From NCBI RefSeq assembly GCF_008040105.1, contig NZ_VRMG01000010.1, positions 62,001 to 126,000 of the forward strand: a stretch of DNA of 64,000 nucleotides. The letters are read 5' to 3'. Made by a program: the position numbers and the translations under genes. This document shows, one piece after another, positions 1 through 64,000 of the stretch (positions within the stretch are counted from its first letter, which is position 1; each line of letters begins with the position of its first letter). The notes beneath the pieces were generated by a model. It had not been told where the DNA came from, searched no databases, and saw only the letters and a program-made list of their open reading frames with translations. This stretch comes from Lacisediminihabitans profunda. Lineage in GTDB: Bacteria > Actinomycetota > Actinomycetes > Actinomycetales > Microbacteriaceae.

Positions 1-393
1 GTCGAACGACGGCCCGAGCACGTACGCGGCAGCGGCGGGGAAGGAATCGAGCAGCGTCAGTAGCGCGGGGTCGACGAGGTCGCGCGAGCTTCCGGCCCGC
101 AAACTCGGGTTCATTCCGGCGAGGCGGTAGAGGTGCCCCCGTGAATCCCTATCGAGCCGCAATGCGCGCGCGATTGCATCGAGAACCTGCGACGAAGGAC
201 TGCGCTCGCGGCCCTGCTCGAGCCGCGCGTAGTAGTCAGCGCTGACCCCGGCCAGCACGGCCACCTCTTCACGACGGAGGCCGGCGACCCGGCGGGTTCC
301 GCGCCCACCCGCGAGGCCGGCTTCTTCCGGGTCGAGGTTGCCGCGGCTCGCTCGCAGGAATTCGCCCAATGCATTGCCAGTGAGAGTGTGCAC
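1..393 (-). CDS. MmyB-type XRE-family transcriptional regulator (N-terminal part, cut by window edge)
   Basis: Reading from a GTG at 393-391, 131 codons run off the left edge. Residues ~8-75 form an XRE helix-turn-helix containing RRVAGLRREEVAVLAGVS, followed by YYARLEQGRE, the signature of the MmyB-like group. Members usually carry a C-terminal MmyB ligand-binding domain, of which only the first ~40 residues are visible. These regulators commonly sit next to SDR oxidoreductase genes and repress them; here an SDR lies at 2114-2857. The gene is divergent from the alkC-like gene, and a near-perfect palindrome (420-452) sits between the two starts, so autoregulation is likely. Family assignment is firm; ligand and target are inferred. 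Confidence 0.88.
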   Translation of the reverse strand, partial: MHTLTGNALGEFLRASRGNLDPEEAGLAGGRGTRRVAGLRREEVAVLAGVSADYYARLEQGRERSPSSQVLDAIARALRLDRDSRGHLYRLAGMNPSLRAGSSRDLVDPALLTLLDSFPAAAAYVLGPSFD

Positions 394-419
394 TATGCCA
401 ACCTAGTCGCGAGGTCTCG

Positions 420-452
420 CGGTTCCCTAGGTGCGGTGCACCTAGGGAACCG
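420..452. promoter_or_regulatory. 14-bp-arm palindrome between divergent regulator and alkC-like gene (putative operator O1)
   Basis: Arms 420-433 and 439-452 are perfect inverted repeats around a 5-base centre. The core CTAGGTGCGGTGCACCTAG (427-445) recurs, as variants, at 1637-1654 and 1673-1691. It lies 27 bases upstream of the regulator's GTG and 65 bases before the alkC-like ATG, where an operator for both would be expected. Binding by the neighbouring XRE protein is inferred. Confidence 0.6.
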
Positions 453-517
453 CGGCCTCCTGCGCCCCGGGTAGTTGGGGCAATCTGAGGTGACAGCCGC
501 AAACAGAGAGCCGACCC

Positions 518-1627
518 ATGCCCTTCGCCGACGAACTCATCGGACCCCACACGGCCAACGCCCTGGTGCGGGCGATCCATGTCGCGGCGCCGACCGCAGC
601 GCTGACCAGCCTGCAATCGGCGTCGACGAGTCTGGCGCCCCTCTCTCTGCGCGAACGAAGCGACCTGCTCAGAGACGCCCTTCTTCTTGACCTGCCCGGC
701 GACTATGGATCGTTCGTCGCGACGATCCGGCGGGCCCAGCACGGTGGTCCGATGTTCGGCGGCTGGTTGATCTGGCCTGTCACGGGAGCTGTGGCCACTA
801 AGGCCATCGGGGAGAACACCGGCGCAGCCTTCGACGACGCCCTGCAACTGCTTGCCGAACTCACCTCGCGGCTCACCTCCGAGTTTGCGATCCGCAGCCT
901 GCTCGACCACGACCTCGATCGGGCGCTCTCCGTGATCCAGACCTGGACCGCATCTCCCGACGTCGATATCCGACGCCTCGCCTCCGAGGGCACCCGTGCC
1001 TTCCTGCCGTGGTCGACACGGGTGCAAGGGCTCCTGACCCACCCGCGGGCGACACTGCCGATCATCACCGCGCTCTACCGCGACCCCAGCGAATACGTGC
1101 GGCGTTCGGTCGCCAACCATCTCAACGACCTCAGCCGTCAGCAACCGGCGATCGTCGTCGAGACGGCGCGGGCCTGGCTCGCGCACCCCGACGAGAACAC
1201 CGCGCGACTGGTCGCCCGCGGGCTGCGGACACTGATCAAGCGCGGCGACCCCGACGCCCTGTCGCTGCTCGGGTTCGCTCCGGCAGTGTCGATCGCCGTC
1301 GACGGCCCCGTTCTGGATGCCGCGGCTGTATCCTTCGGCGGAACCGCGCGTTTCGCCGTCGGCGTGACCAACAACGGTGACGTGCCGGCCCGCCTGGCCA
1401 TCGACTACATCGTGCACCACAGGAAGGCCAACGGCACACAGACCGGCAAGACGTTCAAGCTGACCACCGCGACGCTTGCACCGGGCGATCGCCTCGATCG
1501 CACGCGTAGCCACTCATTCCGCGCGATCACGACTCGCCGCTACTATCCCGGACCGCACGCCATCGAACTGCAGGTGAACGGCATCGTGATGGGACGAGCG
1601 GAGTTCGAGCTCCTGCCTGAGGCGTGA
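518..1627 (+). CDS. alkC: DNA alkylation repair protein, AlkC/AlkD HEAT-repeat superfamily
   Basis: 369 residues. The middle (about 100-260) has the HEAT-like helical repeats of the AlkC/AlkD DNA glycosylases, with RRLASEGTRAFLPWSTR and SEYVRRSVANHLNDLSR as the most recognisable blocks. These cytosolic enzymes excise alkylated bases such as 3-methyladenine without base flipping. The C-terminal ~110 residues look like an all-beta Ig-like domain (VSFGGTARFAVGVTNNGDVPARL), as found in the AlkC-alpha branch. The ATG at 518 is preceded only by a weak purine stretch. It is divergent from the MmyB-type regulator and shares the palindrome at 420-452. Assignment to AlkC rather than AlkD rests on the Ig-like tail and is moderately sure. 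Confidence 0.82.
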   Translation: MPFADELIGPHTANALVRAIHVAAPTAALTSLQSASTSLAPLSLRERSDLLRDALLLDLPGDYGSFVATIRRAQHGGPMFGGWLIWPVTGAVATKAIGENTGAAFDDALQLLAELTSRLTSEFAIRSLLDHDLDRALSVIQTWTASPDVDIRRLASEGTRAFLPWSTRVQGLLTHPRATLPIITALYRDPSEYVRRSVANHLNDLSRQQPAIVVETARAWLAHPDENTARLVARGLRTLIKRGDPDALSLLGFAPAVSIAVDGPVLDAAAVSFGGTARFAVGVTNNGDVPARLAIDYIVHHRKANGTQTGKTFKLTTATLAPGDRLDRTRSHSFRAITTRRYYPGPHAIELQVNGIVMGRAEFELLPEA

Positions 1628-1636
1628 CCGCCGACA

Positions 1637-1691
1637 GGGTGCGGCGCACCTAGGTTCCTCCGGCCTTCTTCCCTCGGTGCACCGCACCGAG
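1637..1691. promoter_or_regulatory. Two further copies of the GGTGCGGYGCACC operator (O2 and O3) before the monooxygenase-SDR pair
   Basis: GGGTGCGGCGCACCTAGG at 1637-1654 and CTCGGTGCACCGCACCGAG at 1673-1691 share the dyad of the palindrome at 427-445. On the opposite strand the second reads CTCGGTGCGGTGCACCGAG, differing from O1 only at the mirrored third and third-last positions. Their centres are about 38 bases apart, and they end 46 bases before the ATG at 1738. The likely meaning is that the MmyB-type regulator also controls this pair. Confidence 0.6.
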
Positions 1692-1737
1692 ACTGGAAAC
1701 CAGACCCTGCATGACTGACAGAGAGAGCTGCCCCATC

Positions 1738-2046
1738 ATGACCGAGATCCTCGAAGTGACCACCCTCCGCCCGGCCGCCGGCCGCACTGCCGCCGACTTC
1801 GTCACGGCCAACGCCGACATCGACGAATACCTGGCGCGCCAGCCCGGCTTCGAATGGCGCCGGATCCTCGAAACCGGCGACGGCACCATCATCGACATCG
1901 TCGCGTACGACAGCATGGAACACGCCCGCGCCGGTGCCGCCGGCATCAGCGGCGAAATGGCCGGCTCGCCCGTGCACGCCACCATCGACCACTCCAGCGT
2001 CGACTGGAACCTGACGACCGTGCTGCACCGCGTCGATGGCAACTGA
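1738..2046 (+). CDS. Small ABM/dimeric alpha-beta-barrel protein (putative monooxygenase fold)
   Basis: 102 residues from the ATG at 1738, which has the purine-rich GAGAGAG seven or more bases upstream; an earlier in-frame ATG at 1711 lacks one. The sequence has the layout of antibiotic-biosynthesis-monooxygenase-like (dimeric alpha-beta barrel) proteins: an N-terminal strand EILEVTTLRP, a helix starting AADFVTANADIDEYLARQPGFEWRR cut here into its two halves, and an IIDIVAYDSMEHA strand-helix. No catalytic residue can be pointed to. It ends 67 bases before the SDR gene at 2114 and is preceded by two operator-like repeats, so both are probably one unit under the MmyB-type regulator. Function is unknown beyond the fold. 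Confidence 0.65.
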   Translation: MTEILEVTTLRPAAGRTAADFVTANADIDEYLARQPGFEWRRILETGDGTIIDIVAYDSMEHARAGAAGISGEMAGSPVHATIDHSSVDWNLTTVLHRVDGN

Positions 2047-2113
2047 GATCGCCCACCGCGTACCGCCCAATCGCGGGCGACTCCCGCGCAACCCCACACC
2101 TCAACGAGACCTC

Positions 2114-2857
2114 ATGACCACGACCACGCCCCACGACGGCGGAGCCGTTCTCATCACCGGCGCGAGCAGCGGTATCGGCGAAGCGACCGCGAGGCACCTC
2201 GCGTCGCTCGGCTACCCGGTCGTGCTCGGCGCCCGGCGTACCGACAAGCTCGCCGCCGTGGTCGACGGGATCAGGACGGCCGGAGGTCGTGCCGACTGCG
2301 CCGAACTCGACGTGACCGATCTGGCCAGCGTGCAGGCCTTCGCCGAGACAGCGCTGGCGCTGCACAGCCGTATCGACGTGCTCGTCAACAACGCCGGCGT
2401 TATGCCGCTGTCGCAGCTTAACGCTCTGCGCATCGACGAGTGGAACCAGATGATCGACGTGAACCTACGCGGTACGCTGCACGGCCTCGCCGTGGTGCTG
2501 CCGCTGATGGAGGCGCAGGGACACGGTCACATCGTCAACGTCGCGTCCGTTTCGGGTCACCGGGTCGACCCGACGGCAGCGGTCTACAGTGCGACGAAGT
2601 TCGCCGTGCGCGCGCTCTCGGAGGGACTGCGCCAGGAGAGCACCGTAGTGCGTGTCACGGTGATCAGTCCCGGCCTCACGGTCAGCGAACTCGCCGACCG
2701 TGGCGGCGACGAAGCCAGCCAAGCCGCCGCGCAGGCCGCGACCCGGCAACTGGGGTTGCCGGCATCTGCTGTCGCTGAAGCCATCGGCTACGCGGTCGCC
2801 CAGCCCAGGTCGGTAGATGTCAACGAGATCGTCATCCGGCCGACGCTGCAAGGGTGA
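2114..2857 (+). CDS. SDR family oxidoreductase (classical short-chain dehydrogenase)
   Basis: 247 residues from the ATG at 2114, the usual length for a classical SDR. An upstream in-frame ATG at 2036 overlaps the previous gene and would add a non-homologous leader. The dinucleotide-binding motif TGASSGIG is near residue 17, NNAG near 92, and the catalytic Ser and YSATK pair near 145-162. The protein should be a cytosolic NAD(P)(H)-dependent carbonyl or alcohol oxidoreductase; the substrate cannot be read from the sequence. SDR genes are the usual partners of MmyB-type regulators, and the operator repeats at 1637-1691 lie upstream of the unit. Confidence 0.9.
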   Translation: MTTTTPHDGGAVLITGASSGIGEATARHLASLGYPVVLGARRTDKLAAVVDGIRTAGGRADCAELDVTDLASVQAFAETALALHSRIDVLVNNAGVMPLSQLNALRIDEWNQMIDVNLRGTLHGLAVVLPLMEAQGHGHIVNVASVSGHRVDPTAAVYSATKFAVRALSEGLRQESTVVRVTVISPGLTVSELADRGGDEASQAAAQAATRQLGLPASAVAEAIGYAVAQPRSVDVNEIVIRPTLQG

Positions 2858-2923
2858 TTGTCTGATGGCTGGCGCGGCCGCTGGGGCCGGGCGCGGGCGG
2901 CTGGACCTCCCGTGTGACCGGGC

Positions 2924-3262
2924 TCAAGCAGGGGGCCGGGGAGACGAATTGCGGAGGTCTTGCGCATTGAGCCATTCTGCGAAGGTGGCGATCCCTGTTT
3001 GCGCGGTGCTGTCCGGGAGCAGCGCTCCGGTGCGCATTGCGGTGCCCATGACGCCAGGCAGCGGGATGGAGACGATCGTCCCGGGGAGTCCTGCCGCGTC
3101 AGCGTACGCACGGGCGAGTTCGATGAGGTGTTCTGCCTGCGGGCCGGCGAGGTCCCGGGAGCGGCCGACGGCGGAGCCTTCTGCAAGCTCGATCAGGCGG
3201 TTGGCGACTTCTCTGGCTGCGATGGGCTGAGTGCGCATCACGGGAATGACACGAATCGGACC
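2924..3262 (-). pseudogene. C-terminal remnant of an atypical SDR (NmrA/NAD(P)H-binding family), 5' end missing
   Basis: About 110 residues starting around PVMRTQPIAAREVANRL and containing AGPQ and the FAEWL tail match the C-terminal third of the ~290-residue NmrA-like SDR oxidoreductases. The Rossmann-fold N-terminus (GATG motif) is absent. Reading upstream, homology stops near 3262, where a truncated aldehyde dehydrogenase begins on the other strand. The open frame continues to 3319 only because it shadows that gene. No plausible start and ribosome site exist at the junction, so I call it a remnant. Confidence 0.7.
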
Positions 3263-4176
3263 CAGCTTCGCCCGCCGACCTCGCGCCGTTGACGGCACCG
3301 ATCCTCGCCGCCGCAGCACAGGTTGCTGGACTGCCCGACGGGGTGCTCAACATCGTGTACGGGTCTGGACCTGTCGTGGGGGAGGCCATGTCCGCCCATC
3401 CCGGCATCGACATGATCTCCTTCACCGGCTCCACCGCTGCAGGCAAACGCATCTCCGTTGCAGCGTCGGCCACGGTGAAACGCGTCGGGCTGGAACTCGG
3501 AGGCAAGACCGCGAATATCGTGCTTGAGGGCGCAGACATCGACGCCGCCGTCGATGCAACGCTGATGAACATCTTCAGCAACAGCGGCCAGGCCTGCGGA
3601 GCATGGGCGAGACTTCTCGTCCCGGCGGCCCTGCACGACGAGATCGTCGGCAAGCTCGTCGCCGGAGCCGCCGCCTATGCGGTAGGCGATCCGAATGCGG
3701 AAACGACCCGGGTAGGACCGGTCGCTTCGGAGGCTCAGTGGGAACGCGTCAACGGATACATCGAGCGAGGGATCGCCGAAGGAGCGACCGTCGCTATCGG
3801 CGGACCCGGGCGAATTCCGGGATTCGAAAACGGAGCGTTCATACGCCCGACCATCTTCACCAACGTCGACCCTGGCGCCACAATTGCGCAAGAGGAGATT
3901 TTCGGGCCCGTATTGACGGTCATCGCGTATGCTCGCGAAGAAGACGCCATCGCGATCGCCGACGGCACCGTCTACGGCCTGACCGCGTCCATCTACGGTG
4001 AGCACCAGCACGCCCTCGCCATCGCAAAGCGCTTGCACGTGGGTCAGGTCTACATCAACGGGGCCGACTTCAACCCCCTCGCCCCCTTCGGCGGCTATAA
4101 GCAGTCGGGAAACGGCCGCGAGATGGGCCATGCCGGCCTCGAAGAATTCACCGAGGTCAAAGCGATCCAGCTCTAG
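3262..4176 (+). pseudogene. Aldehyde dehydrogenase missing its N-terminal ~170-180 residues
   Basis: Homology starts in the middle of the ALDH fold, at about ADLAPLTAPIL. The stretch carrying the WNFP and NAD-contacting Lys motifs is gone, and an in-frame stop lies at 3247-3249. Counted from the TTG at 3289, the general-base Glu is residue 69 (LELGGK) and the catalytic Cys is residue 103 (SGQAC). EEIFGPVL and the FGGYKQSG end are intact, so the remaining 295 residues are not otherwise eroded. A full-length protein would be about 475 residues. Without the cofactor-binding half it should be inactive. The truncation is recent enough that the frame is still open. Confidence 0.75.
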
Positions 4177-4240
4177 AAGCTCATTTCGCGAGAGGTATCC
4201 GTTCGCGGCGGGAGACGGGGAAAGTGGGTGGGCCGAGGAC

Positions 4241-4290
4241 AGCGGATAAGATCCGTCGGTCAGGGCTTCAAGTCCCCCCCGCCCCACCGA
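4241..4290 (+). other. tRNA 3'-half-like fragment (possible recombination scar)
   Basis: The run contains CGGATAAGATCCG, then GTCGGTCA, a T-loop-like TTCAAGT and a pyrimidine-rich end finishing in CACCGA. This resembles the anticodon arm, T arm and acceptor end of an actinobacterial tRNA. The T-stem does not pair properly, the anticodon loop is about four bases short, and there is no 5' half. It is not a functional tRNA; it could be an attachment-site scar. Confidence 0.3.
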
Positions 4291-4329
4291 GAAGCCCATC
4301 CGCTGGCCCCTGCACCCCGCGACATCCGT

Positions 4330-4383
4330 GAGTGGGCAATAGTGGCGCCACTGCTGCGCATTTGGCGCCACTTTTGCCCACTC
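4330..4383. repeat. Long imperfect inverted repeat in the 4177-4498 gap
   Basis: Two nested arm pairs face each other: GAGTGGGCAA (4330-4339) with TTGCCCACTC (4374-4383), and AGTGGCGCCA (4341-4350) with TGGCGCCACT (4363-4372). The hairpin would have a 12-base loop. No T-run follows on either side. It may terminate transcription from the aldehyde dehydrogenase remnant or be an extragenic palindrome. The rest of this 320-base gap shows only the tRNA-like scrap. Confidence 0.55.
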
Positions 4384-4498
4384 GGTGCGCAACGCGGTCC
4401 AGAACGCTGGGCGGCAATGCACGCGCCGCTTCGCCTTCCGTGGCCTGGAGCGGTGAGCCAATGTCACCGGAGAGCCCGCTAGCGGTACGGTTGGCACC

Positions 4499-5497
4499 AT
4501 GCGAGCCGGCACCGGAGTCGAGCGTGGGGAGTCGAACGCGCTGCCGCGCTCGGCGCAAGAATCAACGAGGAACCTTGCGATCGACCGCTTCAGGGGCGTG
4601 CTCGTGATCCTGATGGTGGGCGGCGACTATCTCAGCGGCGTTCAGATCGTTCCCGCGTTCCTCAAGCACGCCCCCGACATCGGCTTCACCGTGGCGGACA
4701 CGGTCGCCTCAGCCTTCGTGTTCGTCGTCGGTTTGAACTATGGCCCCTCCTTCACGCGGCGGGCCCGGGACGGCACCGCGGCCGCCTATCGGCATTTCAT
4801 CGTCAGGTATCTCGCCCTGATCGGCATCGGCGCCCTCATCGCGGGCGGGACGACGGCATCCGGTGTGCCCACCGACTGGGGAGTGCTTCAGGCTCTCGGG
4901 GTGGCCGGCCTGATCTGCCTGGCGGTGGTCCGGCTTCCGACCTGGGCGCGCTTCGTCATCGGAGTGCTGCTGCTCATCGCCTACCAGTACGTGCTCGGTG
5001 TGTCGATGCTCGCGACCGTCCTGCACAGCGTGCACGGGGGTCTGTTCGGCGCGCTGTCCTGGGCGGCGCTACTGGTGCTGTCCACGGCGGTGGCGGATGT
5101 CTGGCGCAGCGGGCGCGCCCCCTACGCCGTCTGCTGCGCCGCGCTGGCCGTCGCGGCGACACTCTCCGCGCTGATCGTGCCGGTGAGCAAGAATCGGGTG
5201 TCGCTGAGCTTCGTCTTGATCACCCTGGCGATCAGTGCCATCGTCTTCCTGGCGTTCGAGTTCGGCGCCCGATTCGCCTCGGCGGCCACCGGACTCTTCT
5301 GCTGGTGGGGCGAGAACTCGCTCGCGCTCTACTTCCTGCATCTGGTGATTCTCTCCCTCGTCGTGGTGCCGCCCGTGGCGTGGTGGTACACGGCGGCACC
5401 CGGCTGGCTCGCCGCGCTGCAACTGATCGTCATCCTCACCGTGCTGTCCGCGGTGGCCTGGTGGCTGCACCGGCGCAGTCTGCGGCTCGGGCTGTAG
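4499..5497 (+). CDS. HGSNAT/DUF1624-like polytopic membrane protein
   Basis: 332 residues, with an N-terminal RNLAIDRFRGVLVILMV block followed by roughly nine hydrophobic segments. The R-x-x-x-DxxRG start and the membrane layout match the heparan-alpha-glucosaminide N-acetyltransferase catalytic-domain group (DUF1624 and related acyltransferase-like proteins), which move acetyl groups across the membrane onto sugars or cell-wall polymers. The segment WWGENSLALYFLH near residue 265 is also typical of this group. The ATG at 4499 has no clear ribosome site. It stands alone between the truncated dehydrogenase and the permease. The acceptor is unknown. Confidence 0.6.
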   Translation: MRAGTGVERGESNALPRSAQESTRNLAIDRFRGVLVILMVGGDYLSGVQIVPAFLKHAPDIGFTVADTVASAFVFVVGLNYGPSFTRRARDGTAAAYRHFIVRYLALIGIGALIAGGTTASGVPTDWGVLQALGVAGLICLAVVRLPTWARFVIGVLLLIAYQYVLGVSMLATVLHSVHGGLFGALSWAALLVLSTAVADVWRSGRAPYAVCCAALAVAATLSALIVPVSKNRVSLSFVLITLAISAIVFLAFEFGARFASAATGLFCWWGENSLALYFLHLVILSLVVVPPVAWWYTAAPGWLAALQLIVILTVLSAVAWWLHRRSLRLGL

Positions 5498-5636
5498 TCG
5501 CCGCGACACGCGGACTGACTTGTCGACGGCCAATTCGGGTCGACTGGGGTGTGGGCGGCGCTAGGTTTGGCTCGACATATTGGGTGTCATCGGCGGGGCG
5601 CATCAGGCACCCGCCGGACAGATCTGAAAGGCAAAG

Positions 5637-7136
5637 ATGCCAGAAGAAAAGCCCGAAGGCAGAACCCTTGGTGACAGCGAACACCTTGAGGCCCTCGGTT
5701 ACCAGGATTCCTTCCACCGGTCGATGAGTCTGTGGGGCAACTTCGCCCTCGGCTTCACCTACCTCTCGCCCCTCGTCGGGGTCTACTCGCTCTTCGCACT
5801 CGCGCTCAGTGCCGGCGGCCCGCCGTCGATCTTCTGGCTCGTGATCGTGGGTTCCGGCCAGCTGCTCGTGTCCCTCGTGTTCGGCGAGGTCGTGTCGCAG
5901 TATCCGATCCACGGCGGCATCTATCCCTGGACGCGCCGGCTCTGGGGTCGGCGTTACGCCTGGATGGCCGCGTGGATCTACATCTGGGCCATGATCGTGT
6001 CGATCACCGCGATCGCGGAATTCGGCAGCGGATTCTTTGCCAGCCTGTTCGGCTTCGTCCTGACCAAGGAGATCACCCTCCTGCTCTCTCTCGTGTTGCT
6101 CCTCGTCGCGCTCGGGCTCAACTTCACTGGAACGAAGACTCTCGCCCGGGTCGCCAAGATCGGGCTTGCGGCTGAACTCGTCGGCGTGATCGGTGTCGGG
6201 CTCTACCTGCTGATCTTCCAGCGGCACCAGGGCTTCGAGGTGTTCTTCAACAGCATGGGCGTGGAGGGGAAGGGCAGCTACTTCGGCGCCTTCCTCGGCG
6301 CAGCGCTCGCCGGACTGTTCCTGTTCTACGGCTTCGAGGCCTGCGGGGATGTCGCGGAGGAGGTCGAGAACCCGGCACGGCAGATACCGAAGGCCATGAT
6401 CATGACGATCCTCGTCGGCGGAGTCTCCGCGCTGTTCGCGTTCGGCGGCTACGTGCTCGCCGCGCCAGACCTCGCGTCGATCGTCAGCGGCAAGGACCCG
6501 GATCCGATCCCGCACATCCTCGCATCGAGTCTCGGTTCGGTGGGGGAGAAGATCTTCCTGGTGGTGGCACTCACCGCCTTCCTGTCCTGCGTGCTGAGCC
6601 TGCAGGCCGCGGCGAGCCGGCTGCTGTTCTCCTTCGGACGCGACGGGATGGTCCCCGGCCACCGCTGGCTGGCGAGGGTCTCGCCCAAGAGCAAGGTGCC
6701 GATCAACGCACTCATCGTGGCGTGTGGCATCCCGGTGCTCATCTGCCTGCTCATCTACGTCGGCCCGGATGGGCTGCTCAACCAGGTCACCGCGTTCGCG
6801 GTCATCGGTATCTACGTGGCATTCCAGGCCGTGGTTCTCGCCTCCCTCCGGCAGCGGCTCAAGGGCTGGCGGCCGGCCGGGCCGTTCAACCTCGGTCGCG
6901 TCGGCTTCGCGGTGAACGTCGCGGCGCTGCTGTACGGGATCGCCGCGATGCTGCTGCTGGCCTGGCCCGGCCGCAGCGGAGTGATTCTCAACGACTGGAT
7001 CGTGCTGATCGGACTGGGCGTCGTCGTCGGCACCGGCCTGCTCTACCTTTTCCTGGCACGGCCCGACCGCCACTCCGACGCCCCCCAGGGCGACGCCGTG
7101 CAGGTCGCCGAGATGCTGCGAGGCCTCTCGAAGTAG
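5637..7136 (+). CDS. APC-family amino acid permease
   Basis: 499 residues with about twelve hydrophobic segments and the APC-superfamily N-terminal layout: a SMSLWGNFALGFTYLSP segment, then EVVSQYPIHGGIYPW near residue 90, which corresponds to the helix 2-3 region of GABA/choline-type permeases. AAASRLLFSFGRDGMVPGHRWLARV near 325 is the conserved loop that precedes helix 9 (split here: AAASRLLFSFGRDG, then MVPGHRWLA). AAAGG at 5629-5633 serves as the ribosome site for the ATG at 5637. It is a plasma-membrane transporter for amino acids or amines; the substrate cannot be assigned. Transcription probably ends at the palindrome at 7203-7233. Confidence 0.85.
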   Translation: MPEEKPEGRTLGDSEHLEALGYQDSFHRSMSLWGNFALGFTYLSPLVGVYSLFALALSAGGPPSIFWLVIVGSGQLLVSLVFGEVVSQYPIHGGIYPWTRRLWGRRYAWMAAWIYIWAMIVSITAIAEFGSGFFASLFGFVLTKEITLLLSLVLLLVALGLNFTGTKTLARVAKIGLAAELVGVIGVGLYLLIFQRHQGFEVFFNSMGVEGKGSYFGAFLGAALAGLFLFYGFEACGDVAEEVENPARQIPKAMIMTILVGGVSALFAFGGYVLAAPDLASIVSGKDPDPIPHILASSLGSVGEKIFLVVALTAFLSCVLSLQAAASRLLFSFGRDGMVPGHRWLARVSPKSKVPINALIVACGIPVLICLLIYVGPDGLLNQVTAFAVIGIYVAFQAVVLASLRQRLKGWRPAGPFNLGRVGFAVNVAALLYGIAAMLLLAWPGRSGVILNDWIVLIGLGVVVGTGLLYLFLARPDRHSDAPQGDAVQVAEMLRGLSK

Positions 7137-7202
7137 AGCGCAACGGCGGACGCCACTCTGCCTCACGGAGGGAGTCGTGTCACGCCTGGGCGGGAAAATG
7201 TG

Positions 7203-7233
7203 CTCGCGGAGGGAGTCGGACTCCCTCCGCGAG
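7203..7233. terminator. 15-bp-arm palindrome between convergent permease and HAD-GH65 genes
   Basis: CTCGCGGAGGGAGTC and its exact inverse are separated by a single base. It lies between two convergent stop codons (7136 and 7299), so it probably acts as a terminator for both. A partial copy of the left arm (CACGGAGGGAGTC) precedes it at about 7163-7175. No long T-run is present. Confidence 0.6.
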
Positions 7234-7298
7234 ACCGTTTCCCCCGCCACCGGCGAGAGTTGCGCAGCGAGAGCCGTGAGGCGCGGGGCACTGTGCCC

Positions 7299-10200
7299 TC
7301 AGGGCAAGCCTCCGGTGCCATCGAGCACGTACTTCATCGACTGCCCCGGCGCGAGCTCGGAGCGATGGCCGTCCACCACCACCGTGATCGGGGCCGCGCC
7401 GCTGCTCTCCACCGTGACGGTGAGCAGCATATGGGAGAGTTCCAGCCGCAGCTGCTGTGACCGGTAGGTGAAGTCGAACGCGATCGAGTCGATCTCCGGG
7501 GGCAGCAGGGGATGCAGCCACAGCATGTCGGACCGCAGCTCCAGCCCCGGGTAGCAGCGGCCGACCATGTCGATGGAGCCGGCCATGGCGCCGACGTGGA
7601 TACCGTCCCTGGTCGAGCCGCCCTGGATGTCGGAGAGGTCGCTCTCGAGCGCCCGGGTGAGGAAGTCCCACGATCGCTCCCGCCGCTGCCGCGCCTCGAT
7701 CCACGAGTGCACGACGTTGGACAGTGTCGAGCCGTAGGTGGATCGCTCGGTGTAGTGGTTCACGGTGCGCACGACCGCCTCGGCGGGCAGCGGATAGCCC
7801 ATCTCGCTGAGGAGTTCGCGCAGTTCCTCGGCGGAGAACAGGTAGAGCAGCATGAGGGCATCCGGCTGTTTAGACACCTTGTAGCGGTTGGTGCTGTCAC
7901 CCTCGGCGTTGAGGATCAGGTCGAGGCGGCCGATCGACCCGTAGCGGCTTCGGTAACGCTCCCAGTCCAGCTCGGCGAGACTCTCGTAGCCCTCGAACTG
8001 TGCGATAGCGCCGTCGCGGAGGAACGGCACGGTGAGGCGCCTGCCGATGTCCAGCCAGCGATCCGCCTCCGTCGCGAGAAGCCCCAGCCGGTCCCAGAGC
8101 GGCCGACACGAACGGCTGGCCAGGAGCGACACGGTGTCGGCCGCTCGCCGCAGCACCCAGGCGGCCATCACGTTCGTGTAGGCATTGTTGCGCAGGCCTT
8201 CTCCCGGCTGGTCCGGGTAGCCGTCGTGAAACTCGTCCGGCCCCATCACCCCGCTGATCGAGTACCGGTCGGTGGCCGGCTCGTGCGTGGCCAGATCCGC
8301 GAAGTAGCGGGCCACCTCGATCACGAGCTCGGCGCCCTGGTCCACCAGGAAGCTCAGGTCGCCGGTGGACTGGTAGTGCTGCCAGGCGCTGTAGGCGATC
8401 CCCAGGCCGACGTGGCGCTGGCGGTAGGAGTTGTCGGGCATCCAGGCGCCGGTCAACGGGTTGTACAGCTCGCGAGGCGTGACCTCTCGACCGTCGATGC
8501 CGCTCTGCCAGGGGAACATCGCCCCGCTCAGGCCCTGGGCGCGCGCGGACGACCGGGCCTCGTCCAGGCGCCGGTAGCGGTAGCCGAGCAGGGTGCGGCT
8601 GAGGTCCGGTCGGCGGAGGGTGAGCGACGGGTAGACGAAGAGCTCGTCCCAGAAGACGTGCCCGCCATAGCCCTCGCCGTGCAGCCCTCTCGCCGGGACA
8701 CCGGCGTCGAGGTCGGCGGTCACCGAGGCGAGGGTCTGCAGCACGTGGAAGGTGTTGAGGTTGAGGGCGAGGGACTGGCGCTCGCCGGAGCGCAACTCGA
8801 CCCGGAACTCGTCCCAGAGAATCCGCCACGCCCGCTCGTGCGCGGCGAGCAGGGCGTCCGCGCCCGGTGTCCGGCCGAGCAGGGTCGCGGCGGCCTCGGC
8901 CGGTGAGGCTATCGCGCGGTCCCGGGAGGTGCGCACCACCACGACCTTCTCGATCCGGATGGCGTGCCCGGCGTTCACGGTGAGGTCGAGTTCGTGGGCG
9001 ACCCAGCCCTCCTCGTCGACCAGGAAGCTGCGGGTCGGAGTCAGCTGGTGGGCCCCGTCGAAGGCCCTCGTGCGGGCGGCGGTCGCGATGTGGATGCCGG
9101 ACCGGATGGTCTCCATCTCGAGCAGGATGCTCTCCGCATCGAGTTCGTGCGTCTTCCGGGCCGAGAGGTGCCGTCGGGTGAGCAGGGGCGACCCGGCGGC
9201 GTTGCGGTTCGTCACCCGGCCGTCGATGGCGGACCGCACGGTGAGGACCCCGCTCCAGTTCTCCGGCTCGATCGTCGTCTCGATCATCGCGGTGTGCGCG
9301 CTGGCCTGGGAGACCAGCCGCCGCGACCGCACGCGGGTGATCCGGCCCTCGTCGTCGCTGAATCGGAGGTCACGGGTCAGCAGGGCTCGGCGCAGGTCCA
9401 GCTCCTGCCGGTACTCGAGCAGCCGCGCGGTCGACGGCGCGAACCAGGCCCCGCCATCCACCCGGAACCAGAGGGGGAGCCAGCTCGGGGCATTCACCAT
9501 GGCCTCGCTCTCGGTGGCGACGCCGTCCCGTTCGCTCGTGACGGTGTTGTAGACGCCGGCGAAGTAGGTGCCGGGGTAGTGAACGCCGTCGGCATCGGCC
9601 TCCGCCGCGGCACCGCGTGTTCCCCAGTAACCATTGGCGAGGGTGCACAGCGCCTCTCGGGTGCCCTCCTGCGCCGCATCGAATCCGTCGTAGCGCAGCA
9701 TCCATTGACTCGTCGCTCCATCGTGGGCCGCCGCGTCGAGGTCAAGGTCGCGCAGGTCGCGCACGACCACGTCGGCGCCGGCGATCTGAAGGGGCGAGTT
9801 GTCGAGGTATCGATCGAGTCCCACCACCAGGCCGAAGCCGCCGGCCGCTCCGGCCCGGATCCCCGACACGGCATCCTCGACGACGACCGTGCGGTCCGGT
9901 TCAGCCCCGAGGGCGCGGCAGGCCTCGAGAAACAGGGCGGGGCTCGGCTTGCCGGCGATCCGCAGGCGTCGGAGGTCGTTGCCGTCCACGCGCGCGTCGA
10001 AGAGGTCTGCCACCCCGGCCGCCTTCAACACTCGCGCGGCATTCCGGCTCGATGTGGCGACGGCGGTGCGGATGCCACGCCCGCGCAGCGTCCGCAGGAA
10101 CTCGATGGTGCCCGGCACCGTGCTCACCCCGGCGGTCGAGAGCTCAGCCTCGAAGAGACGCTGCTTTCGGGCTGCCAGGCTCGCGATCAACTCGGCGTCT

Positions 10201-10454
10201 TCGTCGATCGCCCTCGAGGCGAGGAACTCCCGGATGCCGTCCTCCCTGGTGCGACCGTCGAGGTGGCTGCGGTAATCGGCCTCGTCGTAGGGGCGGGCCG
10301 TCGGTGCGAGCCGGGGGAGAGCCTCGTCGAAGAGCTTCTTCCACGCCCGGGCATGCACGCTCGCGGTGTCGGTGACGACCCCGTCCAGGTCGAGGATGAC
10401 GGCGTCAAATGGCGGCGGGGCGGACCCGTGAGTGGTGCTCCGCCGCTCGCCCAT
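7299..10454 (-). CDS. HAD (beta-phosphoglucomutase-like) - glycoside hydrolase family 65 fusion protein
   Basis: 1051 residues from the ATG at 10454; an earlier in-frame ATG at 10682 would pull in the regulatory region. Residues ~15-250 are a HAD-IA phosphatase/mutase domain with DLDGVVTDT (nucleophile D22, D24), resembling beta-phosphoglucomutase. The remainder is a GH65 domain, the family of maltose, trehalose and kojibiose phosphorylases. The catalytic Glu is expected in MGPDEFHDGY near residue 740. A GH65 phosphorylase releases beta-glucose-1-phosphate, which a beta-PGM turns into glucose-6-phosphate, so the fusion joins consecutive steps of disaccharide use. Actinobacteria often encode the two as neighbouring genes or as this fusion. 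A DevR-like box lies 36 bases upstream of the start. Confidence 0.88.
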   Translation of the reverse strand: MGERRSTTHGSAPPPFDAVILDLDGVVTDTASVHARAWKKLFDEALPRLAPTARPYDEADYRSHLDGRTREDGIREFLASRAIDEDAELIASLAARKQRLFEAELSTAGVSTVPGTIEFLRTLRGRGIRTAVATSSRNAARVLKAAGVADLFDARVDGNDLRRLRIAGKPSPALFLEACRALGAEPDRTVVVEDAVSGIRAGAAGGFGLVVGLDRYLDNSPLQIAGADVVVRDLRDLDLDAAAHDGATSQWMLRYDGFDAAQEGTREALCTLANGYWGTRGAAAEADADGVHYPGTYFAGVYNTVTSERDGVATESEAMVNAPSWLPLWFRVDGGAWFAPSTARLLEYRQELDLRRALLTRDLRFSDDEGRITRVRSRRLVSQASAHTAMIETTIEPENWSGVLTVRSAIDGRVTNRNAAGSPLLTRRHLSARKTHELDAESILLEMETIRSGIHIATAARTRAFDGAHQLTPTRSFLVDEEGWVAHELDLTVNAGHAIRIEKVVVVRTSRDRAIASPAEAAATLLGRTPGADALLAAHERAWRILWDEFRVELRSGERQSLALNLNTFHVLQTLASVTADLDAGVPARGLHGEGYGGHVFWDELFVYPSLTLRRPDLSRTLLGYRYRRLDEARSSARAQGLSGAMFPWQSGIDGREVTPRELYNPLTGAWMPDNSYRQRHVGLGIAYSAWQHYQSTGDLSFLVDQGAELVIEVARYFADLATHEPATDRYSISGVMGPDEFHDGYPDQPGEGLRNNAYTNVMAAWVLRRAADTVSLLASRSCRPLWDRLGLLATEADRWLDIGRRLTVPFLRDGAIAQFEGYESLAELDWERYRSRYGSIGRLDLILNAEGDSTNRYKVSKQPDALMLLYLFSAEELRELLSEMGYPLPAEAVVRTVNHYTERSTYGSTLSNVVHSWIEARQRRERSWDFLTRALESDLSDIQGGSTRDGIHVGAMAGSIDMVGRCYPGLELRSDMLWLHPLLPPEIDSIAFDFTYRSQQLRLELSHMLLTVTVESSGAAPITVVVDGHRSELAPGQSMKYVLDGTGGLP

Positions 10455-10489
10455 GGTTCGAGTCTCGAGGCCACCGGGCGGGAGCGCCA

Positions 10490-10503
10490 GTGGCTTTGGT
10501 CCC
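10490..10503 (-). promoter_or_regulatory. DevR/DosR-like box upstream of the HAD-GH65 gene
   Basis: GTGGCTTTGGTCCC reads on the plus strand and GGGACCAAAGCCAC toward the gene. It matches the mycobacterial DevR palindrome (GGGACTWWAGTCCC) in the right half-site and most of the left. It ends 36 bases before the ATG at 10454. Confidence 0.55.
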
Positions 10504-10540
10504 GCCGGCTGAGCCGGGATGACCAACGGATTGCGGCACA

Positions 10541-10572
10541 CGCGACTGTCCCCACAACGGGGGACAATCGCG
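10541..10572. promoter_or_regulatory. 13-bp-arm inverted repeat in the divergent 10455-10839 region
   Basis: CGCGACTGTCCCC (10541-10553) and GGGGACAATCGCG (10560-10572) pair with a single mismatch across six bases. The half-sites GTCCCC/GGGGAC resemble separated DevR half-sites, so this may be a second regulator-binding element or an RNA hairpin. It is shared by the HAD-GH65 gene and the glycan synthase operon. A lone -35-like TTGACA occurs at 10676-10681, but no clear -10 follows it. Confidence 0.4.
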
Positions 10573-10839
10573 TCCAATGACCCCCGAATAGGGGTACAAC
10601 CAGCCAATTGTGCGGGGTTTTTCAGCATTGCTGTGTTTAGCCTGTAATCGGCACCATCCGCCGCGACACCTCCGGTTGACATTTACGTCATGTGGGTCAC
10701 GCGCGTTGATCGTGTCGTTTCAGTGCAGCAGGTGAAGGGCACAGAGAGCCCCACCGCCAACGCCATCGTCGCCGTTGCCCGGCACACGCGTGCCGGGCGC
10801 GATTGATCGCGCCTGCCCAACGGAATGGAGATCAGCATC

Positions 10840-12636
10840 ATGGCACCACTCTGGAAAGACAGACCTTTTCGCGGCAACCGCCGCTCTCAGCACACCCCGC
10901 TCGCCCGTGTCGCCGAGAACGGCGCGGCCAACTCGCCGACGCTCGTGCTCTTTGTGCTCATCGCCACGATCGGCGTGCTCGCGTACACGTTCTTCCTTCT
11001 CAACCCGGCCAATCGCGGGGACTGGTTGCCCTACAGCCTCGTGATCACCGCCGAGGTGATCCTGGTGACCCAGGCACTCGTGTCGATGTGGACCATCCTC
11101 TCGGGGGGAGTCGATCCCCGGGACTTCGCGTTCCATCACTCCCAGGAGCGCATCTTCGATGCCGAGAGCATCGAGGCGGAGGGCACCGAGTCGAGCCCCA
11201 GGGACTGGGCGATCTACCTCGACGACAAGCGTGTCGGCGTCGACGTGTTCATCACCGTCTACGGCGAGGAGCTGTCGAAGATCCGCCGCACCGCCACGGC
11301 GGCGATCGCGATGCGCGGTGAGCACATCACCTGGATCCTCGACGACGGCGGGTCGGATGCCGTGCGCGACCTCGCCGGGGACATCGGGGCCCGCTACGTG
11401 CGGCGGCTGAGCAACCACGGAGCGAAGGCCGGCAACGTCAACCATGCGCTGTCGATCAGCAACGGCGAGTTCTACGCGATCTTCGACGCCGACTTCGTGC
11501 CGAAGGAGGACTTTCTCTACGAGACGGTCCCGTTCTTCATCGACGGCAACGTCGCGTTCGTGCAGACGCCGCAGACCTACGGCAACATCAAGAATCTCGT
11601 CTCGAGTGGCGCCGGATTCATGCAGTCCGTGTTCTACCGCTTCATCCAGCCCGGTCGCAACCGCTTCAACGCGGCATTCTGCGTCGGCACGAACGTGATC
11701 TTCCGTCGCGAGGCCATCAACGACATCGGCGGCATGTACACCGACTCCAAGTCGGAGGACGTGTGGACCTCGCTCATGCTTCACGAGAAGGGCTGGCGCT
11801 CGGTCTACATCCCCGTGACACTCGCCGTCGGCGACGCTCCGGAGACCGTGGAGGACTACACGAAGCAGCAGCTGCGTTGGGCATCCGGGGGTTTCGAGAT
11901 TCTCATGCGGCACAACCCGCTGAACCCGCGCAACCGCCTCACCATGGACCAGCGACTCCAGTACACCGTCACGGCCACCCACTACCTCGTCGGGATCACC
12001 CCGCTGCTGCTGCTGCTCGTGCCGCCGCTCGAGATCTACTTCGACCTGCGACCAGTGAACCTCACGGTGACCTGGCTCACCTGGCTCTTGTTCTACCTGG
12101 GTTTCTACGGCCTGCAGATCATGCTCGCGTTCAACACCATGGGGTCGTTCCGACCGGCCACCCTCGTGATGGCGACGGTGTCGTTTCCGATCTACATCCG
12201 GGCGTTCATCAACGTGTTCGCCGCGCGGGAGCAGAAGTGGCACGTCACGGGAGGCGCCGGCAAACGCGTCTCACCCTTCAACTTCATGATTCCGCAGGTA
12301 CTCGTCTTCGCCTTCCTGCTGCTCACGTCCGGGGTGGCGATCATGAAGGATGTCGGCCACGGCACGCTCACCCTCGCCACGGCGTGGAACCTCACGAGCA
12401 CGGCGGTCTTCGCGGTGTTCATCGTCGCCGCGCTGAAGGAGGCGCACGTCGCCCGCGTGACGGTGCCCGAGTCGCCCCAGCTCTATCCCACCTTTGCCCG
12501 GCCGCCCGTGGCGCGAGCCGCGCACCGCGCCCCGGCTGCCCCGGTGGTTCCGGCCACTCAAGCCATTCCGGTCGCCCCGGCCGTCCCGGCGATGCCCGTA
12601 CACGCTTTTGACTCGAAAGGAATGGTGACCCGATGA
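10840..12636 (+). CDS. Processive family 2 glycosyltransferase, BcsA/CrdS-like beta-glucan synthase
   Basis: 598 residues from the ATG at 10840, chosen because GGAG lies nine bases upstream; the in-frame ATG at 10825 has no ribosome site. Two N-terminal membrane helices (~33-55, 65-90) precede a GT2 core with all four hallmarks of cellulose/curdlan synthases: DDG (168-170), DAD (216-218), the SED form of the TED motif (305-307) and QQLRW (343-347). About four or five helices follow, then a Pro/Ala-rich tail from ~545 and no PilZ domain, so direct c-di-GMP control is not indicated. It should polymerise a nucleotide sugar and extrude the chain. It overlaps the next gene by four bases. The GH81 beta-1,3-glucanase in the operon suggests a beta-1,3-glucan product (inference). 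Confidence 0.85.
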   Translation: MAPLWKDRPFRGNRRSQHTPLARVAENGAANSPTLVLFVLIATIGVLAYTFFLLNPANRGDWLPYSLVITAEVILVTQALVSMWTILSGGVDPRDFAFHHSQERIFDAESIEAEGTESSPRDWAIYLDDKRVGVDVFITVYGEELSKIRRTATAAIAMRGEHITWILDDGGSDAVRDLAGDIGARYVRRLSNHGAKAGNVNHALSISNGEFYAIFDADFVPKEDFLYETVPFFIDGNVAFVQTPQTYGNIKNLVSSGAGFMQSVFYRFIQPGRNRFNAAFCVGTNVIFRREAINDIGGMYTDSKSEDVWTSLMLHEKGWRSVYIPVTLAVGDAPETVEDYTKQQLRWASGGFEILMRHNPLNPRNRLTMDQRLQYTVTATHYLVGITPLLLLLVPPLEIYFDLRPVNLTVTWLTWLLFYLGFYGLQIMLAFNTMGSFRPATLVMATVSFPIYIRAFINVFAAREQKWHVTGGAGKRVSPFNFMIPQVLVFAFLLLTSGVAIMKDVGHGTLTLATAWNLTSTAVFAVFIVAALKEAHVARVTVPESPQLYPTFARPPVARAAHRAPAAPVVPATQAIPVAPAVPAMPVHAFDSKGMVTR

Positions 12637-13364
12637 CCTGGGGAAACCGATTCCGCCTTTTCGGCGGACTGCTCATCGTGCTCGCGATCGTCGCGGGAGC
12701 GACGCTCGTGCTCAACCAACGCGAGAACCAGGTGGCGAGCGGCTCCGCGTCGATCAACGCCATCGCGTACTCCGTCGGCTCCGACTACGCCGGCTCCGTC
12801 GTGAGCCAGGCCGTGAAGGCGGGCGACAAGGTCAAGAAGGGCGACCCCCTCATGACCATCCAGAGCGCGACCCTTCTGCGCGACCTTTCGTCGCCGAAGA
12901 CCGTGCCGGTGAGCGCCGCGTACACCACGTCGAAGGACGGCACCCTCACACTCATGGCGACCGAGCCCGGCGTGGTGTCCGACATCAAGGCCCAGGTCGG
13001 CGGACTCGTCGGTGCCGGTCAGCCTCTCGCCACGATCGACCGCAGCGGGCCGTTTTTCGTGCTCGCCAAGTTCAGGGTCGACTCCTACGACTTCGCCAGG
13101 GTGGAGAAGGGCGCGCGCGTCGAAATCGTGCTGCCCAACCACCAGCGGGTCACCGGCACCGTCTCTGATGTCAAGGTGCAGACGGTGGCCGGGGCCGCGG
13201 ATGCCGCGATCAAGATCGCGAGCAAGGACCTCATCGCGGGCAGCCACGATGGCCTCGTCGAACCGGGGACCCCGGTCACGGCGATCATGCACCTGCGCGA
13301 CGACGGACCCCTCGCCGGTGTGAAGGATTCGTTCTTCTCGCTGCTCGAGCAGATTGGAATCTGA
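12633..13364 (+). CDS. HlyD/Alg44-like membrane-anchored protein with biotinyl-lipoyl-like domain
   Basis: 243 residues: one N-terminal membrane anchor (~8-28), then beta-rich segments typical of membrane-fusion proteins, with VVSQAVKAGDKVKKGDPL near 55-70 and VVSDIKAQVGGLVGAGQPL near 110-130 as the two halves of a lipoyl-like hammerhead. VVLPNHQRVTGTV-type strands follow. In Gram-negative cellulose and alginate systems such proteins (Alg44 and relatives) work with the synthase; in a Gram-positive it could guide the polymer through the wall. The ATG overlaps the synthase stop (ATGA), and its own stop overlaps the next ATG by one base, so the three genes are translated together. The role is inferred from context. 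Confidence 0.75.
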   Translation: MTWGNRFRLFGGLLIVLAIVAGATLVLNQRENQVASGSASINAIAYSVGSDYAGSVVSQAVKAGDKVKKGDPLMTIQSATLLRDLSSPKTVPVSAAYTTSKDGTLTLMATEPGVVSDIKAQVGGLVGAGQPLATIDRSGPFFVLAKFRVDSYDFARVEKGARVEIVLPNHQRVTGTVSDVKVQTVAGAADAAIKIASKDLIAGSHDGLVEPGTPVTAIMHLRDDGPLAGVKDSFFSLLEQIGI

Positions 13365-15385
13365 TGAATCGAACGACTATTGCTCGCGGCACGGGAATCC
13401 TGGCGGCGGGAGTCGCGGTTCTGCTCGCGGTTGCGGCCTGCGGGAGTCCGAACGCGCCGGCCGACCCCTCGACGAGCTCGGTTCTCCCCGACTCGCAGAT
13501 CGGCTCGACCGTGGCGAAGCTGCCGGCCAAGTCCGTGGGCAAGGTCCCGACAATGCGACTGGCGAAGGGACTCGCGCCGCCCACCAATCGCTGGTTCTCC
13601 GGCCTGGTCTTCGGCGAAAAGCCGCTTCCGGTCTTTCCGCTTCCCCTCTCCTTCGGGCTCACCGACACCGGTTTCACCCTCGGGCTGCCCACGGTCACGA
13701 CCACCCCGGACACCATCACGGGCGGAAACACCCCGAGTATCACGGTGGATGCCGGGGCGGCCAGGAGCCAGATCACCGCCTATGACGACGTCTCGGTGAC
13801 CATCGCGCACCTCGACGGCTCGGGAGCCCAGCTCGGATCGACCGTCATCGCGGAGGGTTCGCCGCTCGTGAGCTTCACGGCGGCGAAGAAGCTGACCTTG
13901 CGGATGGGGCAGCAATTCACCGATGCCGGCGCCGGCGTCTGGTCCACCAGGGTCGGCGACACCACCTACGGCCTGCGGACAGCGGGCACGGTGGCGCAGG
14001 ACGGCACCACCCTGTCGCTCGACAAGGGGGATGCCGCGGTCTGGTTCCCCGTGCCGAAGGACGGCACCCTCAAGGCCGTCGCCGCCCACGCGGCACCCCT
14101 GCAGTCGGTGACCCTCGACTACACCGCGGAGAGCCCGAACGCCACGACCAGGCTCGGCTACCGCACGCAGGGACAGAAGGACACGCTCATCGCCGTGCTG
14201 CCGCACCAGCAGAAGGCGATGGCCACGCCGGCCTGCACCCTCGGCAGCTATCCGTCCGCCTACGGCACGATGTCCCTCTGCGCCGGCACCTCCCTCGCCT
14301 GGAGCACCCCGGTCGTCACGCCCTCGGATGCCCTCGATGTCAGGTCGCTCAGCGAGTCGGAGAAGAGCGTGCTGCGGAACCAACTGGGCAAGGACGTCGC
14401 CGCGACGACCGCGCTGCCGGCCGACACCTACTTCGGCGGAAAGGCGCTCTACCGCCTCGCCAACCTGCTGACCCTCGCCAACCAGCTCGGCGACACCGCC
14501 GTGGCCAAGTCCGTGGGGGCGACCCTGGGTGCGGCCCTTCGCCAGTGGACCAATCCCGCAGGCTGCAAGTCGGGCACTGAGCGCTGCTTCGTCTACGACG
14601 CGAAGATGAAGGGACTCGTCGGGCTCTCGGCGTCGTTCGGGTCCGAGCAGTTCAACGACCACAACTTCCACTACGGCTACTTCCTCTATGCGGCGAGCGT
14701 CGCCGCGGCGCAGGATGTCGTCCTGCGCAAGGACATCACTCCGGTGATGAACCTCATCGCGGCCGATCTCGCCACGAGCGGCCCGTCGAAGTACTTCCCT
14801 GACCGCCGCGGATTCGACGCGTACTCCGGGCACTCCTGGGCATCCGGCTATTCGCCGTTCGCCGACGGAAACAACCTCGAGTCGAGTTCGGAGGCGGTGA
14901 GCGCCTGGAACGGTCTCGCGCTGTGGAGCGGCGTCACGGGGAATACGCCCCTGAAGAAGGAGGCGTTGTGGATGCTCTCGGGCGAGGCGGCTTCCGGCAA
15001 GGCGTATTGGACGGACTTCACCGCCTCCGATGCCGCGTACACGGGCTACTCGCATTCGATTGTCGCCCTCAACTGGGGCGGCAAACGCGACTACTCCACC
15101 TGGTTCAGCGCGGAGGCCAACGCCAAGCTGGGCATCCAGCTCATCCCCATGAGCCCTGCCTCCAGGTATCTCGCCGGGGACGCCGCGCGAATCGGCAAGA
15201 ACGTCGCCGAGGCGACACCGGCTGGCTACGGCGTGAAGTTCGGCGACTATCTGCTGATGTACTCGTCGCTCGCCGGGCCCGAGCAGGCGAAGACCGCTCT
15301 GGCCACCGCACGGGACCTGCCGGAGAAGTTCATCGATGATGGCAACTCCCGCAGCTACCTGCTCGCGTGGATCATGACCCGCTAG
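13364..15385 (+). CDS. GH81 endo-beta-1,3-glucanase, predicted lipoprotein
   Basis: 673 residues with a lipoprotein signal: a short basic start, a hydrophobic stretch and the lipobox VAAC with Cys26. The mature part has GH81 marks: PPTNRWFSGLVFG near 65-80, NDHNFHYGYFLYAA near 430, and NLESSSEAVSAWNGLALWSG near 505, where the catalytic carboxylates (Asp of the NDH motif region and Glu of ESSSE) are expected. GH81 enzymes cut beta-1,3-glucans such as laminarin and curdlan. Its position as the last gene of the synthase operon parallels cellulase BcsZ in cellulose operons: it may trim or release the polymer at the cell surface. It is followed by a 650-base repeat region. Confidence 0.88.
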   Translation: MNRTTIARGTGILAAGVAVLLAVAACGSPNAPADPSTSSVLPDSQIGSTVAKLPAKSVGKVPTMRLAKGLAPPTNRWFSGLVFGEKPLPVFPLPLSFGLTDTGFTLGLPTVTTTPDTITGGNTPSITVDAGAARSQITAYDDVSVTIAHLDGSGAQLGSTVIAEGSPLVSFTAAKKLTLRMGQQFTDAGAGVWSTRVGDTTYGLRTAGTVAQDGTTLSLDKGDAAVWFPVPKDGTLKAVAAHAAPLQSVTLDYTAESPNATTRLGYRTQGQKDTLIAVLPHQQKAMATPACTLGSYPSAYGTMSLCAGTSLAWSTPVVTPSDALDVRSLSESEKSVLRNQLGKDVAATTALPADTYFGGKALYRLANLLTLANQLGDTAVAKSVGATLGAALRQWTNPAGCKSGTERCFVYDAKMKGLVGLSASFGSEQFNDHNFHYGYFLYAASVAAAQDVVLRKDITPVMNLIAADLATSGPSKYFPDRRGFDAYSGHSWASGYSPFADGNNLESSSEAVSAWNGLALWSGVTGNTPLKKEALWMLSGEAASGKAYWTDFTASDAAYTGYSHSIVALNWGGKRDYSTWFSAEANAKLGIQLIPMSPASRYLAGDAARIGKNVAEATPAGYGVKFGDYLLMYSSLAGPEQAKTALATARDLPEKFIDDGNSRSYLLAWIMTR

Positions 15386-15496
15386 ATGTACTGCCCAAGG
15401 GACGTTGGTTAACCAGCTGATGGGTGGGCCCGCTCCTATCGGGGTGTGGGGCCTGTGTCCGCGCCACTGTGCGGCACTCCCTTGCCCTTGGCACGC

Positions 15497-15757
15497 GTTG
15501 TGCAGGACGGCTCCGCCGTCCACGGTGCCCGCCCCGCAGACTCCAGTTGTGCAGGACGGGTTCTGCAGGACGGTTGGACGGGTTGTGCAGGACGCCTCGG
15601 GCGGATGGCGAGGACGATTGGTGCAGAACCGACGGGAACGTCCCGCAGACCGGGACTCTTCGGGTCGCCACACCCCTGCCGTATCCTGCACAAGCTGTCC
15701 TGCACAACTGGAGTCTGCGGGGTAGGCGACCATGCCTCCGGGGCCCGTCCTGCAGAG
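15497..15757. repeat. Cluster of TTGTGCAGGACG repeats with a perfect 26-bp inverted repeat
   Basis: Copies or near copies of TTGTGCAGGACG lie at about 15498, 15547, 15563, 15583 and 15619. Inverse copies lie at about 15684, 15697 and 15747. Two of them extend into a perfect 26-bp inverted pair, 15532-15557 and 15697-15722, which share CCCCGCAGACTCC followed by AGTTGTGCAGGAC. Open frames through the block are low-complexity and not protein-like. It appears to be an intergenic repeat family, possibly trapping an older insertion. The rest of 15386-16054 holds the IS481 scrap and a hairpin. Confidence 0.65.
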
Positions 15758-15811
15758 CGCGGCCCGACCGATGCGGGCGGCAATGCGAGAGGGCCGAGAA
15801 GCCCCAGCGTC

Positions 15812-15865
15812 CGGCGCGCGTCGTCCGGCGACCGGCGTGCGGCGGAGCAGCATCCACGTGGGACA
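15812..15865 (-). pseudogene. IS481-family transposase, N-terminal scrap
   Basis: From a GTG at 15865-15863 the minus strand encodes VSHVDAAPPHAGRRTTRA, which resembles the MSHANAALTPRARLRLAR start of IS481-family transposases. Similarity ends after about 18 residues. The ~120 bases upstream (15866-15990) also resemble the leader such elements carry, including an inverted pair around GAGGACCTCC / GGAGGTCCTC. Only the left end of the element remains. The identification is from memory of the family and should be treated as tentative. Confidence 0.45.
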
Positions 15866-16003
15866 CGAGGACCTCCAGGTTCGTGACGTGGTCTGCCTTT
15901 GACAGCTCCACTTTCACGCCAGGAGGTCCTCGCTCACGCTCACCGAAGCGAGTCGTCACGCCCAATCCACCAACCTGCCTGGACAGTACAGCTGGACCGC
16001 AGG

Positions 16004-16039
16004 CGACAATGCCCTCGCCACCCGGCGGGGGCATTGTCG
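16004..16039. terminator. Hairpin downstream of the VOC-family gene
   Basis: CGACAATGCCC (16004-16014) pairs with GGGCATTGTCG (16029-16039) over a 14-base loop. It lies just past the stop of the minus-strand gene ending at 16055, and is the likely terminator for that transcript. Confidence 0.65.
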
Positions 16040-16054
16040 GTCGTGCGGCGAAGG

Positions 16055-16429
16055 TCAGCGCTTCATCTCGCTGATGCAGATGAAGTTGCCCTCGCTGTCG
16101 CGGAACCACGCGCTTCGCATCGCGTCTCCGGTCGCCACTCCGTTGACCGTCTTCATGCCGGGCACGTCGTACTCCTCGAAGACGATGCCGTGCTCTCGCA
16201 TCGTCGCCATCTCCGAGTCGAGGTCGTCGGTCATCCAGCCCATCTGGGTGTTCTGGGCCGTTCCGGCGTTGGCGGTCTCGTAGAGTTCGAACTGAGCGCC
16301 GGAGTCTGGTCGGTAGACGAGTACGCCGTCGACCTCGTCCTGCGGATCCATGCCGAGCTTGTCGTGATAGAAGGTCCTGGCGCGCTGCAGGTCGGCAGCG
16401 GGCAGAACCGTGTGGAGTTCCTTCAACAT
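16055..16429 (-). CDS. VOC-family (glyoxalase/bleomycin-resistance-like) protein
   Basis: 124 residues from the ATG at 16429, with AAGGAG seven bases upstream; longer in-frame starts lack a ribosome site. The protein has the duplicated beta-alpha-beta-beta-beta pattern of the vicinal-oxygen-chelate superfamily: LPAADLQRARTFYHDKLGM at the N-terminus, FELYETANAGTAQNTQMGW in the middle and RSAWFRDSEGNFICISE at the C-terminus, where the last Glu-containing strand usually supplies a metal ligand. It is probably a cytosolic metal-dependent enzyme or binding protein; the substrate is unknown. It stands alone, with the hairpin at 16004-16039 after it. Confidence 0.82.
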   Translation of the reverse strand: MLKELHTVLPAADLQRARTFYHDKLGMDPQDEVDGVLVYRPDSGAQFELYETANAGTAQNTQMGWMTDDLDSEMATMREHGIVFEEYDVPGMKTVNGVATGDAMRSAWFRDSEGNFICISEMKR

Positions 16430-16634
16430 TGTTTCTGCTCCTTCGGAAGGGTGAAGGTCGGGTTGCTTGGCGCTCGCGGACTGCGCGGCTGCGTGCCCGG
16501 CCGCGCGCGCCTCGCGAGCGAGTGTGGGAGCCGGGAACTGGCCTGTTCCGCGGAGCGTCGACCAACGGCTCCTCGTCCGCCGGACCGGCATTCGCGGTTC
16601 GACTGGGCGGTGTTTTTCGCACCGAATTTTACGC

Positions 16635-17114
16635 CTAGCGAGCCTTCGCGTCGACGTCGAATTCGATGTGCAGCAGCCCGTGCCGACGACCCCTCGCCGC
16701 GGCCGGGGAGAACAGGCCGAGCAGCACGAGCACCAGCCCCAGCTCGAGCATCCCGATCACGATGTACGCCACCTGCAACGGGCTGAACGGGATGAAGATC
16801 ATCTGCACGAAGATCCAGATGAGCATCTCGTACCCGCAGATCGCGGCCGCGAGAAGGCGCCAACGCTCCCTCCGCACGGTCAGGACGAAGGCTGCGACAT
16901 GCAGCCCGCCCACCAGCACCGCGAGCAGAAGCCCCGGCACGAGATAGGACGAGAACGGGGAACCCTTCAGGTAGGCCGGGGGAGGCGAGAGCACGGTCGC
17001 GAGATCCGGGGAGAGGGAGCCGATGATCAGCGCGCCCCCGCCGGCGATGGCGCTCACCGCGACGAGTGCGAGCACCCAGCAGAGCACGAGATGGGCGGCA
17101 CGGGAGAGATCCAT
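16635..17114 (-). CDS. Four-helix membrane protein, possible DevR-regulon member
   Basis: 159 residues from the ATG at 17114, with GAGGCG seven bases upstream. Four hydrophobic segments are visible (about 7-32, 52-77, 88-110, 117-140), with short charged loops and a basic, Arg-rich C-terminal end. I do not recognise a named family. A DevR-like box lies 75 bases upstream of the start (17189-17202), and the neighbouring kinase, transporter and phosphoketolase genes belong to the same putative regulon. A stress-related membrane role is therefore a context guess only. Confidence 0.65.
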   Translation of the reverse strand: MDLSRAAHLVLCWVLALVAVSAIAGGGALIIGSLSPDLATVLSPPPAYLKGSPFSSYLVPGLLLAVLVGGLHVAAFVLTVRRERWRLLAAAICGYEMLIWIFVQMIFIPFSPLQVAYIVIGMLELGLVLVLLGLFSPAAARGRRHGLLHIEFDVDAKAR

Positions 17115-17188
17115 CGTTCGCCTCGTTTCTCCCGCCGTGGCGGGCGTCGTCTGCGCACCATGGTGCCGCGTGGCGGGGGAGCGGGAGA

Positions 17189-17202
17189 GAGGCGAAAGTC
17201 CC
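17189..17202 (-). promoter_or_regulatory. DevR/DosR-like box
   Basis: On the minus strand the site reads GGGACTTTCGCCTC, keeping the full left half-site GGGACTTT of the DevR palindrome and a partial right half. It faces the membrane-protein gene starting at 17114, 75 bases away. Confidence 0.5.
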
Positions 17203-17302
17203 GCGGATGACGCGGCCCGAAAGAGATTCGGCCTTTGACGAGCCGGACACCGGGGAATCCGTGCGACTCCTGCGGGAGCGGGCCGCGGTGCCTGGGCCCC
17301 GC

Positions 17303-18700
17303 TTAAGCGATGACGCTCATTTCGGCGGTCGGTGTCGCCGACACGCGTTCGATGTCTCGAACCGCGAGACGCAGTTCGAGTTCGTTCATCACGAGGGCGG
17401 CGAGGTCGGTGAGCGTGGCGAGTTCGGCCGCGGTGGCGCGCCGCGGGGAGACGTCGAGCACACAGAGTGTGCCGAGCTGGAACCCATCGTGGGTGCGCAG
17501 TGGCACTCCGGCATAGAACTGGAGGCCGAACTCTCCGGCGACGAGCGGATTGGCCAGCGCCCTCGGGTCGATCCGTGCGTCTTCCACCACCCACGGTTCG
17601 TCCTGGAGGATCGCGGACGCGCAGAGTCCCGCATCCCGTCCGACCTCCTCGATCTCGAGACCGTGATGCGAGGAGAACCAGATCCGGTCGTGGTCCACCA
17701 CGCTCACGATCGCGATCGGCACCGAGAACACCCGGGCAGCAATCGCCGTGATGCGGTCGAATGAGCCGTTCTGTGGCGCATTGACGAGGTCGTAGCGGCG
17801 AATCGCCTCCAGGCGCTGCGGCTCGTTCGCCGGGATGAGCGGAAGGTCGTGCCGGTGCCGTCCGGTCTCGGAGATCATGGCCTGACTCAGCGCGAGGACG
17901 AGGTCGTTGGCGTCCGGCCGGTCGTCCGGATTCTGCGCGGTCATTGCGGCGAGGAGAATCCGCCAGTCCTCGGGCAGGTCCTCAGGCAGGTGCGGCTCGC
18001 CGAGCACCCTCGCCACGGCGGACGGCACCGGATCGCCGGGGAAGGCGATCTCGCGCGTGAAACACTCGAGAAGAACGAGGCCGAGCGAATAGACGTCGCT
18101 CGGGGGGCCGACGGGAGTCTGGCGAACCTGTTCCGGGCTGAGGTACGCCGCCGTGCCGGCGGTGAGGCCGGTGGAGGTGGAGCGCTCGTCGTCGGTGCGC
18201 AAGGCAATCCCGAAGTCTGTGAGCTTGGCCCGGGGCCGCGTGCTGTCGTTCTGGTAGTCGACCATCATGATGTTCGCCGGCTTAATGTCCCGGTGCACTA
18301 CCCCCAGATGGTGGATGTACTGCAGGCCCTCGGCCAGGTCGTATCCGATGTGGGCGACCTCGCGGGGGGTGAGGGGCTCCCGGGAGATTCGTTGCCTGAG
18401 GTCTTCGCCCTCGACAAGGGCCATCACGAAGTAGATGCGTGGGCTGTCGAACTCGTCGCGGTCGATGGCGGCGTCGAGGAGGGTGACGAGGCCGTGGTGG
18501 TTGAGACTGGCCAGCACGTTGACCTCCGCTTCCTGACGACGGGTCTCGCTCTCGTCGGTACTCGCCGGGAAGATCTTGACGGCGACGTCCCTCGCGAGGA
18601 ACTCGTCGTGGGCGCGATAGACGGAACCGCCGCCCCCGCGTCCGAGGAGTTCGCTGACACGGTACCGACCGCGAAGCAGCCTCGGTTCTGGTGCGTCCAC
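17303..18700 (-). CDS. Serine/threonine protein kinase with C-terminal GAF domain
   Basis: 465 residues from the GTG at 18700, chosen for the GGGAGGCG ribosome site six bases upstream. Residues 13-280 are a Hanks-type kinase: glycine loop LGRGGGGSVY (19-28), K42 in AVKIF, HRDIKPAN with D138, DFG with D162, and YLSPEQ in the activation segment. There is no membrane segment or PASTA domain, so the kinase is cytosolic. Residues ~295-450 form a GAF domain (SVPIAIVSVVDHDRIWFSS and GTLCVLD are typical), probably a ligand or redox sensor acting on the kinase. The gene is divergent from the VIT transporter. No DevR-like box is visible upstream of it. Whether it phosphorylates DevR/DevS-like proteins here, as PknH does with DosR in mycobacteria, is speculation. 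Confidence 0.88.
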   Translation of the reverse strand: MDAPEPRLLRGRYRVSELLGRGGGGSVYRAHDEFLARDVAVKIFPASTDESETRRQEAEVNVLASLNHHGLVTLLDAAIDRDEFDSPRIYFVMALVEGEDLRQRISREPLTPREVAHIGYDLAEGLQYIHHLGVVHRDIKPANIMMVDYQNDSTRPRAKLTDFGIALRTDDERSTSTGLTAGTAAYLSPEQVRQTPVGPPSDVYSLGLVLLECFTREIAFPGDPVPSAVARVLGEPHLPEDLPEDWRILLAAMTAQNPDDRPDANDLVLALSQAMISETGRHRHDLPLIPANEPQRLEAIRRYDLVNAPQNGSFDRITAIAARVFSVPIAIVSVVDHDRIWFSSHHGLEIEEVGRDAGLCASAILQDEPWVVEDARIDPRALANPLVAGEFGLQFYAGVPLRTHDGFQLGTLCVLDVSPRRATAAELATLTDLAALVMNELELRLAVRDIERVSATPTAEMSVIA

Positions 18701-18786
18701 GTCAGCCGCCTCCCTGTCTGCGCTCCCTGCGCGTGCGTTCAATTGTCGCGTGACCGAGGCCGCCACCCCCGATTCCGGCTCGACCG

Positions 18787-18839
18787 TTGACAATGGACAC
18801 CGCCTGGAGTACAAGCCGCAGGTCAGGACAGCCTGACCT
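18787..18839 (+). promoter_or_regulatory. Promoter with overlapping 8-bp-arm palindromic operator before the VIT transporter
   Basis: TTGACA at 18787-18792 and TACAAG at 18810-18815 are separated by exactly 17 bases. AGGTCAGG (18820-18827) and CCTGACCT (18832-18839) form a perfect palindrome with a four-base centre, placed at the expected transcription start. The half-sites differ by one base from the DtxR/IdeR half-sites AGGTTAG/CTAACCT, but the spacing is wider. Iron control would suit an iron/manganese transporter, but it is not shown. Confidence 0.5.
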
Positions 18840-18877
18840 TGCTGGACGGCGAGAGCCCGGCGTGTTTTGCTGTGCAC

Positions 18878-19609
18878 GTGACCACAGAAGAGCCGATTCC
18901 TCAGCAGCACGACCTCGAACCCCATCGGGATGGCACCGCCCAGCGGCTTAATTGGCTGCGGGCGGGAGTGCTCGGTGCCAATGACGGCATCGTCTCTGTC
19001 GCCGCGCTCGTGGTGGGGGTGGCCGGGGCAACGACGAATACCGCTGTGATCCTCACCGCCGGAGTGGCCGCACTCGTCGGTGGCGGCATCTCCATGGCCC
19101 TCGGCGAGTACGTCTCGGTGAGCAGTCAGCGCGACAGCGAACGTGCCCTGATTGCGAAGGAGCGACGCGAACTGCTCGAGTCGCCGGAGGAGGAGCTGGC
19201 TGAGCTCGCCGGAATCTACCGGTCGAAGGGCCTCTCCGAGGAGACCTCGTGGCAGGTGGCCACGGAACTGACCAAACACGACGCTCTCGCCGCCCACCTC
19301 TCTGCCGAGCTCAACATCGTGGAGAACGACGTCGCGAGCCCGTGGCACGCGGCATTCGCCTCGGCCGTGGCCTTCCTCATCGGCGGCCTTCTTCCCCTCA
19401 TCGTGATCCTTCTGCCGCCGGCGGCCTGGCGGGTTCCGGCCACCTTCGTGGTCGTGCTCATCGCCCTCGCCGCGACCGGCCTGGTCGGGGCGCATCTCGG
19501 CGGCAGCTCACGTCTCACCGCCGCCGTGCGCGTCGTCGTCGGGGGCGCCCTGGCCCTCATCGTGACCTTCGCCATCGGGGCGCTGCTCGGCACGACAGGC
19601 ATCGTGTAG
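18878..19609 (+). CDS. VIT1/CCC1-family iron/manganese transporter
   Basis: 243 residues if translation starts at the GTG at 18878; a GTG at 18872 is equally possible and neither has a strong ribosome site. The TTG at 18839 overlaps the palindrome. The N-terminal helix carries WLRAGVLGANDGIVSVAAL, and the second GGGISMALGEYVSVSSQRD, both diagnostic of VIT1/CCC1 proteins. An extended cytosolic metal-binding helix pair rich in Glu follows (ELLESPEEELAELAG), then three further membrane helices. These proteins move Fe2+ or Mn2+ out of the cytosol. It is divergent from the kinase-GAF gene and lies upstream of the phosphoketolase operon. Confidence 0.88.
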   Translation: MTTEEPIPQQHDLEPHRDGTAQRLNWLRAGVLGANDGIVSVAALVVGVAGATTNTAVILTAGVAALVGGGISMALGEYVSVSSQRDSERALIAKERRELLESPEEELAELAGIYRSKGLSEETSWQVATELTKHDALAAHLSAELNIVENDVASPWHAAFASAVAFLIGGLLPLIVILLPPAAWRVPATFVVVLIALAATGLVGAHLGGSSRLTAAVRVVVGGALALIVTFAIGALLGTTGIV

Positions 19610-19642
19610 CCGGCCGCTCTCGCATCCTGATGTAACCACCGG

Positions 19643-19742
19643 GGGACCTTCGGCCGAGCCGTGCCACGCCGCAGGCGGGGTCGGATTTCGAGGGCGAGTC
19701 GTGCTTAAGAGTACGCTGGCGGCAACCTAGGACCTTCGGCCC
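19643..19742 (+). promoter_or_regulatory. Pair of DevR/DosR-like boxes before the phosphoketolase operon
   Basis: GGGACCTTCGGCCG (19643-19656) and AGGACCTTCGGCCC (19729-19742) share the core GGACCTTCGGCC and lie 86 bases apart on the same strand. The closer one ends 59 bases before the phosphoketolase ATG. Paired DevR sites upstream of strongly induced genes are known in mycobacteria. Confidence 0.6.
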
Positions 19743-19801
19743 TGTCCGCCTGTTTGGCCCTCTGTCTACCGTGTCAGAGGCAACGAAAGGATCACCACCG
19801 A

Positions 19802-22273
19802 ATGGTCTCGTCCTCGGAATCCACCTCGCACGAACTCGCTACCAGATCCAGTTACCCGCTCCACGTGGTGGACGAATGGTGGAGGGCCGCGAACTACCTC
19901 ACGGTGGGGCAGATCTACCTCAAGACGAACCCGTTGCTCACCGCAGTCCTCGCTCCCGAGCACATCAAGCCGCGACTTCTCGGCCACTGGGGCACGTCCC
20001 CGGCGCTCAACCTCATCTATGCGCACCTGAACCGCATCATCGTGCAGCGCGAGGCCAACGTGCTCTACGTCGCGGGCCCGGGACACGGCGGACCGGCCAT
20101 GGTGGCCAACGCCTGGCTCGACGGCACGTACTCGGAGCTGTTCCCCAACGTGAGCCAGGATGCCGAGGGCATGGCCGAGCTCTTCCGGCAGTTCTCCTTC
20201 CCGGGCGGCATCCCGTCGCATGCCTCGCCCGAGACCCCGGGTTCGATCCACGAGGGCGGAGAACTCGGCTATTCGCTCGTTCATGCCTACGGCGCGGCGC
20301 TGGACAACCCGTCGCTCACGGTGGCCTGCGTGATCGGCGACGGAGAGGCCGAGACGGGCACCCTCGCCGCGAGCTGGCACCTCAACAAGTTCCTCAACCC
20401 ACAGACCGACGGCGTCGTGCTGCCGATCCTCAACCTCAACGGCTATAAGATCGCGAACCCCGCCGTGCTCGCCAGGATCCCGGAGGACGAGCTGCTCGCC
20501 CTCTTCCGTGGTTACGGCTACTCGCCGCGAATCGTCTCCGGCGGGTTCGACGGCGAGGATCCGATGGCCGTGCACGACGCTCTGGCTGCGGTCCTCGAGC
20601 AGGCGTTCGACGACATCCAGAGCATCAAGCGTCGCGCCAGAAGCGGTCGCTCCGTGGGTCGGCCGGCCTGGCCGATGATCATCCTGCGCACCCCGAAGGG
20701 CTGGACGGGCCCCCGCTTCGTCGACGGGGTGCCGGTAGAGGGCACCTGGCGTGCCCACCAGGTCCCGCTCGCCGAGGTGCGGGAGAACCCGGAACACCTC
20801 GCCCTGCTCGAGGCGTGGATGCACAGCTACAGCCCGCGGGAGCTCTTCGACCGCGAGGGCCGGCCCACGCCCACCCTCGAGTCCATCAGGCCCCGGGGCG
20901 CGAAGCGGATGAGCGCCATCCCCGCCTCCAACGGTGGCCTGCTGCTCAGGGACCTCGCGCTGCCCCCGATCGAGAACCGACAGGTGGATGTGAGCGCGCG
21001 CCGCGGTGCCACGTCGGAGGCCACGCGGGTGCTCGGGCACTGGCTCGCCGACGTCGTCAAGGCCAACCCCGACAACTTCCGCATCTTCGGACCGGACGAG
21101 ACGGCCTCCAACCGCCTGGACGGCGTGTACGAGGTCACCGCCAAGCAGTGGCAGGGCTCGTTCGAGCCGACGGACGAGCACCTCGACCCCGAGGGAAAGG
21201 TCATCGAGATCCTGAGCGAGAACCTCGTCCAGGGTCTGCTCGAGGGCTACCTGCTCAGCGGCCGGCACGGGCTGATGAACTCCTACGAGGCCTTCATCCA
21301 CGTTGTCGACTCGATGTTCAACCAGCACGCGAAGTGGCTTGAGTCGAGCGCCCACGTTCCCTGGCGGCGGCCGGTCGCCTCCTTCACCTACCTGCTGAGT
21401 TCGCATGTCTGGCGCCAGGATCACAACGGTTTCTCGCACCAGGATCCCGGATTCCTCAACCACGTGGTGAGCAAGAGCGCCAAGGTCGTTCGGGTGTACC
21501 TCCCGTCCGACGCCAACAGCCTGCTCGTGACCGCGGAGCACTGCCTGGCCACCCGCGACTACGTGAATGTGATCGTCGCCGGCAAGCAGCCGGCGCCGAC
21601 CTTCCTGAGCCTCGAGGAGGCGCGGATCCACGGCGCGCGGGGAATCGGCATCTGGGACTGGGCGGGCACGGAGCGTGACGGCGAAGACGTTCACGTCGTT
21701 CTCGCGGCGGCCGGGGACGTGCCGACTCTCGAGGCGATGGCGGCGGTGCACCTGCTTCGGCAGAACATCCCGGGACTTCGGGTCCGCTTCGTCAACGTCG
21801 TCGACCTGATGCGGCTGCAGGATCCGCTCGAGCACCCGCACGGCATGCCGAACAACGACTTCGACGCCATCTTCACCACCAGCAAGCCGGTGATCTTCGC
21901 CTTCCACGGCTACCCGGCCCTCGTGCACCAGCTCGCCTATCGCCGCACCAATCATGACAACATCCACGTGCGCGGGTTCAAGGAGAAGGGCACCACGACG
22001 ACACCGTTCGACATGCTCATGCTCAACGATCTTGATCGCTACCGCCTCGCGATGGATGTGATCAGGCACGTGCCCGGCCTCGGCGAACGCTATGCGGGGC
22101 TCGCCCAGCACTTCGACGACGAGCGTGCCCGGCACCGCGCATTCGCCTACGAGCATGGAATCGATAGCCCGGATGTTCTCGGCTGGGGTTGGCTCGATGC
22201 GCGGCCCGGCGAGACCGAGGAGCCGACCGGTGACGCCCTGGACACAGGGGCAGACGCCGTCCTCGGTGCCTGA
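19802..22273 (+). CDS. xfp: Phosphoketolase (xylulose-5-phosphate/fructose-6-phosphate)
   Basis: 823 residues from the ATG at 19802, with GAAAGGA upstream; the usual family length is about 800. Visible marks are GPGHGGPA near residue 97, the thiamine-diphosphate/Mg site GDGEAETG near 181 with NLNGYKI after it, and the conserved histidine-rich [18 protein letters not shown] (near 540) in the pyrimidine domain. The enzyme splits xylulose-5-P or fructose-6-P with phosphate into acetyl-phosphate and a triose- or tetrose-phosphate, giving ATP without an electron acceptor. This suits low-oxygen survival, and it sits behind two DevR-like boxes. The Mg-type ATPase starts nine bases after its stop, so the two are co-transcribed. 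No acetate kinase gene is adjacent. Confidence 0.95.
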
Positions 22274-22282
22274 GGCGGGGGC

Positions 22283-24943
<2,661 letters not shown>

Positions 24944-24947
24944 GCTC

Positions 24948-25007
24948 GGGAACCAGGTCGCACCAGCACCACAAATGTGCCCAGGAGGGTGGGTGCGGCC
25001 TGGTCCC
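24948..25007. terminator. Long hairpin between convergent P-ATPase and PNPOx-like genes
   Basis: GGGAACCAGGTCGCACC (24948-24964) pairs imperfectly with GGTGCGGCCTGGTCCC (24992-25007) across ~27 bases. It sits between the stops of convergent genes and probably terminates both. Confidence 0.5.
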
Positions 25008-25018
25008 GCCCGGGGCGG

Positions 25019-25468
25019 CTAGTAGCGCTCCGGTTCCGGTGCGCGCAGAAAGCGGCGCCCGGTGATCTCGGTCGGCGTGATGCGAACGTAGATGTACTTG
25101 AGGGTCGGAATCCAGGGGCTGAGCGGAAGCTGGTCGGCCTCGAAGATGTCTTCCTGATTCTCGATCATTTGGGCACGGCCCTTGACGATCACGCTCCAGG
25201 CCCACTCGTCGGTGTAGGCATCCGCCTCGAAGGCGACGTTGGAGTTGATGGTCAGCTCGAGCAGCTTGGTGCCCTCCGAGGTGCGGAAGAGGATCGTGTC
25301 CCCGTCGGCGTAGTAGTTGATCGGGAAGATCTCGGGCTGGTTCGCGACACTCACGCCGAGCCTCCCGAAGGCGGATCCGTCGAGCAACTCCCACGACTCG
25401 GCCTCGGTGAGCACCGTGACCGGACCCTGGGGAGACCAGAGATCGATGTTCTCCTCCTGTGGTGACAT
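25019..25468 (-). CDS. Pyridoxamine 5'-phosphate oxidase-fold flavoprotein (PNPOx-like)
   Basis: 149 residues from the ATG at 25468, which has GGGAGGAG six bases upstream; the longer frame to 25492 lacks one. The split-barrel pattern is visible: SWELLDGSAFGRLGVSVANQPEIFPINYY is the typical first beta-hairpin, with the FPINY block thought to contact the flavin phosphate, followed by DTILFRTSEGTKLLEL. The family binds FMN or F420, and its members reduce various small substrates. Dormancy regulons of mycobacteria contain several such proteins. It follows cydC by 23 bases on the same strand and may be the last gene of the cyd operon. The cofactor cannot be decided from sequence. Confidence 0.82.
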   Translation of the reverse strand: MSPQEENIDLWSPQGPVTVLTEAESWELLDGSAFGRLGVSVANQPEIFPINYYADGDTILFRTSEGTKLLELTINSNVAFEADAYTDEWAWSVIVKGRAQMIENQEDIFEADQLPLSPWIPTLKYIYVRITPTEITGRRFLRAPEPERY

Positions 25469-25491
25469 GACGTGCTCCTCCCGTCTTGTCA

Positions 25492-27249
25492 TTAAAGGGC
25501 GGGGGTGCTCCTCGCCGTAGGGTCGAAGGTCCCTGCCGCCTCGAGCGGGCGCGCCGAGTCGAGGTCGAGGCGGTGGGAGACGAGCGCATCAGGCACGGGC
25601 AGGTGCGAAATCACGATGACCGTGCGGTGCTCGTCCGTCGCGATCGACAGGATGTCGCGCAGGAGAAGCTCCGCAAGTCGCGGTTCGACGTTCGCGGCCG
25701 GCTCGTCGAACACGATCACCGGGAAGTCCGCGAGAAGCGCCCTGGCGAGGGCGATCCGCCCGGCCTGCCCACCAGACACGAGCGATCCCGCATCGCCGAC
25801 CCGAGCGTCCAGCCCGCCCCGTTCGCTCAGCCAGGACGCGAGGCCCACCCGCTCCAGTGCGGCCACCAGCTCGCCGTCGGTGGCGGTGTCGCGCGCGAAC
25901 AACAGGTTCTGGCGAACGCTCTCGTCGAAGAGATACGGTGACTGCTCGACCAGGCCGATGGTGGCCCGCACCGTCTCGAGCGGCAGGTCTCTCGCCTCGA
26001 CCCCGCCGAGGCGGAAGCTGCCCGAGTAGTCGAGAAAGCGCACGAGCAGATGGGCGAGGGTCGTTTTTCCCGAGCCGCTCGGTCCGCGCACGACGAGACG
26101 ATCCCCGCGCCGCAACCGCACGGTGACCCCGTGCACGGCAGGTTCAGTGGCGCCGGGCCAGCTCGCGGCCACGTCGACAAGCTCGAGGACGGTTCCGTCT
26201 GGTGCCGTCGGCTGGGGAGGCGGATTCCCCCGGCTGGGTGCGCCAGCGGGGAGTTCTGTCGGTAGTTCCGCGGGAGGGTCGGTCGGCACCGACGCGGCGA
26301 TCCGTTCGGCGCTCGACCGCACCTGCCGCCACGCGGCCATCGCCAGCGGGGCTGTGCCGACGACATCGAAGACCGCGAGGGGCACGAGGGCGATGACGGC
26401 CAGGGCCGGCCCGCCGATCGACCCGTGTGCGAGTGCCGGGATGCCCACGATCAGCCCGCCGACCGTCGCGGTGGCGGCGAGCGCGGAGAGCACCGCCGCG
26501 GTCACGCCCGCCGCGGCAGCCCGCGCGAGTGTCGCGGTGCGGAGCCGGGCGTCGGCCTCGTCCACGGCGGCCTGGCGTTCCGCGACGGCGCCGAAGGCGA
26601 TGAACACGTCGAGCCCGTTGACGAATTCGAGCAGGCGGTCGCCCAGGGCCCCGCGGAGAGGGGCGATGGCGCGTTCGGCGCGCGCCGCGATCGCCGAGTG
26701 GGCGACGGTCGAGACGATGAACCCGATGGCCAGGGACAACGCGAGGGCGAACCCCGCCGCCGGAAGAATCAGGGAGATCCCGATCACGCTGAGCACGGCG
26801 GTGACCGCGGCGGTCACGAGGGGTTGAACGACCCGCAGCGGCAAGTTCTGCAACTCGTCAACGTCGTTGACGAGACGGGTGAGAAGGTCGCCGCGAGCCG
26901 TCGCGCCCAGTCCGTCCGGTGCGAGCGGCACGAGCCGCGAGTAGATGCCCACTCGCACGGCGGCGAGCTGGCGGAAGGCCGCGTCGTGGCTCGCGAGCCG
27001 GTCGGCGTAGCGGAATCCGGCCCTGCCCAGCGCGAAGGCGCGCACACCGACGATCGCCGCGGAGAGGAACAGGATGGGGGGATGCTCGGCCGCCCGGGTG
27101 ATCAGCCACGCCGACGTGGCGAGAAGCGCGACGGAGCTCGCCGCGGACAGCAGGCCCAGGAGCGCGCCAGGAGCGAACCGGGCGAGCCGGGGCTGGGCGA
27201 GGCGCAATACGGCCAGCGTTCGAGCATCCGGCAGTCGGGAGTCACGCAT
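25492..27249 (-). CDS. cydC: CydC subunit of the cysteine/glutathione ABC exporter needed for cytochrome bd
   Basis: 585 residues. Six membrane helices (about 28-290) form an ABC exporter half, followed by an ATPase domain with Walker A GPSGSGKTT near 395, signature LVSGGQAGRIALARALL near 490 and Walker B VIVFDEPA just after. The gene starts with an ATG overlapping the cydD stop by eight bases. CydC and CydD together export reductant to the extracytoplasmic face, which is needed for heme insertion into cytochrome bd. The order cydA-cydB-cydD-cydC, with CydC the shorter LTR- and GLGARxR-type subunit, supports the naming. It is followed by the PNPOx-like gene. Confidence 0.88.
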   Translation of the reverse strand: MRDSRLPDARTLAVLRLAQPRLARFAPGALLGLLSAASSVALLATSAWLITRAAEHPPILFLSAAIVGVRAFALGRAGFRYADRLASHDAAFRQLAAVRVGIYSRLVPLAPDGLGATARGDLLTRLVNDVDELQNLPLRVVQPLVTAAVTAVLSVIGISLILPAAGFALALSLAIGFIVSTVAHSAIAARAERAIAPLRGALGDRLLEFVNGLDVFIAFGAVAERQAAVDEADARLRTATLARAAAAGVTAAVLSALAATATVGGLIVGIPALAHGSIGGPALAVIALVPLAVFDVVGTAPLAMAAWRQVRSSAERIAASVPTDPPAELPTELPAGAPSRGNPPPQPTAPDGTVLELVDVAASWPGATEPAVHGVTVRLRRGDRLVVRGPSGSGKTTLAHLLVRFLDYSGSFRLGGVEARDLPLETVRATIGLVEQSPYLFDESVRQNLLFARDTATDGELVAALERVGLASWLSERGGLDARVGDAGSLVSGGQAGRIALARALLADFPVIVFDEPAANVEPRLAELLLRDILSIATDEHRTVIVISHLPVPDALVSHRLDLDSARPLEAAGTFDPTARSTPAL

Positions 27250-28882
27250 TGGCGGGTTCCGCCATCCGGATCACGTCGTCCGCCGCCGCGAGCACCGCCG
27301 GCCGGTGGCTCGCGACCAGCACGGTGATCCCGGCCGCCGCGAGGGTTCGGAGACCGACGAGAAGGTCCGCCTCCGTGTCGCCGTCGAGCGCGGCGGTCGG
27401 TTCGTCGAGCACGAGGATGGGGCAGCCGCGGTCGAGGCAGCGGTAGATGGCCCTGGCCACCGCCACCCGGTCCGCCTGCCCGCCGGAGAGTCCTCCGCCG
27501 TTCACCGCGACGGGCGAGTCCTGGTCGAGTTCGGAGGCCGCCGCGAGCGCGAGCGACCGCTCGACGAGGGCGCGGTCGACACTCGCCGCGCCGAGCGCCA
27601 CATTGGCGGCGATCGTGCCCTCGAGGAGGCCGGCGTTCTGCCCGGCCCAGGCCACGCGATCGAGCCTCTCGGCCGACCGGTCGCCGTCGATGTCGATCTC
27701 GCCGGCGAATGGCACGAATCCGAGCAGCGCGGCGATGATGCTGGACTTGCCCGATCCGCTCGGCCCGGCGAGCACGGTCATCCTCCCGGCGTCGATCTCC
27801 GCGTTGAAGGGGTGCACGGCCCGGTCACCCTCGTAGTCGACGGTCACGCGCGAGAAGCGGACGCCGGCGGGCGCGAGCGCGCCTGGCTGCCAGTTAGAGG
27901 CGGCCCTCGTCAACGGCGTGGGCACCGCGTCCGCCGCATCGAGGACGACGAAGACGTCCTCGGCGGCCGCGATGCCGTCTGCCGCGGCGTGGTAGTTGGC
28001 CCCGACCTGCCGGAGCGGGAGGAAGGCCTCGGGGGCGAGCAGGAGCACGAACAGGCCGACTCCGAGTCCGAGGTCGCCGTTCACAAGCCGCAGGCCCACC
28101 GAGACGGCGACGAGGGCGACCGAGAGGCTGGCGATCAGTTCGAGCGCGAACCCGCTGAGGAAGGAGATGCGCAGCACCTTCATCGTCTCGACCCGGTAGC
28201 CCTCGGTGATCGCCTCGATACGGGAACGCTGGCGCTCGGCGCGACCGAAGATCTTGAGGGTGGCCAGCCCGTTCACGAGGTCGAGGAATCGGCTGGACAG
28301 GTGGGTGAGGCTGCGCCACTGTGCCCGCTGCACGCTCTGAGTGGCCCAGCCGATCAGCACCATGAAGAGGGGGATCAGGGGAAGCGTGACGAGCACCGCT
28401 ATGCCGCTCGTCGCATCCTGGAGCATCATGACGGCGACGATGACCGGAGTGGCCACCGCGGTGAGTACCAGCTGCGGCAGGAAGAGCGAGAAGTATCCGT
28501 CGAGGGCCTCGAGGCCGTGCCCGGCCGTCGTGGCGATCTCGGCCCGGTTGCGCCCGGCGAGCCAGCCCGGCCCGAGTCTGGCGAGGCCGGCGACGAACCG
28601 ACGCCGCAACTGGCTCTTCACCAGGGCGGAGCCGCGCGCGGAGCCGAAATCGGCAAGCCAGACGAGTGCGGCCCGAAGCGCCCCCACCGCGGCCAGCGCG
28701 CCGATAACGCCCCACGCTGCCTCGAGCGGCACCCCGTGGATCGCATCGACAAGGACGCGCGATAACAGCCAGCAGAACGCGACGGTGCAGGCGGTGCGTG
28801 CAACGCCGAGAGCCCCGGAGAGCACCAGGAACAGGCGCGCGGCGGCCGCGTAGCGCAGCAGGCGGGGGTCGAACGGACGCAC
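27242..28882 (-). CDS. cydD: CydD subunit of the cysteine/glutathione ABC exporter
   Basis: 546 residues from the GTG at 28882, eight bases after the cydB stop; the longer frame to 29689 is only a shadow over cydB. Residues ~15-290 hold six helices. RRRFVAGLARLGPGWLAGRNRAE is the loop seen at the start of CydD proteins, and QLVLTAVATPVIVAVMML the fourth helix region. The ATPase part has Walker A GPSGSGKSS near 340, signature LSGGQADRVAVARAI and Walker B ILVLDEPTAAL. It partners with CydC to form the heterodimeric exporter. Both ATP sites look intact. Confidence 0.88.
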   Translation of the reverse strand: MRPFDPRLLRYAAAARLFLVLSGALGVARTACTVAFCWLLSRVLVDAIHGVPLEAAWGVIGALAAVGALRAALVWLADFGSARGSALVKSQLRRRFVAGLARLGPGWLAGRNRAEIATTAGHGLEALDGYFSLFLPQLVLTAVATPVIVAVMMLQDATSGIAVLVTLPLIPLFMVLIGWATQSVQRAQWRSLTHLSSRFLDLVNGLATLKIFGRAERQRSRIEAITEGYRVETMKVLRISFLSGFALELIASLSVALVAVSVGLRLVNGDLGLGVGLFVLLLAPEAFLPLRQVGANYHAAADGIAAAEDVFVVLDAADAVPTPLTRAASNWQPGALAPAGVRFSRVTVDYEGDRAVHPFNAEIDAGRMTVLAGPSGSGKSSIIAALLGFVPFAGEIDIDGDRSAERLDRVAWAGQNAGLLEGTIAANVALGAASVDRALVERSLALAAASELDQDSPVAVNGGGLSGGQADRVAVARAIYRCLDRGCPILVLDEPTAALDGDTEADLLVGLRTLAAAGITVLVASHRPAVLAAADDVIRMAEPANA

Positions 28883-28890
28883 CGCTTGGG

Positions 28891-29907
28891 TCAGCTCGCC
28901 GTCGTGCTCGTGGGCTGCGGAATGGATGCCCGGGTCACCCGCTTGCGGAACACCCAGTAGGTCCAGCCCTGGTACACCAGGACGAGCGGGAGGAAGATCA
29001 GGGTGGTCCAGCTCATCACGGTGAGAGTGTACGGCGTGCTCGACGCGTTCGCGATGGTGAGGCTGTTGGCCGGGTCGTTGCTCGCCGGCATCACGTTGGG
29101 GTAGAGCGCGGCGAAGAGGCTCAGCACCGCGACCGCGATGGTGACCGCCATGAGAGTGAAGGCGCCACGCTCCTTTGCTCGGAAGTTGGCGATGAACGAG
29201 CCGATGAGCAGCACGGCGGCCGCCCCGGCGAGAATCCAGGAGAGCGGCTTGCCGTGGGCCAGGTTGGTCCAGAGCAGGAACGACGCCGCGACGACGATCG
29301 TGGCGATGCCGGAGCGCACGGCGAGCCTCTGCGACCGCAGCCGGAGGTCGCCATCCGTCCTCAACGAGACGAAGACCACGCCGTGGGTGAAGAACAGCAG
29401 CAGGGTCGTCAGGCCCCCGAGCAGCGCGTATGGGTTGAGCAGGTCGAAGAGCGTGCCGGTGTAGTTGTGGTTCGAGTCGAGTGCCACCCCCTGCACGATG
29501 TTGGCGAACGCGACACCCCAGAGCAGCGCCGGCACGGCCGAGCCGACGACGATCATCCCGTCGAACCAGCTCTTCCAGCGGGACTCCGGGCGGTGGTGGC
29601 GGTACTCGAACGACACCCCGCGCGCGATGAGCGCCAGCAGGATGAGCAGCAGGGCGAGGTAGAACCCGCTGAAGAGCGTGGCGTACCACTCGGGGAAGGC
29701 CGCGAAGAGGGATGCGCCGGCCACGATCAGCCAGGTCTCGTTGAGATCCCAGATCGGGCCGATCGTGTTGATCATGACGCGACGGTCGATCTCGTCGCGG
29801 CCGAGGAAGGGCAGGGCCATTCCCACACCGAAGTCGAAGCCGTCAAGCACGAAGTACCCGATGAAGAGGAAGCCGACAATGCCGAACCAGAGTAGGGAGA
29901 GATCCAT
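28891..29907 (-). CDS. cydB: Cytochrome bd ubiquinol/menaquinol oxidase subunit II
   Basis: 338 residues with eight or nine membrane helices. The N-terminal IVGFLFIGYFVLDGFDFGVGM and the block GPIWDLNETWLIVAGASLFAAFP near 55 are diagnostic of CydB. It holds no heme of its own but is required for the stability of the complex in the cytoplasmic membrane. It begins nine bases after the cydA stop and is followed eight bases later by cydD. The length is typical of Gram-positive CydB. Confidence 0.95.
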   Translation of the reverse strand: MDLSLLWFGIVGFLFIGYFVLDGFDFGVGMALPFLGRDEIDRRVMINTIGPIWDLNETWLIVAGASLFAAFPEWYATLFSGFYLALLLILLALIARGVSFEYRHHRPESRWKSWFDGMIVVGSAVPALLWGVAFANIVQGVALDSNHNYTGTLFDLLNPYALLGGLTTLLLFFTHGVVFVSLRTDGDLRLRSQRLAVRSGIATIVVAASFLLWTNLAHGKPLSWILAGAAAVLLIGSFIANFRAKERGAFTLMAVTIAVAVLSLFAALYPNVMPASNDPANSLTIANASSTPYTLTVMSWTTLIFLPLVLVYQGWTYWVFRKRVTRASIPQPTSTTAS

Positions 29908-29916
29908 GGTGTGCTC

Positions 29917-31329
29917 CTAGTAGACGGTGACCGCGTCGGACGGCCGGCCGGAGGTGTCGTCGAGGGGGACCACGTCATCCGGGCCCTTCTGGGCAGCGCG
30001 CTTGATGAGCCGGAATTCGACGACGGCGAGGGCTCCGTAGATCAGGGTGAAGGCGACGATCGAGATCAGCACGTCGAGACCGGTGATGTTGGGGGAGACC
30101 CCGTCCTTGGTCTTGAGAAGACTGAAGACGATCCACGGTTGGCGGCCCATCTCGGTGAAGATCCAGCCCACGATCATCGCGGCGAGGGGGAGCGGGAACG
30201 CCCAGACCGCCACCCGCCAAACCCAGCGCTGCTTCGGCATCCGGCCCCCGCGAATCAGCCAGAGGCCCACGATCGAGATGATCACCGACAGGAGGCCGAG
30301 GCCGATCATCCAGCGGAACGCCCAGTAGGTGACCCAGATCACCGGGGCGTAGTTGCCCGGTCCGTAGAGGCTCGTGTACTCCGCTTGCAGGTCATTGATA
30401 CCCTCGACGGTTCCGTTGAGCGTGTGGGTCGACAGGAACGAAAGGAGGTACGGGATGCGGATCGAGAACAACTCGTTCACACCGTCCGGTGTGCCGAGGG
30501 TGAAGATCGAGAACGAGGCGTCGGCTCCGCTCGACGTCTTGTACAGCGCCTCGGCGGCGGCCATTTTCATCGGCTGGGTGGACACCATCGCGAGACCGAG
30601 CTGGTCGCCGGTGAGCACGGTGAGGATGCCGGCGCCGATCATCGTCCACATCCCGAACTTGATGGCGGGACGCATGGTGTCCAGGTGCTGGTTGCGGGCC
30701 AGGTGCCAGGCCGCGACGCAGATCACGAGGGCGGCGGACACCATGAACGAGGCCACGATCGTGTGCGGGAAGGCGGCTAGCGCGACCTTGTTGGAGAGCA
30801 CCGCCCAGATGTCGGTGAGCTCGGCCCGCCCGCGCACCTTGTTCAATTCGAAGCCCACCGGATGCTGCATGAAGGCGTTCGCGGCGATGATGAAGTAGGC
30901 GGAGAGGATCGTGCCGGCGGCGGTGAGCCAGATGGTGGCGAGGTGGAGGCCGCGCGGCAGCTTGTCCCAGCCGAAGATCCACAGGCCGATGAACGTCGCC
31001 TCGAGGAAGAACGCCAGCAGGCCCTCGAGGGCGAGCGGTGCCCCGAAGACGTCGCCGACGAAGCGAGAGTATGTCGACCAGTTCATGCCGAACTGGAATT
31101 CCTGCACGATGCCGGTGACCACGCCCATGGCGAAGTTGATCAGGAACAGTTTGCCGAAGAAGTGGGTGAGCTGCAGGTACTTCGCCTTCGACGTGCGCAC
31201 CCAGGCCGTCTGGAAGACCGCGGTCGTCGTGGCCATGCCGATCGTGATCGGCACGAACAGGAAGTGGTAGATCGTCGTCAACCCGAACTGCCATTGCGAT
31301 AGCACGAGGGGACTGAGCAGGTCGTTCAC
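29917..31329 (-). CDS. cydA: Cytochrome bd oxidase subunit I
   Basis: 470 residues, the short-Q-loop form usual in Gram-positives. The heme b595 ligand His is H22 (TIYHFLFVPITIG). EFQFGMNWSTYSRFVGDVFGAPLALEGLLAFFLEATF contains the conserved helix 3 Glu cluster (cut here: QFGMNWSTYSRFVG, then LEGLLAFFLEATF), and the MQHPVGFE block carries the b558 His ligand. CydAB reduces oxygen to water with menaquinol at very high affinity, which allows respiration at trace oxygen and under nitric oxide. It is the first gene of cydABDC. A near-perfect DevR-like box lies 134 bases upstream (31463-31476), which suggests hypoxic induction. Confidence 0.96.
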   Translation of the reverse strand: MNDLLSPLVLSQWQFGLTTIYHFLFVPITIGMATTTAVFQTAWVRTSKAKYLQLTHFFGKLFLINFAMGVVTGIVQEFQFGMNWSTYSRFVGDVFGAPLALEGLLAFFLEATFIGLWIFGWDKLPRGLHLATIWLTAAGTILSAYFIIAANAFMQHPVGFELNKVRGRAELTDIWAVLSNKVALAAFPHTIVASFMVSAALVICVAAWHLARNQHLDTMRPAIKFGMWTMIGAGILTVLTGDQLGLAMVSTQPMKMAAAEALYKTSSGADASFSIFTLGTPDGVNELFSIRIPYLLSFLSTHTLNGTVEGINDLQAEYTSLYGPGNYAPVIWVTYWAFRWMIGLGLLSVIISIVGLWLIRGGRMPKQRWVWRVAVWAFPLPLAAMIVGWIFTEMGRQPWIVFSLLKTKDGVSPNITGLDVLISIVAFTLIYGALAVVEFRLIKRAAQKGPDDVVPLDDTSGRPSDAVTVY

Positions 31330-31460
31330 GTGGCGCTCCCGTTCCGGCGAACGCTGGGTCCGCGACGAAGGATGTCGAATGCCGCCGCGTGGGCGTGTCC
31401 GCCCGGGCGGTCACGCCGTCTTCGGGGCAGGGCCACAGTATTTTCCCGCCGCGCACCGCC

Positions 31461-31480
31461 GAGGGACTTTGGTCCCGCAA
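31461..31480 (-). promoter_or_regulatory. Best DevR/DosR-like box of the window, upstream of cydA
   Basis: GAGGGACTTTGGTCCCGCAA contains GGGACTTTGGTCCC, one step from the mycobacterial consensus GGGACTWWAGTCCC, with both half-sites complete. It lies between the end of the flavodoxin gene (31493) and the cydA start (31329), so it can only serve cydABDC in that direction. Confidence 0.7.
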
Positions 31481-31492
31481 GTTGCGGGGCAC

Positions 31493-32035
31493 TCACGGCG
31501 TGGCCGCGAGGGCGGCCGTCGCCAGCCGCCCGATCCGTTCCCCCCATGCGCGGGCGCGCTCGAGTTCGCCGGCCTTGATGGCCTCGGCGTCGTCGACGAG
31601 AAAGCTCGAACGCCGCGATACCTGCCGCAGACCGCGGCGGGCGAGTGTCTTTCCGATCGACACCGACGCGGCTCCCGTGAGGATGCGGGCCATGTCCCGG
31701 CGGGTGTCGAATGCCGCGAAGAGCCCGGATCCGGTCGGCACGGTCTCGAGCCACTCGCGCACCCCGACACCGACGGCACCCGACTCCAGCGCGAGGTGGC
31801 GCTGCGGGTCGTTCGACATGGCAGCCGCGGTGGCTCGGGTCGCGGGCATGCTCATCCCGTGCACGTGGGTCGGTGCCCCGACCACGATGAGGTCGGCGAG
31901 CCCGATTCCCAGCGGGTCGGCGTCGTGAACCCTCACGAGCACCACCGTCGACGACTCGGCGAGACCGACGGCAATCTGCTCCGCGATCCTTCTCGTGCTA
32001 CCGAACATCGACTCGTAGATCACGAGCGCCTTCAT
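31493..32035 (-). CDS. Flavodoxin-domain protein
   Basis: 180 residues from the ATG at 32035, with GGGAGGAAG seven bases upstream. The start MKALVIYESMFGSTRRIAE is the FMN-phosphate-binding loop of flavodoxins (S/T-x-x-G-x-T pattern as SMFGSTR). LADLIVVGAPTHVHGM near 50-65 is the second flavin loop. The C-terminal ~60 residues are longer than in a minimal flavodoxin. It is a cytosolic electron carrier or FMN-dependent redox protein. The start lies inside the end of the upstream stress-protein gene (38-base overlap), so both are one transcript behind the DevR-like box at 32989. Confidence 0.85.
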   Translation of the reverse strand: MKALVIYESMFGSTRRIAEQIAVGLAESSTVVLVRVHDADPLGIGLADLIVVGAPTHVHGMSMPATRATAAAMSNDPQRHLALESGAVGVGVREWLETVPTGSGLFAAFDTRRDMARILTGAASVSIGKTLARRGLRQVSRRSSFLVDDAEAIKAGELERARAWGERIGRLATAALAATP

Positions 32036-32918
32036 CCCGGGCTTCCTCCCGTTCGAGGTGGTCGGCGTCCTGGTCCCCGTGCACGACGAGCGTCGGTCCG
32101 GCGAGATTGAGAAGCACATCGTGGCTCACCGGGCCGAGGGCCCGCTGGGCCAGCCCGTGGCGACGGGAACTGCCGATGACCAGCAGGCGGGCTGAGGTGG
32201 AGGCCTCGATAAGGGCTTCCGCCGGCGTCCGGCGCATCGTGCGCGACTTCACCGAGACGGTGACGCAGTGCTCCTTGGCCAGCGACACGGCGTCGGCCAT
32301 CATCTGCTCGACGGCCGCATGCACGAGCTTCTCGTGCTGGAGCGTCCTGTCGTCCGGGTCCAGCCGCAACTGGGGGAGCCGCCACGAGCGGACGAGGGTG
32401 AGGTCCTGGCCGGTACGCTCGGCCTCCGCCGCGGCGAATCGCACGGCGGCCCAGCCCGCGGTGGAATCGTCGACTCCCGCCACGATTCCCCGGCGGTTTC
32501 GCACCGAGGACTCGGGGATGATCGCAACCGGCGCCTGGGCGCTCGCCGCGAGTTGGAGGCTTCGGGAGCCGAAGGCCCTTCCGTGCAGGAACCCGGTCTT
32601 GTGGGTGCCCACGACCACCAGTTCGGAGCGCGCGGAGGCGCTCGCGAGTTCAACCATCGGGTCGCCGCGGAGCACCTCGCTCGTCACCGGAACAGTCGGT
32701 TCCAGAGACCGCGCGAATTCCGACTCCGCCTCCACGAGTTCTCGGGCCGAGCGGTGGATCTCCTCGAGGGCGAGGGTGCCGATCATGCCCCATTCGTCAT
32801 CGACCACGTGCACGAGCAGCACGCCCGCACCGGTAGCCGCGGCGCGCCGCATCGTCCAGGTGAGCGCGGAGCGGCTGGGTGACGACCCATCGATCCCCGC
32901 CAGGATGGTGCGTTCCAT
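31998..32918 (-). CDS. Universal stress protein, tandem UspA domains
   Basis: 306 residues with two Usp folds (about 1-138 and 144-285). Each has the ATP-binding glycine pattern: GTHKTGFLHGRAFGS near residue 105 and GSSRRHGLAQRALGPVS near 250. The start TILAGIDGSSPS and IVAGVDDSTAGWAAV give the first strands and conserved Asp of each half. Tandem Usp proteins are the most common members of the mycobacterial DosR regulon, where some bind ATP and help enforce slow growth. A DevR-like box is 71 bases upstream. The gene is divergent from the devS-like kinase and overlaps the flavodoxin gene. Confidence 0.92.
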   Translation of the reverse strand: MERTILAGIDGSSPSRSALTWTMRRAAATGAGVLLVHVVDDEWGMIGTLALEEIHRSARELVEAESEFARSLEPTVPVTSEVLRGDPMVELASASARSELVVVGTHKTGFLHGRAFGSRSLQLAASAQAPVAIIPESSVRNRRGIVAGVDDSTAGWAAVRFAAAEAERTGQDLTLVRSWRLPQLRLDPDDRTLQHEKLVHAAVEQMMADAVSLAKEHCVTVSVKSRTMRRTPAEALIEASTSARLLVIGSSRRHGLAQRALGPVSHDVLLNLAGPTLVVHGDQDADHLEREEARDEGARDLRVDVR

Positions 32919-32988
32919 GGTGCGGGCCTCCCTGCCGTGTGCCGCTTGTCGGCTCGTCCATCGTGCCGAACCCGCCCCGTTCGCGACA

Positions 32989-33002
32989 GGGGCTTTGGTC
33001 CC
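32989..33002 (-). promoter_or_regulatory. DevR/DosR-like box between usp and devS-like genes
   Basis: GGGGCTTTGGTCCC keeps the complete right half-site and differs by one base in the left. It is 71 bases before the usp ATG (32918) and 117 bases before the devS-like GTG (33119), so it could serve both directions and give the two-component system feedback. Confidence 0.6.
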
Positions 33003-33118
33003 ACCGGGCGACAGAACCGCTCATTTACGCGCGGGAGGAGGCAAACCGGGGATAAACTCACGGTTACGAGGACCCGGCCCGGCGGATGTCCCCGTCGCCA
33101 GTGAGTTGAGGTGTAGCA

Positions 33119-34825
33119 GTGACGAGCGAAGATGACTCCATGACCTTCCCCGACGAACCGCGCGGCGAGCTGGACCGGGCACTGAGCGAACTCGTCGACC
33201 GCGCCCAGGAGGTGCTCACCACCCAAGGCAGGCTCCGTGCACTCCTCCGGGCCAACCAGGCGGTGGTCGAGCAGCTCGAACTTCCGGTGGTGCTGCGCAG
33301 GATAGTCGAGTCCGCGGTGGGTCTCGTGGGTGCCCAGTACGGCGCGCTCGGTGTGATCGCGCCGCTCGGCGGACTCGAGCAGTTCATCAACGTCGGGATG
33401 CCGCCGGAGCTGGCGAAGACGATCGGGCACCTTCCAGAGGGACACGGGCTGCTCGGGGCGCTCATCGACGATCCGCGACCGATCCGGCTGCGGCATATCA
33501 CCGATGACTCCCGCTCGGCCGGCTTCCCCGCTTCGCACCCCAGCATGGACAGCTTCCTGGGCGTCCCCGTGCGCGTTCGCGACGAGGTGTACGGCAACCT
33601 CTACCTCACCAACCAGGCGTCGGGTAAGTTCAGCAAGGAAGACGAAGAACTCGTCACTGCGCTGGCCGCCACCGCCGGGTTCGCCATCGACAACGCCCGC
33701 CTTTTCGCCGAGACCCGGCGACGCCAGGCTTGGGCGGCCGCGTCCGCCGAGGTGACGGCCGCGCTCCTCTCCTCCGAACGGAGCGACTCGATCTCCATCC
33801 TCGTGGGCCGGGTGCTCGCGCTGGCCGAGGCGGATCTCGTCTGCGTCGTACTGCCCACCGACGACCCGGCGAAGCTCGCGGTTGGCACGGCCCGCGGGGT
33901 CGACGAGGAGTCCCTGGAGGGGACGATCGTGGAAGCCGAGGGCTCGATCGCGGGCAGCGTGCTCGAGGGACTGCAGCCCCGCCTCGTCAATGACGGCGAT
34001 CGAGACGAGATCGCGCTGCCCAGCGGTGCGAGTCTCGGCCCGGTGATGGCGCTCCCGCTCGTGGTCGGCAGCCGGGCCGAGGGTGCCCTCATCGTCGCCC
34101 GACTCCATGGCTCGACGAGCTTCTCGCCTGCCGACCTCGAAATGGCCGCCGATTTCGCGGGCCAGGCGAGCGTGGCCATGGAGCTCGCCAAGGCCAGGGC
34201 GACCCGCCAGCGGATGCTGCTCCTCGAGGATCGCGGACGCATCGCCCGCGACCTGCACGATCATGTCATCCAGCAGCTCTTTGCCACCGGACTGGAACTG
34301 CAGAGCCTCGCGGGGGCCATCGCGCCGTCGCCCGAGGCGGACAGGGTGCTCCAAAGCGTCTCCAGTCTCGATGCGGCCATCGCGCAGATCAGGACCGTGA
34401 TCTTCGCGCTTTCCTCGCAGTCGGCCGACCGCAGGGACACGGTGCGGCACTGGATTATCGATCTCGCCAATGAGCTCGCCCCAGGCCTAGCTCGCACCCC
34501 CACCGTGCAGTTCTCGGGCCCCGTGGACCTCGTGGTGACCGACGACCTCGCCGACGATGTGCTCGCCGTGACCCGGGAGGCGCTCACGAACGCCGCCAAG
34601 TATGCCGGGGCCCAGAACACCACAGTGTCGCTCGCAGCCACCGACGGCTGGGTGGCGTTGGAGATCACCGACGACGGCGTCGGGGGAGTGTCGGCGAGTC
34701 CACGCCGCAGTGGCCTCGCTAATCTCGAGGAGCGGGCGGTGCGCCGTCGCGGCACCTTCGACCTGGACTCCGACGACAGCGGCACCCGTGTGCGCTGGAG
34801 TGTCCCCTTCGATCTGGCAGACTGA
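33119..34825 (+). CDS. devS: DevS/DosS-like GAF sensor histidine kinase
   Basis: 568 residues (M. tuberculosis DevS: 578), from a GTG with GAGG eight bases upstream. Two GAF domains (about 56-200 and 220-360) precede a HisKA_3 dimerisation domain with RIARDLHDHVIQQL (phospho-acceptor H380) and an HATPase with ALTNAAKYAGA and DDGVGG. In GAF-1, GFPASHPSMDSFLGVPVRVRD aligns with the segment of DevS that holds the heme ligand His149; the equivalent is H140. The kinase would sense O2/NO/CO or redox state through heme and phosphorylate the regulator encoded 24 bases downstream. Heme binding is inferred from that His and its context. Confidence 0.9.
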   Translation: MTSEDDSMTFPDEPRGELDRALSELVDRAQEVLTTQGRLRALLRANQAVVEQLELPVVLRRIVESAVGLVGAQYGALGVIAPLGGLEQFINVGMPPELAKTIGHLPEGHGLLGALIDDPRPIRLRHITDDSRSAGFPASHPSMDSFLGVPVRVRDEVYGNLYLTNQASGKFSKEDEELVTALAATAGFAIDNARLFAETRRRQAWAAASAEVTAALLSSERSDSISILVGRVLALAEADLVCVVLPTDDPAKLAVGTARGVDEESLEGTIVEAEGSIAGSVLEGLQPRLVNDGDRDEIALPSGASLGPVMALPLVVGSRAEGALIVARLHGSTSFSPADLEMAADFAGQASVAMELAKARATRQRMLLLEDRGRIARDLHDHVIQQLFATGLELQSLAGAIAPSPEADRVLQSVSSLDAAIAQIRTVIFALSSQSADRRDTVRHWIIDLANELAPGLARTPTVQFSGPVDLVVTDDLADDVLAVTREALTNAAKYAGAQNTTVSLAATDGWVALEITDDGVGGVSASPRRSGLANLEERAVRRRGTFDLDSDDSGTRVRWSVPFDLAD

Positions 34826-34849
34826 ACGACCGATGGACGGAGCAACCCG

Positions 34850-35488
34850 ATGATCCGAGTTTTCCTGGTTGACGATCACGAGATCGTGCGCCGAGGTATT
34901 GCCGACCTGCTCAATGCCGAGCCAGACATCGAGGTTGTGGGCGAGGCAGGTACCGCCGCCCAGGCCCGAGCGAGGATCGCGGCGACGCTACCCGATGTGG
35001 CGCTGCTCGATGTGCGCCTGCCGGACGGGAACGGCATCGACGTGTGCCGCGACGTGCGATCGAAGAGCCCGGAGGTTCGGTGCCTCATGGTCACCGCCTA
35101 CGACGACGACGAGGCCCTCTCCGCCGCGGTCGTGGCCGGTGCAGCCGGGTATGTGCTCAAGGACGTGCGAGGAAGCGGACTCGTCGAGTCCATCCGCAAG
35201 GTGGCGGCCGGCCGCATGCTCATCGATCCGGCGCTCTCGAGGCGGGTCGTCCAGCGGATGGAACACACCAGGGACAGTGATCCTCGACTGGGGTCGCTCA
35301 GCGCCCGGGAGCGCCAGATCCTCTCCCTCATCGCCGACGGCCTCACCAACCGGCAGATCGGCGTCGAGCTCTCCCTCGCCGAGAAGACCGTGAAGAATTA
35401 CGTGTCGAGCCTGCTGAGCAAGCTCGGCCTGCAGCGCAGGACCCAGGCGGCCGTGCTGCACCTGGGCACGCTGCACACCGACCAGTAG
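34850..35488 (+). CDS. devR: DevR/DosR-like NarL/FixJ response regulator
   Basis: 212 residues. The receiver domain has phospho-acceptor D54 (LLDVRLPDGNG) and K104 (YVLKD), the same numbers as in M. tuberculosis DevR. The LuxR-type helix-turn-helix ends with LAEKTVKNYVSSLLSKLG followed by LQRRTQAA. K179, K182 and N183, the base-contacting residues of DevR, are all present at identical positions. It lies 24 bases after the devS-like gene. Seven sites resembling the DevR palindrome occur between 10.4 and 35.6 kb, so this protein probably controls the surrounding genes in response to low oxygen or related signals. Confidence 0.93.
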   Translation: MIRVFLVDDHEIVRRGIADLLNAEPDIEVVGEAGTAAQARARIAATLPDVALLDVRLPDGNGIDVCRDVRSKSPEVRCLMVTAYDDDEALSAAVVAGAAGYVLKDVRGSGLVESIRKVAAGRMLIDPALSRRVVQRMEHTRDSDPRLGSLSARERQILSLIADGLTNRQIGVELSLAEKTVKNYVSSLLSKLGLQRRTQAAVLHLGTLHTDQ

Positions 35489-35508
35489 CCGTCACCCCGG
35501 CAGCGGGG

Positions 35509-35522
35509 GACTTTGTGCTCTA
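35509..35522 (+). promoter_or_regulatory. DevR/DosR-like box before the second usp gene
   Basis: GGGACTTTGTGCTC has a perfect left half-site and a weak right one. It lies 20 bases past the devR stop and 33 bases before the usp ATG, at the spacing of a box overlapping the -35 region. Confidence 0.5.
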
Positions 35523-35555
35523 ACGTCTCGAAGGGGACGCCGTGAGCATGGGGTC

Positions 35556-36458
35556 ATGGATGCAACGAATCGCGCGGAACAGACCATCGTCGGCTGGGAT
35601 CGTTCGCCTGCCGCCCACGCTGCCCTTGCCTGGGCGATCGACCGGGAACGACCGCGCAACGGCACTGTCACGTTGCTCTGGGTCTTCGGCGACATCGCCA
35701 CCAGCCGGCACGACCTGGAGACCGCTCGAACTCTCGCCGCGAAGGATGCCCGACAGGCGATGGAGTCGGCGCCCGAGGTGACCGTCCTCAGTGAGGTCGT
35801 GCTGGGGGAGCCGTACGACAGACTCCTCTCCCGATCGGAGCCCGGTTCGCTCATCGCCGTCGGCGTGCACGATCGAACCTCGAGGCGAGTGCTGCGCGGT
35901 GCGTCCATCGGACTCCGACTCGCGGCATCCGCCCCCGGTCCGGTGGCCATCATCCCGGCGCCGCACGGCGAACGGGAGGGCGTCGTCGTGGGGGTCGACG
36001 GTTCAGAGGCATCCCTCAACGCCGCGAGGTTCGCGGCACGCGAGGCGGAGCGACGCGGAGAGGTACTCACCGTGATCCACGGCTGGCTCGAACCGAGTAT
36101 CTGGCTCGACGCGTTTCCCCTGGAGCCGGAGTTCCTGCTTCAGTTGCAGGAGGCCCACGACCTGATCCTCAACCAGTGCCTCGCCATCATCAGCCAGGAA
36201 TTTCCGGACCTCCGCGTCTCCGGACGCACCGCCCGCGGCCACATCCCGCGCTCCATCCTCGAGGCCTCGCCGTCCGCGGCGCTCGTCGTCGTCGGGAGCC
36301 AGAGCCGCCGGCTCGTCGGTCGCACTCTGCTCGGCTCGGTCAGTCACGAAGTGATGCTCAATCTCGAGGTGCCGGCGGTCGTGGTGCACAGCCCGGCGCC
36401 GGACGGCGTGGCCCCGACCAGCGCGACGAGCCGCACGGCGGCGGCAGCCACGACGTGA
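35556..36458 (+). CDS. Universal stress protein, tandem UspA domains
   Basis: 300 residues with two Usp folds. The second half is the better conserved, with VVVGVDGSEASLNAARFAA as its first strand-helix and the ATP loop GSQSRRLVGRTLLGSVSHE near residue 250. The first half is shorter and its glycine loop (GVHDRTSRRVLRGASIG) is less canonical, so nucleotide binding there is uncertain. A DevR-like box lies just upstream. The stop overlaps the GTG of the metal ATPase gene (GTGA), tying the two into one transcript. Confidence 0.9.
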   Translation: MDATNRAEQTIVGWDRSPAAHAALAWAIDRERPRNGTVTLLWVFGDIATSRHDLETARTLAAKDARQAMESAPEVTVLSEVVLGEPYDRLLSRSEPGSLIAVGVHDRTSRRVLRGASIGLRLAASAPGPVAIIPAPHGEREGVVVGVDGSEASLNAARFAAREAERRGEVLTVIHGWLEPSIWLDAFPLEPEFLLQLQEAHDLILNQCLAIISQEFPDLRVSGRTARGHIPRSILEASPSAALVVVGSQSRRLVGRTLLGSVSHEVMLNLEVPAVVVHSPAPDGVAPTSATSRTAAAATT

Positions 36459-38347
36459 GCGATACGCGCCAGGTGTCCTCGGCGGGAGTCGCCGCCGAGG
36501 TTCGCACCGCGTCGCGTGTCTTCGCCCGGTATCCGGTCGTCGGGGCCACCGTCCTCGTCGGCGCACTCGGAGGAGTGATCTGGCTCGCCGGCGCCCACGA
36601 CGTCGCCCGCTGGGTCGTGAGCGGGTACGCCCTGGTGATGGCGGCCGTGCGCGGCTGGCGGATGCTGCGCGACATCATCCGGGGACATGCCGGCGTCGAT
36701 ATTCTCGCGATCGCCGCGATCCTGGCCACCGTCGCCGTCGGGGAGTACTGGGCGAGCCTGGTGATCGTGCTGATGCTGTCCGGCGGAGAGGCGCTCGAAG
36801 ACTTCGCCGGGCGCCGCGCGCGCCGGGAGTTGACCGCGCTCCTCGCGCGGGCTCCGCAGTCGGCGCATCGTGTCGGGGTCGGAGACTCGGTCGACGAGAT
36901 CCCCATCGACGCCGTGGCGCTCGGTGACGAGTTATTCGTGCGACCGGGCGAGGTCGTGCCCGTCGACGGCACGCTGCTCTCCGAGATCGCGACGTTCGAC
37001 GAGTCGCAGCTCACCGGTGAGAGCCTCCCGGTCGAGCGCGGTGCGGGGGAGCAGGTGCTGAGCGGCAGTGTGAACGGCGAGTCGGCCATCCGCATCCGCG
37101 CGACCGCCGTGGCGGCGGACAGCCAATACCAGCGGGTCGTGCAACTCGTGGCCTCCGCTGCCCAGAGTCGGGCGCCGCTCGTGCGGCTCGCCGACCGGTT
37201 CGCGGTGCCGTTCACCGTGGTGTCGGTCGCCATCGCCGGCTTCGCCTGGTGGCTGAGCGGGGAGCCGGTGCGGTTCGCGGAGGTGCTGGTGGTGGCCACC
37301 CCGTGCCCGCTCCTGATCGCCGCACCGGTGGCCTTCATCGCCGGGATGAGCAGATCGGCCAAGGCGGGCGTGATCGTCAAGTCGGGGCAGATCCTCGAAC
37401 AACTCTCCCGGGTGAAGACCGTCGCCTTCGACAAGACGGGCACCCTCACGCTCGGGCTGCCCAAGGTCGTCGGCGTGCTGCCGCGTGAGTCGCTCGCCTC
37501 CAACGAACTGCTCTCGCTGGTGGCCTCGGTCGAACAGTATTCCCCGCATGTGCTCGCGTCAGCCATCGTCGACGCCGCTCTCGCGGCGGGCCTGGCGCTC
37601 CAGCCGGCCACCGAGATCCACGAGGAGACGGCCGCCGGAGTCACCGCCACCGTCGGCGGCCGTCGGATTGCCGTGGGAAAGCGGAGATTCGTGTCGGGGC
37701 TCGCCGGTGATATCGACTCGCCACCCCCGCGGTCCGGGCAGCTGGCCGTCTATGCGGCGGTCGACGGCGCCTATGCCGGCGAGATCCTGCTCTCCGACCG
37801 GGTGCGGGACAACGCGAAGTCCACCCTTGCCCAGCTGTCGCGGCTCGGTGTGCGGCGCACGATCCTGATCTCCGGCGACCTCGCCGCCACCGCGCAGCAT
37901 GTGGCGGACGAGCTGGGAATCACCGAGGTGCGCGCCCAGTGCCTCCCGGAGCAGAAGGTGGAGGCGGTGAAGGGCATCACCGACCGACCGGTGATGATGG
38001 TGGGTGACGGCGTCAACGATGCGCCGGTGCTCGCGGTGGCCGACATCGGCGTGGCGATGGGCGCCCGAGGTTCGACGGCAGCCAGCGAGTCGGCGGATGT
38101 CGTGATCATGGTCGACGACCTGTCACGCGTCGTCCGCGCAATCACCATCGGTTGGCAGACCAACGCGACGGCCTTGAGGGCGATCTGGCTCGGTATCGCG
38201 CTGAGCCTCGCGCTCATGATCGTCGCGACGTTCGGCGTGCTCCCGGCGATCGTCGGGGCGGCCCTGCAGGAGGTCGTGGACCTCCTGGTCATCCTCTACG
38301 CGCTCCGCGGTCTCGTGGAGCGACCGGACCGCCGGCTCGGACGCTGA
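36455..38347 (+). CDS. Heavy-metal P1B-type ATPase with TPC motif, no N-terminal metal domain
   Basis: 630 residues from the GTG at 36455, which overlaps the usp stop by four bases; the longer frame back to 36176 is a shadow of usp. Marks are TGESLPVERG near 190 (actuator), TPCPLLIAAP with Cys284 in the transport helix, phospho-acceptor Asp326 in DKTGTL, and VGDGVNDAPVLAVADIG near 515. There is no HMA domain or Cys/His-rich N-terminus. The TPC form, rather than CPC or SPC, is seen in the P1B-5 group, for which Ni2+ and Fe2+ export have been reported. Iron efflux would pair with the VIT transporter in this regulon; the metal is inferred. Confidence 0.85.
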   Translation: MSDTRQVSSAGVAAEVRTASRVFARYPVVGATVLVGALGGVIWLAGAHDVARWVVSGYALVMAAVRGWRMLRDIIRGHAGVDILAIAAILATVAVGEYWASLVIVLMLSGGEALEDFAGRRARRELTALLARAPQSAHRVGVGDSVDEIPIDAVALGDELFVRPGEVVPVDGTLLSEIATFDESQLTGESLPVERGAGEQVLSGSVNGESAIRIRATAVAADSQYQRVVQLVASAAQSRAPLVRLADRFAVPFTVVSVAIAGFAWWLSGEPVRFAEVLVVATPCPLLIAAPVAFIAGMSRSAKAGVIVKSGQILEQLSRVKTVAFDKTGTLTLGLPKVVGVLPRESLASNELLSLVASVEQYSPHVLASAIVDAALAAGLALQPATEIHEETAAGVTATVGGRRIAVGKRRFVSGLAGDIDSPPPRSGQLAVYAAVDGAYAGEILLSDRVRDNAKSTLAQLSRLGVRRTILISGDLAATAQHVADELGITEVRAQCLPEQKVEAVKGITDRPVMMVGDGVNDAPVLAVADIGVAMGARGSTAASESADVVIMVDDLSRVVRAITIGWQTNATALRAIWLGIALSLALMIVATFGVLPAIVGAALQEVVDLLVILYALRGLVERPDRRLGR

Positions 38348-38359
38348 TCGGCGGTCGGG

Positions 38360-38818
38360 TCAGGGTCGCCAGACCATCAGCACGACCACCGCGACGAGCA
38401 GGAGCGAGACGATTCCCGAGCCGGCGGCAACAGCGGGGTAACGAGGCGCGGCGTTCGCGGCGCCGGAACCGGGGGTCGCCCCCGCGGACTCGAGGTCCGC
38501 CGCCGCCCGGCGCAGCGTGGGCACTACGAGGGCGAGGCTCAGGGCGATGGCGATCGCGTAGAGGATCAGGGAGATCAGGATCCACGGGGTGGTCATCGAG
38601 AGCTTCTCCTTCGGGTCGGTCATCCCCATGACAGCGAATCCCAACACGACAACCACGAGCGACAGCAGGCTGAACAGGTTGGTGGACTTGGCCAGCAGCC
38701 CCACCTGGGACGCATTGCGGGCACGAATCGCTCGCATCGCGCTCATCGGCAGAATCGCCATCGGTCCGACGATGAACACGGCGCCGACGACATGCAAGAC
38801 ATTCACGAGAGTTTCCAT
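38360..38818 (-). CDS. DUF2269-like membrane protein
   Basis: 152 residues from the ATG at 38818. Four membrane helices are visible (about 3-25, 45-66, 78-100, 128-150). The start METLVNVLHVVGAVFIVGP with an early His is typical of DUF2269 integral membrane proteins, whose function is unknown. A polar Ala/Gly-rich loop lies between helices 3 and 4. It converges on the metal ATPase gene with only a 12-base gap and is divergent from the small membrane protein at 38901. Confidence 0.75.
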   Translation of the reverse strand: METLVNVLHVVGAVFIVGPMAILPMSAMRAIRARNASQVGLLAKSTNLFSLLSLVVVVLGFAVMGMTDPKEKLSMTTPWILISLILYAIAIALSLALVVPTLRRAAADLESAGATPGSGAANAAPRYPAVAAGSGIVSLLLVAVVVLMVWRP

Positions 38819-38900
38819 GGGCCACAGCCTAGTGACGTCCCGGTCGCCCACCCGGAGAACCGCGCGAGGGGCGGGTATTCCGCGGCGTACACTGATCGCC

Positions 38901-39065
38901 ATGCTCATCGTGATCGTCGTCGTGTTGCTCGTGCTCTGGCTGGTTCTCTCGATTCTGGGTTTCGTGGTCAAGGGGCTGCTCTGGCTCGCGGTGCTCGGCA
39001 TCGTGCTCTTCGCCATCACCGCCGTCGTGGGCTTCCTGCGCCGAGCCGGCGGTCGTCGGCGCTAG
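38901..39065 (+). CDS. 54-residue hydrophobic membrane protein, probably leaderless
   Basis: The ATG at 38901 opens 54 codons: one long hydrophobic run (residues ~2-46, enough for two helices) and a basic end RRAGGRRR. A -10-like TACACT lies at 38888-38893, only seven bases before the ATG, and there is no ribosome-binding sequence, so the mRNA probably starts at or next to the start codon. Small proteins of this shape are common in Microbacteriaceae, and no function is known. Confidence 0.6.
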   Translation: MLIVIVVVLLVLWLVLSILGFVVKGLLWLAVLGIVLFAITAVVGFLRRAGGRRR

Positions 39066-39246
39066 CGCGAACGCCTCCCGGCGTGGCGGCCAGTGCCGTC
39101 GCGAGGTCGTCCGGCACCGCTAGTTCGCGTGGCGCGGTGTGCCGCTCGAGGGTGACCCGAACGCTGTCGCCGGCCGCGACCCACCAACTTGGTGCGGTGT
39201 TCCGAGCTGAGGGGAACGATGAATCCGCGGCCGCTCTGCGCCGGAA
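39066..39246 (-). pseudogene. Frameshifted remnant of a DUF1905 (YdeI/OmpD-associated type) gene
   Basis: On the minus strand one frame reads GRGFIVPLSSEHRTKL, and a shifted frame continues GVAAGDSVRVTLERHTAPRE and then LAVPDDLATALAATPGG. Together these match the second half of DUF1905 proteins (pattern FxVPLSxEHR...AGDxVxVTLELDTxPREVxVPDDLAAAL). The 5' part and the C-terminal tail are missing, and the frame changes once, so the gene is dead. The assignment comes from reading the frames by eye. Confidence 0.6.
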
Positions 39247-39524
39247 GGCCCGAATTCCCGGGCATTTTCGGACGCGAATTAGTAGTCGCCACGAGTTATT
39301 TGTTGAGTTTCCTGGGACGTTTCGCCCAAAATTCGGCCTCGTGGTCTACGCTGGGTCATGCAGTTGCAGTACCTCGCACATCTTGAATGCTTGGAACCCT
39401 TAAGATCGGCCGCCTGAGAAATCAATCGGCTGGGTGCCATGTCTCTTTCGGGAGCGGACGATGAACACCGCGACGAGCGGGCCCGACAGTCGGGTTCGCG
39501 CGAAGACTCCTGAAGGAGAAAATA
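39247..39524 (+). other. Region upstream of cspA, no gene recognised
   Basis: This 278-base stretch is less GC-rich than its surroundings around 39290-39350, as expected of a promoter and a long cold-shock leader. I see no convincing -35/-10 pair and no open frame that looks like protein. The final bases carry the cspA ribosome site, GAAGGAG. Confidence 0.4.
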
Positions 39525-39728
39525 ATGGCACTAGGAACAGTGAAGTGGTTCAACGCTGAAAAGGGCTTTGGATTCATCGCCCCGGACGACGGAAGCCCGG
39601 ACGTGTTCGCACACTACTCGGCGATCGCCTCGAGCGGATACAAGTCCCTCGACGAGAACCAGAAGGTCGAATTCGACCTCGCCCAGGGCCCCAAGGGACC
39701 CCAGGCCGAGAACATTCGCCCCCTGTAA
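39525..39728 (+). CDS. cspA: Cold-shock protein (CspA family)
   Basis: 67 residues, the standard length. The two RNA-binding motifs GFGFIAPDD (RNP1 at 14-22) and VFAHYSAI (RNP2 at 27-34) are intact, and the start [14 protein letters not shown] is canonical. Single OB-fold proteins of this family melt RNA structure and act as translation chaperones in the cytosol. GAAGGAG lies eight bases before the ATG. A strong terminator follows at 39813, so the gene is monocistronic. Confidence 0.97.
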
Positions 39729-39812
39729 GACGCAAGTCTTCCGGCCGTAGTGGCCGAACTGGATGCAACTAATGCTGATGAATGTCAGCCGTAGACGTTG
39801 AAACTCCATGAG

Positions 39813-39846
39813 ACCGGCCCCCGCACCTCGGTGCGAGGGCCGGTTT
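39813..39846 (+). terminator. Rho-independent terminator after cspA
   Basis: ACCGGCCC and GCACC pair with GGTGC and GGGCCGGT around a short loop, and TTTT follows at 39843-39846. It lies 85 bases past the cspA stop and 68 before the next gene. Confidence 0.85.
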
Positions 39847-39913
39847 TCTCGTTAAGGGAATCGCGGCATGTCCCGGCTCGTTACAGTGAGGGACTTCAGC
39901 GAGGATGGAACCC

Positions 39914-40750
39914 ATGACCGACACCGCCACAACAGCCACGCCCGCCGAGCAACTCGCCGCCTTCCACTCCAGACGAGAGCTTTCCGTCGTTCAGCCGAAG
40001 GGCAGTCTCGCCCTGGTGAACACCCAGTGGATCGACTCCGAGCAGACCATTTGGGGCGTGCCGGGCACCTGGGGGCCACTACCGGCCGGTGAATCGGGAC
40101 TCGCGCTCACGGCGACCGCGGCCGACGGCATCCAGGTCGACGGCGCGCTCGTCGACGGCGAGGTGGTCGTGCGGGGCAAGGATTCGCCCACGCCGAGCGA
40201 GATCACCTTCAGCGACACCAGGTCGGGATTCGTCATCGCGAGCGAGGCGGGAAGCTACGCGCTACGCGTGTTCGACTCGAACTCCGAGGGAATCCAGGAA
40301 TTCGGTTCGATCTCCGCCTTCGACTACAACCCCGACTGGGTGGTCACGGGCACGTTCACCGAGCTCCCGGATGGCACCACCGTCGGCTTCGAGCACCTCA
40401 AGGACGACGGCAAGTCCCGCGAGCTGCCGGTGCCCGGCGAGATCACCTTCACCAAGGACGGCGTGGACTACAACCTCGCGGCGTTCAAGGCCGGGCGCGC
40501 GCTCCAGCTCGTCTTCTCCGACTCGACCAGCGGCGACAGCACCTACAGCGTCGGCAGGTTCCTCTTCGTTGCGCCGAACGCCGACGGCACGATCACGCTG
40601 GACTTCAACCGGGCCATCCTGCCTCCCTGCGCCTTCAGCTACGCGTTCAACTGCCCCATGCCGCCCAAGCAGAACCGATTCTCGGTGCCGATCGAGGCCG
40701 GCGAGAAGCAGGTTCTCAAGAAGGACGGGTCGCTGCTGCACGAGGAGTAG
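39914..40750 (+). CDS. DUF1684 domain protein
   Basis: 278 residues from the ATG at 39914, with GAGG nine bases upstream; the ATG at 39905 abuts that GAGG and is less likely. Early LAAFHSRRELSVVQPKGSLAL and the C-terminal stretch with FNRAILPPCAFSYAFNCPMPP match DUF1684, a cytosolic beta-rich family of unknown function in which this Cys-containing FNPPCAY-type block is the most conserved part. There is no signal peptide. It stands alone between the cspA terminator and the GAF regulator. Confidence 0.85.
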   Translation: MTDTATTATPAEQLAAFHSRRELSVVQPKGSLALVNTQWIDSEQTIWGVPGTWGPLPAGESGLALTATAADGIQVDGALVDGEVVVRGKDSPTPSEITFSDTRSGFVIASEAGSYALRVFDSNSEGIQEFGSISAFDYNPDWVVTGTFTELPDGTTVGFEHLKDDGKSRELPVPGEITFTKDGVDYNLAAFKAGRALQLVFSDSTSGDSTYSVGRFLFVAPNADGTITLDFNRAILPPCAFSYAFNCPMPPKQNRFSVPIEAGEKQVLKKDGSLLHEE

Positions 40751-40941
40751 GCCTGTTTCGCTCGGGTCGGGGCACCGGACGCAGGAATCCGGGCAGTGCG
40801 GTCATCCCGGGCTGGCGTGCCGGCCCGGGCTGACCGTGGTGGCCCGGGCGACGAGCCAGTGCACGAGCGCAGGGGTTCACGGACGGTACGCGGCGCCTCC
40901 GGCTAGGATTGCGCCACTCGACCAACGATGATCGGAGCGCT

Positions 40942-42291
40942 GTGGCCAGTCCCTGGATCGTCACCCATACGGATGACGTTCGCGATCGCGCGCGTATCGC
41001 CAGCGCGCACGACTCCGTGGTGGGCACCCGAATGCCGGCGACGGGAGTGCGGCGCCTGGTCGAAGAGTCCTGGCAGCGGTCCCTTCAGCTGAAACTCGAT
41101 CCCGATCGTCTCGGCACCGCCCTCGAGTTCGACGACGACGAACTGCGGGAGTACCGGGACGCGCATCCGATGTCCCTCGTGCTGCCGACCATCCACAGCC
41201 TGCTCATCCGGCACACCTTCGACTCGGGGCTGATCGTCGCTGTCGGAGACGAGGCCGGCCGTCTGCTCTGGATCGATGGCGACCGTTCCCTGCGTCGTAA
41301 GGCCGAGGGGATGCTGTTCGTGGAGGGGGCGGACTGGTCCGAGCGGGCGGTGGGCACGAGCGCCCCCGGCACCGCCCTGGCCCTGGACCACGGGATCCAG
41401 ATCCAGGGTGCCGAACACTTCAACCGGATCGTGCACCCGTGGAGCTGCACGGCGGTGCCCGTGCACGACCCCGCGTCCGGGCGGGTGCTCGGCGTCATCG
41501 ACATCACCGGCGGGGAGGACGCCGTTGCCCCGGCAACCCTCCCGCTGCTCGAGGCCGCCGTCGCGGCCGTCGAATCGGAGCTTCGCATCCGACGCCTGGA
41601 CGAGCTCTCCTCCCGGCCGAGGCGCGCCACCCTGCGCCGGCCCTCTGCCGTGGCGGCGGAGCCGCTGCTGGCGGTGCTCGGCAGCGACACCGGTCGTCTC
41701 ACCAGCCGGGGCAAGGCCGTCGAACTGAGCATGCGGCACGCGGAGATCCTCACCCTGCTCGCCTGGCACCCCGAGGGGCTGTCTGTGGACCGCCTCGCGG
41801 GCCTCGTCTACGAGCGCGAGGGCTCGGTGGTGACCCTGCGCGCCGAGATGGTGCGCCTGCGTAAGGTGCTCGAGGTCGCCGACGAGGCGCTGGTGCCCCT
41901 GTCCCGACCGTATCGGCTGCCGCGCAAACTGGAGCTCGACGCGCATCGCGTGCTCGCCTTCCTCGATCGAGGGGCCCATCGGGTGGCCCTCGCGGCCTAC
42001 TCCGGTGCGCTGCTTCCCACCTCGAGCGCCCCCGGGATCGTCGCGATCCGGGCGGAGTTGAGCGCACGGCTGCGAGATGCGCTCCTCACCGACGCCTCGG
42101 TCGACACGCTTCTCAGCTACGCGCGCTCGGACGAGGCGGTCTACGACGTCGAGGTGTGGCGGGCGTGCCTGATGATGTTGCCCCCGAAGTCGCCCAAGAG
42201 GGCGGCCGTGGTGTCGCGGCTCGAACGCATCGAGATCGAGCTCGGTGCGGTGCAACAAGTTGCAACGTCGCCGCAACCTCGCCGCTCCTAG
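40942..42291 (+). CDS. GAF-domain transcriptional regulator with winged-helix C-terminus (AcoR-like N-terminal region, no AAA+ domain)
   Basis: 449 residues from the GTG at 40942, with CGGAGC just upstream; the ATG at 40909 is not preceded by a ribosome site. Residues ~30-215 resemble the sensor region of AcoR-type regulators: ESWQRSLQLKLDPD, then a GAF domain with AVGTSAPGTALAL and HPWSCTAVPVHDP. Instead of a sigma54-activator ATPase, the C-terminal ~200 residues hold a helix-turn-helix region (LSMRHAEILTLLAWHPEGLS and LRAEMVRLRKVL). The gene lies 54 bases before an acetaldehyde dehydrogenase and probably controls it, a pairing seen widely in actinobacteria. The inducer, perhaps an aldehyde or alcohol, is not shown. 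Confidence 0.82.
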   Translation: MASPWIVTHTDDVRDRARIASAHDSVVGTRMPATGVRRLVEESWQRSLQLKLDPDRLGTALEFDDDELREYRDAHPMSLVLPTIHSLLIRHTFDSGLIVAVGDEAGRLLWIDGDRSLRRKAEGMLFVEGADWSERAVGTSAPGTALALDHGIQIQGAEHFNRIVHPWSCTAVPVHDPASGRVLGVIDITGGEDAVAPATLPLLEAAVAAVESELRIRRLDELSSRPRRATLRRPSAVAAEPLLAVLGSDTGRLTSRGKAVELSMRHAEILTLLAWHPEGLSVDRLAGLVYEREGSVVTLRAEMVRLRKVLEVADEALVPLSRPYRLPRKLELDAHRVLAFLDRGAHRVALAAYSGALLPTSSAPGIVAIRAELSARLRDALLTDASVDTLLSYARSDEAVYDVEVWRACLMMLPPKSPKRAAVVSRLERIEIELGAVQQVATSPQPRRS

Positions 42292-42345
42292 TCTTCCTGA
42301 AGGCCACCAGTGGGCCATTGGACAACGACGTCGACAGGAGTTGCA

Positions 42346-43869
42346 ATGACCGTTTACGCGGCCCCGGGTTCCCCGGATGCGAAAATCACCTTCAAGCCAC
42401 GGTACGAGAACTGGATCGGGGGTGAGTGGGTCAAGCCGGTCAAGGGCCAATACTTCGAAGACATCTCCCCGGTCAATGGCAAGCCGTTCGCCGAGGTCGC
42501 ACGCGGTACGGCGGAAGACATCGAACTCGCTCTCGATGCCGCCCACAGGGCCGCGCCGGCGTGGGGCAAGACGAGCGCCACCCAGCGTGCCGCCGTGCTC
42601 AACAAGATCGCCGACCTGATCGACGCGAACACCGAGCTGCTCGCCCTCGCGGAGACCTGGGACAACGGCAAGGCGATTCGGGAGACCCTCAACGCGGACA
42701 TCCCCCTGGCCGCCGACCACTTCCGCTACTTCGCGGCGGCGATCCGCGCCCAGGAGGGCAGCTTCGCCGAGATGGACGGCGACATGACGGCGTACCACTA
42801 CCACGAGCCGCTCGGCGTCGTGGGGCAGATCATCCCCTGGAACTTCCCCATCCTCATGGCCGTCTGGAAGCTCGCGCCGGCCCTGGCCGCCGGCAACGCG
42901 ATCGTGCTCAAGCCCGCCGAGCAGACCCCGGTGTCGATCCTCGTGCTGATCGAGCTCATCGGCGACGTCCTGCCGCCCGGGGTCGTCAACATCGTCAACG
43001 GGTTCGGCGTGGAGGCGGGCAAGCCGCTCGCGTCGAGTCCGCGCATCCGCAAGATCGCGTTCACGGGGGAGACGACCACCGGCCGTCTAATCCTGCAGTA
43101 CGCGAGCGCCAACATCATCCCGGCGACGCTGGAGCTCGGCGGCAAGAGCCCGAACCTGTTCTTCGCGGATGTGGCCGACAAGGACGACGCGTTCTACGAC
43201 AAGGCGCTCGAGGGCTTCGCGCTCTTCGCCTTCAACCAGGGCGAGGTCTGCACGGCTCCGAGCCGCGCGCTCATCGAGAAGCCGATCTACGACCAGTTCC
43301 TCGGCGCGGCCGTGAAGCGCACAGCACTCGCCGTGCAGGGCAACCCCCTCGACACCGAGACGATGGTCGGCGCCCAGGCGTCGAACGACCAGCTGGAGAA
43401 GATCCTCAGCTACATCGACATCGGCAAGCAGGAGGGCGCGAAGCTACTGCTCGGCGGGGAGCGCGCCGACCTCGGCGGCGACCTCAGCGAGGGCTACTAC
43501 GTGCAGCCCACCATCTTCGAGGGCCACAACAAGATGCGACTCTTCCAGGAGGAGATCTTCGGGCCGGTGCTCGCCGTGACGAGCTTCGATGGCTACGACG
43601 ACGGCATCGCGATCGCCAACGACACTCTCTACGGCCTCGGGGCCGGCGTCTGGTCACGGAACGGCAACGTGGCCTACCGCGCGGGCCGCGACATCCAGGC
43701 CGGTCGCGTCTGGGTGAACAACTACCACGCCTACCCGGCGGGGGCGGCGTTCGGCGGCTACAAGAGCTCGGGTATCGGCCGTGAGAACAGCCGGCTGGCG
43801 CTCGATCACTACCAGCAGACGAAGAACCTTCTGGTGTCGTACTCCGAGGAGAAGCTCGGGTTCTTCTAA
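42346..43869 (+). CDS. Aldehyde dehydrogenase, ExaC/AcoD-type acetaldehyde dehydrogenase
   Basis: 507 residues from the ATG at 42346, with ACAGGAG upstream. All active-site marks are present: [19 protein letters not shown] near 165, [17 protein letters not shown] with the general-base Glu near 264, [13 protein letters not shown] with the catalytic Cys near 303, and [10 protein letters not shown] near 400. [12 protein letters not shown] closes the family signature. The ~506-residue length and ENWIGGEW start are typical of the NAD-dependent acetaldehyde dehydrogenases (ExaC, AcoD, Adh) that turn alcohol-derived aldehydes into acids. The downstream DUF779 gene is a standard partner. It is cytosolic and probably regulated by the upstream GAF protein. 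Confidence 0.93.
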
Positions 43870-43883
43870 ACCCGCACCGGTTC

Positions 43884-43927
43884 GGGAATCTGGCCTGTCG
43901 AGAATCCTCTCGGCCGGCCAGATCCCC
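43884..43927. terminator. Intercistronic hairpin between the dehydrogenase and DUF779 genes
   Basis: GGGAATCTGGCC (43884-43895) pairs with GGCCAGATCCCC (43916-43927) over 20 bases, with one mismatch. There is no T-run, so it may stabilise or attenuate the dehydrogenase mRNA rather than end it. Confidence 0.5.
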
Positions 43928-43968
43928 GTCGGGCCGACGCATACTGGATACAGATCGAAAGGACACCG

Positions 43969-44400
43969 ATGTCTGTCATCGAAAGCTCCGGAGTGGTCAC
44001 CGCGTCGGTCACGGTCCCGGGTGAGAGCATCCCCCGGGTCGAGTTCCTGCCCGTGACCGTTGAGCTGTTGCGCAAGCTCTGGGACCAGTACGGGCCACTG
44101 ATGATCCATCAGTCGGGCGGATGCTGCGACGGCTCGAGCCCGATGTGCTTCCCGGCCGGGGACTTCATCACCTCCGACCAGGACGTCCTCCTCGGCCGAC
44201 TCGACATCGCCCCGGAAGGCGCCGAACCCCAGGTGATCGACTTCTGGATGTCCGCGGAGCAGTTCGAGTACTGGAGCCACACCTTCCTGTCCGTCGACGT
44301 CGTTAAGGGCCGGGGGAGCGGTTTCTCGGTCGAGGCGCCAGAGGGCGTGCGATTCATGATCCGTTCCCGTCTGATGGAGACCGCCGCGCCGTTCGTGTGA
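43969..44400 (+). CDS. DUF779 protein, partner of acetaldehyde dehydrogenase
   Basis: 143 residues with GAAAGGA eight bases before the ATG. SGGCCDGSSPMCFPAGDF near 50-67 is the conserved Cys-rich block of DUF779, with three cysteines placed as if to bind a metal. The small cytosolic family is almost always encoded next to ExaC-type aldehyde dehydrogenases and alcohol dehydrogenases. Its biochemical role is not established. Here it follows the dehydrogenase after a 100-base gap containing a hairpin. Confidence 0.88.
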   Translation: MSVIESSGVVTASVTVPGESIPRVEFLPVTVELLRKLWDQYGPLMIHQSGGCCDGSSPMCFPAGDFITSDQDVLLGRLDIAPEGAEPQVIDFWMSAEQFEYWSHTFLSVDVVKGRGSGFSVEAPEGVRFMIRSRLMETAAPFV

Positions 44401-44451
44401 CGCGCACCGCCCCGTGCGCCCGATGTCGCGGGCAGGCGGCAGACTGGGAGC

Positions 44452-46131
44452 GTGCACGTCTCCCTGTTTTCCGCGCCACAGGGCGCAGTCCTGCAGGCGA
44501 TCGACGACGACGGCCGCGTGAGCGGCGACCCGAGGACCGTGCCCTTCGATGCTCTGGCGGAGGCGGTGGCGCCGCTCGAGGCCGAGCATCCCCGCTGGGT
44601 CTGGGACGACACGAGCCGCTGGTACCCGCCGCTCCTCGAGGCAGGGGTGCGCATCGAACGCTGCGTCGACCTGCGTCTCTCGCACGCCATCCTGCGTGGC
44701 TCCGCCCTGACGGAGGGCTCGGCACTCGCGAGCGCCGCGAGGAGTTCGTGGGACCAGCCGACGCCGGAGGCCCGGGTGCAACGCGAGGAGCACACCCTCT
44801 TCGACCTGGAGGAGCGTCCGGTGTCGACGGCAGCCGAGGACACCCTCGTCGAGTTCGCCCTGCAACGGGAGGCCATCGCCGCCGCCGACGATCCGCGAAG
44901 GATCGGCCTGTTGATCGCCGCCGAATCCGCCGGGGCGCTCGTTGCCGCGGAGATCCGTCACGCGGGGCTCCCGTGGAGCGCGGAGGCGCACGAGGCGATG
45001 CTCGGCGAGCACCTCGGGCCGCGGCCGCCGAGCGGGCAGCGCCCGGAGAAGCTCGAGGCGGTCCTCGCCCGCCTGCGCGACGCGCTCGAGGCGCCGGCGC
45101 TCAACCCCGACTCCCCGGCGGATCTGCTGAAGGCCCTGGGCGTGGCCGGCCTCATGGTCAAGTCGACCAGGTCGTGGGAGCTGAAGAAACTCAAGCATCC
45201 GGCGATCGCGCCCCTCCTCGAATACAAGAAGCTCGCCAGGCTGCTGGCGGCGAACGGCTGGCACTGGCTCGACACGAATGTGCGCGACGGCCGATTCCAT
45301 CCCGACTACGTGCCGGGCGGTGTGGTGACCGGTCGCTGGGCCAGCAAGGGCGGCGGGGGAGCGCTGCAGCTGCCGAAGCAGATCCGCGGCGCCGTCATCG
45401 CCGACCCCGGCTGGAAGTTCGTGGTGGCGGACGCCTCGCAGCTCGAGCCGCGCATTCTCGCCGCGCTGTCGGGAGACCGCGGCATGGCGGAGGCGGGCAG
45501 CGCCGGTGACCTGTATGCGGGAATCGTGGCGAGCGGGGCCGTTGCGACTCGTGACGAGGCCAAGGTCGCGATGCTCGGGGCGATGTACGGCGCGACGACG
45601 GGGGAGAGCGGCAGACTGATGCCCGCACTCACCCGTGCCTATCCGCGGGCGATCGGGCTCGTCGAGGAGGCGGCGCGGGCCGGGGAGAAGGGCGAGGTCG
45701 TGACGACCAGACTCGGCCGCAGCTCGCCACGCCCGGGCTCCGAGTGGCGAGAGGGCCAGGCGGAGGCCTATGGCGAGACCGCGACGGATGCCGACGCCAG
45801 TCGCGCCCGGGGCCAGGCAAGGGGCTGGGGGCGGTTCACCCGCAACTTCGTGGTGCAGGGCAGCGCCGCGGAGTGGGCGCTCTGCTGGATGGCCGGTCTG
45901 CGCGGACGCCTGCACGAGATCGGCGGCGGACTGTGGATCACGGACTCGCCGCACCTCGTGTTCTTCATGCACGACGAGGTGGTCGTGCACTGCCCGGAGG
46001 GGCTCGCGGCGGAGGTCGAGGCCGCGGTGCGCGCCGCGGCGGCGGAGGCGGGCCGGCTCATGTTCGGACCGATGCCCGTGACCTTCCCCCTGACGGTGGC
46101 GGTCGTGGACAACTACGGCCAGGCGAAATAG
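44452..46131 (+). CDS. Stand-alone family A DNA polymerase with 3'-5' exonuclease-like N-terminus
   Basis: 559 residues from a GTG, half the size of DNA polymerase I and without a 5' nuclease. The polymerase motifs are visible: motif A VADASQLEPRILAALSGD near 325, motif B EAKVAMLGAMYGATTGES near 365 (YG retained) and motif C HDEVVVH near 507. RPEKLEAV and PDYVPGGVVTGRWASKGG are the thumb and pre-motif-A segments. The N-terminal ~180 residues match the degenerate exonuclease part of actinobacterial 'bifunctional 3'-5' exonuclease/DNA polymerase' proteins, but I cannot see all of its carboxylates, so proofreading is doubtful. It is presumed to act in repair synthesis. It converges with padR. 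Confidence 0.88.
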   Translation: MHVSLFSAPQGAVLQAIDDDGRVSGDPRTVPFDALAEAVAPLEAEHPRWVWDDTSRWYPPLLEAGVRIERCVDLRLSHAILRGSALTEGSALASAARSSWDQPTPEARVQREEHTLFDLEERPVSTAAEDTLVEFALQREAIAAADDPRRIGLLIAAESAGALVAAEIRHAGLPWSAEAHEAMLGEHLGPRPPSGQRPEKLEAVLARLRDALEAPALNPDSPADLLKALGVAGLMVKSTRSWELKKLKHPAIAPLLEYKKLARLLAANGWHWLDTNVRDGRFHPDYVPGGVVTGRWASKGGGGALQLPKQIRGAVIADPGWKFVVADASQLEPRILAALSGDRGMAEAGSAGDLYAGIVASGAVATRDEAKVAMLGAMYGATTGESGRLMPALTRAYPRAIGLVEEAARAGEKGEVVTTRLGRSSPRPGSEWREGQAEAYGETATDADASRARGQARGWGRFTRNFVVQGSAAEWALCWMAGLRGRLHEIGGGLWITDSPHLVFFMHDEVVVHCPEGLAAEVEAAVRAAAAEAGRLMFGPMPVTFPLTVAVVDNYGQAK

Positions 46132-46147
46132 CCGCGGATCGGCGACG

Positions 46148-46711
46148 CTACACCTGTGCCTTGCGCCCCCGTCTGGGTCGCACGTCGGAGAGTGCGCGCG
46201 ACGAGTCGTAGTGCGACAGGGCGGCGATCGCCGCCCCGAGCCACGCGATTGCCGCCACCGCCTGGGCTTCGCGGGCGACCCGGGCGAGGTGCACCTCGGT
46301 GGCGGGGGAGGCATCCGGTGTCGGTGTTCGCGCGCGCCGGAGATCGCCTTCCCACCAGCGGCGATAGTCCTCCGCGACGGCCTTGGCCGCCACGGGATCG
46401 ATCGATCCCGAGATGATCACCTGGTCGAGCATCTCGGTCCACTCGGGCAGCGCGTCGAGCATCGGATGCCGCATCCACTTCAGGGCGGCGTTGCGGCCCT
46501 CCGCGGTGAGGCGGTAAAGCGGGAGGGCGTCATCCGTGGTTCCGGCCGGCTCGATCAACCCCTGCTTGGCCACGCGATCGAGGGTGCCGTAGATCTGGCC
46601 GACATTGACCGGCTTGCGGTGCGGTGCGCGGCTCGTCAGCTCCGAATGCAGCTGCAGTCCGTAGGCGGGCCCCATGGTGAGGATCGCCAGAATGCCGTCC
46701 CGAACCGACAC
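46148..46711 (-). CDS. PadR-family transcriptional regulator
   Basis: 187 residues from the GTG at 46711, with GAGGAGGTG five bases upstream. The winged helix is clear: DGILAILTMGPAYGLQLHSELTS near 5-27 and VNVGQIYGTLDRVAKQGLIEP near 35-55. A helical C-terminal dimerisation region typical of the AphA/PadR2 branch follows. The perfect palindrome at 46736-46750 is 25 bases upstream and probably mediates autorepression. No transporter gene lies beside it, so the target is unknown. Confidence 0.88.
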   Translation of the reverse strand: MSVRDGILAILTMGPAYGLQLHSELTSRAPHRKPVNVGQIYGTLDRVAKQGLIEPAGTTDDALPLYRLTAEGRNAALKWMRHPMLDALPEWTEMLDQVIISGSIDPVAAKAVAEDYRRWWEGDLRRARTPTPDASPATEVHLARVAREAQAVAAIAWLGAAIAALSHYDSSRALSDVRPRRGRKAQV

Positions 46712-46735
46712 GGCACCTCCTCGCTGCTGCCAAAG

Positions 46736-46750
46736 CTATACCGAGTATAG
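46736..46750 (-). promoter_or_regulatory. CTATAC-N3-GTATAG palindrome upstream of padR
   Basis: The arms 46736-46741 and 46745-46750 are exact inverses. On the minus strand the site contains TATACT and TATAGC, so the operator may overlap a -10 element of the padR promoter 25 bases before the start. Binding by PadR is inferred. Confidence 0.5.
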
Positions 46751-46914
46751 GGAGAATGTGCCCCGACACGAAGTCCATCGCACTACACAGTTGTAATTTC
46801 GAGCCGCCATCAGCAATAATTGGGAAAACGGCTTGCCGTAAAATTTCATACGCAGCACGCAAGGGCCATTCCGAGGTCGATGGGGAAGTCGCACCTCAAC
46901 GGAATGGAGTTATC

Positions 46915-47451
46915 GTGGCTGCACGCAATGCCGGTCTCACTGATCACAACAGTGTTGCTTTGGCACGAGGAGTGCTTTATGTGCACTCCTCTCCTCGCGC
47001 GCTCTGCCCCCACATCGAGTGGGCCGCAGGAGGCGCCCTCGATCGTGCCGTGAACTTCCAATGGGTGGAACAGCCCGTCCTCAAGGGCTCCATGCGCACG
47101 GAGTTCTACTGGGAGGGCGTGCAGGGCACCGGGGCGGCGCTCGCCTCCGCGTTGCGCGGCTGGGAGCACCTGCGCTTCGAGGTCACCGAGGACGCGACGC
47201 CCGGGAGCGATGGCGGACGCTGGCTGCACACCCCGGACCTCGGCATCTTCTTCGCCCAGACCGACACGGTGGGCAACGTCGTCATCCCCGAGGATCGCAT
47301 CCGCTACGCGATGGAGATCGCCGGTTCGGACGCCTTCGAGTTGCACCGTGAGTTGCGGCTCGCCCTCGGGCAGGCCTGGGACGACGAACTGGAGGCGTTC
47401 CGCCACGCCAGCGACACCAACCAGGTCGTCTGGCTGCACAAGGTCGGCTAG
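46915..47451 (+). CDS. DUF3145 protein
   Basis: 178 residues from the GTG at 46915, with ATGGAG six bases upstream. GVLYVHSSPRALCPHIEWAAGG near 20-40 and the end ASDTNQVVWLHKVG match the actinobacterial DUF3145 family, which is conserved in Micrococcales and usually encoded near the fatty-acid synthesis genes, as here. It is cytosolic and no catalytic motif is visible. The function is unknown. The 200-base region before it is AT-richer than its surroundings and probably holds the promoter. Confidence 0.88.
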   Translation: MAARNAGLTDHNSVALARGVLYVHSSPRALCPHIEWAAGGALDRAVNFQWVEQPVLKGSMRTEFYWEGVQGTGAALASALRGWEHLRFEVTEDATPGSDGGRWLHTPDLGIFFAQTDTVGNVVIPEDRIRYAMEIAGSDAFELHRELRLALGQAWDDELEAFRHASDTNQVVWLHKVG

Positions 47452-47455
47452 GGCC

Positions 47456-48646
47456 TCAGCGGGCCGCGTAGACCTTCGTGATGCGCTCGACGTAGCGTGT
47501 CGGCGAGAACAGTTCGCGGTCGATCACCGCGCCCCTGGACAACTCGACGAGAAGCGACGGCGTGGTCACCAGGGTGACGAGCGCGTCGGCGAGACCGGCG
47601 TCATCCGGCGAGTCGGCCAGGAATCCCGAGTTGTGCAGTCCCTCGCTGAGCTTGGGGTCGCAGTAGAGCACGCCTCGCTCACGGCTCACCGCCTCCGCGA
47701 TCGTCATCGGCTGGTTGTCGAAACCGACCGAGGTGAGGGCGATGGCCGAGGAGGCGTCCATCAGCGCGAGCACGTCGTCGTGCGGAAGGGCGCCCTGGAT
47801 TCGGATCTCGGGGTGGCCGGCGGCGAGCCGCTTGAGGGCGGCGAGGTCGGAGCCTTCGCCCACGAAGTCGACGGTGAAGCCGTTGCCGGTGCGGGCCAGA
47901 GCGTCGATGACCGCGCGAGCGAACGGGAGGGGCCGTTTCACCGGTTCGCAACGCGCCACCCAGAGGAAGTGCGGCTTCTGGCCGCTCTTCAGGGTGATCG
48001 CCTGGGAGGGGAGGTCTGGGGTGGCGATCGGGTTGGGGATCACGAAGATCTCGCCCGTGACGCCCGCGTCCTTCAGATCCGCGGCCTGGTGTGCCGAGGG
48101 CGACACCACACGCTTGGCCTTGCGGGCCATGGCGAGCACGAGGTTGCGCAACAGATTGTCGGTCTTGCGGGGGGTGAACAGCACATTCGGGATCTTCTCG
48201 CCGATGGCCTTCTCCAGCGCCCAGCGGATGAACCAGGCCACCGACGCTTGCGGCGGCCCCTCGCTCGCCCAATAGAAGCTGTGCACGGTGTGCACGAGCG
48301 GGATTCCGATGGCTTCCGCCGCGGCATCCGCGACATGCGCGAGACCGAATTCGGTCTGCACGTGCACGACGTCGATGTGTTCCTCGCGCAGGTAGCGTTC
48401 GAGCGCCGCCACGTTCTTGGCGGTCTTCGGGATTACCGCGAGGTCGAGCACCGGCAACCGGAACAGGGGCTTGATCTGCAGTCCGTCCGCCACCCTCTGG
48501 TAGCGCGCCCCGAGGGCTCCCCGTGCCGGCGAGACGACGACCACGGTGTGGCCGGCCTCCTCGAGGGCGAGCTTCTGCTGTCTCATTGAGGTCTGGGCGC
48601 CTCCGACATAGTCGAAGTAATAGTCGCTGAGGATGGCAATTCGCAT
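47456..48646 (-). CDS. GT4-family glycosyltransferase
   Basis: 396 residues from the ATG at 48646. The frame extends to a GTG at 48676, but that would overlap fabF and has no better ribosome site. The N-terminal RIAILSDYYFDYVGGAQTSM is the first Rossmann strand and glycine loop of GT4 enzymes. HFLWVARCEPVKRPLPFARAV near 240 starts the donor-binding domain, and ALTSVGFDNQPMTIAEAVSRE near 310 contains the E-x7-E region that contacts the nucleotide sugar. It is a cytosolic or membrane-associated retaining glycosyltransferase acting on a lipid or wall glycan; the acceptor is unknown. It sits directly after fabF and may share its transcript. Confidence 0.82.
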   Translation of the reverse strand: MRIAILSDYYFDYVGGAQTSMRQQKLALEEAGHTVVVVSPARGALGARYQRVADGLQIKPLFRLPVLDLAVIPKTAKNVAALERYLREEHIDVVHVQTEFGLAHVADAAAEAIGIPLVHTVHSFYWASEGPPQASVAWFIRWALEKAIGEKIPNVLFTPRKTDNLLRNLVLAMARKAKRVVSPSAHQAADLKDAGVTGEIFVIPNPIATPDLPSQAITLKSGQKPHFLWVARCEPVKRPLPFARAVIDALARTGNGFTVDFVGEGSDLAALKRLAAGHPEIRIQGALPHDDVLALMDASSAIALTSVGFDNQPMTIAEAVSRERGVLYCDPKLSEGLHNSGFLADSPDDAGLADALVTLVTTPSLLVELSRGAVIDRELFSPTRYVERITKVYAAR

Positions 48647-48668
48647 GGGGAACGCGGGGTTCTCCCGA

Positions 48669-49904
48669 CTAAACACTCCTGAAGGCGAGAACGGCGTTGT
48701 GGCCGCCGAATCCGAATGAGTTGCTGATCGCGAGCAGCGGGCCGTCGGGCAGCGCGCGCGGCGAGGTCACCACGTCGAGCGGAATCGCCGGATCCTGCTC
48801 GGTGAGGTTGATCGTGGGCGGGGCGGTGCGGTTGCGCAGGGCGAGGATCGTGAAGATCGCCTCGAGCGCACCCGTTCCACCGAGCAGGTGGCCGGTCGCG
48901 CCCTTGGTGGCGGAGACCGGGATGCTGTGCACCCGATCACCGAACGCCGCCTTGAGCGCCGCGTACTCGGCGATGTCGCCGACCGGGGTGCTCGTGGCGT
49001 GGGCGTTGATGTGACCCACCTCGTCCGGGGTCGCGCCGGCCTGGGCCAGGGCGAGCGCGATCGCGCGCGATGCCCCGCGACCCTCAGGGTCGTTCGCGGT
49101 GATGTGGTACGAATCGGCGGTGACCCCGCCGCCGGCGACCTCGGCGTAGATGTGGGCGCCGCGGGCGAGCGCGTGCTCCTCGGTCTCCATGACGATGCTG
49201 CCCGCTCCCTCGCCCATGACGAAGCCGTCGCGGTCGATGTTGTACGGGCGAGACGCCGTCTCCGGGGAGTCGTTGCGTCTGGACAGCGCCTGCATGGACG
49301 AGAACGAGGCGAGCGTGATCGGGTGGATCGCCGATTCGGTGCCACCGGCGATGATCACGTCGGCGAGACCGAGCTGCAGGTTGGTGTACGCGTTGTGGAT
49401 GGACTCCGTGCTCGATGCACAGGCCGATGCCACGGTGTGGGCGAATGCTCTCGCATGGAGGGCCATCGAGATGGCGGCGGATGCCGCGTTCGGCATGAGC
49501 ATGGGGACGGTCATCGGCAGAACCCGTCGCGGTCCCTTCTCACGCAGTGTGTCCCAGGCGTTGAGCAGGCTCCACAGGCCGCCGATTCCGGTGGCATAGT
49601 CCACGCCGAGCCGCTCGGGGGCGACATCCGGCGATCCCGCATCGGCCCAGGCCTCGCGCGCCGAGATCAGGGCGAACTGGGAGGACGGGTCGAGGCGCTT
49701 GGCCTCGGGCCGCTCCAGGACCACCTCGGGGCGCACCTTGGCCTCCGCGGCGAAGGTGACGGGCAGTTCGTACTGGTCGATCCAGTCGTGAGTGAGCGCG
49801 TGAACGCCTGACTCGCCGGCCAACAGGGCGCTCCACGACTCCGGAGCGGTCCCGCCCAGGGGGGAACTCGCGCCGATTCCGGTAACTACGATCTTTTTGG
49901 TCAT
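48669..49904 (-). CDS. fabF: Beta-ketoacyl-ACP synthase II
   Basis: 411 residues from the ATG at 49904. The thiolase-fold triad is complete: C162 in SACASSTESIH, the first His in INAHATSTPVGD near 300, and the second in SATKGATGHLLGGTGALEA near 335. The enzyme condenses malonyl-ACP with acyl-ACP to lengthen fatty acids in the type II system. It is the last gene of fabD-fabH-acpP-fabF, 99 bases after acpP. Mycolic-acid bacteria use a type I synthase for this task, so the stand-alone operon fits Microbacteriaceae. Confidence 0.95.
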   Translation of the reverse strand: MTKKIVVTGIGASSPLGGTAPESWSALLAGESGVHALTHDWIDQYELPVTFAAEAKVRPEVVLERPEAKRLDPSSQFALISAREAWADAGSPDVAPERLGVDYATGIGGLWSLLNAWDTLREKGPRRVLPMTVPMLMPNAASAAISMALHARAFAHTVASACASSTESIHNAYTNLQLGLADVIIAGGTESAIHPITLASFSSMQALSRRNDSPETASRPYNIDRDGFVMGEGAGSIVMETEEHALARGAHIYAEVAGGGVTADSYHITANDPEGRGASRAIALALAQAGATPDEVGHINAHATSTPVGDIAEYAALKAAFGDRVHSIPVSATKGATGHLLGGTGALEAIFTILALRNRTAPPTINLTEQDPAIPLDVVTSPRALPDGPLLAISNSFGFGGHNAVLAFRSV

Positions 49905-50003
49905 AACGGCATCTCTCTTGTGGATCAACGATTCTGCATCGTCACGCGGGCGCGGCCAGCCCGGACCGGGGTCAGGGCTGGCCAGCCGCGTCGTGCGTGG
50001 CAG

Positions 50004-50252
50004 TTAGCCCTGTGCTCCGACGATGAAGCTCACGGCGTCTCCGACGGTCTTGAGGTTCTTGACCTCTTCGTCCGGGATCTTCACGTCGAACTTTTCCTCT
50101 GCGTTCACGACAATGGTCATCATCGAGATGGAGTCGATGTCCAGGTCGTCAGTGAACGACTTGCCCAGCTCGACCGAGTCGGTGGCGATGCCGGTTTCGT
50201 CGTTGATGAGCTCCGCGAGACCTGCCAGAACTTCTTCTGTGGACAATGCCAT
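50004..50252 (-). CDS. acpP: Acyl carrier protein
   Basis: 82 residues, acidic and helical. S41 in DDLDIDSISM is the phosphopantetheine attachment site; the usual DSL is DSI here, as in many actinobacterial ACPs. It carries the growing acyl chain for FabD, FabH and FabF, encoded on either side. GGAGAAAAC lies just upstream of the ATG. Confidence 0.96.
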   Translation of the reverse strand: MALSTEEVLAGLAELINDETGIATDSVELGKSFTDDLDIDSISMMTIVVNAEEKFDVKIPDEEVKNLKTVGDAVSFIVGAQG

Positions 50253-50295
50253 TGTGTTTTCTCCTTGGGGGTGTGTCGTTTGACCGTTGATTATC

Positions 50296-51294
50296 TTACG
50301 GGAGGACGACGACCTGGGCCCCGAAGACGAGGCCGGCGCCGAATCCGATCTGCAGGGCGAGACCGCCGCTGAGCTCGGGGTGCTCCTGAAGAAGGCGATG
50401 GGTGGCCAGCGGAATCGACGCGGCCGAGGTGTTCCCGGTCGTGGCGATGTCGCGGGCGATGATCACGGACTCTGGCAGCTTCAGCTGCTTCGCGAACTCG
50501 TCGATGATGCGCATGTTGGCCTGGTGCGGAATGAAGGCGGCGAGGTCCTCCGCCGTGATGCCGGCGACCTCGAGCGCGCGCTTGGCGACCTTTGCCATGT
50601 CCCAGACCGCCCAGCGGAACACGGTCTGGCCCTCCTGGCGCAGCGTGGGCCACGGGGCGACGCCGTCGCGGAACTGGGTGAGGGTCGCGTTCATGCCCAC
50701 GGCATCCGCCTTGGACCCGTCGGATCCCCACACGGCGGGGGAGATGCCCGCTGTCTCGCTCGGCCCGATCACCACGGCTCCTGCGCCGTCCCCGAGCAGG
50801 AACGAGATGGAGCGATCGGTGGGGTCCACCACGTCGGAGAGCTTCTCGGCGCCGATGACAAGCGCGTAATGGGCGGCGCCGGCACGGATGAGGGCGTCGG
50901 CCTGGGTGACGCCGTAGCTGAAGCCGGCGCACGCCGCGTTCGTGTCGTAGGCGGCGGCGGGGTTGGAACCGACGCGGTCGGCGACCACGGCGGCCATCGA
51001 CGGGGTCTGCTGCACATTGCTGATGGTCGCGACGATCACGAGATCAATCTGATCGGCCGGCACGCCGGACTTCTCGATCGCCTCACGCGCGGCATCGGTG
51101 GCGAGGTCCACGGCGAGGATCCCGGCCGAGGCGCGGGTGCGGGTGATGATGCCGGTGCGCTGCTGGATCCACTCGTCGCTCGAGTCGATCGGGCCGATGA
51201 GCTCCTCGTTGGGCACGACGAGGTCACCGCGTGCTGCCCCGTAGCTGTAGATGCGGGTGAACTGCGGTCCGTGGGACTGCTGGAGCTGGGTCAT
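50296..51294 (-). CDS. fabH: Beta-ketoacyl-ACP synthase III
   Basis: 332 residues. The catalytic triad is C122 (TNAACAGFSYG), His in FIPHQANMRIID near 255 and Asn in TTGNTSAASIP near 286. The enzyme starts fatty-acid synthesis by joining an acyl-CoA primer to malonyl-ACP; in actinobacteria branched primers are common. Its ATG overlaps the fabD stop (ATGA), so the two are translationally coupled. Confidence 0.95.
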   Translation of the reverse strand: MTQLQQSHGPQFTRIYSYGAARGDLVVPNEELIGPIDSSDEWIQQRTGIITRTRASAGILAVDLATDAAREAIEKSGVPADQIDLVIVATISNVQQTPSMAAVVADRVGSNPAAAYDTNAACAGFSYGVTQADALIRAGAAHYALVIGAEKLSDVVDPTDRSISFLLGDGAGAVVIGPSETAGISPAVWGSDGSKADAVGMNATLTQFRDGVAPWPTLRQEGQTVFRWAVWDMAKVAKRALEVAGITAEDLAAFIPHQANMRIIDEFAKQLKLPESVIIARDIATTGNTSAASIPLATHRLLQEHPELSGGLALQIGFGAGLVFGAQVVVLP

Positions 51295-52208
51295 GAGTTA
51301 CCGTCAATCAGTTCGAAGGCTGCTGCCAGGTCGTCCGGGGTCTTGACGGCCACCGTTGGCACTCCCTTGAGGCCGCGCTTCGCGAGCCCGACGAGGGCTC
51401 CTGCCGGGGCGATCTCGATCAGACCGGTCACGCCAGCGGCCGCGAATGCGTCCATTGTCTTGTCCCACCGTACCGGGGATGAGACCTGGCCGACGAGCAG
51501 GTCGACGAATGCGGCCCCCTCGGTGACTCGGGAACCGTCCCGGTTGGTCCAGATCGGGAGGGTCGGATCGTGCGATTCGATGCCGTCGGCGACCTCGCGG
51601 AGATGGTCGACGGCCGGGGACATATACCGGGTGTGGAATGCGCCGGCGACCTGAAGCGGAATCACGCGGGCGCCCGCCGGAGGGGTCGCCCTGAGGGCGT
51701 CGAGCGCCGCGAGTTCGCCGGCCACCACGATCTGTCCTCCGCCGTTGAAGTTGGCCGGTTCGAGCCCCAGCTCGGCGAGCTTCTGCAGCAGTTCGGCCTC
51801 ATCCCCGCCGATCACGGCGCTCATGCCGGTCTTCACGAGCGAGGCCGCTTTGGCCATCGCGGCGCCGCGCTCGCGAACGAGCGTCATGGCATCCGGTTCA
51901 CTCAGGATGCCCGCCGCCGCCGCCGCGGTGATCTCGCCCACCGAGTGCCCGGCGACACCGCCGATGCGGTCCCGGCGCCCCTCGAGCAGTGCGGACAGGG
52001 TGAGAAGCCCCGCGGCGACGATGAGCGGCTGGGCGACCGCCGTGTCGCGGATCGTGTCGGCATCCGAGACCGTGCCGTGCGCGACCAGATCGATGCCGAC
52101 GACGTCGGAGATGGCGCCCAGGTGGTCCGAGAATCTCGGTTCGGCGATCCAGGGGGAGAGGAATCCGGGAGTTTGGGAGCCCTGACCCGGGCAGACGACG
52201 ACAATCAC
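51291..52208 (-). CDS. fabD: Malonyl-CoA:ACP transacylase
   Basis: 305 residues from the GTG at 52208. The N-terminal VVCPGQGSQTPGFL is the oxyanion-hole loop and GHSVGEITAAAAAG carries the nucleophile S89; the partner His is in AGAFHTRYMSPAVDHL near 200. It moves malonyl groups onto ACP and begins the fab operon. In related genomes fasR lies directly upstream. Here a 1.8-kb lactonase-MarR segment and two 88-bp repeats lie between them. Confidence 0.94.
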   Translation of the reverse strand: MIVVVCPGQGSQTPGFLSPWIAEPRFSDHLGAISDVVGIDLVAHGTVSDADTIRDTAVAQPLIVAAGLLTLSALLEGRRDRIGGVAGHSVGEITAAAAAGILSEPDAMTLVRERGAAMAKAASLVKTGMSAVIGGDEAELLQKLAELGLEPANFNGGGQIVVAGELAALDALRATPPAGARVIPLQVAGAFHTRYMSPAVDHLREVADGIESHDPTLPIWTNRDGSRVTEGAAFVDLLVGQVSSPVRWDKTMDAFAAAGVTGLIEIAPAGALVGLAKRGLKGVPTVAVKTPDDLAAAFELIDGNS

Positions 52209-52333
52209 TTACCAAGTATCGTGCCATTGGGACCGAGCCGGGTTGTAGAAGCGCACCAAGAACCCGGCGAACCTTTGGCGACCATCCACACCGCCCCGCT
52301 ATCCCCGCCTCTCCTCGCCGCCTCCTTCGCCGC

Positions 52334-52421
52334 CTTCCGAAATCCATGCAATCGTGCTCAACTCGCCGCTCAACTGTGTCTTGGAGTCGGCCTGTCGGCA
52401 GGAATGCATGGATTTCGGAAG
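52334..52421. repeat. 88-bp palindromic repeat, copy 1
   Basis: The element begins CTTCCGAAATCCATGCA and ends with the exact inverse of these 17 bases. The interior (about 54 bases, GC-rich) is identical to copy 2 at 52603-52690. It lies 126 bases upstream of fabD. Transcribed, it would form one long stem. The structure is that of a non-autonomous mobile palindrome or REP-type element. Confidence 0.8.
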
Positions 52422-52602
52422 GGGCATGCCGGCCCGACGTGCTTGCCGGCGGAGTCACTCAGCCGTCACCAACTGCTCCCTGGCGCGTCCCAGCCAGCAC
52501 TTATTCACGGTCGAGAGGGACGCACGGCGTGTCGAGCACTCGGGCAGGTGGGCGGGGCGACTCGCGTCGGGCGACGTGGGGCACCGACGGGACCCCCGCC
52601 GA

Positions 52603-52690
52603 CTTCCGAAATCCATGCAATCGTGCTCAACTCGCCGCTCAACTGTGTCTTGGAGTCGGCCTGTCGGCAGGAATGCATGGATTTCGGAAG
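52603..52690. repeat. 88-bp palindromic repeat, copy 2
   Basis: Identical over its full 88 bases to copy 1, in the same orientation, 269 bases further on. It ends 13 bases before the operator of the lactonase gene. The 180 bases between the copies (52422-52602) hold no gene that I can support. Confidence 0.8.
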
Positions 52691-52703
52691 GGGGCGGTGG
52701 TAT

Positions 52704-52734
52704 ACATGACACAACATTGTATGATGTGACATGT
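52704..52734. promoter_or_regulatory. 31-bp hyphenated palindrome, probable MarR operator
   Basis: Each arm reads ACATGnCACAnCAT, and the two mirror each other around a three-base centre, with 12 of 14 positions symmetric per arm. The patch is strikingly AT-rich against its surroundings, and TATACAT at 52701 could be part of a promoter. It ends 14 bases before the lactonase ATG. The MarR protein encoded by the second gene of the pair is the natural candidate to bind it. Confidence 0.65.
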
Positions 52735-52748
52735 AAATGGGAGGAACG

Positions 52749-53615
52749 ATGAAGCCGATCGCGAGGGTCTCGATGCTGAGCACGGGCAGCGTGCGGATCA
52801 GGCCCCAGCACGTCGAGTCGACGGGATCGCCGATGCTGTGGTGGCTGCTCACGTCGCGGCGGTGGACGGATGCGCGGCCGATCAACGTCTACCTCATCGA
52901 GCACGAACGCGGTCTGGTGCTCTTCGACACGGGCCAGGACCGGCACTCGGTGACCGATCCCGGCTACTTTCCCCGCGGCATCGTCGGGCGGCTGTACGCG
53001 CGGCTCGCGCAATTCTCGATCGGGATCGACGAGACTCTGACCGCCCGGCTGCGTGCGCTCGGCCACGCGCCGGAGGACGTGCACACGGTGGTGCTGTCCC
53101 ACCTGCACCAGGACCACATCGGCGGCCTCCCGGAGCTCAGCGACGCGCGGATCGTCGTCAGCGGGAGCGAGTGGGCACAACTCGACGGCCGGTTCGCCGA
53201 GGTCGACGGTCTGCTCGAGCGGCACATCCGGCTCCCGGGGCTGCGCTGGGAGCCCGTGACACCCGCCCCGGTCGACGACCCGTCGATCGCGCCGTTCACC
53301 GAGTCGCACGACCTCTTCGGCGACGGCAGCCTCGTCCTGCTGCCGACTCCCGGCCACACCCCGGGATCGCTCTCGCTCTTGCTTCGGCAGGAGGGGATGC
53401 CGCCGCTGCTCTTCGTCGGCGACCTCAGCTACGACGTGGAGCGCCTCGCCGCCGAGCGCGTGCCCGGCGTGGGCAGGCGCTCGGGCCTCCTGAAGTCGAC
53501 GCGCCAGGTGCTCGCCCTCAAGGAGCGCCTTCCCGACCTGGTGATCCTCGCGGCGCACGACCCGGCGGCGGCCGGCCTCCTTCAGCGGGCGCTCGATCGG
53601 AGCGGTTCCCGGTGA
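52749..53615 (+). CDS. MBL-fold N-acyl-homoserine-lactonase-like hydrolase
   Basis: 288 residues from the ATG at 52749, with GGGAGGAACG as ribosome site. The metallo-beta-lactamase metal site is complete: SHLHQDHIGG (H118, H120, D122, H123), H203 in PGHTPGS, D225 in FVGDLSYD and His in AAHDPAA near 275. Size and motif spacing agree with the AiiA-type lactonase branch, which opens N-acyl-homoserine lactones and other lactones using two zinc ions. There is no signal peptide, so it would act on lactones that enter the cell. It overlaps the marR gene by four bases (GTGA). Other lactones remain possible substrates. Confidence 0.82.
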   Translation: MKPIARVSMLSTGSVRIRPQHVESTGSPMLWWLLTSRRWTDARPINVYLIEHERGLVLFDTGQDRHSVTDPGYFPRGIVGRLYARLAQFSIGIDETLTARLRALGHAPEDVHTVVLSHLHQDHIGGLPELSDARIVVSGSEWAQLDGRFAEVDGLLERHIRLPGLRWEPVTPAPVDDPSIAPFTESHDLFGDGSLVLLPTPGHTPGSLSLLLRQEGMPPLLFVGDLSYDVERLAAERVPGVGRRSGLLKSTRQVLALKERLPDLVILAAHDPAAAGLLQRALDRSGSR

Positions 53616-54073
53616 GGCAGGCCGAAATGCTGCGCTACCTGGTGCTCGCGGCCCAGAGGGAGGGCAACCGTCGCCTCACGCAGGACCTGCGGGATCTCGG
53701 GCTCACCCCGTCGCAGTCCGAGGTTCTGCGCATCCTGGGCGATCATGAGCCGCTCACGCTCACCGGCCTCGGCGAACTGCTCATCTGCGAGAGCGGCACG
53801 AACCCCAGCCGCCTTGTCGACCGACTCGTCGGGGCGGGGCTCGTGGAGCGCGCCACCGCGGTCGACGACCGCCGGCAGGTGACGCTGACGCTCACCGCGG
53901 CCGGGCGCACGGCCGAGGCGGGGGTGCGCGAGATCGAGCAGCGCCTCTACGCGGATCTGGATGCCGCAAGCGCGGGACTCGACCTCGGACCGACGCTCGA
54001 GCTGCTGGCGCGGGCAATCGCCGGCCAGCCGGCCGGGGACGCCTTCGATCGGCGGGTGCGCCTCGCGGGTTAG
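53612..54073 (+). CDS. MarR-family transcriptional regulator
   Basis: 153 residues from the GTG at 53612, which overlaps the lactonase stop. LRYLVLAAQREGNRRLTQDLRDLGLTPSQSEVLRIL is the MarR N-terminal helix pair (cut here at LTQDL). LTGLGELLICESGTNPSRLVDRLVGAGL carries the recognition helix, and VDDRRQVTLTLTAAG the wing. The protein should dimerise on the palindrome at 52704-52734 and repress its own operon until a ligand, perhaps a lactone or phenolic, binds. The stop overlaps the stop of fasR on the other strand by three bases. Confidence 0.85.
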   Translation: MRQAEMLRYLVLAAQREGNRRLTQDLRDLGLTPSQSEVLRILGDHEPLTLTGLGELLICESGTNPSRLVDRLVGAGLVERATAVDDRRQVTLTLTAAGRTAEAGVREIEQRLYADLDAASAGLDLGPTLELLARAIAGQPAGDAFDRRVRLAG

Positions 54074-55269
54074 CGGCGGCGCAGCGGGCCGTCGGGCTCG
54101 GCGATCGACCCGAGGATGAGGGCGGACTGCAGGATGAGGGACTCCCTCGCCCCGGTCGCGTCCCAGCCGATGACCTCGGTGACTCGCTTGAGGCGGTAAC
54201 GCACGGTGTTGGGGTGCACGAAGAGCTCTCGGGCGGTGGCCTCGAGGGATCGACCGTTGTCGAGGTAGCACCAGAGCGTGGCCAGCAGCTCGGTGGAGTG
54301 CGCCTGGAGCGGCTTGTAGATGCGGTTGATGAGCGTCGAGCGGGCCAGCGCGTCCCCGGCGAGGGCACGCTCCGGCAGCAGGTCGTCGGCGAGGGTCGGC
54401 CGCGGGGCGTTGCGCCACGACCGGGCGACGGCGAACCCGGCGAGGGCGGCCTTGGCGCTGCGGGAGGCTTCGACGAGGCTCGCGACCTCGTGCCCGAGCA
54501 CGAGGTGCCCGTCACCGAATCCCGGCTCGAGGGCCGTGGCGATGTCGAGGAAGGGGGTGAGGGTGGCGCCGGCGGGCTCGTCGTCCGAGGGGGTCGGATG
54601 CGCGCGGCCGATCACGAGCACGAGCCGGCTTCCCTGCACGCCGATCAGCACGTCTGCATCGAGGTGGCGGGCGGTGCGCCGCAGCATGTCCACGTCGAGC
54701 ATCTTCGGCGCGGTGCCCACGAGCACCGACACCTCGCCGTGACCGTGCCAGCCGAGGGCCGCGATGCGGCTGGGAAGCTCGTCGTCGTACTCGCCGCTGA
54801 GGATCGAATCGACCACGAGGGCCTCGAGGCGGGCGTCCCACAGCCCGCGCGCCTCGGCGGCTCGGGCGTAGACATCCGCCGCGGCGAAGGCGATCTCGCG
54901 GGAGTAGAGCAGGATCGCCTCGCGCACGGACTCGTCCGAGCCCTTCACGCGGTCCTCCACGACCTCCACCGTCGCCTTGATCAGCTGCAGCGTCTGGGTG
55001 AGGCTCACCGAGCGGAGCAGCTCCCGCGGTGCCGCCCCGAACACGTCGGCGGCGATCCACGGCGTGGAGGTCGGTTCGTCGTACCAGTGGATGAACGACG
55101 TGATGCCCGCCTGCGCGACGAGACCGACCGCCGACCGCCGCCCCGGTGGCATCTCGCCATACCAGGGCAGCGTGTCGTCGAGTCGCTTAAGCGTCGCGGT
55201 GGCGAGCTCGCCGGAGATAGCGCGGAGCCACGCGAGCGTCTGCTCCTTAGTCTTCGCCACCGGTGTCAT
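54070..55269 (-). CDS. fasR: PucR/CdaR-type regulator of fatty-acid synthesis (FasR-like)
   Basis: 399 residues. The C-terminal helix-turn-helix of the PucR family is clear: ARSTLINRIYKPLQAHSTELLATLWCYLDN followed by SLEATARELFVHPNTVRYRLKRV (in two parts: SLEATARELF, then VHPNTVRYRLKRV). The N-terminal half matches the Streptomyces FasR group, which activates the fabD-fabH-acpP-fabF operon. Here the fab genes are on the same strand but 1.86 kb downstream, separated by a divergent insertion. The stop meets that of marR, and the start lies 21 bases after the convergent-strand end of aceE at 55290. Confidence 0.85.
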   Translation of the reverse strand: MTPVAKTKEQTLAWLRAISGELATATLKRLDDTLPWYGEMPPGRRSAVGLVAQAGITSFIHWYDEPTSTPWIAADVFGAAPRELLRSVSLTQTLQLIKATVEVVEDRVKGSDESVREAILLYSREIAFAAADVYARAAEARGLWDARLEALVVDSILSGEYDDELPSRIAALGWHGHGEVSVLVGTAPKMLDVDMLRRTARHLDADVLIGVQGSRLVLVIGRAHPTPSDDEPAGATLTPFLDIATALEPGFGDGHLVLGHEVASLVEASRSAKAALAGFAVARSWRNAPRPTLADDLLPERALAGDALARSTLINRIYKPLQAHSTELLATLWCYLDNGRSLEATARELFVHPNTVRYRLKRVTEVIGWDATGARESLILQSALILGSIAEPDGPLRRR

Positions 55270-55289
55270 CTGAAGTCGAGCCGGGCGCC

Positions 55290-58028
55290 CTAGCTCTCGC
55301 CGCCGGCCGTGCCCGTGGTGCCGGCCGTCACATCGTGCAGCTGGTAGCGGTCGATCGCCTGCTGCGGGATGCTCGGGTCGAGTTCGCCACGCGCCACGAG
55401 AAGCTCGAGCGCGCGAACGACCATCGACGGGCTGTCGATCTTGAAGAATCGCCGGGCGGCGGCACGGGTGTCCGAGAAACCGAAGTCGTCGGCGCCGAGA
55501 GTGGCGTACTCTCCAGGCACGAACTGGCGGATCTGGTCGGGCACGGCGTGCATGAAGTCGGTCACCGCCACGAACGGTCCGGCCGCCCCCGCGAGCTTCT
55601 GCGTGACGTACGGCACCCGCTTAGGCGCGTTCGGGTTGAGGAAGTTCTCGTGCTCGGCCGCCACGCCATCCCGGCGCAGCTCGGTCCACGAGGTGACGGA
55701 CCAGACGTCGGCCGAGACATTCCAGTCGTCGGCCAGCAACTGCTGGGCCTCGAGGGCCCACGGCACGGCCACTCCGGAGGCCAGCAGCTGCGCCTTGGGG
55801 CCGGTGGGTCCCTGCGCGTCTCGAGGCGTCGCCTCGCGCAGCTTGTAGATGCCCCTGAGCAGGCCGTCCACATCCAGGTTCTCCGGTTCGGCCGGCTGAA
55901 CGATCGGCTCGTTGTACACCGTCAGGTAGTACATGACGTTGGGATTCGGATGCGTCCCGCCGTACATGCGCTCGAGTCCGTCCCGCACGATCCGGCCCAG
56001 TTCGTAGCCGTACGCGGGGTCGTAGGACACGACGGCCGGGTTCGTCGACGCGAGCAGGATGGAGTGGCCGTCGGCGTGCTGGAGACCCTCGCCGGTGAGC
56101 GTGGTGCGACCGGCAGTGGCGCCGACGATGAATCCGCGGGCCATCTGGTCGCCCGCCGCCCACATCGCGTCGCCGGTGCGCTGGAACCCGAACATCGAGT
56201 AGAAGACGTAGACGGGGATCAGCGGCTGGCCGTGCGTGGCGTAGGACGTGCCGGCGGCCGTGAAGGCGGCGAAACCGCCGGCCTCGTTGATGCCGACGTG
56301 CACGATCGCGCCCTGCGGGCTCTCCTTGTAGGCGAGCAGTTGCTCGCGGTCCACGGAGGTGTACTGCTGGCCGTTGGGGTTGTAGATCTTGGAGGTGGGG
56401 AAGTACGCGTCCATGCCGAAGGTGCGCGCCTCGTCCGGGATGATCGGCACGATGCGGTGGCCGAAGTCCTTGGCCTTGAGGAGGTCCTTGAGCAGGCGGG
56501 CGAAGGCCATGGTGGTGGCGATCTCCTGCTTGCCGGAACTCTTCTTGGCGATCGCATAGGCCGAATCGTCGGGAAGGGTCAGCGCCACGTGGTTGCTTCG
56601 GCGCTCCGGCAGGTAGCCGCCGAGCGCACGACGGCGCTCCTGCATGTACTGGATCGCCTCGTCGTTCTCGCCCGGGTGGTAGTACGGCGGAAGGTACGGG
56701 TTCTCCTCCAGCACGGCATCCGTGATCGGGATGCGCATCGCGTCGCGGAACTGCTTGAGGTTGTCGAGGGTGAGCTTCTTCATCTGGTGGGTCGCGTTGC
56801 GTCCCTCGAATGACGGGCCGAGGCCATAGCCCTTCACCGTCTTGGTGAGGATCACGGTGGGCTGGCCCTTGTGCTCCTGCGCCGCCTTGAAGGCCGCGTA
56901 CACCTTGCGGTAGTCGTGCCCACCGCGCTTGAGGCCCCAGATCTGGTCGTCCGTGTAATCCTTGACCATTTCGAGGGTGCGCGGGTCCCGACCGAAGAAG
57001 TTCTCGCGCACGTAGGCGCCGTTCTCCGCCTTGTAGGTCTGATAGTCGCCGTCGGGGGTGCGGTTCATCAGGTCGCGCAGGGCGCCCTCCGTGTCGCGGG
57101 CGAGCAGGGCGTCCCACTCGCGGCCCCAGACGACCTTGATCACGTTCCAGCCGGCACCACGGAAGAAGCTCTCGAGCTCCTGGATGATCTTGCCGTTTCC
57201 GCGCACCGGTCCGTCGAGGCGCTGCAGGTTGCAGTTGATCACGAAGTTGAGGTTGTCGAGGCCGTCGTTCGCGGCCAGCTGGAGGGCGCCGCGGCTCTCC
57301 ACCTCATCCATCTCGCCGTCGCCGAGGAAGGCCCAGACCTGCTGGTCGGAGGCGTCGATGATTCCTCGGTTGGTGAGGTACTTGTTCGACTGGGCCTGGT
57401 AGATCGCGTTGATCGGGCCGAGGCCCATCGACACGGTGGGGAACTGCCAGAAGTCGGGCATGAGACGCGGATGCGGGTACGACGACAGTCCGCCGCCCGG
57501 GTGCGACTTCTCCTGGCGGAAGCCGTCGAGCTGGTCGGTGGAGAGCCTGCCCTCGAGGAAGGCCCTCGCGTACATGCCGGGGGAGGCGTGGCCCTGGTAG
57601 AAGACCTGGTCGCCGCCGCCCGGGTGGTCGTGCCCCCGGAAGAAGTGGTTGCTGCCGACCTCGTAGAGGGTGGCGGATCCCGCGTAGGTCGAGATGTGCC
57701 CACCGACCGAGATGCCGGGGCGCTGAGCCCGGTGCACCGTGATCGCGGCGTTCCAGCGGAGCCAGGCGCGGTAGCGGCGCTCGAGGTCCTCGTCGCCGGG
57801 GAACTCCGGCTCGTTCTCGGGGGCGATCGTGTTGAGGTAGTCCGTGGTCGGCACCATGGGCACGCCGAGGTGCAGCTCCTTGGAGCGCTTCAGCAGGCTG
57901 AGGATGATCTCGCGTGCTCGTTCGTGGCCCTGTGAGGCCACCAGACCATCGAGGGATTCCTGCCATTCGGCAGTCTCCTCAGGGTCCTTGTCGATGTGGT
58001 GCACCGAATATGGGTCCTGGTCGTTCAC
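55290..58028 (-). CDS. aceE: Pyruvate dehydrogenase E1 component, homodimeric type
   Basis: 912 residues from the GTG at 58028; the longer frame to 58148 has no homology in its leader. Marks are [17 protein letters not shown] near 107, the thiamine-diphosphate motif [14 protein letters not shown] near 231 with [17 protein letters not shown] after it, and the transketolase-like centre [22 protein letters not shown] near 590 (split: [22 protein letters not shown]). It decarboxylates pyruvate and acetylates the E2 lipoyl domain, feeding acetyl-CoA to the adjacent fatty-acid genes. Actinobacteria with this E1 share E2 with the 2-oxoglutarate complex; E2 is not in the window. Confidence 0.96.
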
Positions 58029-58125
58029 CGTCAACGTTGACCTCGCTCTTGTTCGCGGACAAAGGGCGCCAAGCACAACCGGCGATCGGATTGCGACCAC
58101 CGGCCAGACGTGCAGGGCCTCAACG

Positions 58126-58131
58126 ATTCTA
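58126..58131 (-). promoter_or_regulatory. Possible -10 element for aceE
   Basis: On the minus strand the site reads TAGAAT, one base from TATAAT, about 98 bases before the aceE GTG in the divergent 58029-58192 region. No good -35 is visible at 17 bases, so the call is weak. Confidence 0.3.
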
Positions 58132-58192
58132 GTTCGCGCGCCGGGCATGGTCGTGCGCCGGAGGCCCGAGTGGGCGGAGTAGCGTCGACGTC

Positions 58193-59062
58193 ATGGGCTT
58201 CCTGCAATTGGACAACGGCATCCTTCGTGTGGCGATCAACCCCTTCGGGGCCGAGCTGTCGAGCCTTCGGCATCGCGGCGGCGGGGAGCTTCTCTGGCAG
58301 GGCGGCGAGCCCTGGCACCGGCGCGCGCCCATCCTGTTTCCCCTCGTCGGGCGGATGCCGGGTGACCGGCTCGTCCACAACGGCGTCGCCCATCCGATCG
58401 GCCAGCACGGGTTCGCGCGTGATCTGCCGTTCGAGCTCGGGCAGAACACCGAAACCTCGGCGGAGTTCACCCTCGCGGACTCCGCCGAGACCCGGCGCCA
58501 GTTTCCGTTCGCCTTCCGGCTCGCGGTGCGGTTCTCGGTGGAGGGGGAGACCCTGTCGATTCGGCACACCGTGGACAACCCGGGGAGCGAGACGTTCTCG
58601 GCGTCGATCGGCGGTCATCCGGCGTTCGCCTGGCCGCTCGTGGAGGGGCTGGCACCCGAGAGCCACGTGCTCGAGTTCGCCCAGGACGAGCCGGCCCCGA
58701 TCCGCCGCCTCGCGGACGGGCTGCTGCTTCCGGATGCCGTGGAGACGCCGGTGCGCGGGTCCACCCTCGCCCTCGACGAGTCGCTCTTCGCGGCCGACGC
58801 GATCATCTTCGACGGCCTGCGCAGCCGCTCTGTGCGCTATTCGGCGCCCGGCGCGCCGGCGCTCACCGTGCGTTTCGACGACTTCCCGCTGCTGGGACTG
58901 TGGTCGAAGGCGCCGGGAGCGTTCCTCTGCATCGAGCCGTGGTACGGCATGACCGCTCCCCGGGACTTCGCCGGGGAGTACGCGCAGAAGCCGGGCCAGT
59001 TCGTTCTGTTGCCGGGCGAATCCCGGTCGTTCACTTACAGCGTGACGGTGCAGAACTCCTAG
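58193..59062 (+). CDS. Aldose 1-epimerase family protein
   Basis: 289 residues. The beta-sandwich mutarotase pattern is visible: GAELSSLRHRGGGELLWQG near 20-40, RAPILFPLVGRMPGDR near 45-60, PIGQHGFARDLPFEL near 68 with the catalytic His of the HGFAR block, and GGHPAFAWPL near 140, where the second His is expected. The family interconverts sugar anomers, or hexose-6-phosphate anomers in the YeaD branch, in the cytosol. It is divergent from aceE with a 164-base shared promoter region. Confidence 0.85.
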   Translation: MGFLQLDNGILRVAINPFGAELSSLRHRGGGELLWQGGEPWHRRAPILFPLVGRMPGDRLVHNGVAHPIGQHGFARDLPFELGQNTETSAEFTLADSAETRRQFPFAFRLAVRFSVEGETLSIRHTVDNPGSETFSASIGGHPAFAWPLVEGLAPESHVLEFAQDEPAPIRRLADGLLLPDAVETPVRGSTLALDESLFAADAIIFDGLRSRSVRYSAPGAPALTVRFDDFPLLGLWSKAPGAFLCIEPWYGMTAPRDFAGEYAQKPGQFVLLPGESRSFTYSVTVQNS

Positions 59063-59147
59063 CGGTTGGTCGGCGCAGCGCACAGGCGTAGGATTGCGAA
59101 CCGTGTTTACCGGCCGTTCACTTCGGCCGGGGATAAGGACTAAGAAC

Positions 59148-59621
59148 ATGGCTCTGGAAAACGACACCCAGGCACCCGATTTCGAACTCCCCAACCAGTT
59201 CGGGGAGCACATCAGGCTCAGCGACTTCCGCCACAAGAAGCCGGTGGCCCTCGTCTTCTTCCCCCTCGCCTTCTCGAGCACCTGCACGAGCGAACTCTGC
59301 GAGCTTCGCGACAACCTCGCCCTCTTCGCGGACAAGAGCATCGAGTTGATCGGCATCTCCGTGGATTCCAAGGCCACCCTGAGAGCGTTCGCCGAGAAGG
59401 AGGGCTACGAGTTCAACCTGCTTGCCGACTTCTGGCCGCACGGCTCGGTGGCCAAGGAGTATGGCGTGTTCCTGGAGCAGAAGGGCTTCGCCAACCGGGC
59501 GAGCTTCCTGATCGACACGAACGGCATCATCCGCGCGAGCTTCATCACCGCCCCCGGCCAGCCACGCTCGATCGCCGACTATCGCGCAGCGCTCGCCGAA
59601 CTCGCGCCGGTGACCGCCTAG
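59148..59621 (+). CDS. ahpE: One-Cys-type peroxiredoxin AhpE
   Basis: 157 residues from the ATG at 59148, with AAGGA nine bases upstream. The peroxidatic cysteine is C46 in PLAFSSTCTSEL (P-x3-S/T-x2-C), with a second cysteine C51. The thioredoxin fold continues with LIGISVDSKATLRAF and ends after APGQPRSIADY. AhpE proteins reduce peroxides and peroxynitrite in the cytosol using mycoredoxin or mycothiol. A short inverted repeat (CGGCCGTTCACTTCGGCCG, about 59111-59129) lies in its leader. It converges on the DUF1003 gene with a four-base overlap of stops. Confidence 0.92.
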   Translation: MALENDTQAPDFELPNQFGEHIRLSDFRHKKPVALVFFPLAFSSTCTSELCELRDNLALFADKSIELIGISVDSKATLRAFAEKEGYEFNLLADFWPHGSVAKEYGVFLEQKGFANRASFLIDTNGIIRASFITAPGQPRSIADYRAALAELAPVTA

Positions 59622-60112
59622 CTCTTTTTCGTCCCCGCCGGGTCGAGTCTGCCCAGGATCTCCTGAAGGTCGGCGATCATCAGAAGCTGGCGTTTGTTGA
59701 TCTCGAGCACCGCCTCAATGTCCTTCTTGGCCGCGACGTTCGTGTTGTAGTCGTGCTTGGAGAGCGCGGCCGCGATGGCGTCCTGCCTCTTGGCTGCGAT
59801 CAGCAGGATCGCGCCCTGGAGCCCCGCGAGCATGCTCAGGAACAGATTCAGGAGGATGAACGGGTACGGGTCCCAGCCCTTCGTCACCGTGTTGATGATC
59901 GCCCACACGATCATGAAGGCGACGAATCCGCCCACGAAGGCCCAGCTGCCCATGCCATTGCGCATGAGGTCCGCCGCGCGTTCGCCGCGGGTCAGGTGCG
60001 ACTTGTGATCGGCGTGCCAATCCCGAAGCGGGCTCGGAGTGGTCGTGAGTCCCTCAGTGGCGGCCTGTCTGGGGGCGGTGGGCGTGTTCCTCGTGCTGGA
60101 TGTGCTGGGCAT
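59618..60112 (-). CDS. DUF1003 membrane protein
   Basis: 164 residues. Two membrane helices (about 52-74 and 84-107) are joined by WDPYPFILLNLFLSMLAGLQGAILLI, the diagnostic DUF1003 block with its invariant PYPFILLN (cut here to PYPFILLNLFLSMLAGLQG). A polar helical C-terminus (AKKDIEAVLEINKRQLLMI) probably lies in the cytosol. Function is unknown; relatives are often found beside CBS-domain or magnesium-transport genes in actinobacteria, though not here. Confidence 0.9.
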   Translation of the reverse strand: MPSTSSTRNTPTAPRQAATEGLTTTPSPLRDWHADHKSHLTRGERAADLMRNGMGSWAFVGGFVAFMIVWAIINTVTKGWDPYPFILLNLFLSMLAGLQGAILLIAAKRQDAIAAALSKHDYNTNVAAKKDIEAVLEINKRQLLMIADLQEILGRLDPAGTKKS

Positions 60113-60215
60113 GGTGCGAGTGTACGTCTCGGGTCGTGCATCTTCCGCGGACAGTCCGCGAAGACTGTACGATAAAACTTCGTCGTAACCGGCAGCCGCG
60201 AGGCGCGCCGATTGC

Positions 60216-60291
60216 GGGCCTTTAGCTCAGTTGGTAGAGCGCCACGTTTACACCGTGGATGTCATCGGTTCGAGCCCGGTAGGGCCCACCA
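60216..60291 (+). tRNA. tRNA-Val (TAC)
   Basis: 76 bases including an encoded CCA. The acceptor stem pairs GGGCCTT with AGGGCCC (one T-G pair), the D arm is AGCTCAGTTGGTAGAGC, and the anticodon stem-loop is CCACG-TTTACAC-CGTGG with anticodon TAC. The T arm reads ATCGG-TTCGAGC-CCGGT. A -10-like TACGAT lies at 60168-60173. tRNA genes are frequent integration sites, and the DNA beyond it is accessory in character. Confidence 0.97.
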
Positions 60292-61076
60292 CGTAAAGTG
60301 CTGGTCAGGTAGCGATTCTCACGTATTGACGCGGTGCGGGTCCGCACCGCGGGGAAGCTCCCTGCCTGAAGTTCGTGAACTGGCCTACTCGGCGATGCCC
60401 GCTTCGAGGTTCTTCTCGGCAGCCCTAGCGTTGTGCCTTCCACTGCGTGCTCCCACGCCACTGGTGTAGAGGTCCCCGCTTCGCTCGTTTCCTATCATCT
60501 CGTCGCGCACCTGCGTTTCTGAGATGATCCTGCTCAGGTTCGGCTACCGCCGGGATGAGGCGGTCCGCTGAGTTCCGTCCCGTTCGAATCCGGGGAGGTC
60601 CTGCCGTTTTGCGGCGAGAACGACGATGCCTTGCGCAGCTGAGGATGAGGCCGACCGTCGCAAACGTTGGAAGTTGCCACCCTCCGAGACTAGAAAATAT
60701 TTCACCTATTGCACATTTAGTCCCCGGCTGATTGGATTACGAGCTATGGTCGCATTCCGCGATCGAAGTCGCTGTTCCGTCGCTTACCCGCATCCGGTTC
60801 AGCCCGAGTGGAAGACCGTCGTCGCTGACGGTCACTGCGCTATCGAGTTTTCTCCTTACCCCGATCGCCTCGACGCGCAGCCCAACAGCCGTTCCCGCCA
60901 GGGTGCGGCTGCGCAAGAAGCAGAGTGATGTCACCCGATTTCCGCTCCGCAAAACCCTGACGATCACACCGGTAATCGTCGCGCCCTCGAAAACCTCTCG
61001 CAGGTCTCTTTGGCAACCCCGAAATGAGCGATGCTGCCCGCCCGGGTGATGTCGCGCGCTCCGACACAGAAAGAAA
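60292..61076 (+). other. 785-base stretch between tRNA-Val and the TasA-like gene, no convincing gene
   Basis: Just after the tRNA a 9-bp hairpin (GCGGTGCGG at 60331-60339 with CCGCACCGC at 60342-60350) could end its transcript. From about 60470 to 60640 there is structured-looking sequence, including a pseudo-T-loop CCCGTTCGAATCCGGG near 60580, but it does not fold as a tRNA. An AT-rich patch at 60688-60722, bounded by GACTA and TAGTC, is the most promoter-like part. Open frames on both strands are short and not protein-like. It probably holds the promoter and leader of the TasA-SipW pair. Confidence 0.45.
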
Positions 61077-61754
61077 ATGATGCCCAAGAACTTCAAGGTC
61101 AAAGCCCTCTCCATTGCTGCCTCCGTCGCCCTCCTCGGCGGCACCGCGTTCCTCGCCTCCGGCGCGACCGGTGCCTACTTCAGCGACACCCACTCCGGAA
61201 ACATCTCCGGCACCGTCGGCAACATCCACGTCACCCCGTTCGGTGGTGGCGGTGCGAACGGCACCGACCTCGCGTTCTCGAACCTGCTCCCCGGGGTGGC
61301 GCAGACGGTCAAGCTGAACTACACGAACACCGGATCCGACCCGCAGGATGTTTACATCGTGTTCAACAATGCGACCGCGCTCGGCGCACTGAACGACCTC
61401 GGGCACTACGGCGAGGCGCACCTGTCCGCTAACGGCGTCGCGCTCTTCGACTCCGCGAACCTCAAGGACACCGCCGGTAGTTGCGGGGCATTCAGCCCGA
61501 CCGGCTGCTGGCCGTTGAAGGCGCAGTACCTCCTCACCAGCAACCTCCCCGCCGGAGCGACCGGTGACGTCTCGTTCAGCTTCAACTACGCCGGCAAGCT
61601 GAAGGGCCAGGCTCCGGCCGGTGCCCCCGCCGCAGCATGGAACACCTACCCGGCAGCGGATGGCCAGGCCGTCGTCAACCCCGCTGACGGCACCGGCTCG
61701 GGCCTCCCGTACCAGATCGTTGCCACCCAGCACGGCATCACCCCCGGCAACTGA
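61077..61754 (+). CDS. TasA/CalY (camelysin)-like secreted matrix protein
   Basis: 225 residues. A signal peptide covers residues 1 to about 33 (KNFKVKALSIAASVALLGG, ending near ASGATGA), followed at once by AYFSDTHSGNISGTVG, the hallmark of SipW-dependent TasA/camelysin proteins (AxFxDxE...N-x-F-x-x-G). The rest is a beta-rich domain with LPGVAQTVKLNYTNTGSDPQD and a pair of cysteines (in SCGAF and TGCWP) that could form a disulfide. Such proteins build amyloid-like fibres in Bacillus biofilms. AGAAAGAAA precedes the ATG. A dedicated signal peptidase follows 77 bases later. Confidence 0.8.
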   Translation: MMPKNFKVKALSIAASVALLGGTAFLASGATGAYFSDTHSGNISGTVGNIHVTPFGGGGANGTDLAFSNLLPGVAQTVKLNYTNTGSDPQDVYIVFNNATALGALNDLGHYGEAHLSANGVALFDSANLKDTAGSCGAFSPTGCWPLKAQYLLTSNLPAGATGDVSFSFNYAGKLKGQAPAGAPAAAWNTYPAADGQAVVNPADGTGSGLPYQIVATQHGITPGN

Positions 61755-61762
61755 TCGAACTT

Positions 61763-61803
61763 GCGGATGCCGCGGCGAGCTGGTTACCTGCCGCGGCATC
61801 CGC
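61763..61803 (+). terminator. 14-bp-arm hairpin between the TasA-like gene and its signal peptidase gene
   Basis: GCGGATGCCGCGGC (61763-61776) pairs perfectly with GCCGCGGCATCCGC (61790-61803) over a 13-base loop. With no long T-run and the peptidase gene 28 bases further on, it is more likely a partial terminator or mRNA-stability element that keeps the structural protein more abundant than its peptidase. Confidence 0.65.
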
Positions 61804-61831
61804 TTCTCCACGACACAGGGAAGGTATCGAT

Positions 61832-62479
61832 ATGACGCGACGAAAGATCATCGCGCTAATCGTCGGCGCAGCTGTCGTCCTCACAGCGTTCCTCGTCGTC
61901 GTGTCCGGGATTCTGCCGTACCGAGTGTTCATCGTCCATACCGGATCGATGGAACCTACCATCTCCTCACGAAGCGCGGTCATCGTCCAACGGCACGTCT
62001 ACCGGGTCGGTCAGCCGATCTCCTTCTACGAGCAGGGCGGTGTGGTCACCCACCGTCTCGCCCGGGTGAACTCCGACGGGACAGCGGTTACCAAGGGGGA
62101 CGCGAACACGACCGCGGACCCGTGGACGATCAAGACCAGTTCGATCATCGGCGGTGTCGTCGCCGCCCCTCCCGAGCTCGGCTACTGGCTCGTGTACCTG
62201 AAGAACCCGTTCGGGCTGATGTCCATCCTGCTCTGCGTGGTCGTCTGCTGGCAGCTGCTCTCCCTCGGCGAGCACGAGTACGCCCCGGACGACACTCCAG
62301 CGAAACGTCGCTTCTGGCGCCGATCTTCGGTCAGTGAGCATGCCGCGGCGGACAGTACCGAGACGGAAGCCTGGCGCACGAGTCGGCGAGTTCGTGAGGC
62401 ACCCGGCCTACACCGATTGGTGAGCTCCCACGGTCAATGCTGCAAGCTTCGTCTCACCGATCGGTTCCTCGGGGAGTAG
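61832..62479 (+). CDS. sipW: SipW-type (ER-type) signal peptidase I
   Basis: 215 residues. An N-terminal membrane helix (~7-28) is followed by VHTGSMEPT with nucleophile S39 and by VVTHRLARV with H74 in place of the bacterial Lys. That Ser-His pair defines the ER/SipW type. GDANTTADPW is the third conserved block. A second helix near 115-140 anchors the C-terminus. It should process the TasA-like protein encoded just upstream. The last ~24 residues overlap the 3' end of arsA on the other strand by 72 bases and look unrelated to the family, so the original stop may have been lost. Confidence 0.87.
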   Translation: MTRRKIIALIVGAAVVLTAFLVVVSGILPYRVFIVHTGSMEPTISSRSAVIVQRHVYRVGQPISFYEQGGVVTHRLARVNSDGTAVTKGDANTTADPWTIKTSSIIGGVVAAPPELGYWLVYLKNPFGLMSILLCVVVCWQLLSLGEHEYAPDDTPAKRRFWRRSSVSEHAAADSTETEAWRTSRRVREAPGLHRLVSSHGQCCKLRLTDRFLGE

Positions 62480-64000
62480 TGGCACGATAGCCACTCGCGA
62501 AGTAAGTGCTCGCACTCGGGCGATCTGCTCGACCTCATTCGCCGCGCGCTGGCGCAAGAATGGCGAGTCCGGGTGAGCGGCAGCGATCGAGTTGTTGACC
62601 ACCCACGCCCAGGGACGGATGCCCGCCCGGTCCAGGTCCTGCTGCAGCCCTTCGGCTTCGAGCACCGGGGTCGTCTCGGCCAGGGTGACGAGGATCACCT
62701 TCGTCTGCTCGGGATCCTGTAGCCGCATCAGCGGCGTGACGAATGGCAGGTTGTCGCCGATCTGACGCGCGACCTCGCGGTGGTACGACCCGGTGGCGTC
62801 CAGAAGCAGGAGGGTGTGGCCGGTGGGTGCGGTGTCGATCACCACGAACCGGTGCCTCGATTCGTGTACCGCGTGGGAGAACTGCTGAAAGACCGCGACC
62901 TCTTCGGTGCACGGGGACAGGAGGTCCTCGGCGAGGGCGGCTCGGCCGTTGTCGTCCAGGCCCTTGCCCTTTGTGGCCATGACGTGGTCACGGTAAAGCC
63001 GGGTCGCATCCTCCGGGTCGATGCGGGATACGGTGAGGCCGGGAACAATTCCGTGAAGAGTCTCGGTGAGGTGGGCCGCGGGGTCGGTGGTGGTGAGGTG
63101 TACCTCGTGTCCGCGTTCGGCGAGGGCGACGGCGACCGCCGCGGCGATGGTGGTCTTGCCGACACCACCCTTGCCCATGCACAGGATGAGACCGTGGTCG
63201 TCCTTCTCCAACTCATCGATGAGGGCGGCCAGGGGCGCGTCGGCGGTCTCTTCGGTGATCGCATCGTCCGTTGGCACCGGTGAACCGGTCGTGAACAGGG
63301 TGCGGAGCGCGGCGATGCCGACCATGTTGCCGGTCTTCAGTTCCAGGGTGTCCCGTGGCAGGGTCGCGATAGAGGTCGGGATGGTGGAGAGTGCGGCGCT
63401 CTCTCGATTCCGCACGGCGGTGGCGATCGCCTCGTCGCCGGCGGTCACGGGCAGTACCCCGTTGATCACGACGTAGCCGCCGCGGATCCCGATCTCGGTC
63501 AGCTCGGCAAAGGTGCGGTCTATCTCGATGAGCGAGGATGTCTGGGCGCGGCTGACGAGCACCAGCCGGGTGCGATTCGGGTCGGTGAGTTCTCTGACGG
63601 CGTTCGCGTAGACCGTCCTGTGCTTCTCCAGTCCCGCCATCGGTCCGAGGCAGGAGGCGTCGCCCTTGCCAGTGGATAGGAATTCCGTCCACGACCCGGG
63701 CAGCTGCAGCAGCCGGATGGTGTGCCCGGTCGGGGCTGTGTCGAAGACGATGTGGTCGTAGTGGCCGTAGGCGACGGTGTCGGTGAGGAGGTTCGTGAAT
63801 TCATCGAACGACGCGATCTCGGTGGTGCACGAGCCGGAGAGGCTCTCTGTGATGCCGGCGATCTCGCTGTCGGGCAACAGGCCTCGCACGGGTGCGATGA
63901 TCCGTTCCCGGTAGGCCTCGGCGGCCTGCTCCGGATCGATCTCCAGGGCCGACAGTCCGGGAACTCCGGGTATCTCCGTGATCGTGTTGCCGATCGTGAT
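62408..64000 (-). CDS. arsA: Arsenite-transport ATPase ArsA, tandem-domain type (N-terminus beyond window)
   Basis: 531 codons are visible, running off the right edge; the first 37 (starting ITIGNTITEIPG) are still homologous, so the GTG at 63889 is internal. The second ATPase half is complete, with the deviant Walker A GKGGVGKTT near visible residue 285 and DTAPTGHTLLLLDATGSY near 395. In the first half DTAPTGHTIRLLQLPGSW is visible but its P-loop lies outside. TTTDPAAH is the switch region. ArsA drives ArsB to expel arsenite. I see no ArsA metal-site Cys triad in the visible part, so a Get3-like tandem ATPase with another role is possible. It converges on sipW. Confidence 0.85.
   Translation of the reverse strand: MTIGNTITEIPGVPGLSALEIDPEQAAEAYRERIIAPVRGLLPDSEIAGITESLSGSCTTEIASFDEFTNLLTDTVAYGHYDHIVFDTAPTGHTIRLLQLPGSWTEFLSTGKGDASCLGPMAGLEKHRTVYANAVRELTDPNRTRLVLVSRAQTSSLIEIDRTFAELTEIGIRGGYVVINGVLPVTAGDEAIATAVRNRESAALSTIPTSIATLPRDTLELKTGNMVGIAALRTLFTTGSPVPTDDAITEETADAPLAALIDELEKDDHGLILCMGKGGVGKTTIAAAVAVALAERGHEVHLTTTDPAAHLTETLHGIVPGLTVSRIDPEDATRLYRDHVMATKGKGLDDNGRAALAEDLLSPCTEEVAVFQQFSHAVHESRHRFVVIDTAPTGHTLLLLDATGSYHREVARQIGDNLPFVTPLMRLQDPEQTKVILVTLAETTPVLEAEGLQQDLDRAGIRPWAWVVNNSIAAAHPDSPFLRQRAANEVEQIARVRALTSRVAIVPLLPEEPIGETKLAALTVGAHQSV

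Follow-up and report, generated by a model that had tools for sequence, protein, structure and literature searches.

The mycobacterial dormancy regulon is controlled by the DosS/DosT-DosR two-component system, for which a binding-site consensus GGGACTTNNGNCCCT is reported (PMC6448022), and its targets are described as including universal stress proteins (Usp), a heat-shock protein and nitroreductase-type proteins (PMC5069765). Two mycobacterial papers place cytochrome bd under other regulators: Crp is reported to control cydAB in M. smegmatis (PMC7739888), and SenX3-RegX3 to control CydB in M. tuberculosis (PMC3116866). In the orthologous OsdK-OsdR system of Streptomyces coelicolor, 20 of the 22 genes from SCO0198 to SCO0219 are described as controlled by eight predicted OsdR sites near osdR (PMC5069765). 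The words cytochrome and phosphoketolase are absent from the main text of that paper, and literature searches found no paper linking phosphoketolase to DosR/DevR.

Here, we describe a DevS/DevR-type locus in the window, the 64,000-nucleotide stretch of Lacisediminihabitans profunda DNA that was analysed. With the mycobacterial system it has in common the sensor/regulator family, key residues, the DNA box including its trailing T, and Usp, heat-shock and nitroreductase-type targets. With OsdK-OsdR it shares a DevSR orthologue, sites clustered round the regulator and usp genes, and zinc alcohol dehydrogenase and nitroreductase as targets; one listed OsdR site, CGGGACCTTCGGCCCT, is the same box (PMC5069765). 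Unlike the mycobacterial DosR regulon, however, cytochrome bd and phosphoketolase are boxed here and boxes often lie at a fixed 42 bp before the ATG, whereas OsdR sites lie 47-158 bp before genes in the part of the table considered (PMC5069765). The OsdR consensus AGGGCCGATCGGCCCT differs at the centre and is not matched by the motif here. The DevSR switch itself is already known and regulator-centred clustering is published for Streptomyces OsdR (PMC5069765), so physical clustering, which the first-pass annotation of this DNA had taken to set the locus apart, does not do so. Apparently new are the boxed, repeatedly devSR-linked targets cytochrome bd and phosphoketolase, together with the fixed leaderless layout. 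This would extend the mycobacterial dormancy regulon to environmental Microbacteriaceae, provide a compact test bed, partly in cultured strains, and tie an oxygen sensor directly to a high-affinity oxidase and to phosphoketolase.

The sensor-regulator pair and its cluster

Judged by sequence, the pair at 33119-35488 is a homologue of DevS/DevR (DosS/DosR). DevR is identical to M. tuberculosis DevR at 109 of 203 residues, and the latter is its best solved-structure match (3c3w, E 7.8e-70; next VraR, 6.5e-41). Residues D8, D9, D54, T82, Y101, K104, K179, K182 and N183 are all conserved; they include phosphorylation residues and the DNA contacts K179, K182 and N183. D54, T82 and K104 combined with these DNA contacts are as expected for a DevR/DosR response regulator of the NarL type. 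The best matches of DevS are DosT/DevS GAF-A and ATPase domains, and it has the make-up of a DevS/DosT sensor, with heme His and distal Tyr in GAF-A, a second GAF, HisKA_3 and HATPase. Its His140 and Tyr162 match, with the same 22-residue spacing, His149 and Tyr171 of DosS, reported as the heme histidine and distal tyrosine (PMC4082495).

The DevS/DevR-like pair of the first-pass annotation is hence upheld by domains, best structure matches and key residues, and its other gene identities (HAD-GH65, phosphoketolase, MgtA, CydA/B/C, two Usp, flavodoxin and P1B ATPase) also match Pfam/NCBIfam models. For its cydABDC operon, models identify CydA, CydB and CydC, and the CydD position is taken by an ABC transporter with Pfam matches only. 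Gene calls in our scripts were based on GC at third positions alone. An apparent Ser/Thr kinase adjoining VIT1 in relatives was dropped, as the hits lie on VIT1's opposite strand. With the box upstream of devS directed at usp1, the window boxes give no sign that devSR regulates itself.

Table 1 Genes and DevR-type boxes of the cluster, in window positions; box scores are from the matrix trained on related loci
Feature	Position	Strand	Remarks
HAD (beta-phosphoglucomutase type) fused to GH65	7299..10454	-	Pfam/NCBIfam; predicted leaderless, with exactly 42.5 bp between box centre and ATG
DevR-type box GGGACCAAAGCCAC	10490..10503	-	15.5 bits; points at GH65; -10 GAGACT at +30..+35
GT2-HlyD-GH81	10825-15385		no strong box of its own
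Glyoxalase-type gene	16055-16591	-	same strand as 16635-17114, possibly co-read; no strong box of its own
Membrane-type protein, 159 aa	16635..17114	-	no Pfam match
DevR-type box GGGACTTTCGCCTC	17189..17202	-	16.0 bits; -10 CACCAT
Ser/Thr kinase with GAF domain	17303-19495		ORF antisense through VIT1; no strong box of its own
VIT1			inside the interval; no strong box of its own
Weak box GGGACCTTCGGCCG	19643..19656	+	8.7 bits; strong Xfp box follows 86 bp on; secondary site at best
DevR-type box AGGACCTTCGGCCC	19729..19742	+	22.5 bits; before xfp-mgtA; -10 TACCGT one base off usual offset
Phosphoketolase (Xfp)	19802..22273	+	NCBIfam NF003619, 1337 bits
MgtA-type Mg2+ P-type ATPase	22283..24943	+	TIGR01524; 10 bp past xfp
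Pyridoxamine-phosphate-oxidase-like (Pyridox_ox_2) protein (PNPOx)	25019..25468	-	start reset to ATG after GGGAGGAGC, from sequence
DevR-type box GGGACCTTCGACCC	25520..25533	-	20.7 bits; in cydC 3' end, before PNPOx; -10 TTTAAT
CydC	25492..27249	-	TIGR02868, 495 bits
ABC transporter in CydD position	27242..28891	-	Pfam ABC_membrane, ABC_tran only; ORF continues to 29689, start approximate
CydB	28891..29907	-	TIGR00203
CydA	29917..31329	-	sole CydA found in this genome
DevR-type box GGGACCAAAGTCCC	31463..31476	-	16.8 bits; before cydABDC; -10 TACTGT one base off usual offset
Flavodoxin-domain protein	31493..32119	-	true start probably near 32035
Universal stress protein usp1	31998..32918	-	two Usp domains
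DevR-type box GGGACCAAAGCCCC	32989..33002	-	17.0 bits; orientation and -10 (CACGAT) toward usp1-fld, not devS
DevS/DosT-type sensor kinase	33119..34825	+	GAF-GAF-HisKA_3-HATPase
DevR/DosR-type response regulator	34850..35488	+
DevR-type box GGGACTTTGTGCTC	35507..35520	+	15.1 bits; -10 GAGCAT; usp2 ATG exactly 42.5 bp from centre
Universal stress protein usp2	35556..36458	+	two Usp domains; predicted leaderless
P1B heavy-metal ATPase	36455..38347	+	TIGR01525, 518 bits; overlaps usp2; GTG start chosen by analyst

Boxes, promoter geometry and probable regulon members

A matrix seeded with the mycobacterial box drew its training sequences from the upstream regions of 37 related loci and none from the window (~110 sites, 19.9 bits; L066, with hits identical to L052, and the distant L069 excluded, L068 with a partial DevS hit retained), giving the motif cGGGACCTTcGGCCCTg. 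An unseeded search of upstream regions, using EM from 30 random seeds, returned codon-composition motifs only and was rejected. In the window the matrix finds exactly seven sites of ≥10 bits (next best 9.4), all at 10,490-35,520, inside the interval 10454-38347 of the first-pass annotation, and none in the 36 kb outside that interval, spanning ~23 kb before devS to just past devR. The reversed window has two sites at ≥10 bits, one at 11 or 12 and none at 13. As own-genome background we sampled 400 kb, ~10% of the genome, as 20 pieces of 20 kb each drawn from 3 contigs. Two sites of ≥15 bits occur in this sample, in a single promoter region, and the reversed control also has two. At 10 bits the sample has 16 sites versus 18 reversed, and at 10-12 bits there is no excess over its reverse. 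Seven sites in 28 kb versus two per 400 kb gives a Poisson P of ~2e-10, for an interval chosen after the fact. All seven box sequences of the first-pass annotation exist in the window, six where it placed them and GGGACTTTGTGCTC at 35507-35520 rather than 35509; six are strong by the matrix, 19643 falls below the gap and 25520 had been missed.

Among 133 sites of ≥13 bits in relatives (duplicated site contexts counted once), the box is directional and comes with a -10 element at a fixed offset. Start codons lie at 42 bp in 32 cases (31 of them ATG), compared with a mean of 2.6 at other distances, and an ATG stands exactly at the expected transcription start in 37 of 133 sites (~28%), so many DevR-type targets should have leaderless mRNAs, the start falling on the A of the ATG. 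A T at -7 is found in 97% of these 37 sites, 69% of the other 96 and 18% in the opposite direction, and an A at -11 in 68%, 64% and 20%, respectively; both positions fall outside the matrix. A strict TANNNT scan near the expected offset gave only 12 in 133 sites (2, 6 and 2 at +29 to +31), hence the single-position counts. Of the seven strong window sites, five have T exactly at -7 and four A at -11, the two that lack the T carry TANNNT one base off, and two (GH65 and usp2) have the leaderless layout of 42 bp from centre to ATG with a matching -10. With the spacing fixed, the model predicts to the base where transcription starts and which mRNAs are leaderless, so that a single 5'-end mapping would test all of it.

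Enrichment of composite box-promoters is confined to genomes that carry a close DevS: 60 such genomes, some of which also supplied matrix training loci, hold 138 matches versus 7 in the control (47 genomes with a match), and 139 other genomes 39 versus 32 (31 genomes with a match). The own genome has ten at ≤1 mismatch, none in the reversed control, and only three lie in the cluster, so the regulon is also scattered and the annotation's single 28-kb cluster was too narrow. Of the seven outside it, one stands upstream of a PNPOx gene that diverges from hsp20, two before genes for a BON protein and an AMP-binding enzyme, three before small membrane-like proteins, and one before a short frame in which no gene is clear; several own-genome matches, L013, L022 and L027 among them, have no convincing gene downstream. 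In relatives, 120 sites of ≥15 bits left 99 with a called gene in box direction, of which 93 were classified: Usp 35, PNPOx 8, alanine dehydrogenase 6, zinc alcohol dehydrogenase 6, Xfp 5, CydA 5 and nitroreductase 2. As in the DosR regulon, GGGACTTNNGNCCCT-type boxes precede target operons, and targets include Usp, heat-shock and nitroreductase/flavin-type proteins.

Alternative readings and proposed mechanism

The annotation's proposal of a DevR/DosR-type regulon in a Microbacteriaceae host, with boxes before cytochrome bd, phosphoketolase-MgtA and usp-P1B ATPase, agrees with these results, and this sequence very probably encodes a two-component system of the DevS/DevR (DosS/DosR) type whose regulon is clustered in part. 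It is scarcely credible that the sites are GC-rich chance palindromes selected by eye, even though plain patterns show no enrichment in window or genome: a loose IUPAC word has 43 window matches at ≤3 mismatches versus 51 expected, a close variant has 36 own-genome matches at ≤1 mismatch versus 34 in the reversed control, and 19643 drops out. IUPAC counting was accordingly dropped as proof of enrichment. The matrix, however, is blind to the window and isolates the cluster, and the 42-bp spacing and -10 position, unused by the matrix, track the sites. Sites as frequent elsewhere, which the annotation had named as evidence against a regulon, are therefore what the plain pattern gives but not what the trained matrix and -10 position give. 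Boxes serving another NarL/LuxR-type response regulator, with DevSR merely adjoining, are highly improbable: the regulator has 26 matches in the genome, of which the next best share 39-42% identity with it, and NarL-type sites may resemble one another, but the box fits the mycobacterial DosR consensus cited above, the DNA-contact residues of DevR are unchanged and composite sites are enriched only where a close DevS is present.

Within the DevSR reading, a response to NO or redox state instead of low oxygen is possible, if on balance unlikely. DosS-type sensors are reported to respond to NO and CO too, with gas versus redox sensing debated (PMC4082495), and cytochrome bd to withstand CO and other gaseous inhibitors (PMC8125079); on the other hand, the heme His and ligand-discriminating Tyr are retained, and phosphoketolase and cytochrome bd suit low oxygen.

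We infer hypoxia/redox (oxygen) control of the cluster genes by DevSR. As in homologues, the DevS heme GAF would lose O2 (or bind NO/CO) and the kinase would phosphorylate DevR. The box, its orientation, spacing and -10 element are all present in the DNA and suggest that DevR binds and activates at oriented GGGACCTTCGGCCCT-like boxes centred 42.5 bp before the transcription start, recruiting RNA polymerase to a weak -10 (NANNNT). A box centre at that distance is a class II activator position overlapping -35. Predicted own-genome targets are HAD-GH65, the membrane-type protein, xfp-mgtA, PNPOx, cydABDC, usp1-flavodoxin, usp2-P1B ATPase and others elsewhere. At low O2 or with NO, respiration would shift to high-affinity cytochrome bd, ATP would come from acetyl phosphate via phosphoketolase and acetate kinase (the latter also present), disaccharide phosphorolysis would spare ATP and metal stress would be limited.

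Linkage of cyd and xfp to devSR

DevS and CydA lie within 20 kb of each other in at least 16 of 46 genomes and DevS and Xfp in at least 15 of 50 (own genome left out, ~0.6 expected in each case). A cydA box of ≥13 bits within 450 bp is found at 10 of 11 held-out devS-linked loci and 2 of 50 unlinked ones (P 8e-9), where held-out means that the locus's contig, judged by its length, is absent from the training loci; the 11 leave out 5 of the 16 linked genomes, which belonged to the training set. Cyd as a family-wide DevR target was rejected: a box stands at none of the 29 unlinked loci that resemble the own CydA type more closely and at 2 of the 21 belonging to the other type. The two boxed loci are G111 (24.4 bits) and G052 (14.5 bits), and 'unlinked' genomes may include DevS below the 1e-100 cut, as G052 has devS/devR beside xfp. 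The devS-linked G139 and G076, of the same genus, have no box directly before cydA, so cyd there would need read-through from usp1.

For xfp, counting the own locus and boxes in any orientation, 5 of the 8 loci that have stress-cluster genes as neighbours carry a box, as against 0 of 22 without such neighbours (P 0.0015, own locus excluded), and xfp as a family-wide target was likewise rejected. Acetyl phosphate is reported as an in vitro phosphodonor for OsdR (PMC5069765), so phosphoketolase under DevR, yielding acetyl phosphate, could let the regulon help to activate itself. It is a speculative and rather improbable idea that the family's DevR locus is a collecting point with repeated cyd arrivals and that this acetyl phosphate feeds the regulon's own activation. 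A recurrent gathering of target operons near the regulator would make the origin of regulon clusters testable.

The devSR-linked cytochrome bd operons comprise two distant CydA types and are mostly boxed. The CydA tree, built without seven duplicate rows and without L200, in which there is no cydA, requires five changes of the devS-linked state, at least four of them forced, with the caution that the long branches of L216/L217 and of the second CydA type come together in it; L216 and L217 were counted with the own CydA type by score, yet form a distant third branch. Additional CydA copies elsewhere in G155, G026 and G090 are without a box. Only 2 of 30 xfp loci and 0 of 30 cydA loci have a box that is both oriented with the gene and accompanied by T at -7, and the own genes miss this by one base.

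The regulator pair and its binding sites

The first-pass annotation had claimed a DevS/DevR-like pair within a DosR/DevR-type regulon, and top matches, domain order and conserved residues bear out the pair. The residues tested in the response regulator, which we take to serve phosphorylation and DNA contact, are all conserved, and M. tuberculosis DevR is by far its best match among solved proteins (109 of 203 residues identical). The kinase, with the domain order GAF-GAF-HisKA_3-HATPase and DosT/DevS as top matches, has a His (His140) and a Tyr 22 residues apart, the same spacing as His149 (heme ligand) and Tyr171 (ligand-discriminating residue) of DosS (PMC4082495). Since the best 12 of 39 named DevS relatives (64–69% identity) all either belong to Microbacteriaceae or come from unnamed actinobacterial bins, with Lacisediminihabitans, Frigoribacterium, Agreia, Subtercola and Glaciihabitans among the genera, the earlier assignment to Microbacteriaceae is upheld. 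The loci with devSR include some of cultured, non-pathogenic relatives, namely Salinibacterium xinjiangense (L051), Subtercola vilae (L050) and Agreia sp. Leaf210 (L037).

All seven box sequences quoted in the first pass are present in the window. Counting loose matches is no proof of enrichment, with 43 found versus 51 expected in the window and 36 versus 34 in the reversed control genome-wide. A matrix was obtained from 754 upstream regions of 37 related loci, window excluded, by refinement from the mycobacterial box; it converged on cGGGACCTTcGGCCCTg (approximately 110 sites, 19.9 bits). EM with random seeds on upstream regions missed the box and returned codon-composition motifs instead. 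Scanning the window gave exactly seven sites of at least 10 bits (15.1–22.5 bits, next best 9.4), all within the interval proposed for the regulon (10454..38347). Six of the sites listed earlier are among them; the one at 19643 falls under the gap, and 25520 is new. In 400 kb of the own genome (~10% of its 4.02 Mb) there were two sites of at least 15 bits. Both fall in the region that separates an hsp20 gene from a PNPOx gene, which are dormancy-type genes themselves; the reversed control also gave two. At 10 bits the same sample holds 16 sites versus 18 reversed, and low matrix scores are therefore meaningless.

Features of the window and of two further loci of the own genome
Position	Feature	Remark
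10490	strong box	before HAD-GH65
10825-15385	glycosyltransferase-2, HlyD-like and GH81-type genes	tight set between two boxes, none of its own
15400-15900	no recognised gene	repeated words
17189	strong box	before membrane-type protein
17303 to ~18700	Ser/Thr protein kinase	C-terminal GAF domain; head to head with the next
18839-19609	VIT1-family transporter
19643	weak site	8.7 bits
19729	strong box	before xfp-mgtA
25520	strong box	in 3' end of cydC, before PNPOx gene
31463	strong box	before cydABDC
32989	strong box	oriented towards usp1-flavodoxin, not devS
33119..34825	devS
34850..35488	devR
35507	strong box	before usp2-P1B ATPase
39314-39327	GGGACGTTTCGCCC, box-like	<7 bits in matrix scan; downstream gene by eye cold-shock-like
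L079 7881-7917 (C117, ~467.9 kb)	two strong boxes between divergent hsp20 and PNPOx genes	PNPOx ATG exactly 42 bp from box; dormancy-type pair outside the cluster
L003 1480-1514 (C65, ~116.6 kb)	box pair, spaced 21 bp	flanked by a BON-domain gene and a divergent Usp gene

The resemblance of 39314-39327 to the box is taken as chance.

Promoter layout and spread of the regulon

Among 133 sites of at least 13 bits in relatives, 32 start codons lie 42 bp from the box centre, compared with 2.6 on average at any other distance; 31 of the 32 are ATG, and distances of 41–43 bp taken together account for 50. The peak is absent among weak matches (96 sites, 4.5–7.5 bits). An ATG stands exactly at +42 in the box direction at 37 of the 133 sites. 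T at +35, which is −7 for a start at +42, occurs in 97% of these 37 and in 69% of the remaining 96, against 18% when sites are read in the opposite direction; for A at +31 (−11) the figures are 68%, 64% and 20%. Both positions lie outside the matrix. The spacing peak and the direction-dependent bases therefore show that the box is oriented: its centre lies at −42.5, and a −10 element follows at the distance expected. Approximately 28% of sites would begin transcription on an ATG. In the window, the GH65 and usp2 ATGs are exactly at the predicted start, and the PNPOx box has TTTAAT at the −10 position and a short leader with GGGAGGAGC. T is exactly at −7 in five of the seven strong sites and A at −11 in four, and at the xfp and cydA boxes TANNNT is displaced by one base.

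The composite of box, T at −7 and ATG at +1 was searched with at most one mismatch in 199 family genomes. The 60 DevS-positive genomes (E ≤1e-100; some gave matrix training loci) hold 138 matches versus 7 in the reversed control, with at least one in 47, whereas the remaining 139 hold 39 versus 32. The own genome has ten versus none (19 versus 4 at two mismatches). Of the ten, three sit in the cluster; elsewhere, three stand before small membrane-like proteins and one each before a PNPOx gene, an AMP-binding enzyme, a BON protein and a short frame with no clear gene. Strong boxes without the exact ATG also stand before a Usp gene and before hsp20, on the far side of the PNPOx box. The regulon is real and was spotted correctly, and it consists of a cluster plus scattered members: the claim of "one 28-kb cluster" is not supported as it stands, because members also lie elsewhere in the genome.

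Cytochrome bd and phosphoketolase as targets

CydA is found in 153 and phosphoketolase (Xfp) in 103 of the 199 genomes. DevS lies within 20 kb of CydA in at least 16 of 46 genomes with both, and of Xfp in at least 15 of 50, with ~0.6 expected in each case. Of the 11 devS-linked CydA loci that lay outside the training set, 10 have a box of at least 13 bits within 450 bp upstream, eight of these boxes being directed at cydA, compared with 2 of 50 unlinked loci (P 8e-9). Genomes G155, G026 and G090 have a box at the linked copy and none at the unlinked one, that of G026 being weak (13.1 bits) and directed away. In same-genus G139 (locus L036) and G076, and in L033 and L034, cydABDC follows usp1 without a box of its own and would be read through from usp1. 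Mapping the linked state onto a tree built from 71 CydA takes five changes, at least four forced by well-supported branches, and involves two deep CydA types, with a warning that long branches meet. For Xfp, a box is present at 5 of the 8 loci that have stress-cluster genes as neighbours (own included; that of L130 directed away) and at 0 of the 22 that lack them.

Proposed working and relation to known systems

At the level of sequence, the analysis establishes the regulator family, the oriented boxes with their spacing and −10 element, the gene order and the co-occurrence with the regulator. DevS would sense O2 or NO, and DevR would be phosphorylated and would activate from a position overlapping −35, with probable leaderless translation of target genes that have ATG at +1, and operon read-through. 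The physiological sense would be high-affinity respiration, metal and stress protection, and ATP from acetyl phosphate via phosphoketolase and acetate kinase, the latter being present.

The box is the one described for DosR in mycobacteria (PMC6448022), and clustering of sites round the regulator is already reported for Streptomyces OsdR (eight predicted near osdR, 20 of 22 genes; PMC5069765), so neither box nor clustering is new. Nor are leaderless transcripts as such, given that they are described as common in mycobacteria, at about 24–40% of mRNAs (PMC6448022, PMC8022548). Crp (PMC7739888) and RegX3 (PMC3116866) have been reported as regulators of cyd genes in mycobacteria; in M. smegmatis, cytochrome bd and the dos regulon are both induced by CO, and cytochrome bd is counted separately from DosR-regulated proteins (PMC8125079). 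Among the papers listed, and by their titles and abstract starts, a literature search found no report of DevR/DosR in Microbacteriaceae and none of phosphoketolase linked with DosR or DevR; in the passages covered there was no description of leaderless transcripts tied to a fixed DevR box. What stands out here is two unusual target operons, cytochrome bd and phosphoketolase, and the promoter layout, which is sharply defined and open to test.

The Ser/Thr kinase and VIT1 pair inside the interval has no strong box in the matrix scan; VIT1 is within 10 kb of devS also in loci L033, L037, L045 and L068. M. tuberculosis DosR is reported to be phosphorylated by Ser/Thr kinases (PMC12919924), so by analogy a link of this kinase to the DevR system is conceivable. 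The genes at 10825-15385 are possibly an exopolysaccharide unit, and next to them, at 15400-15900, words like CCTGCACAAC and GACTCCAGTTGTGCAGG are by eye repeated in both orientations.
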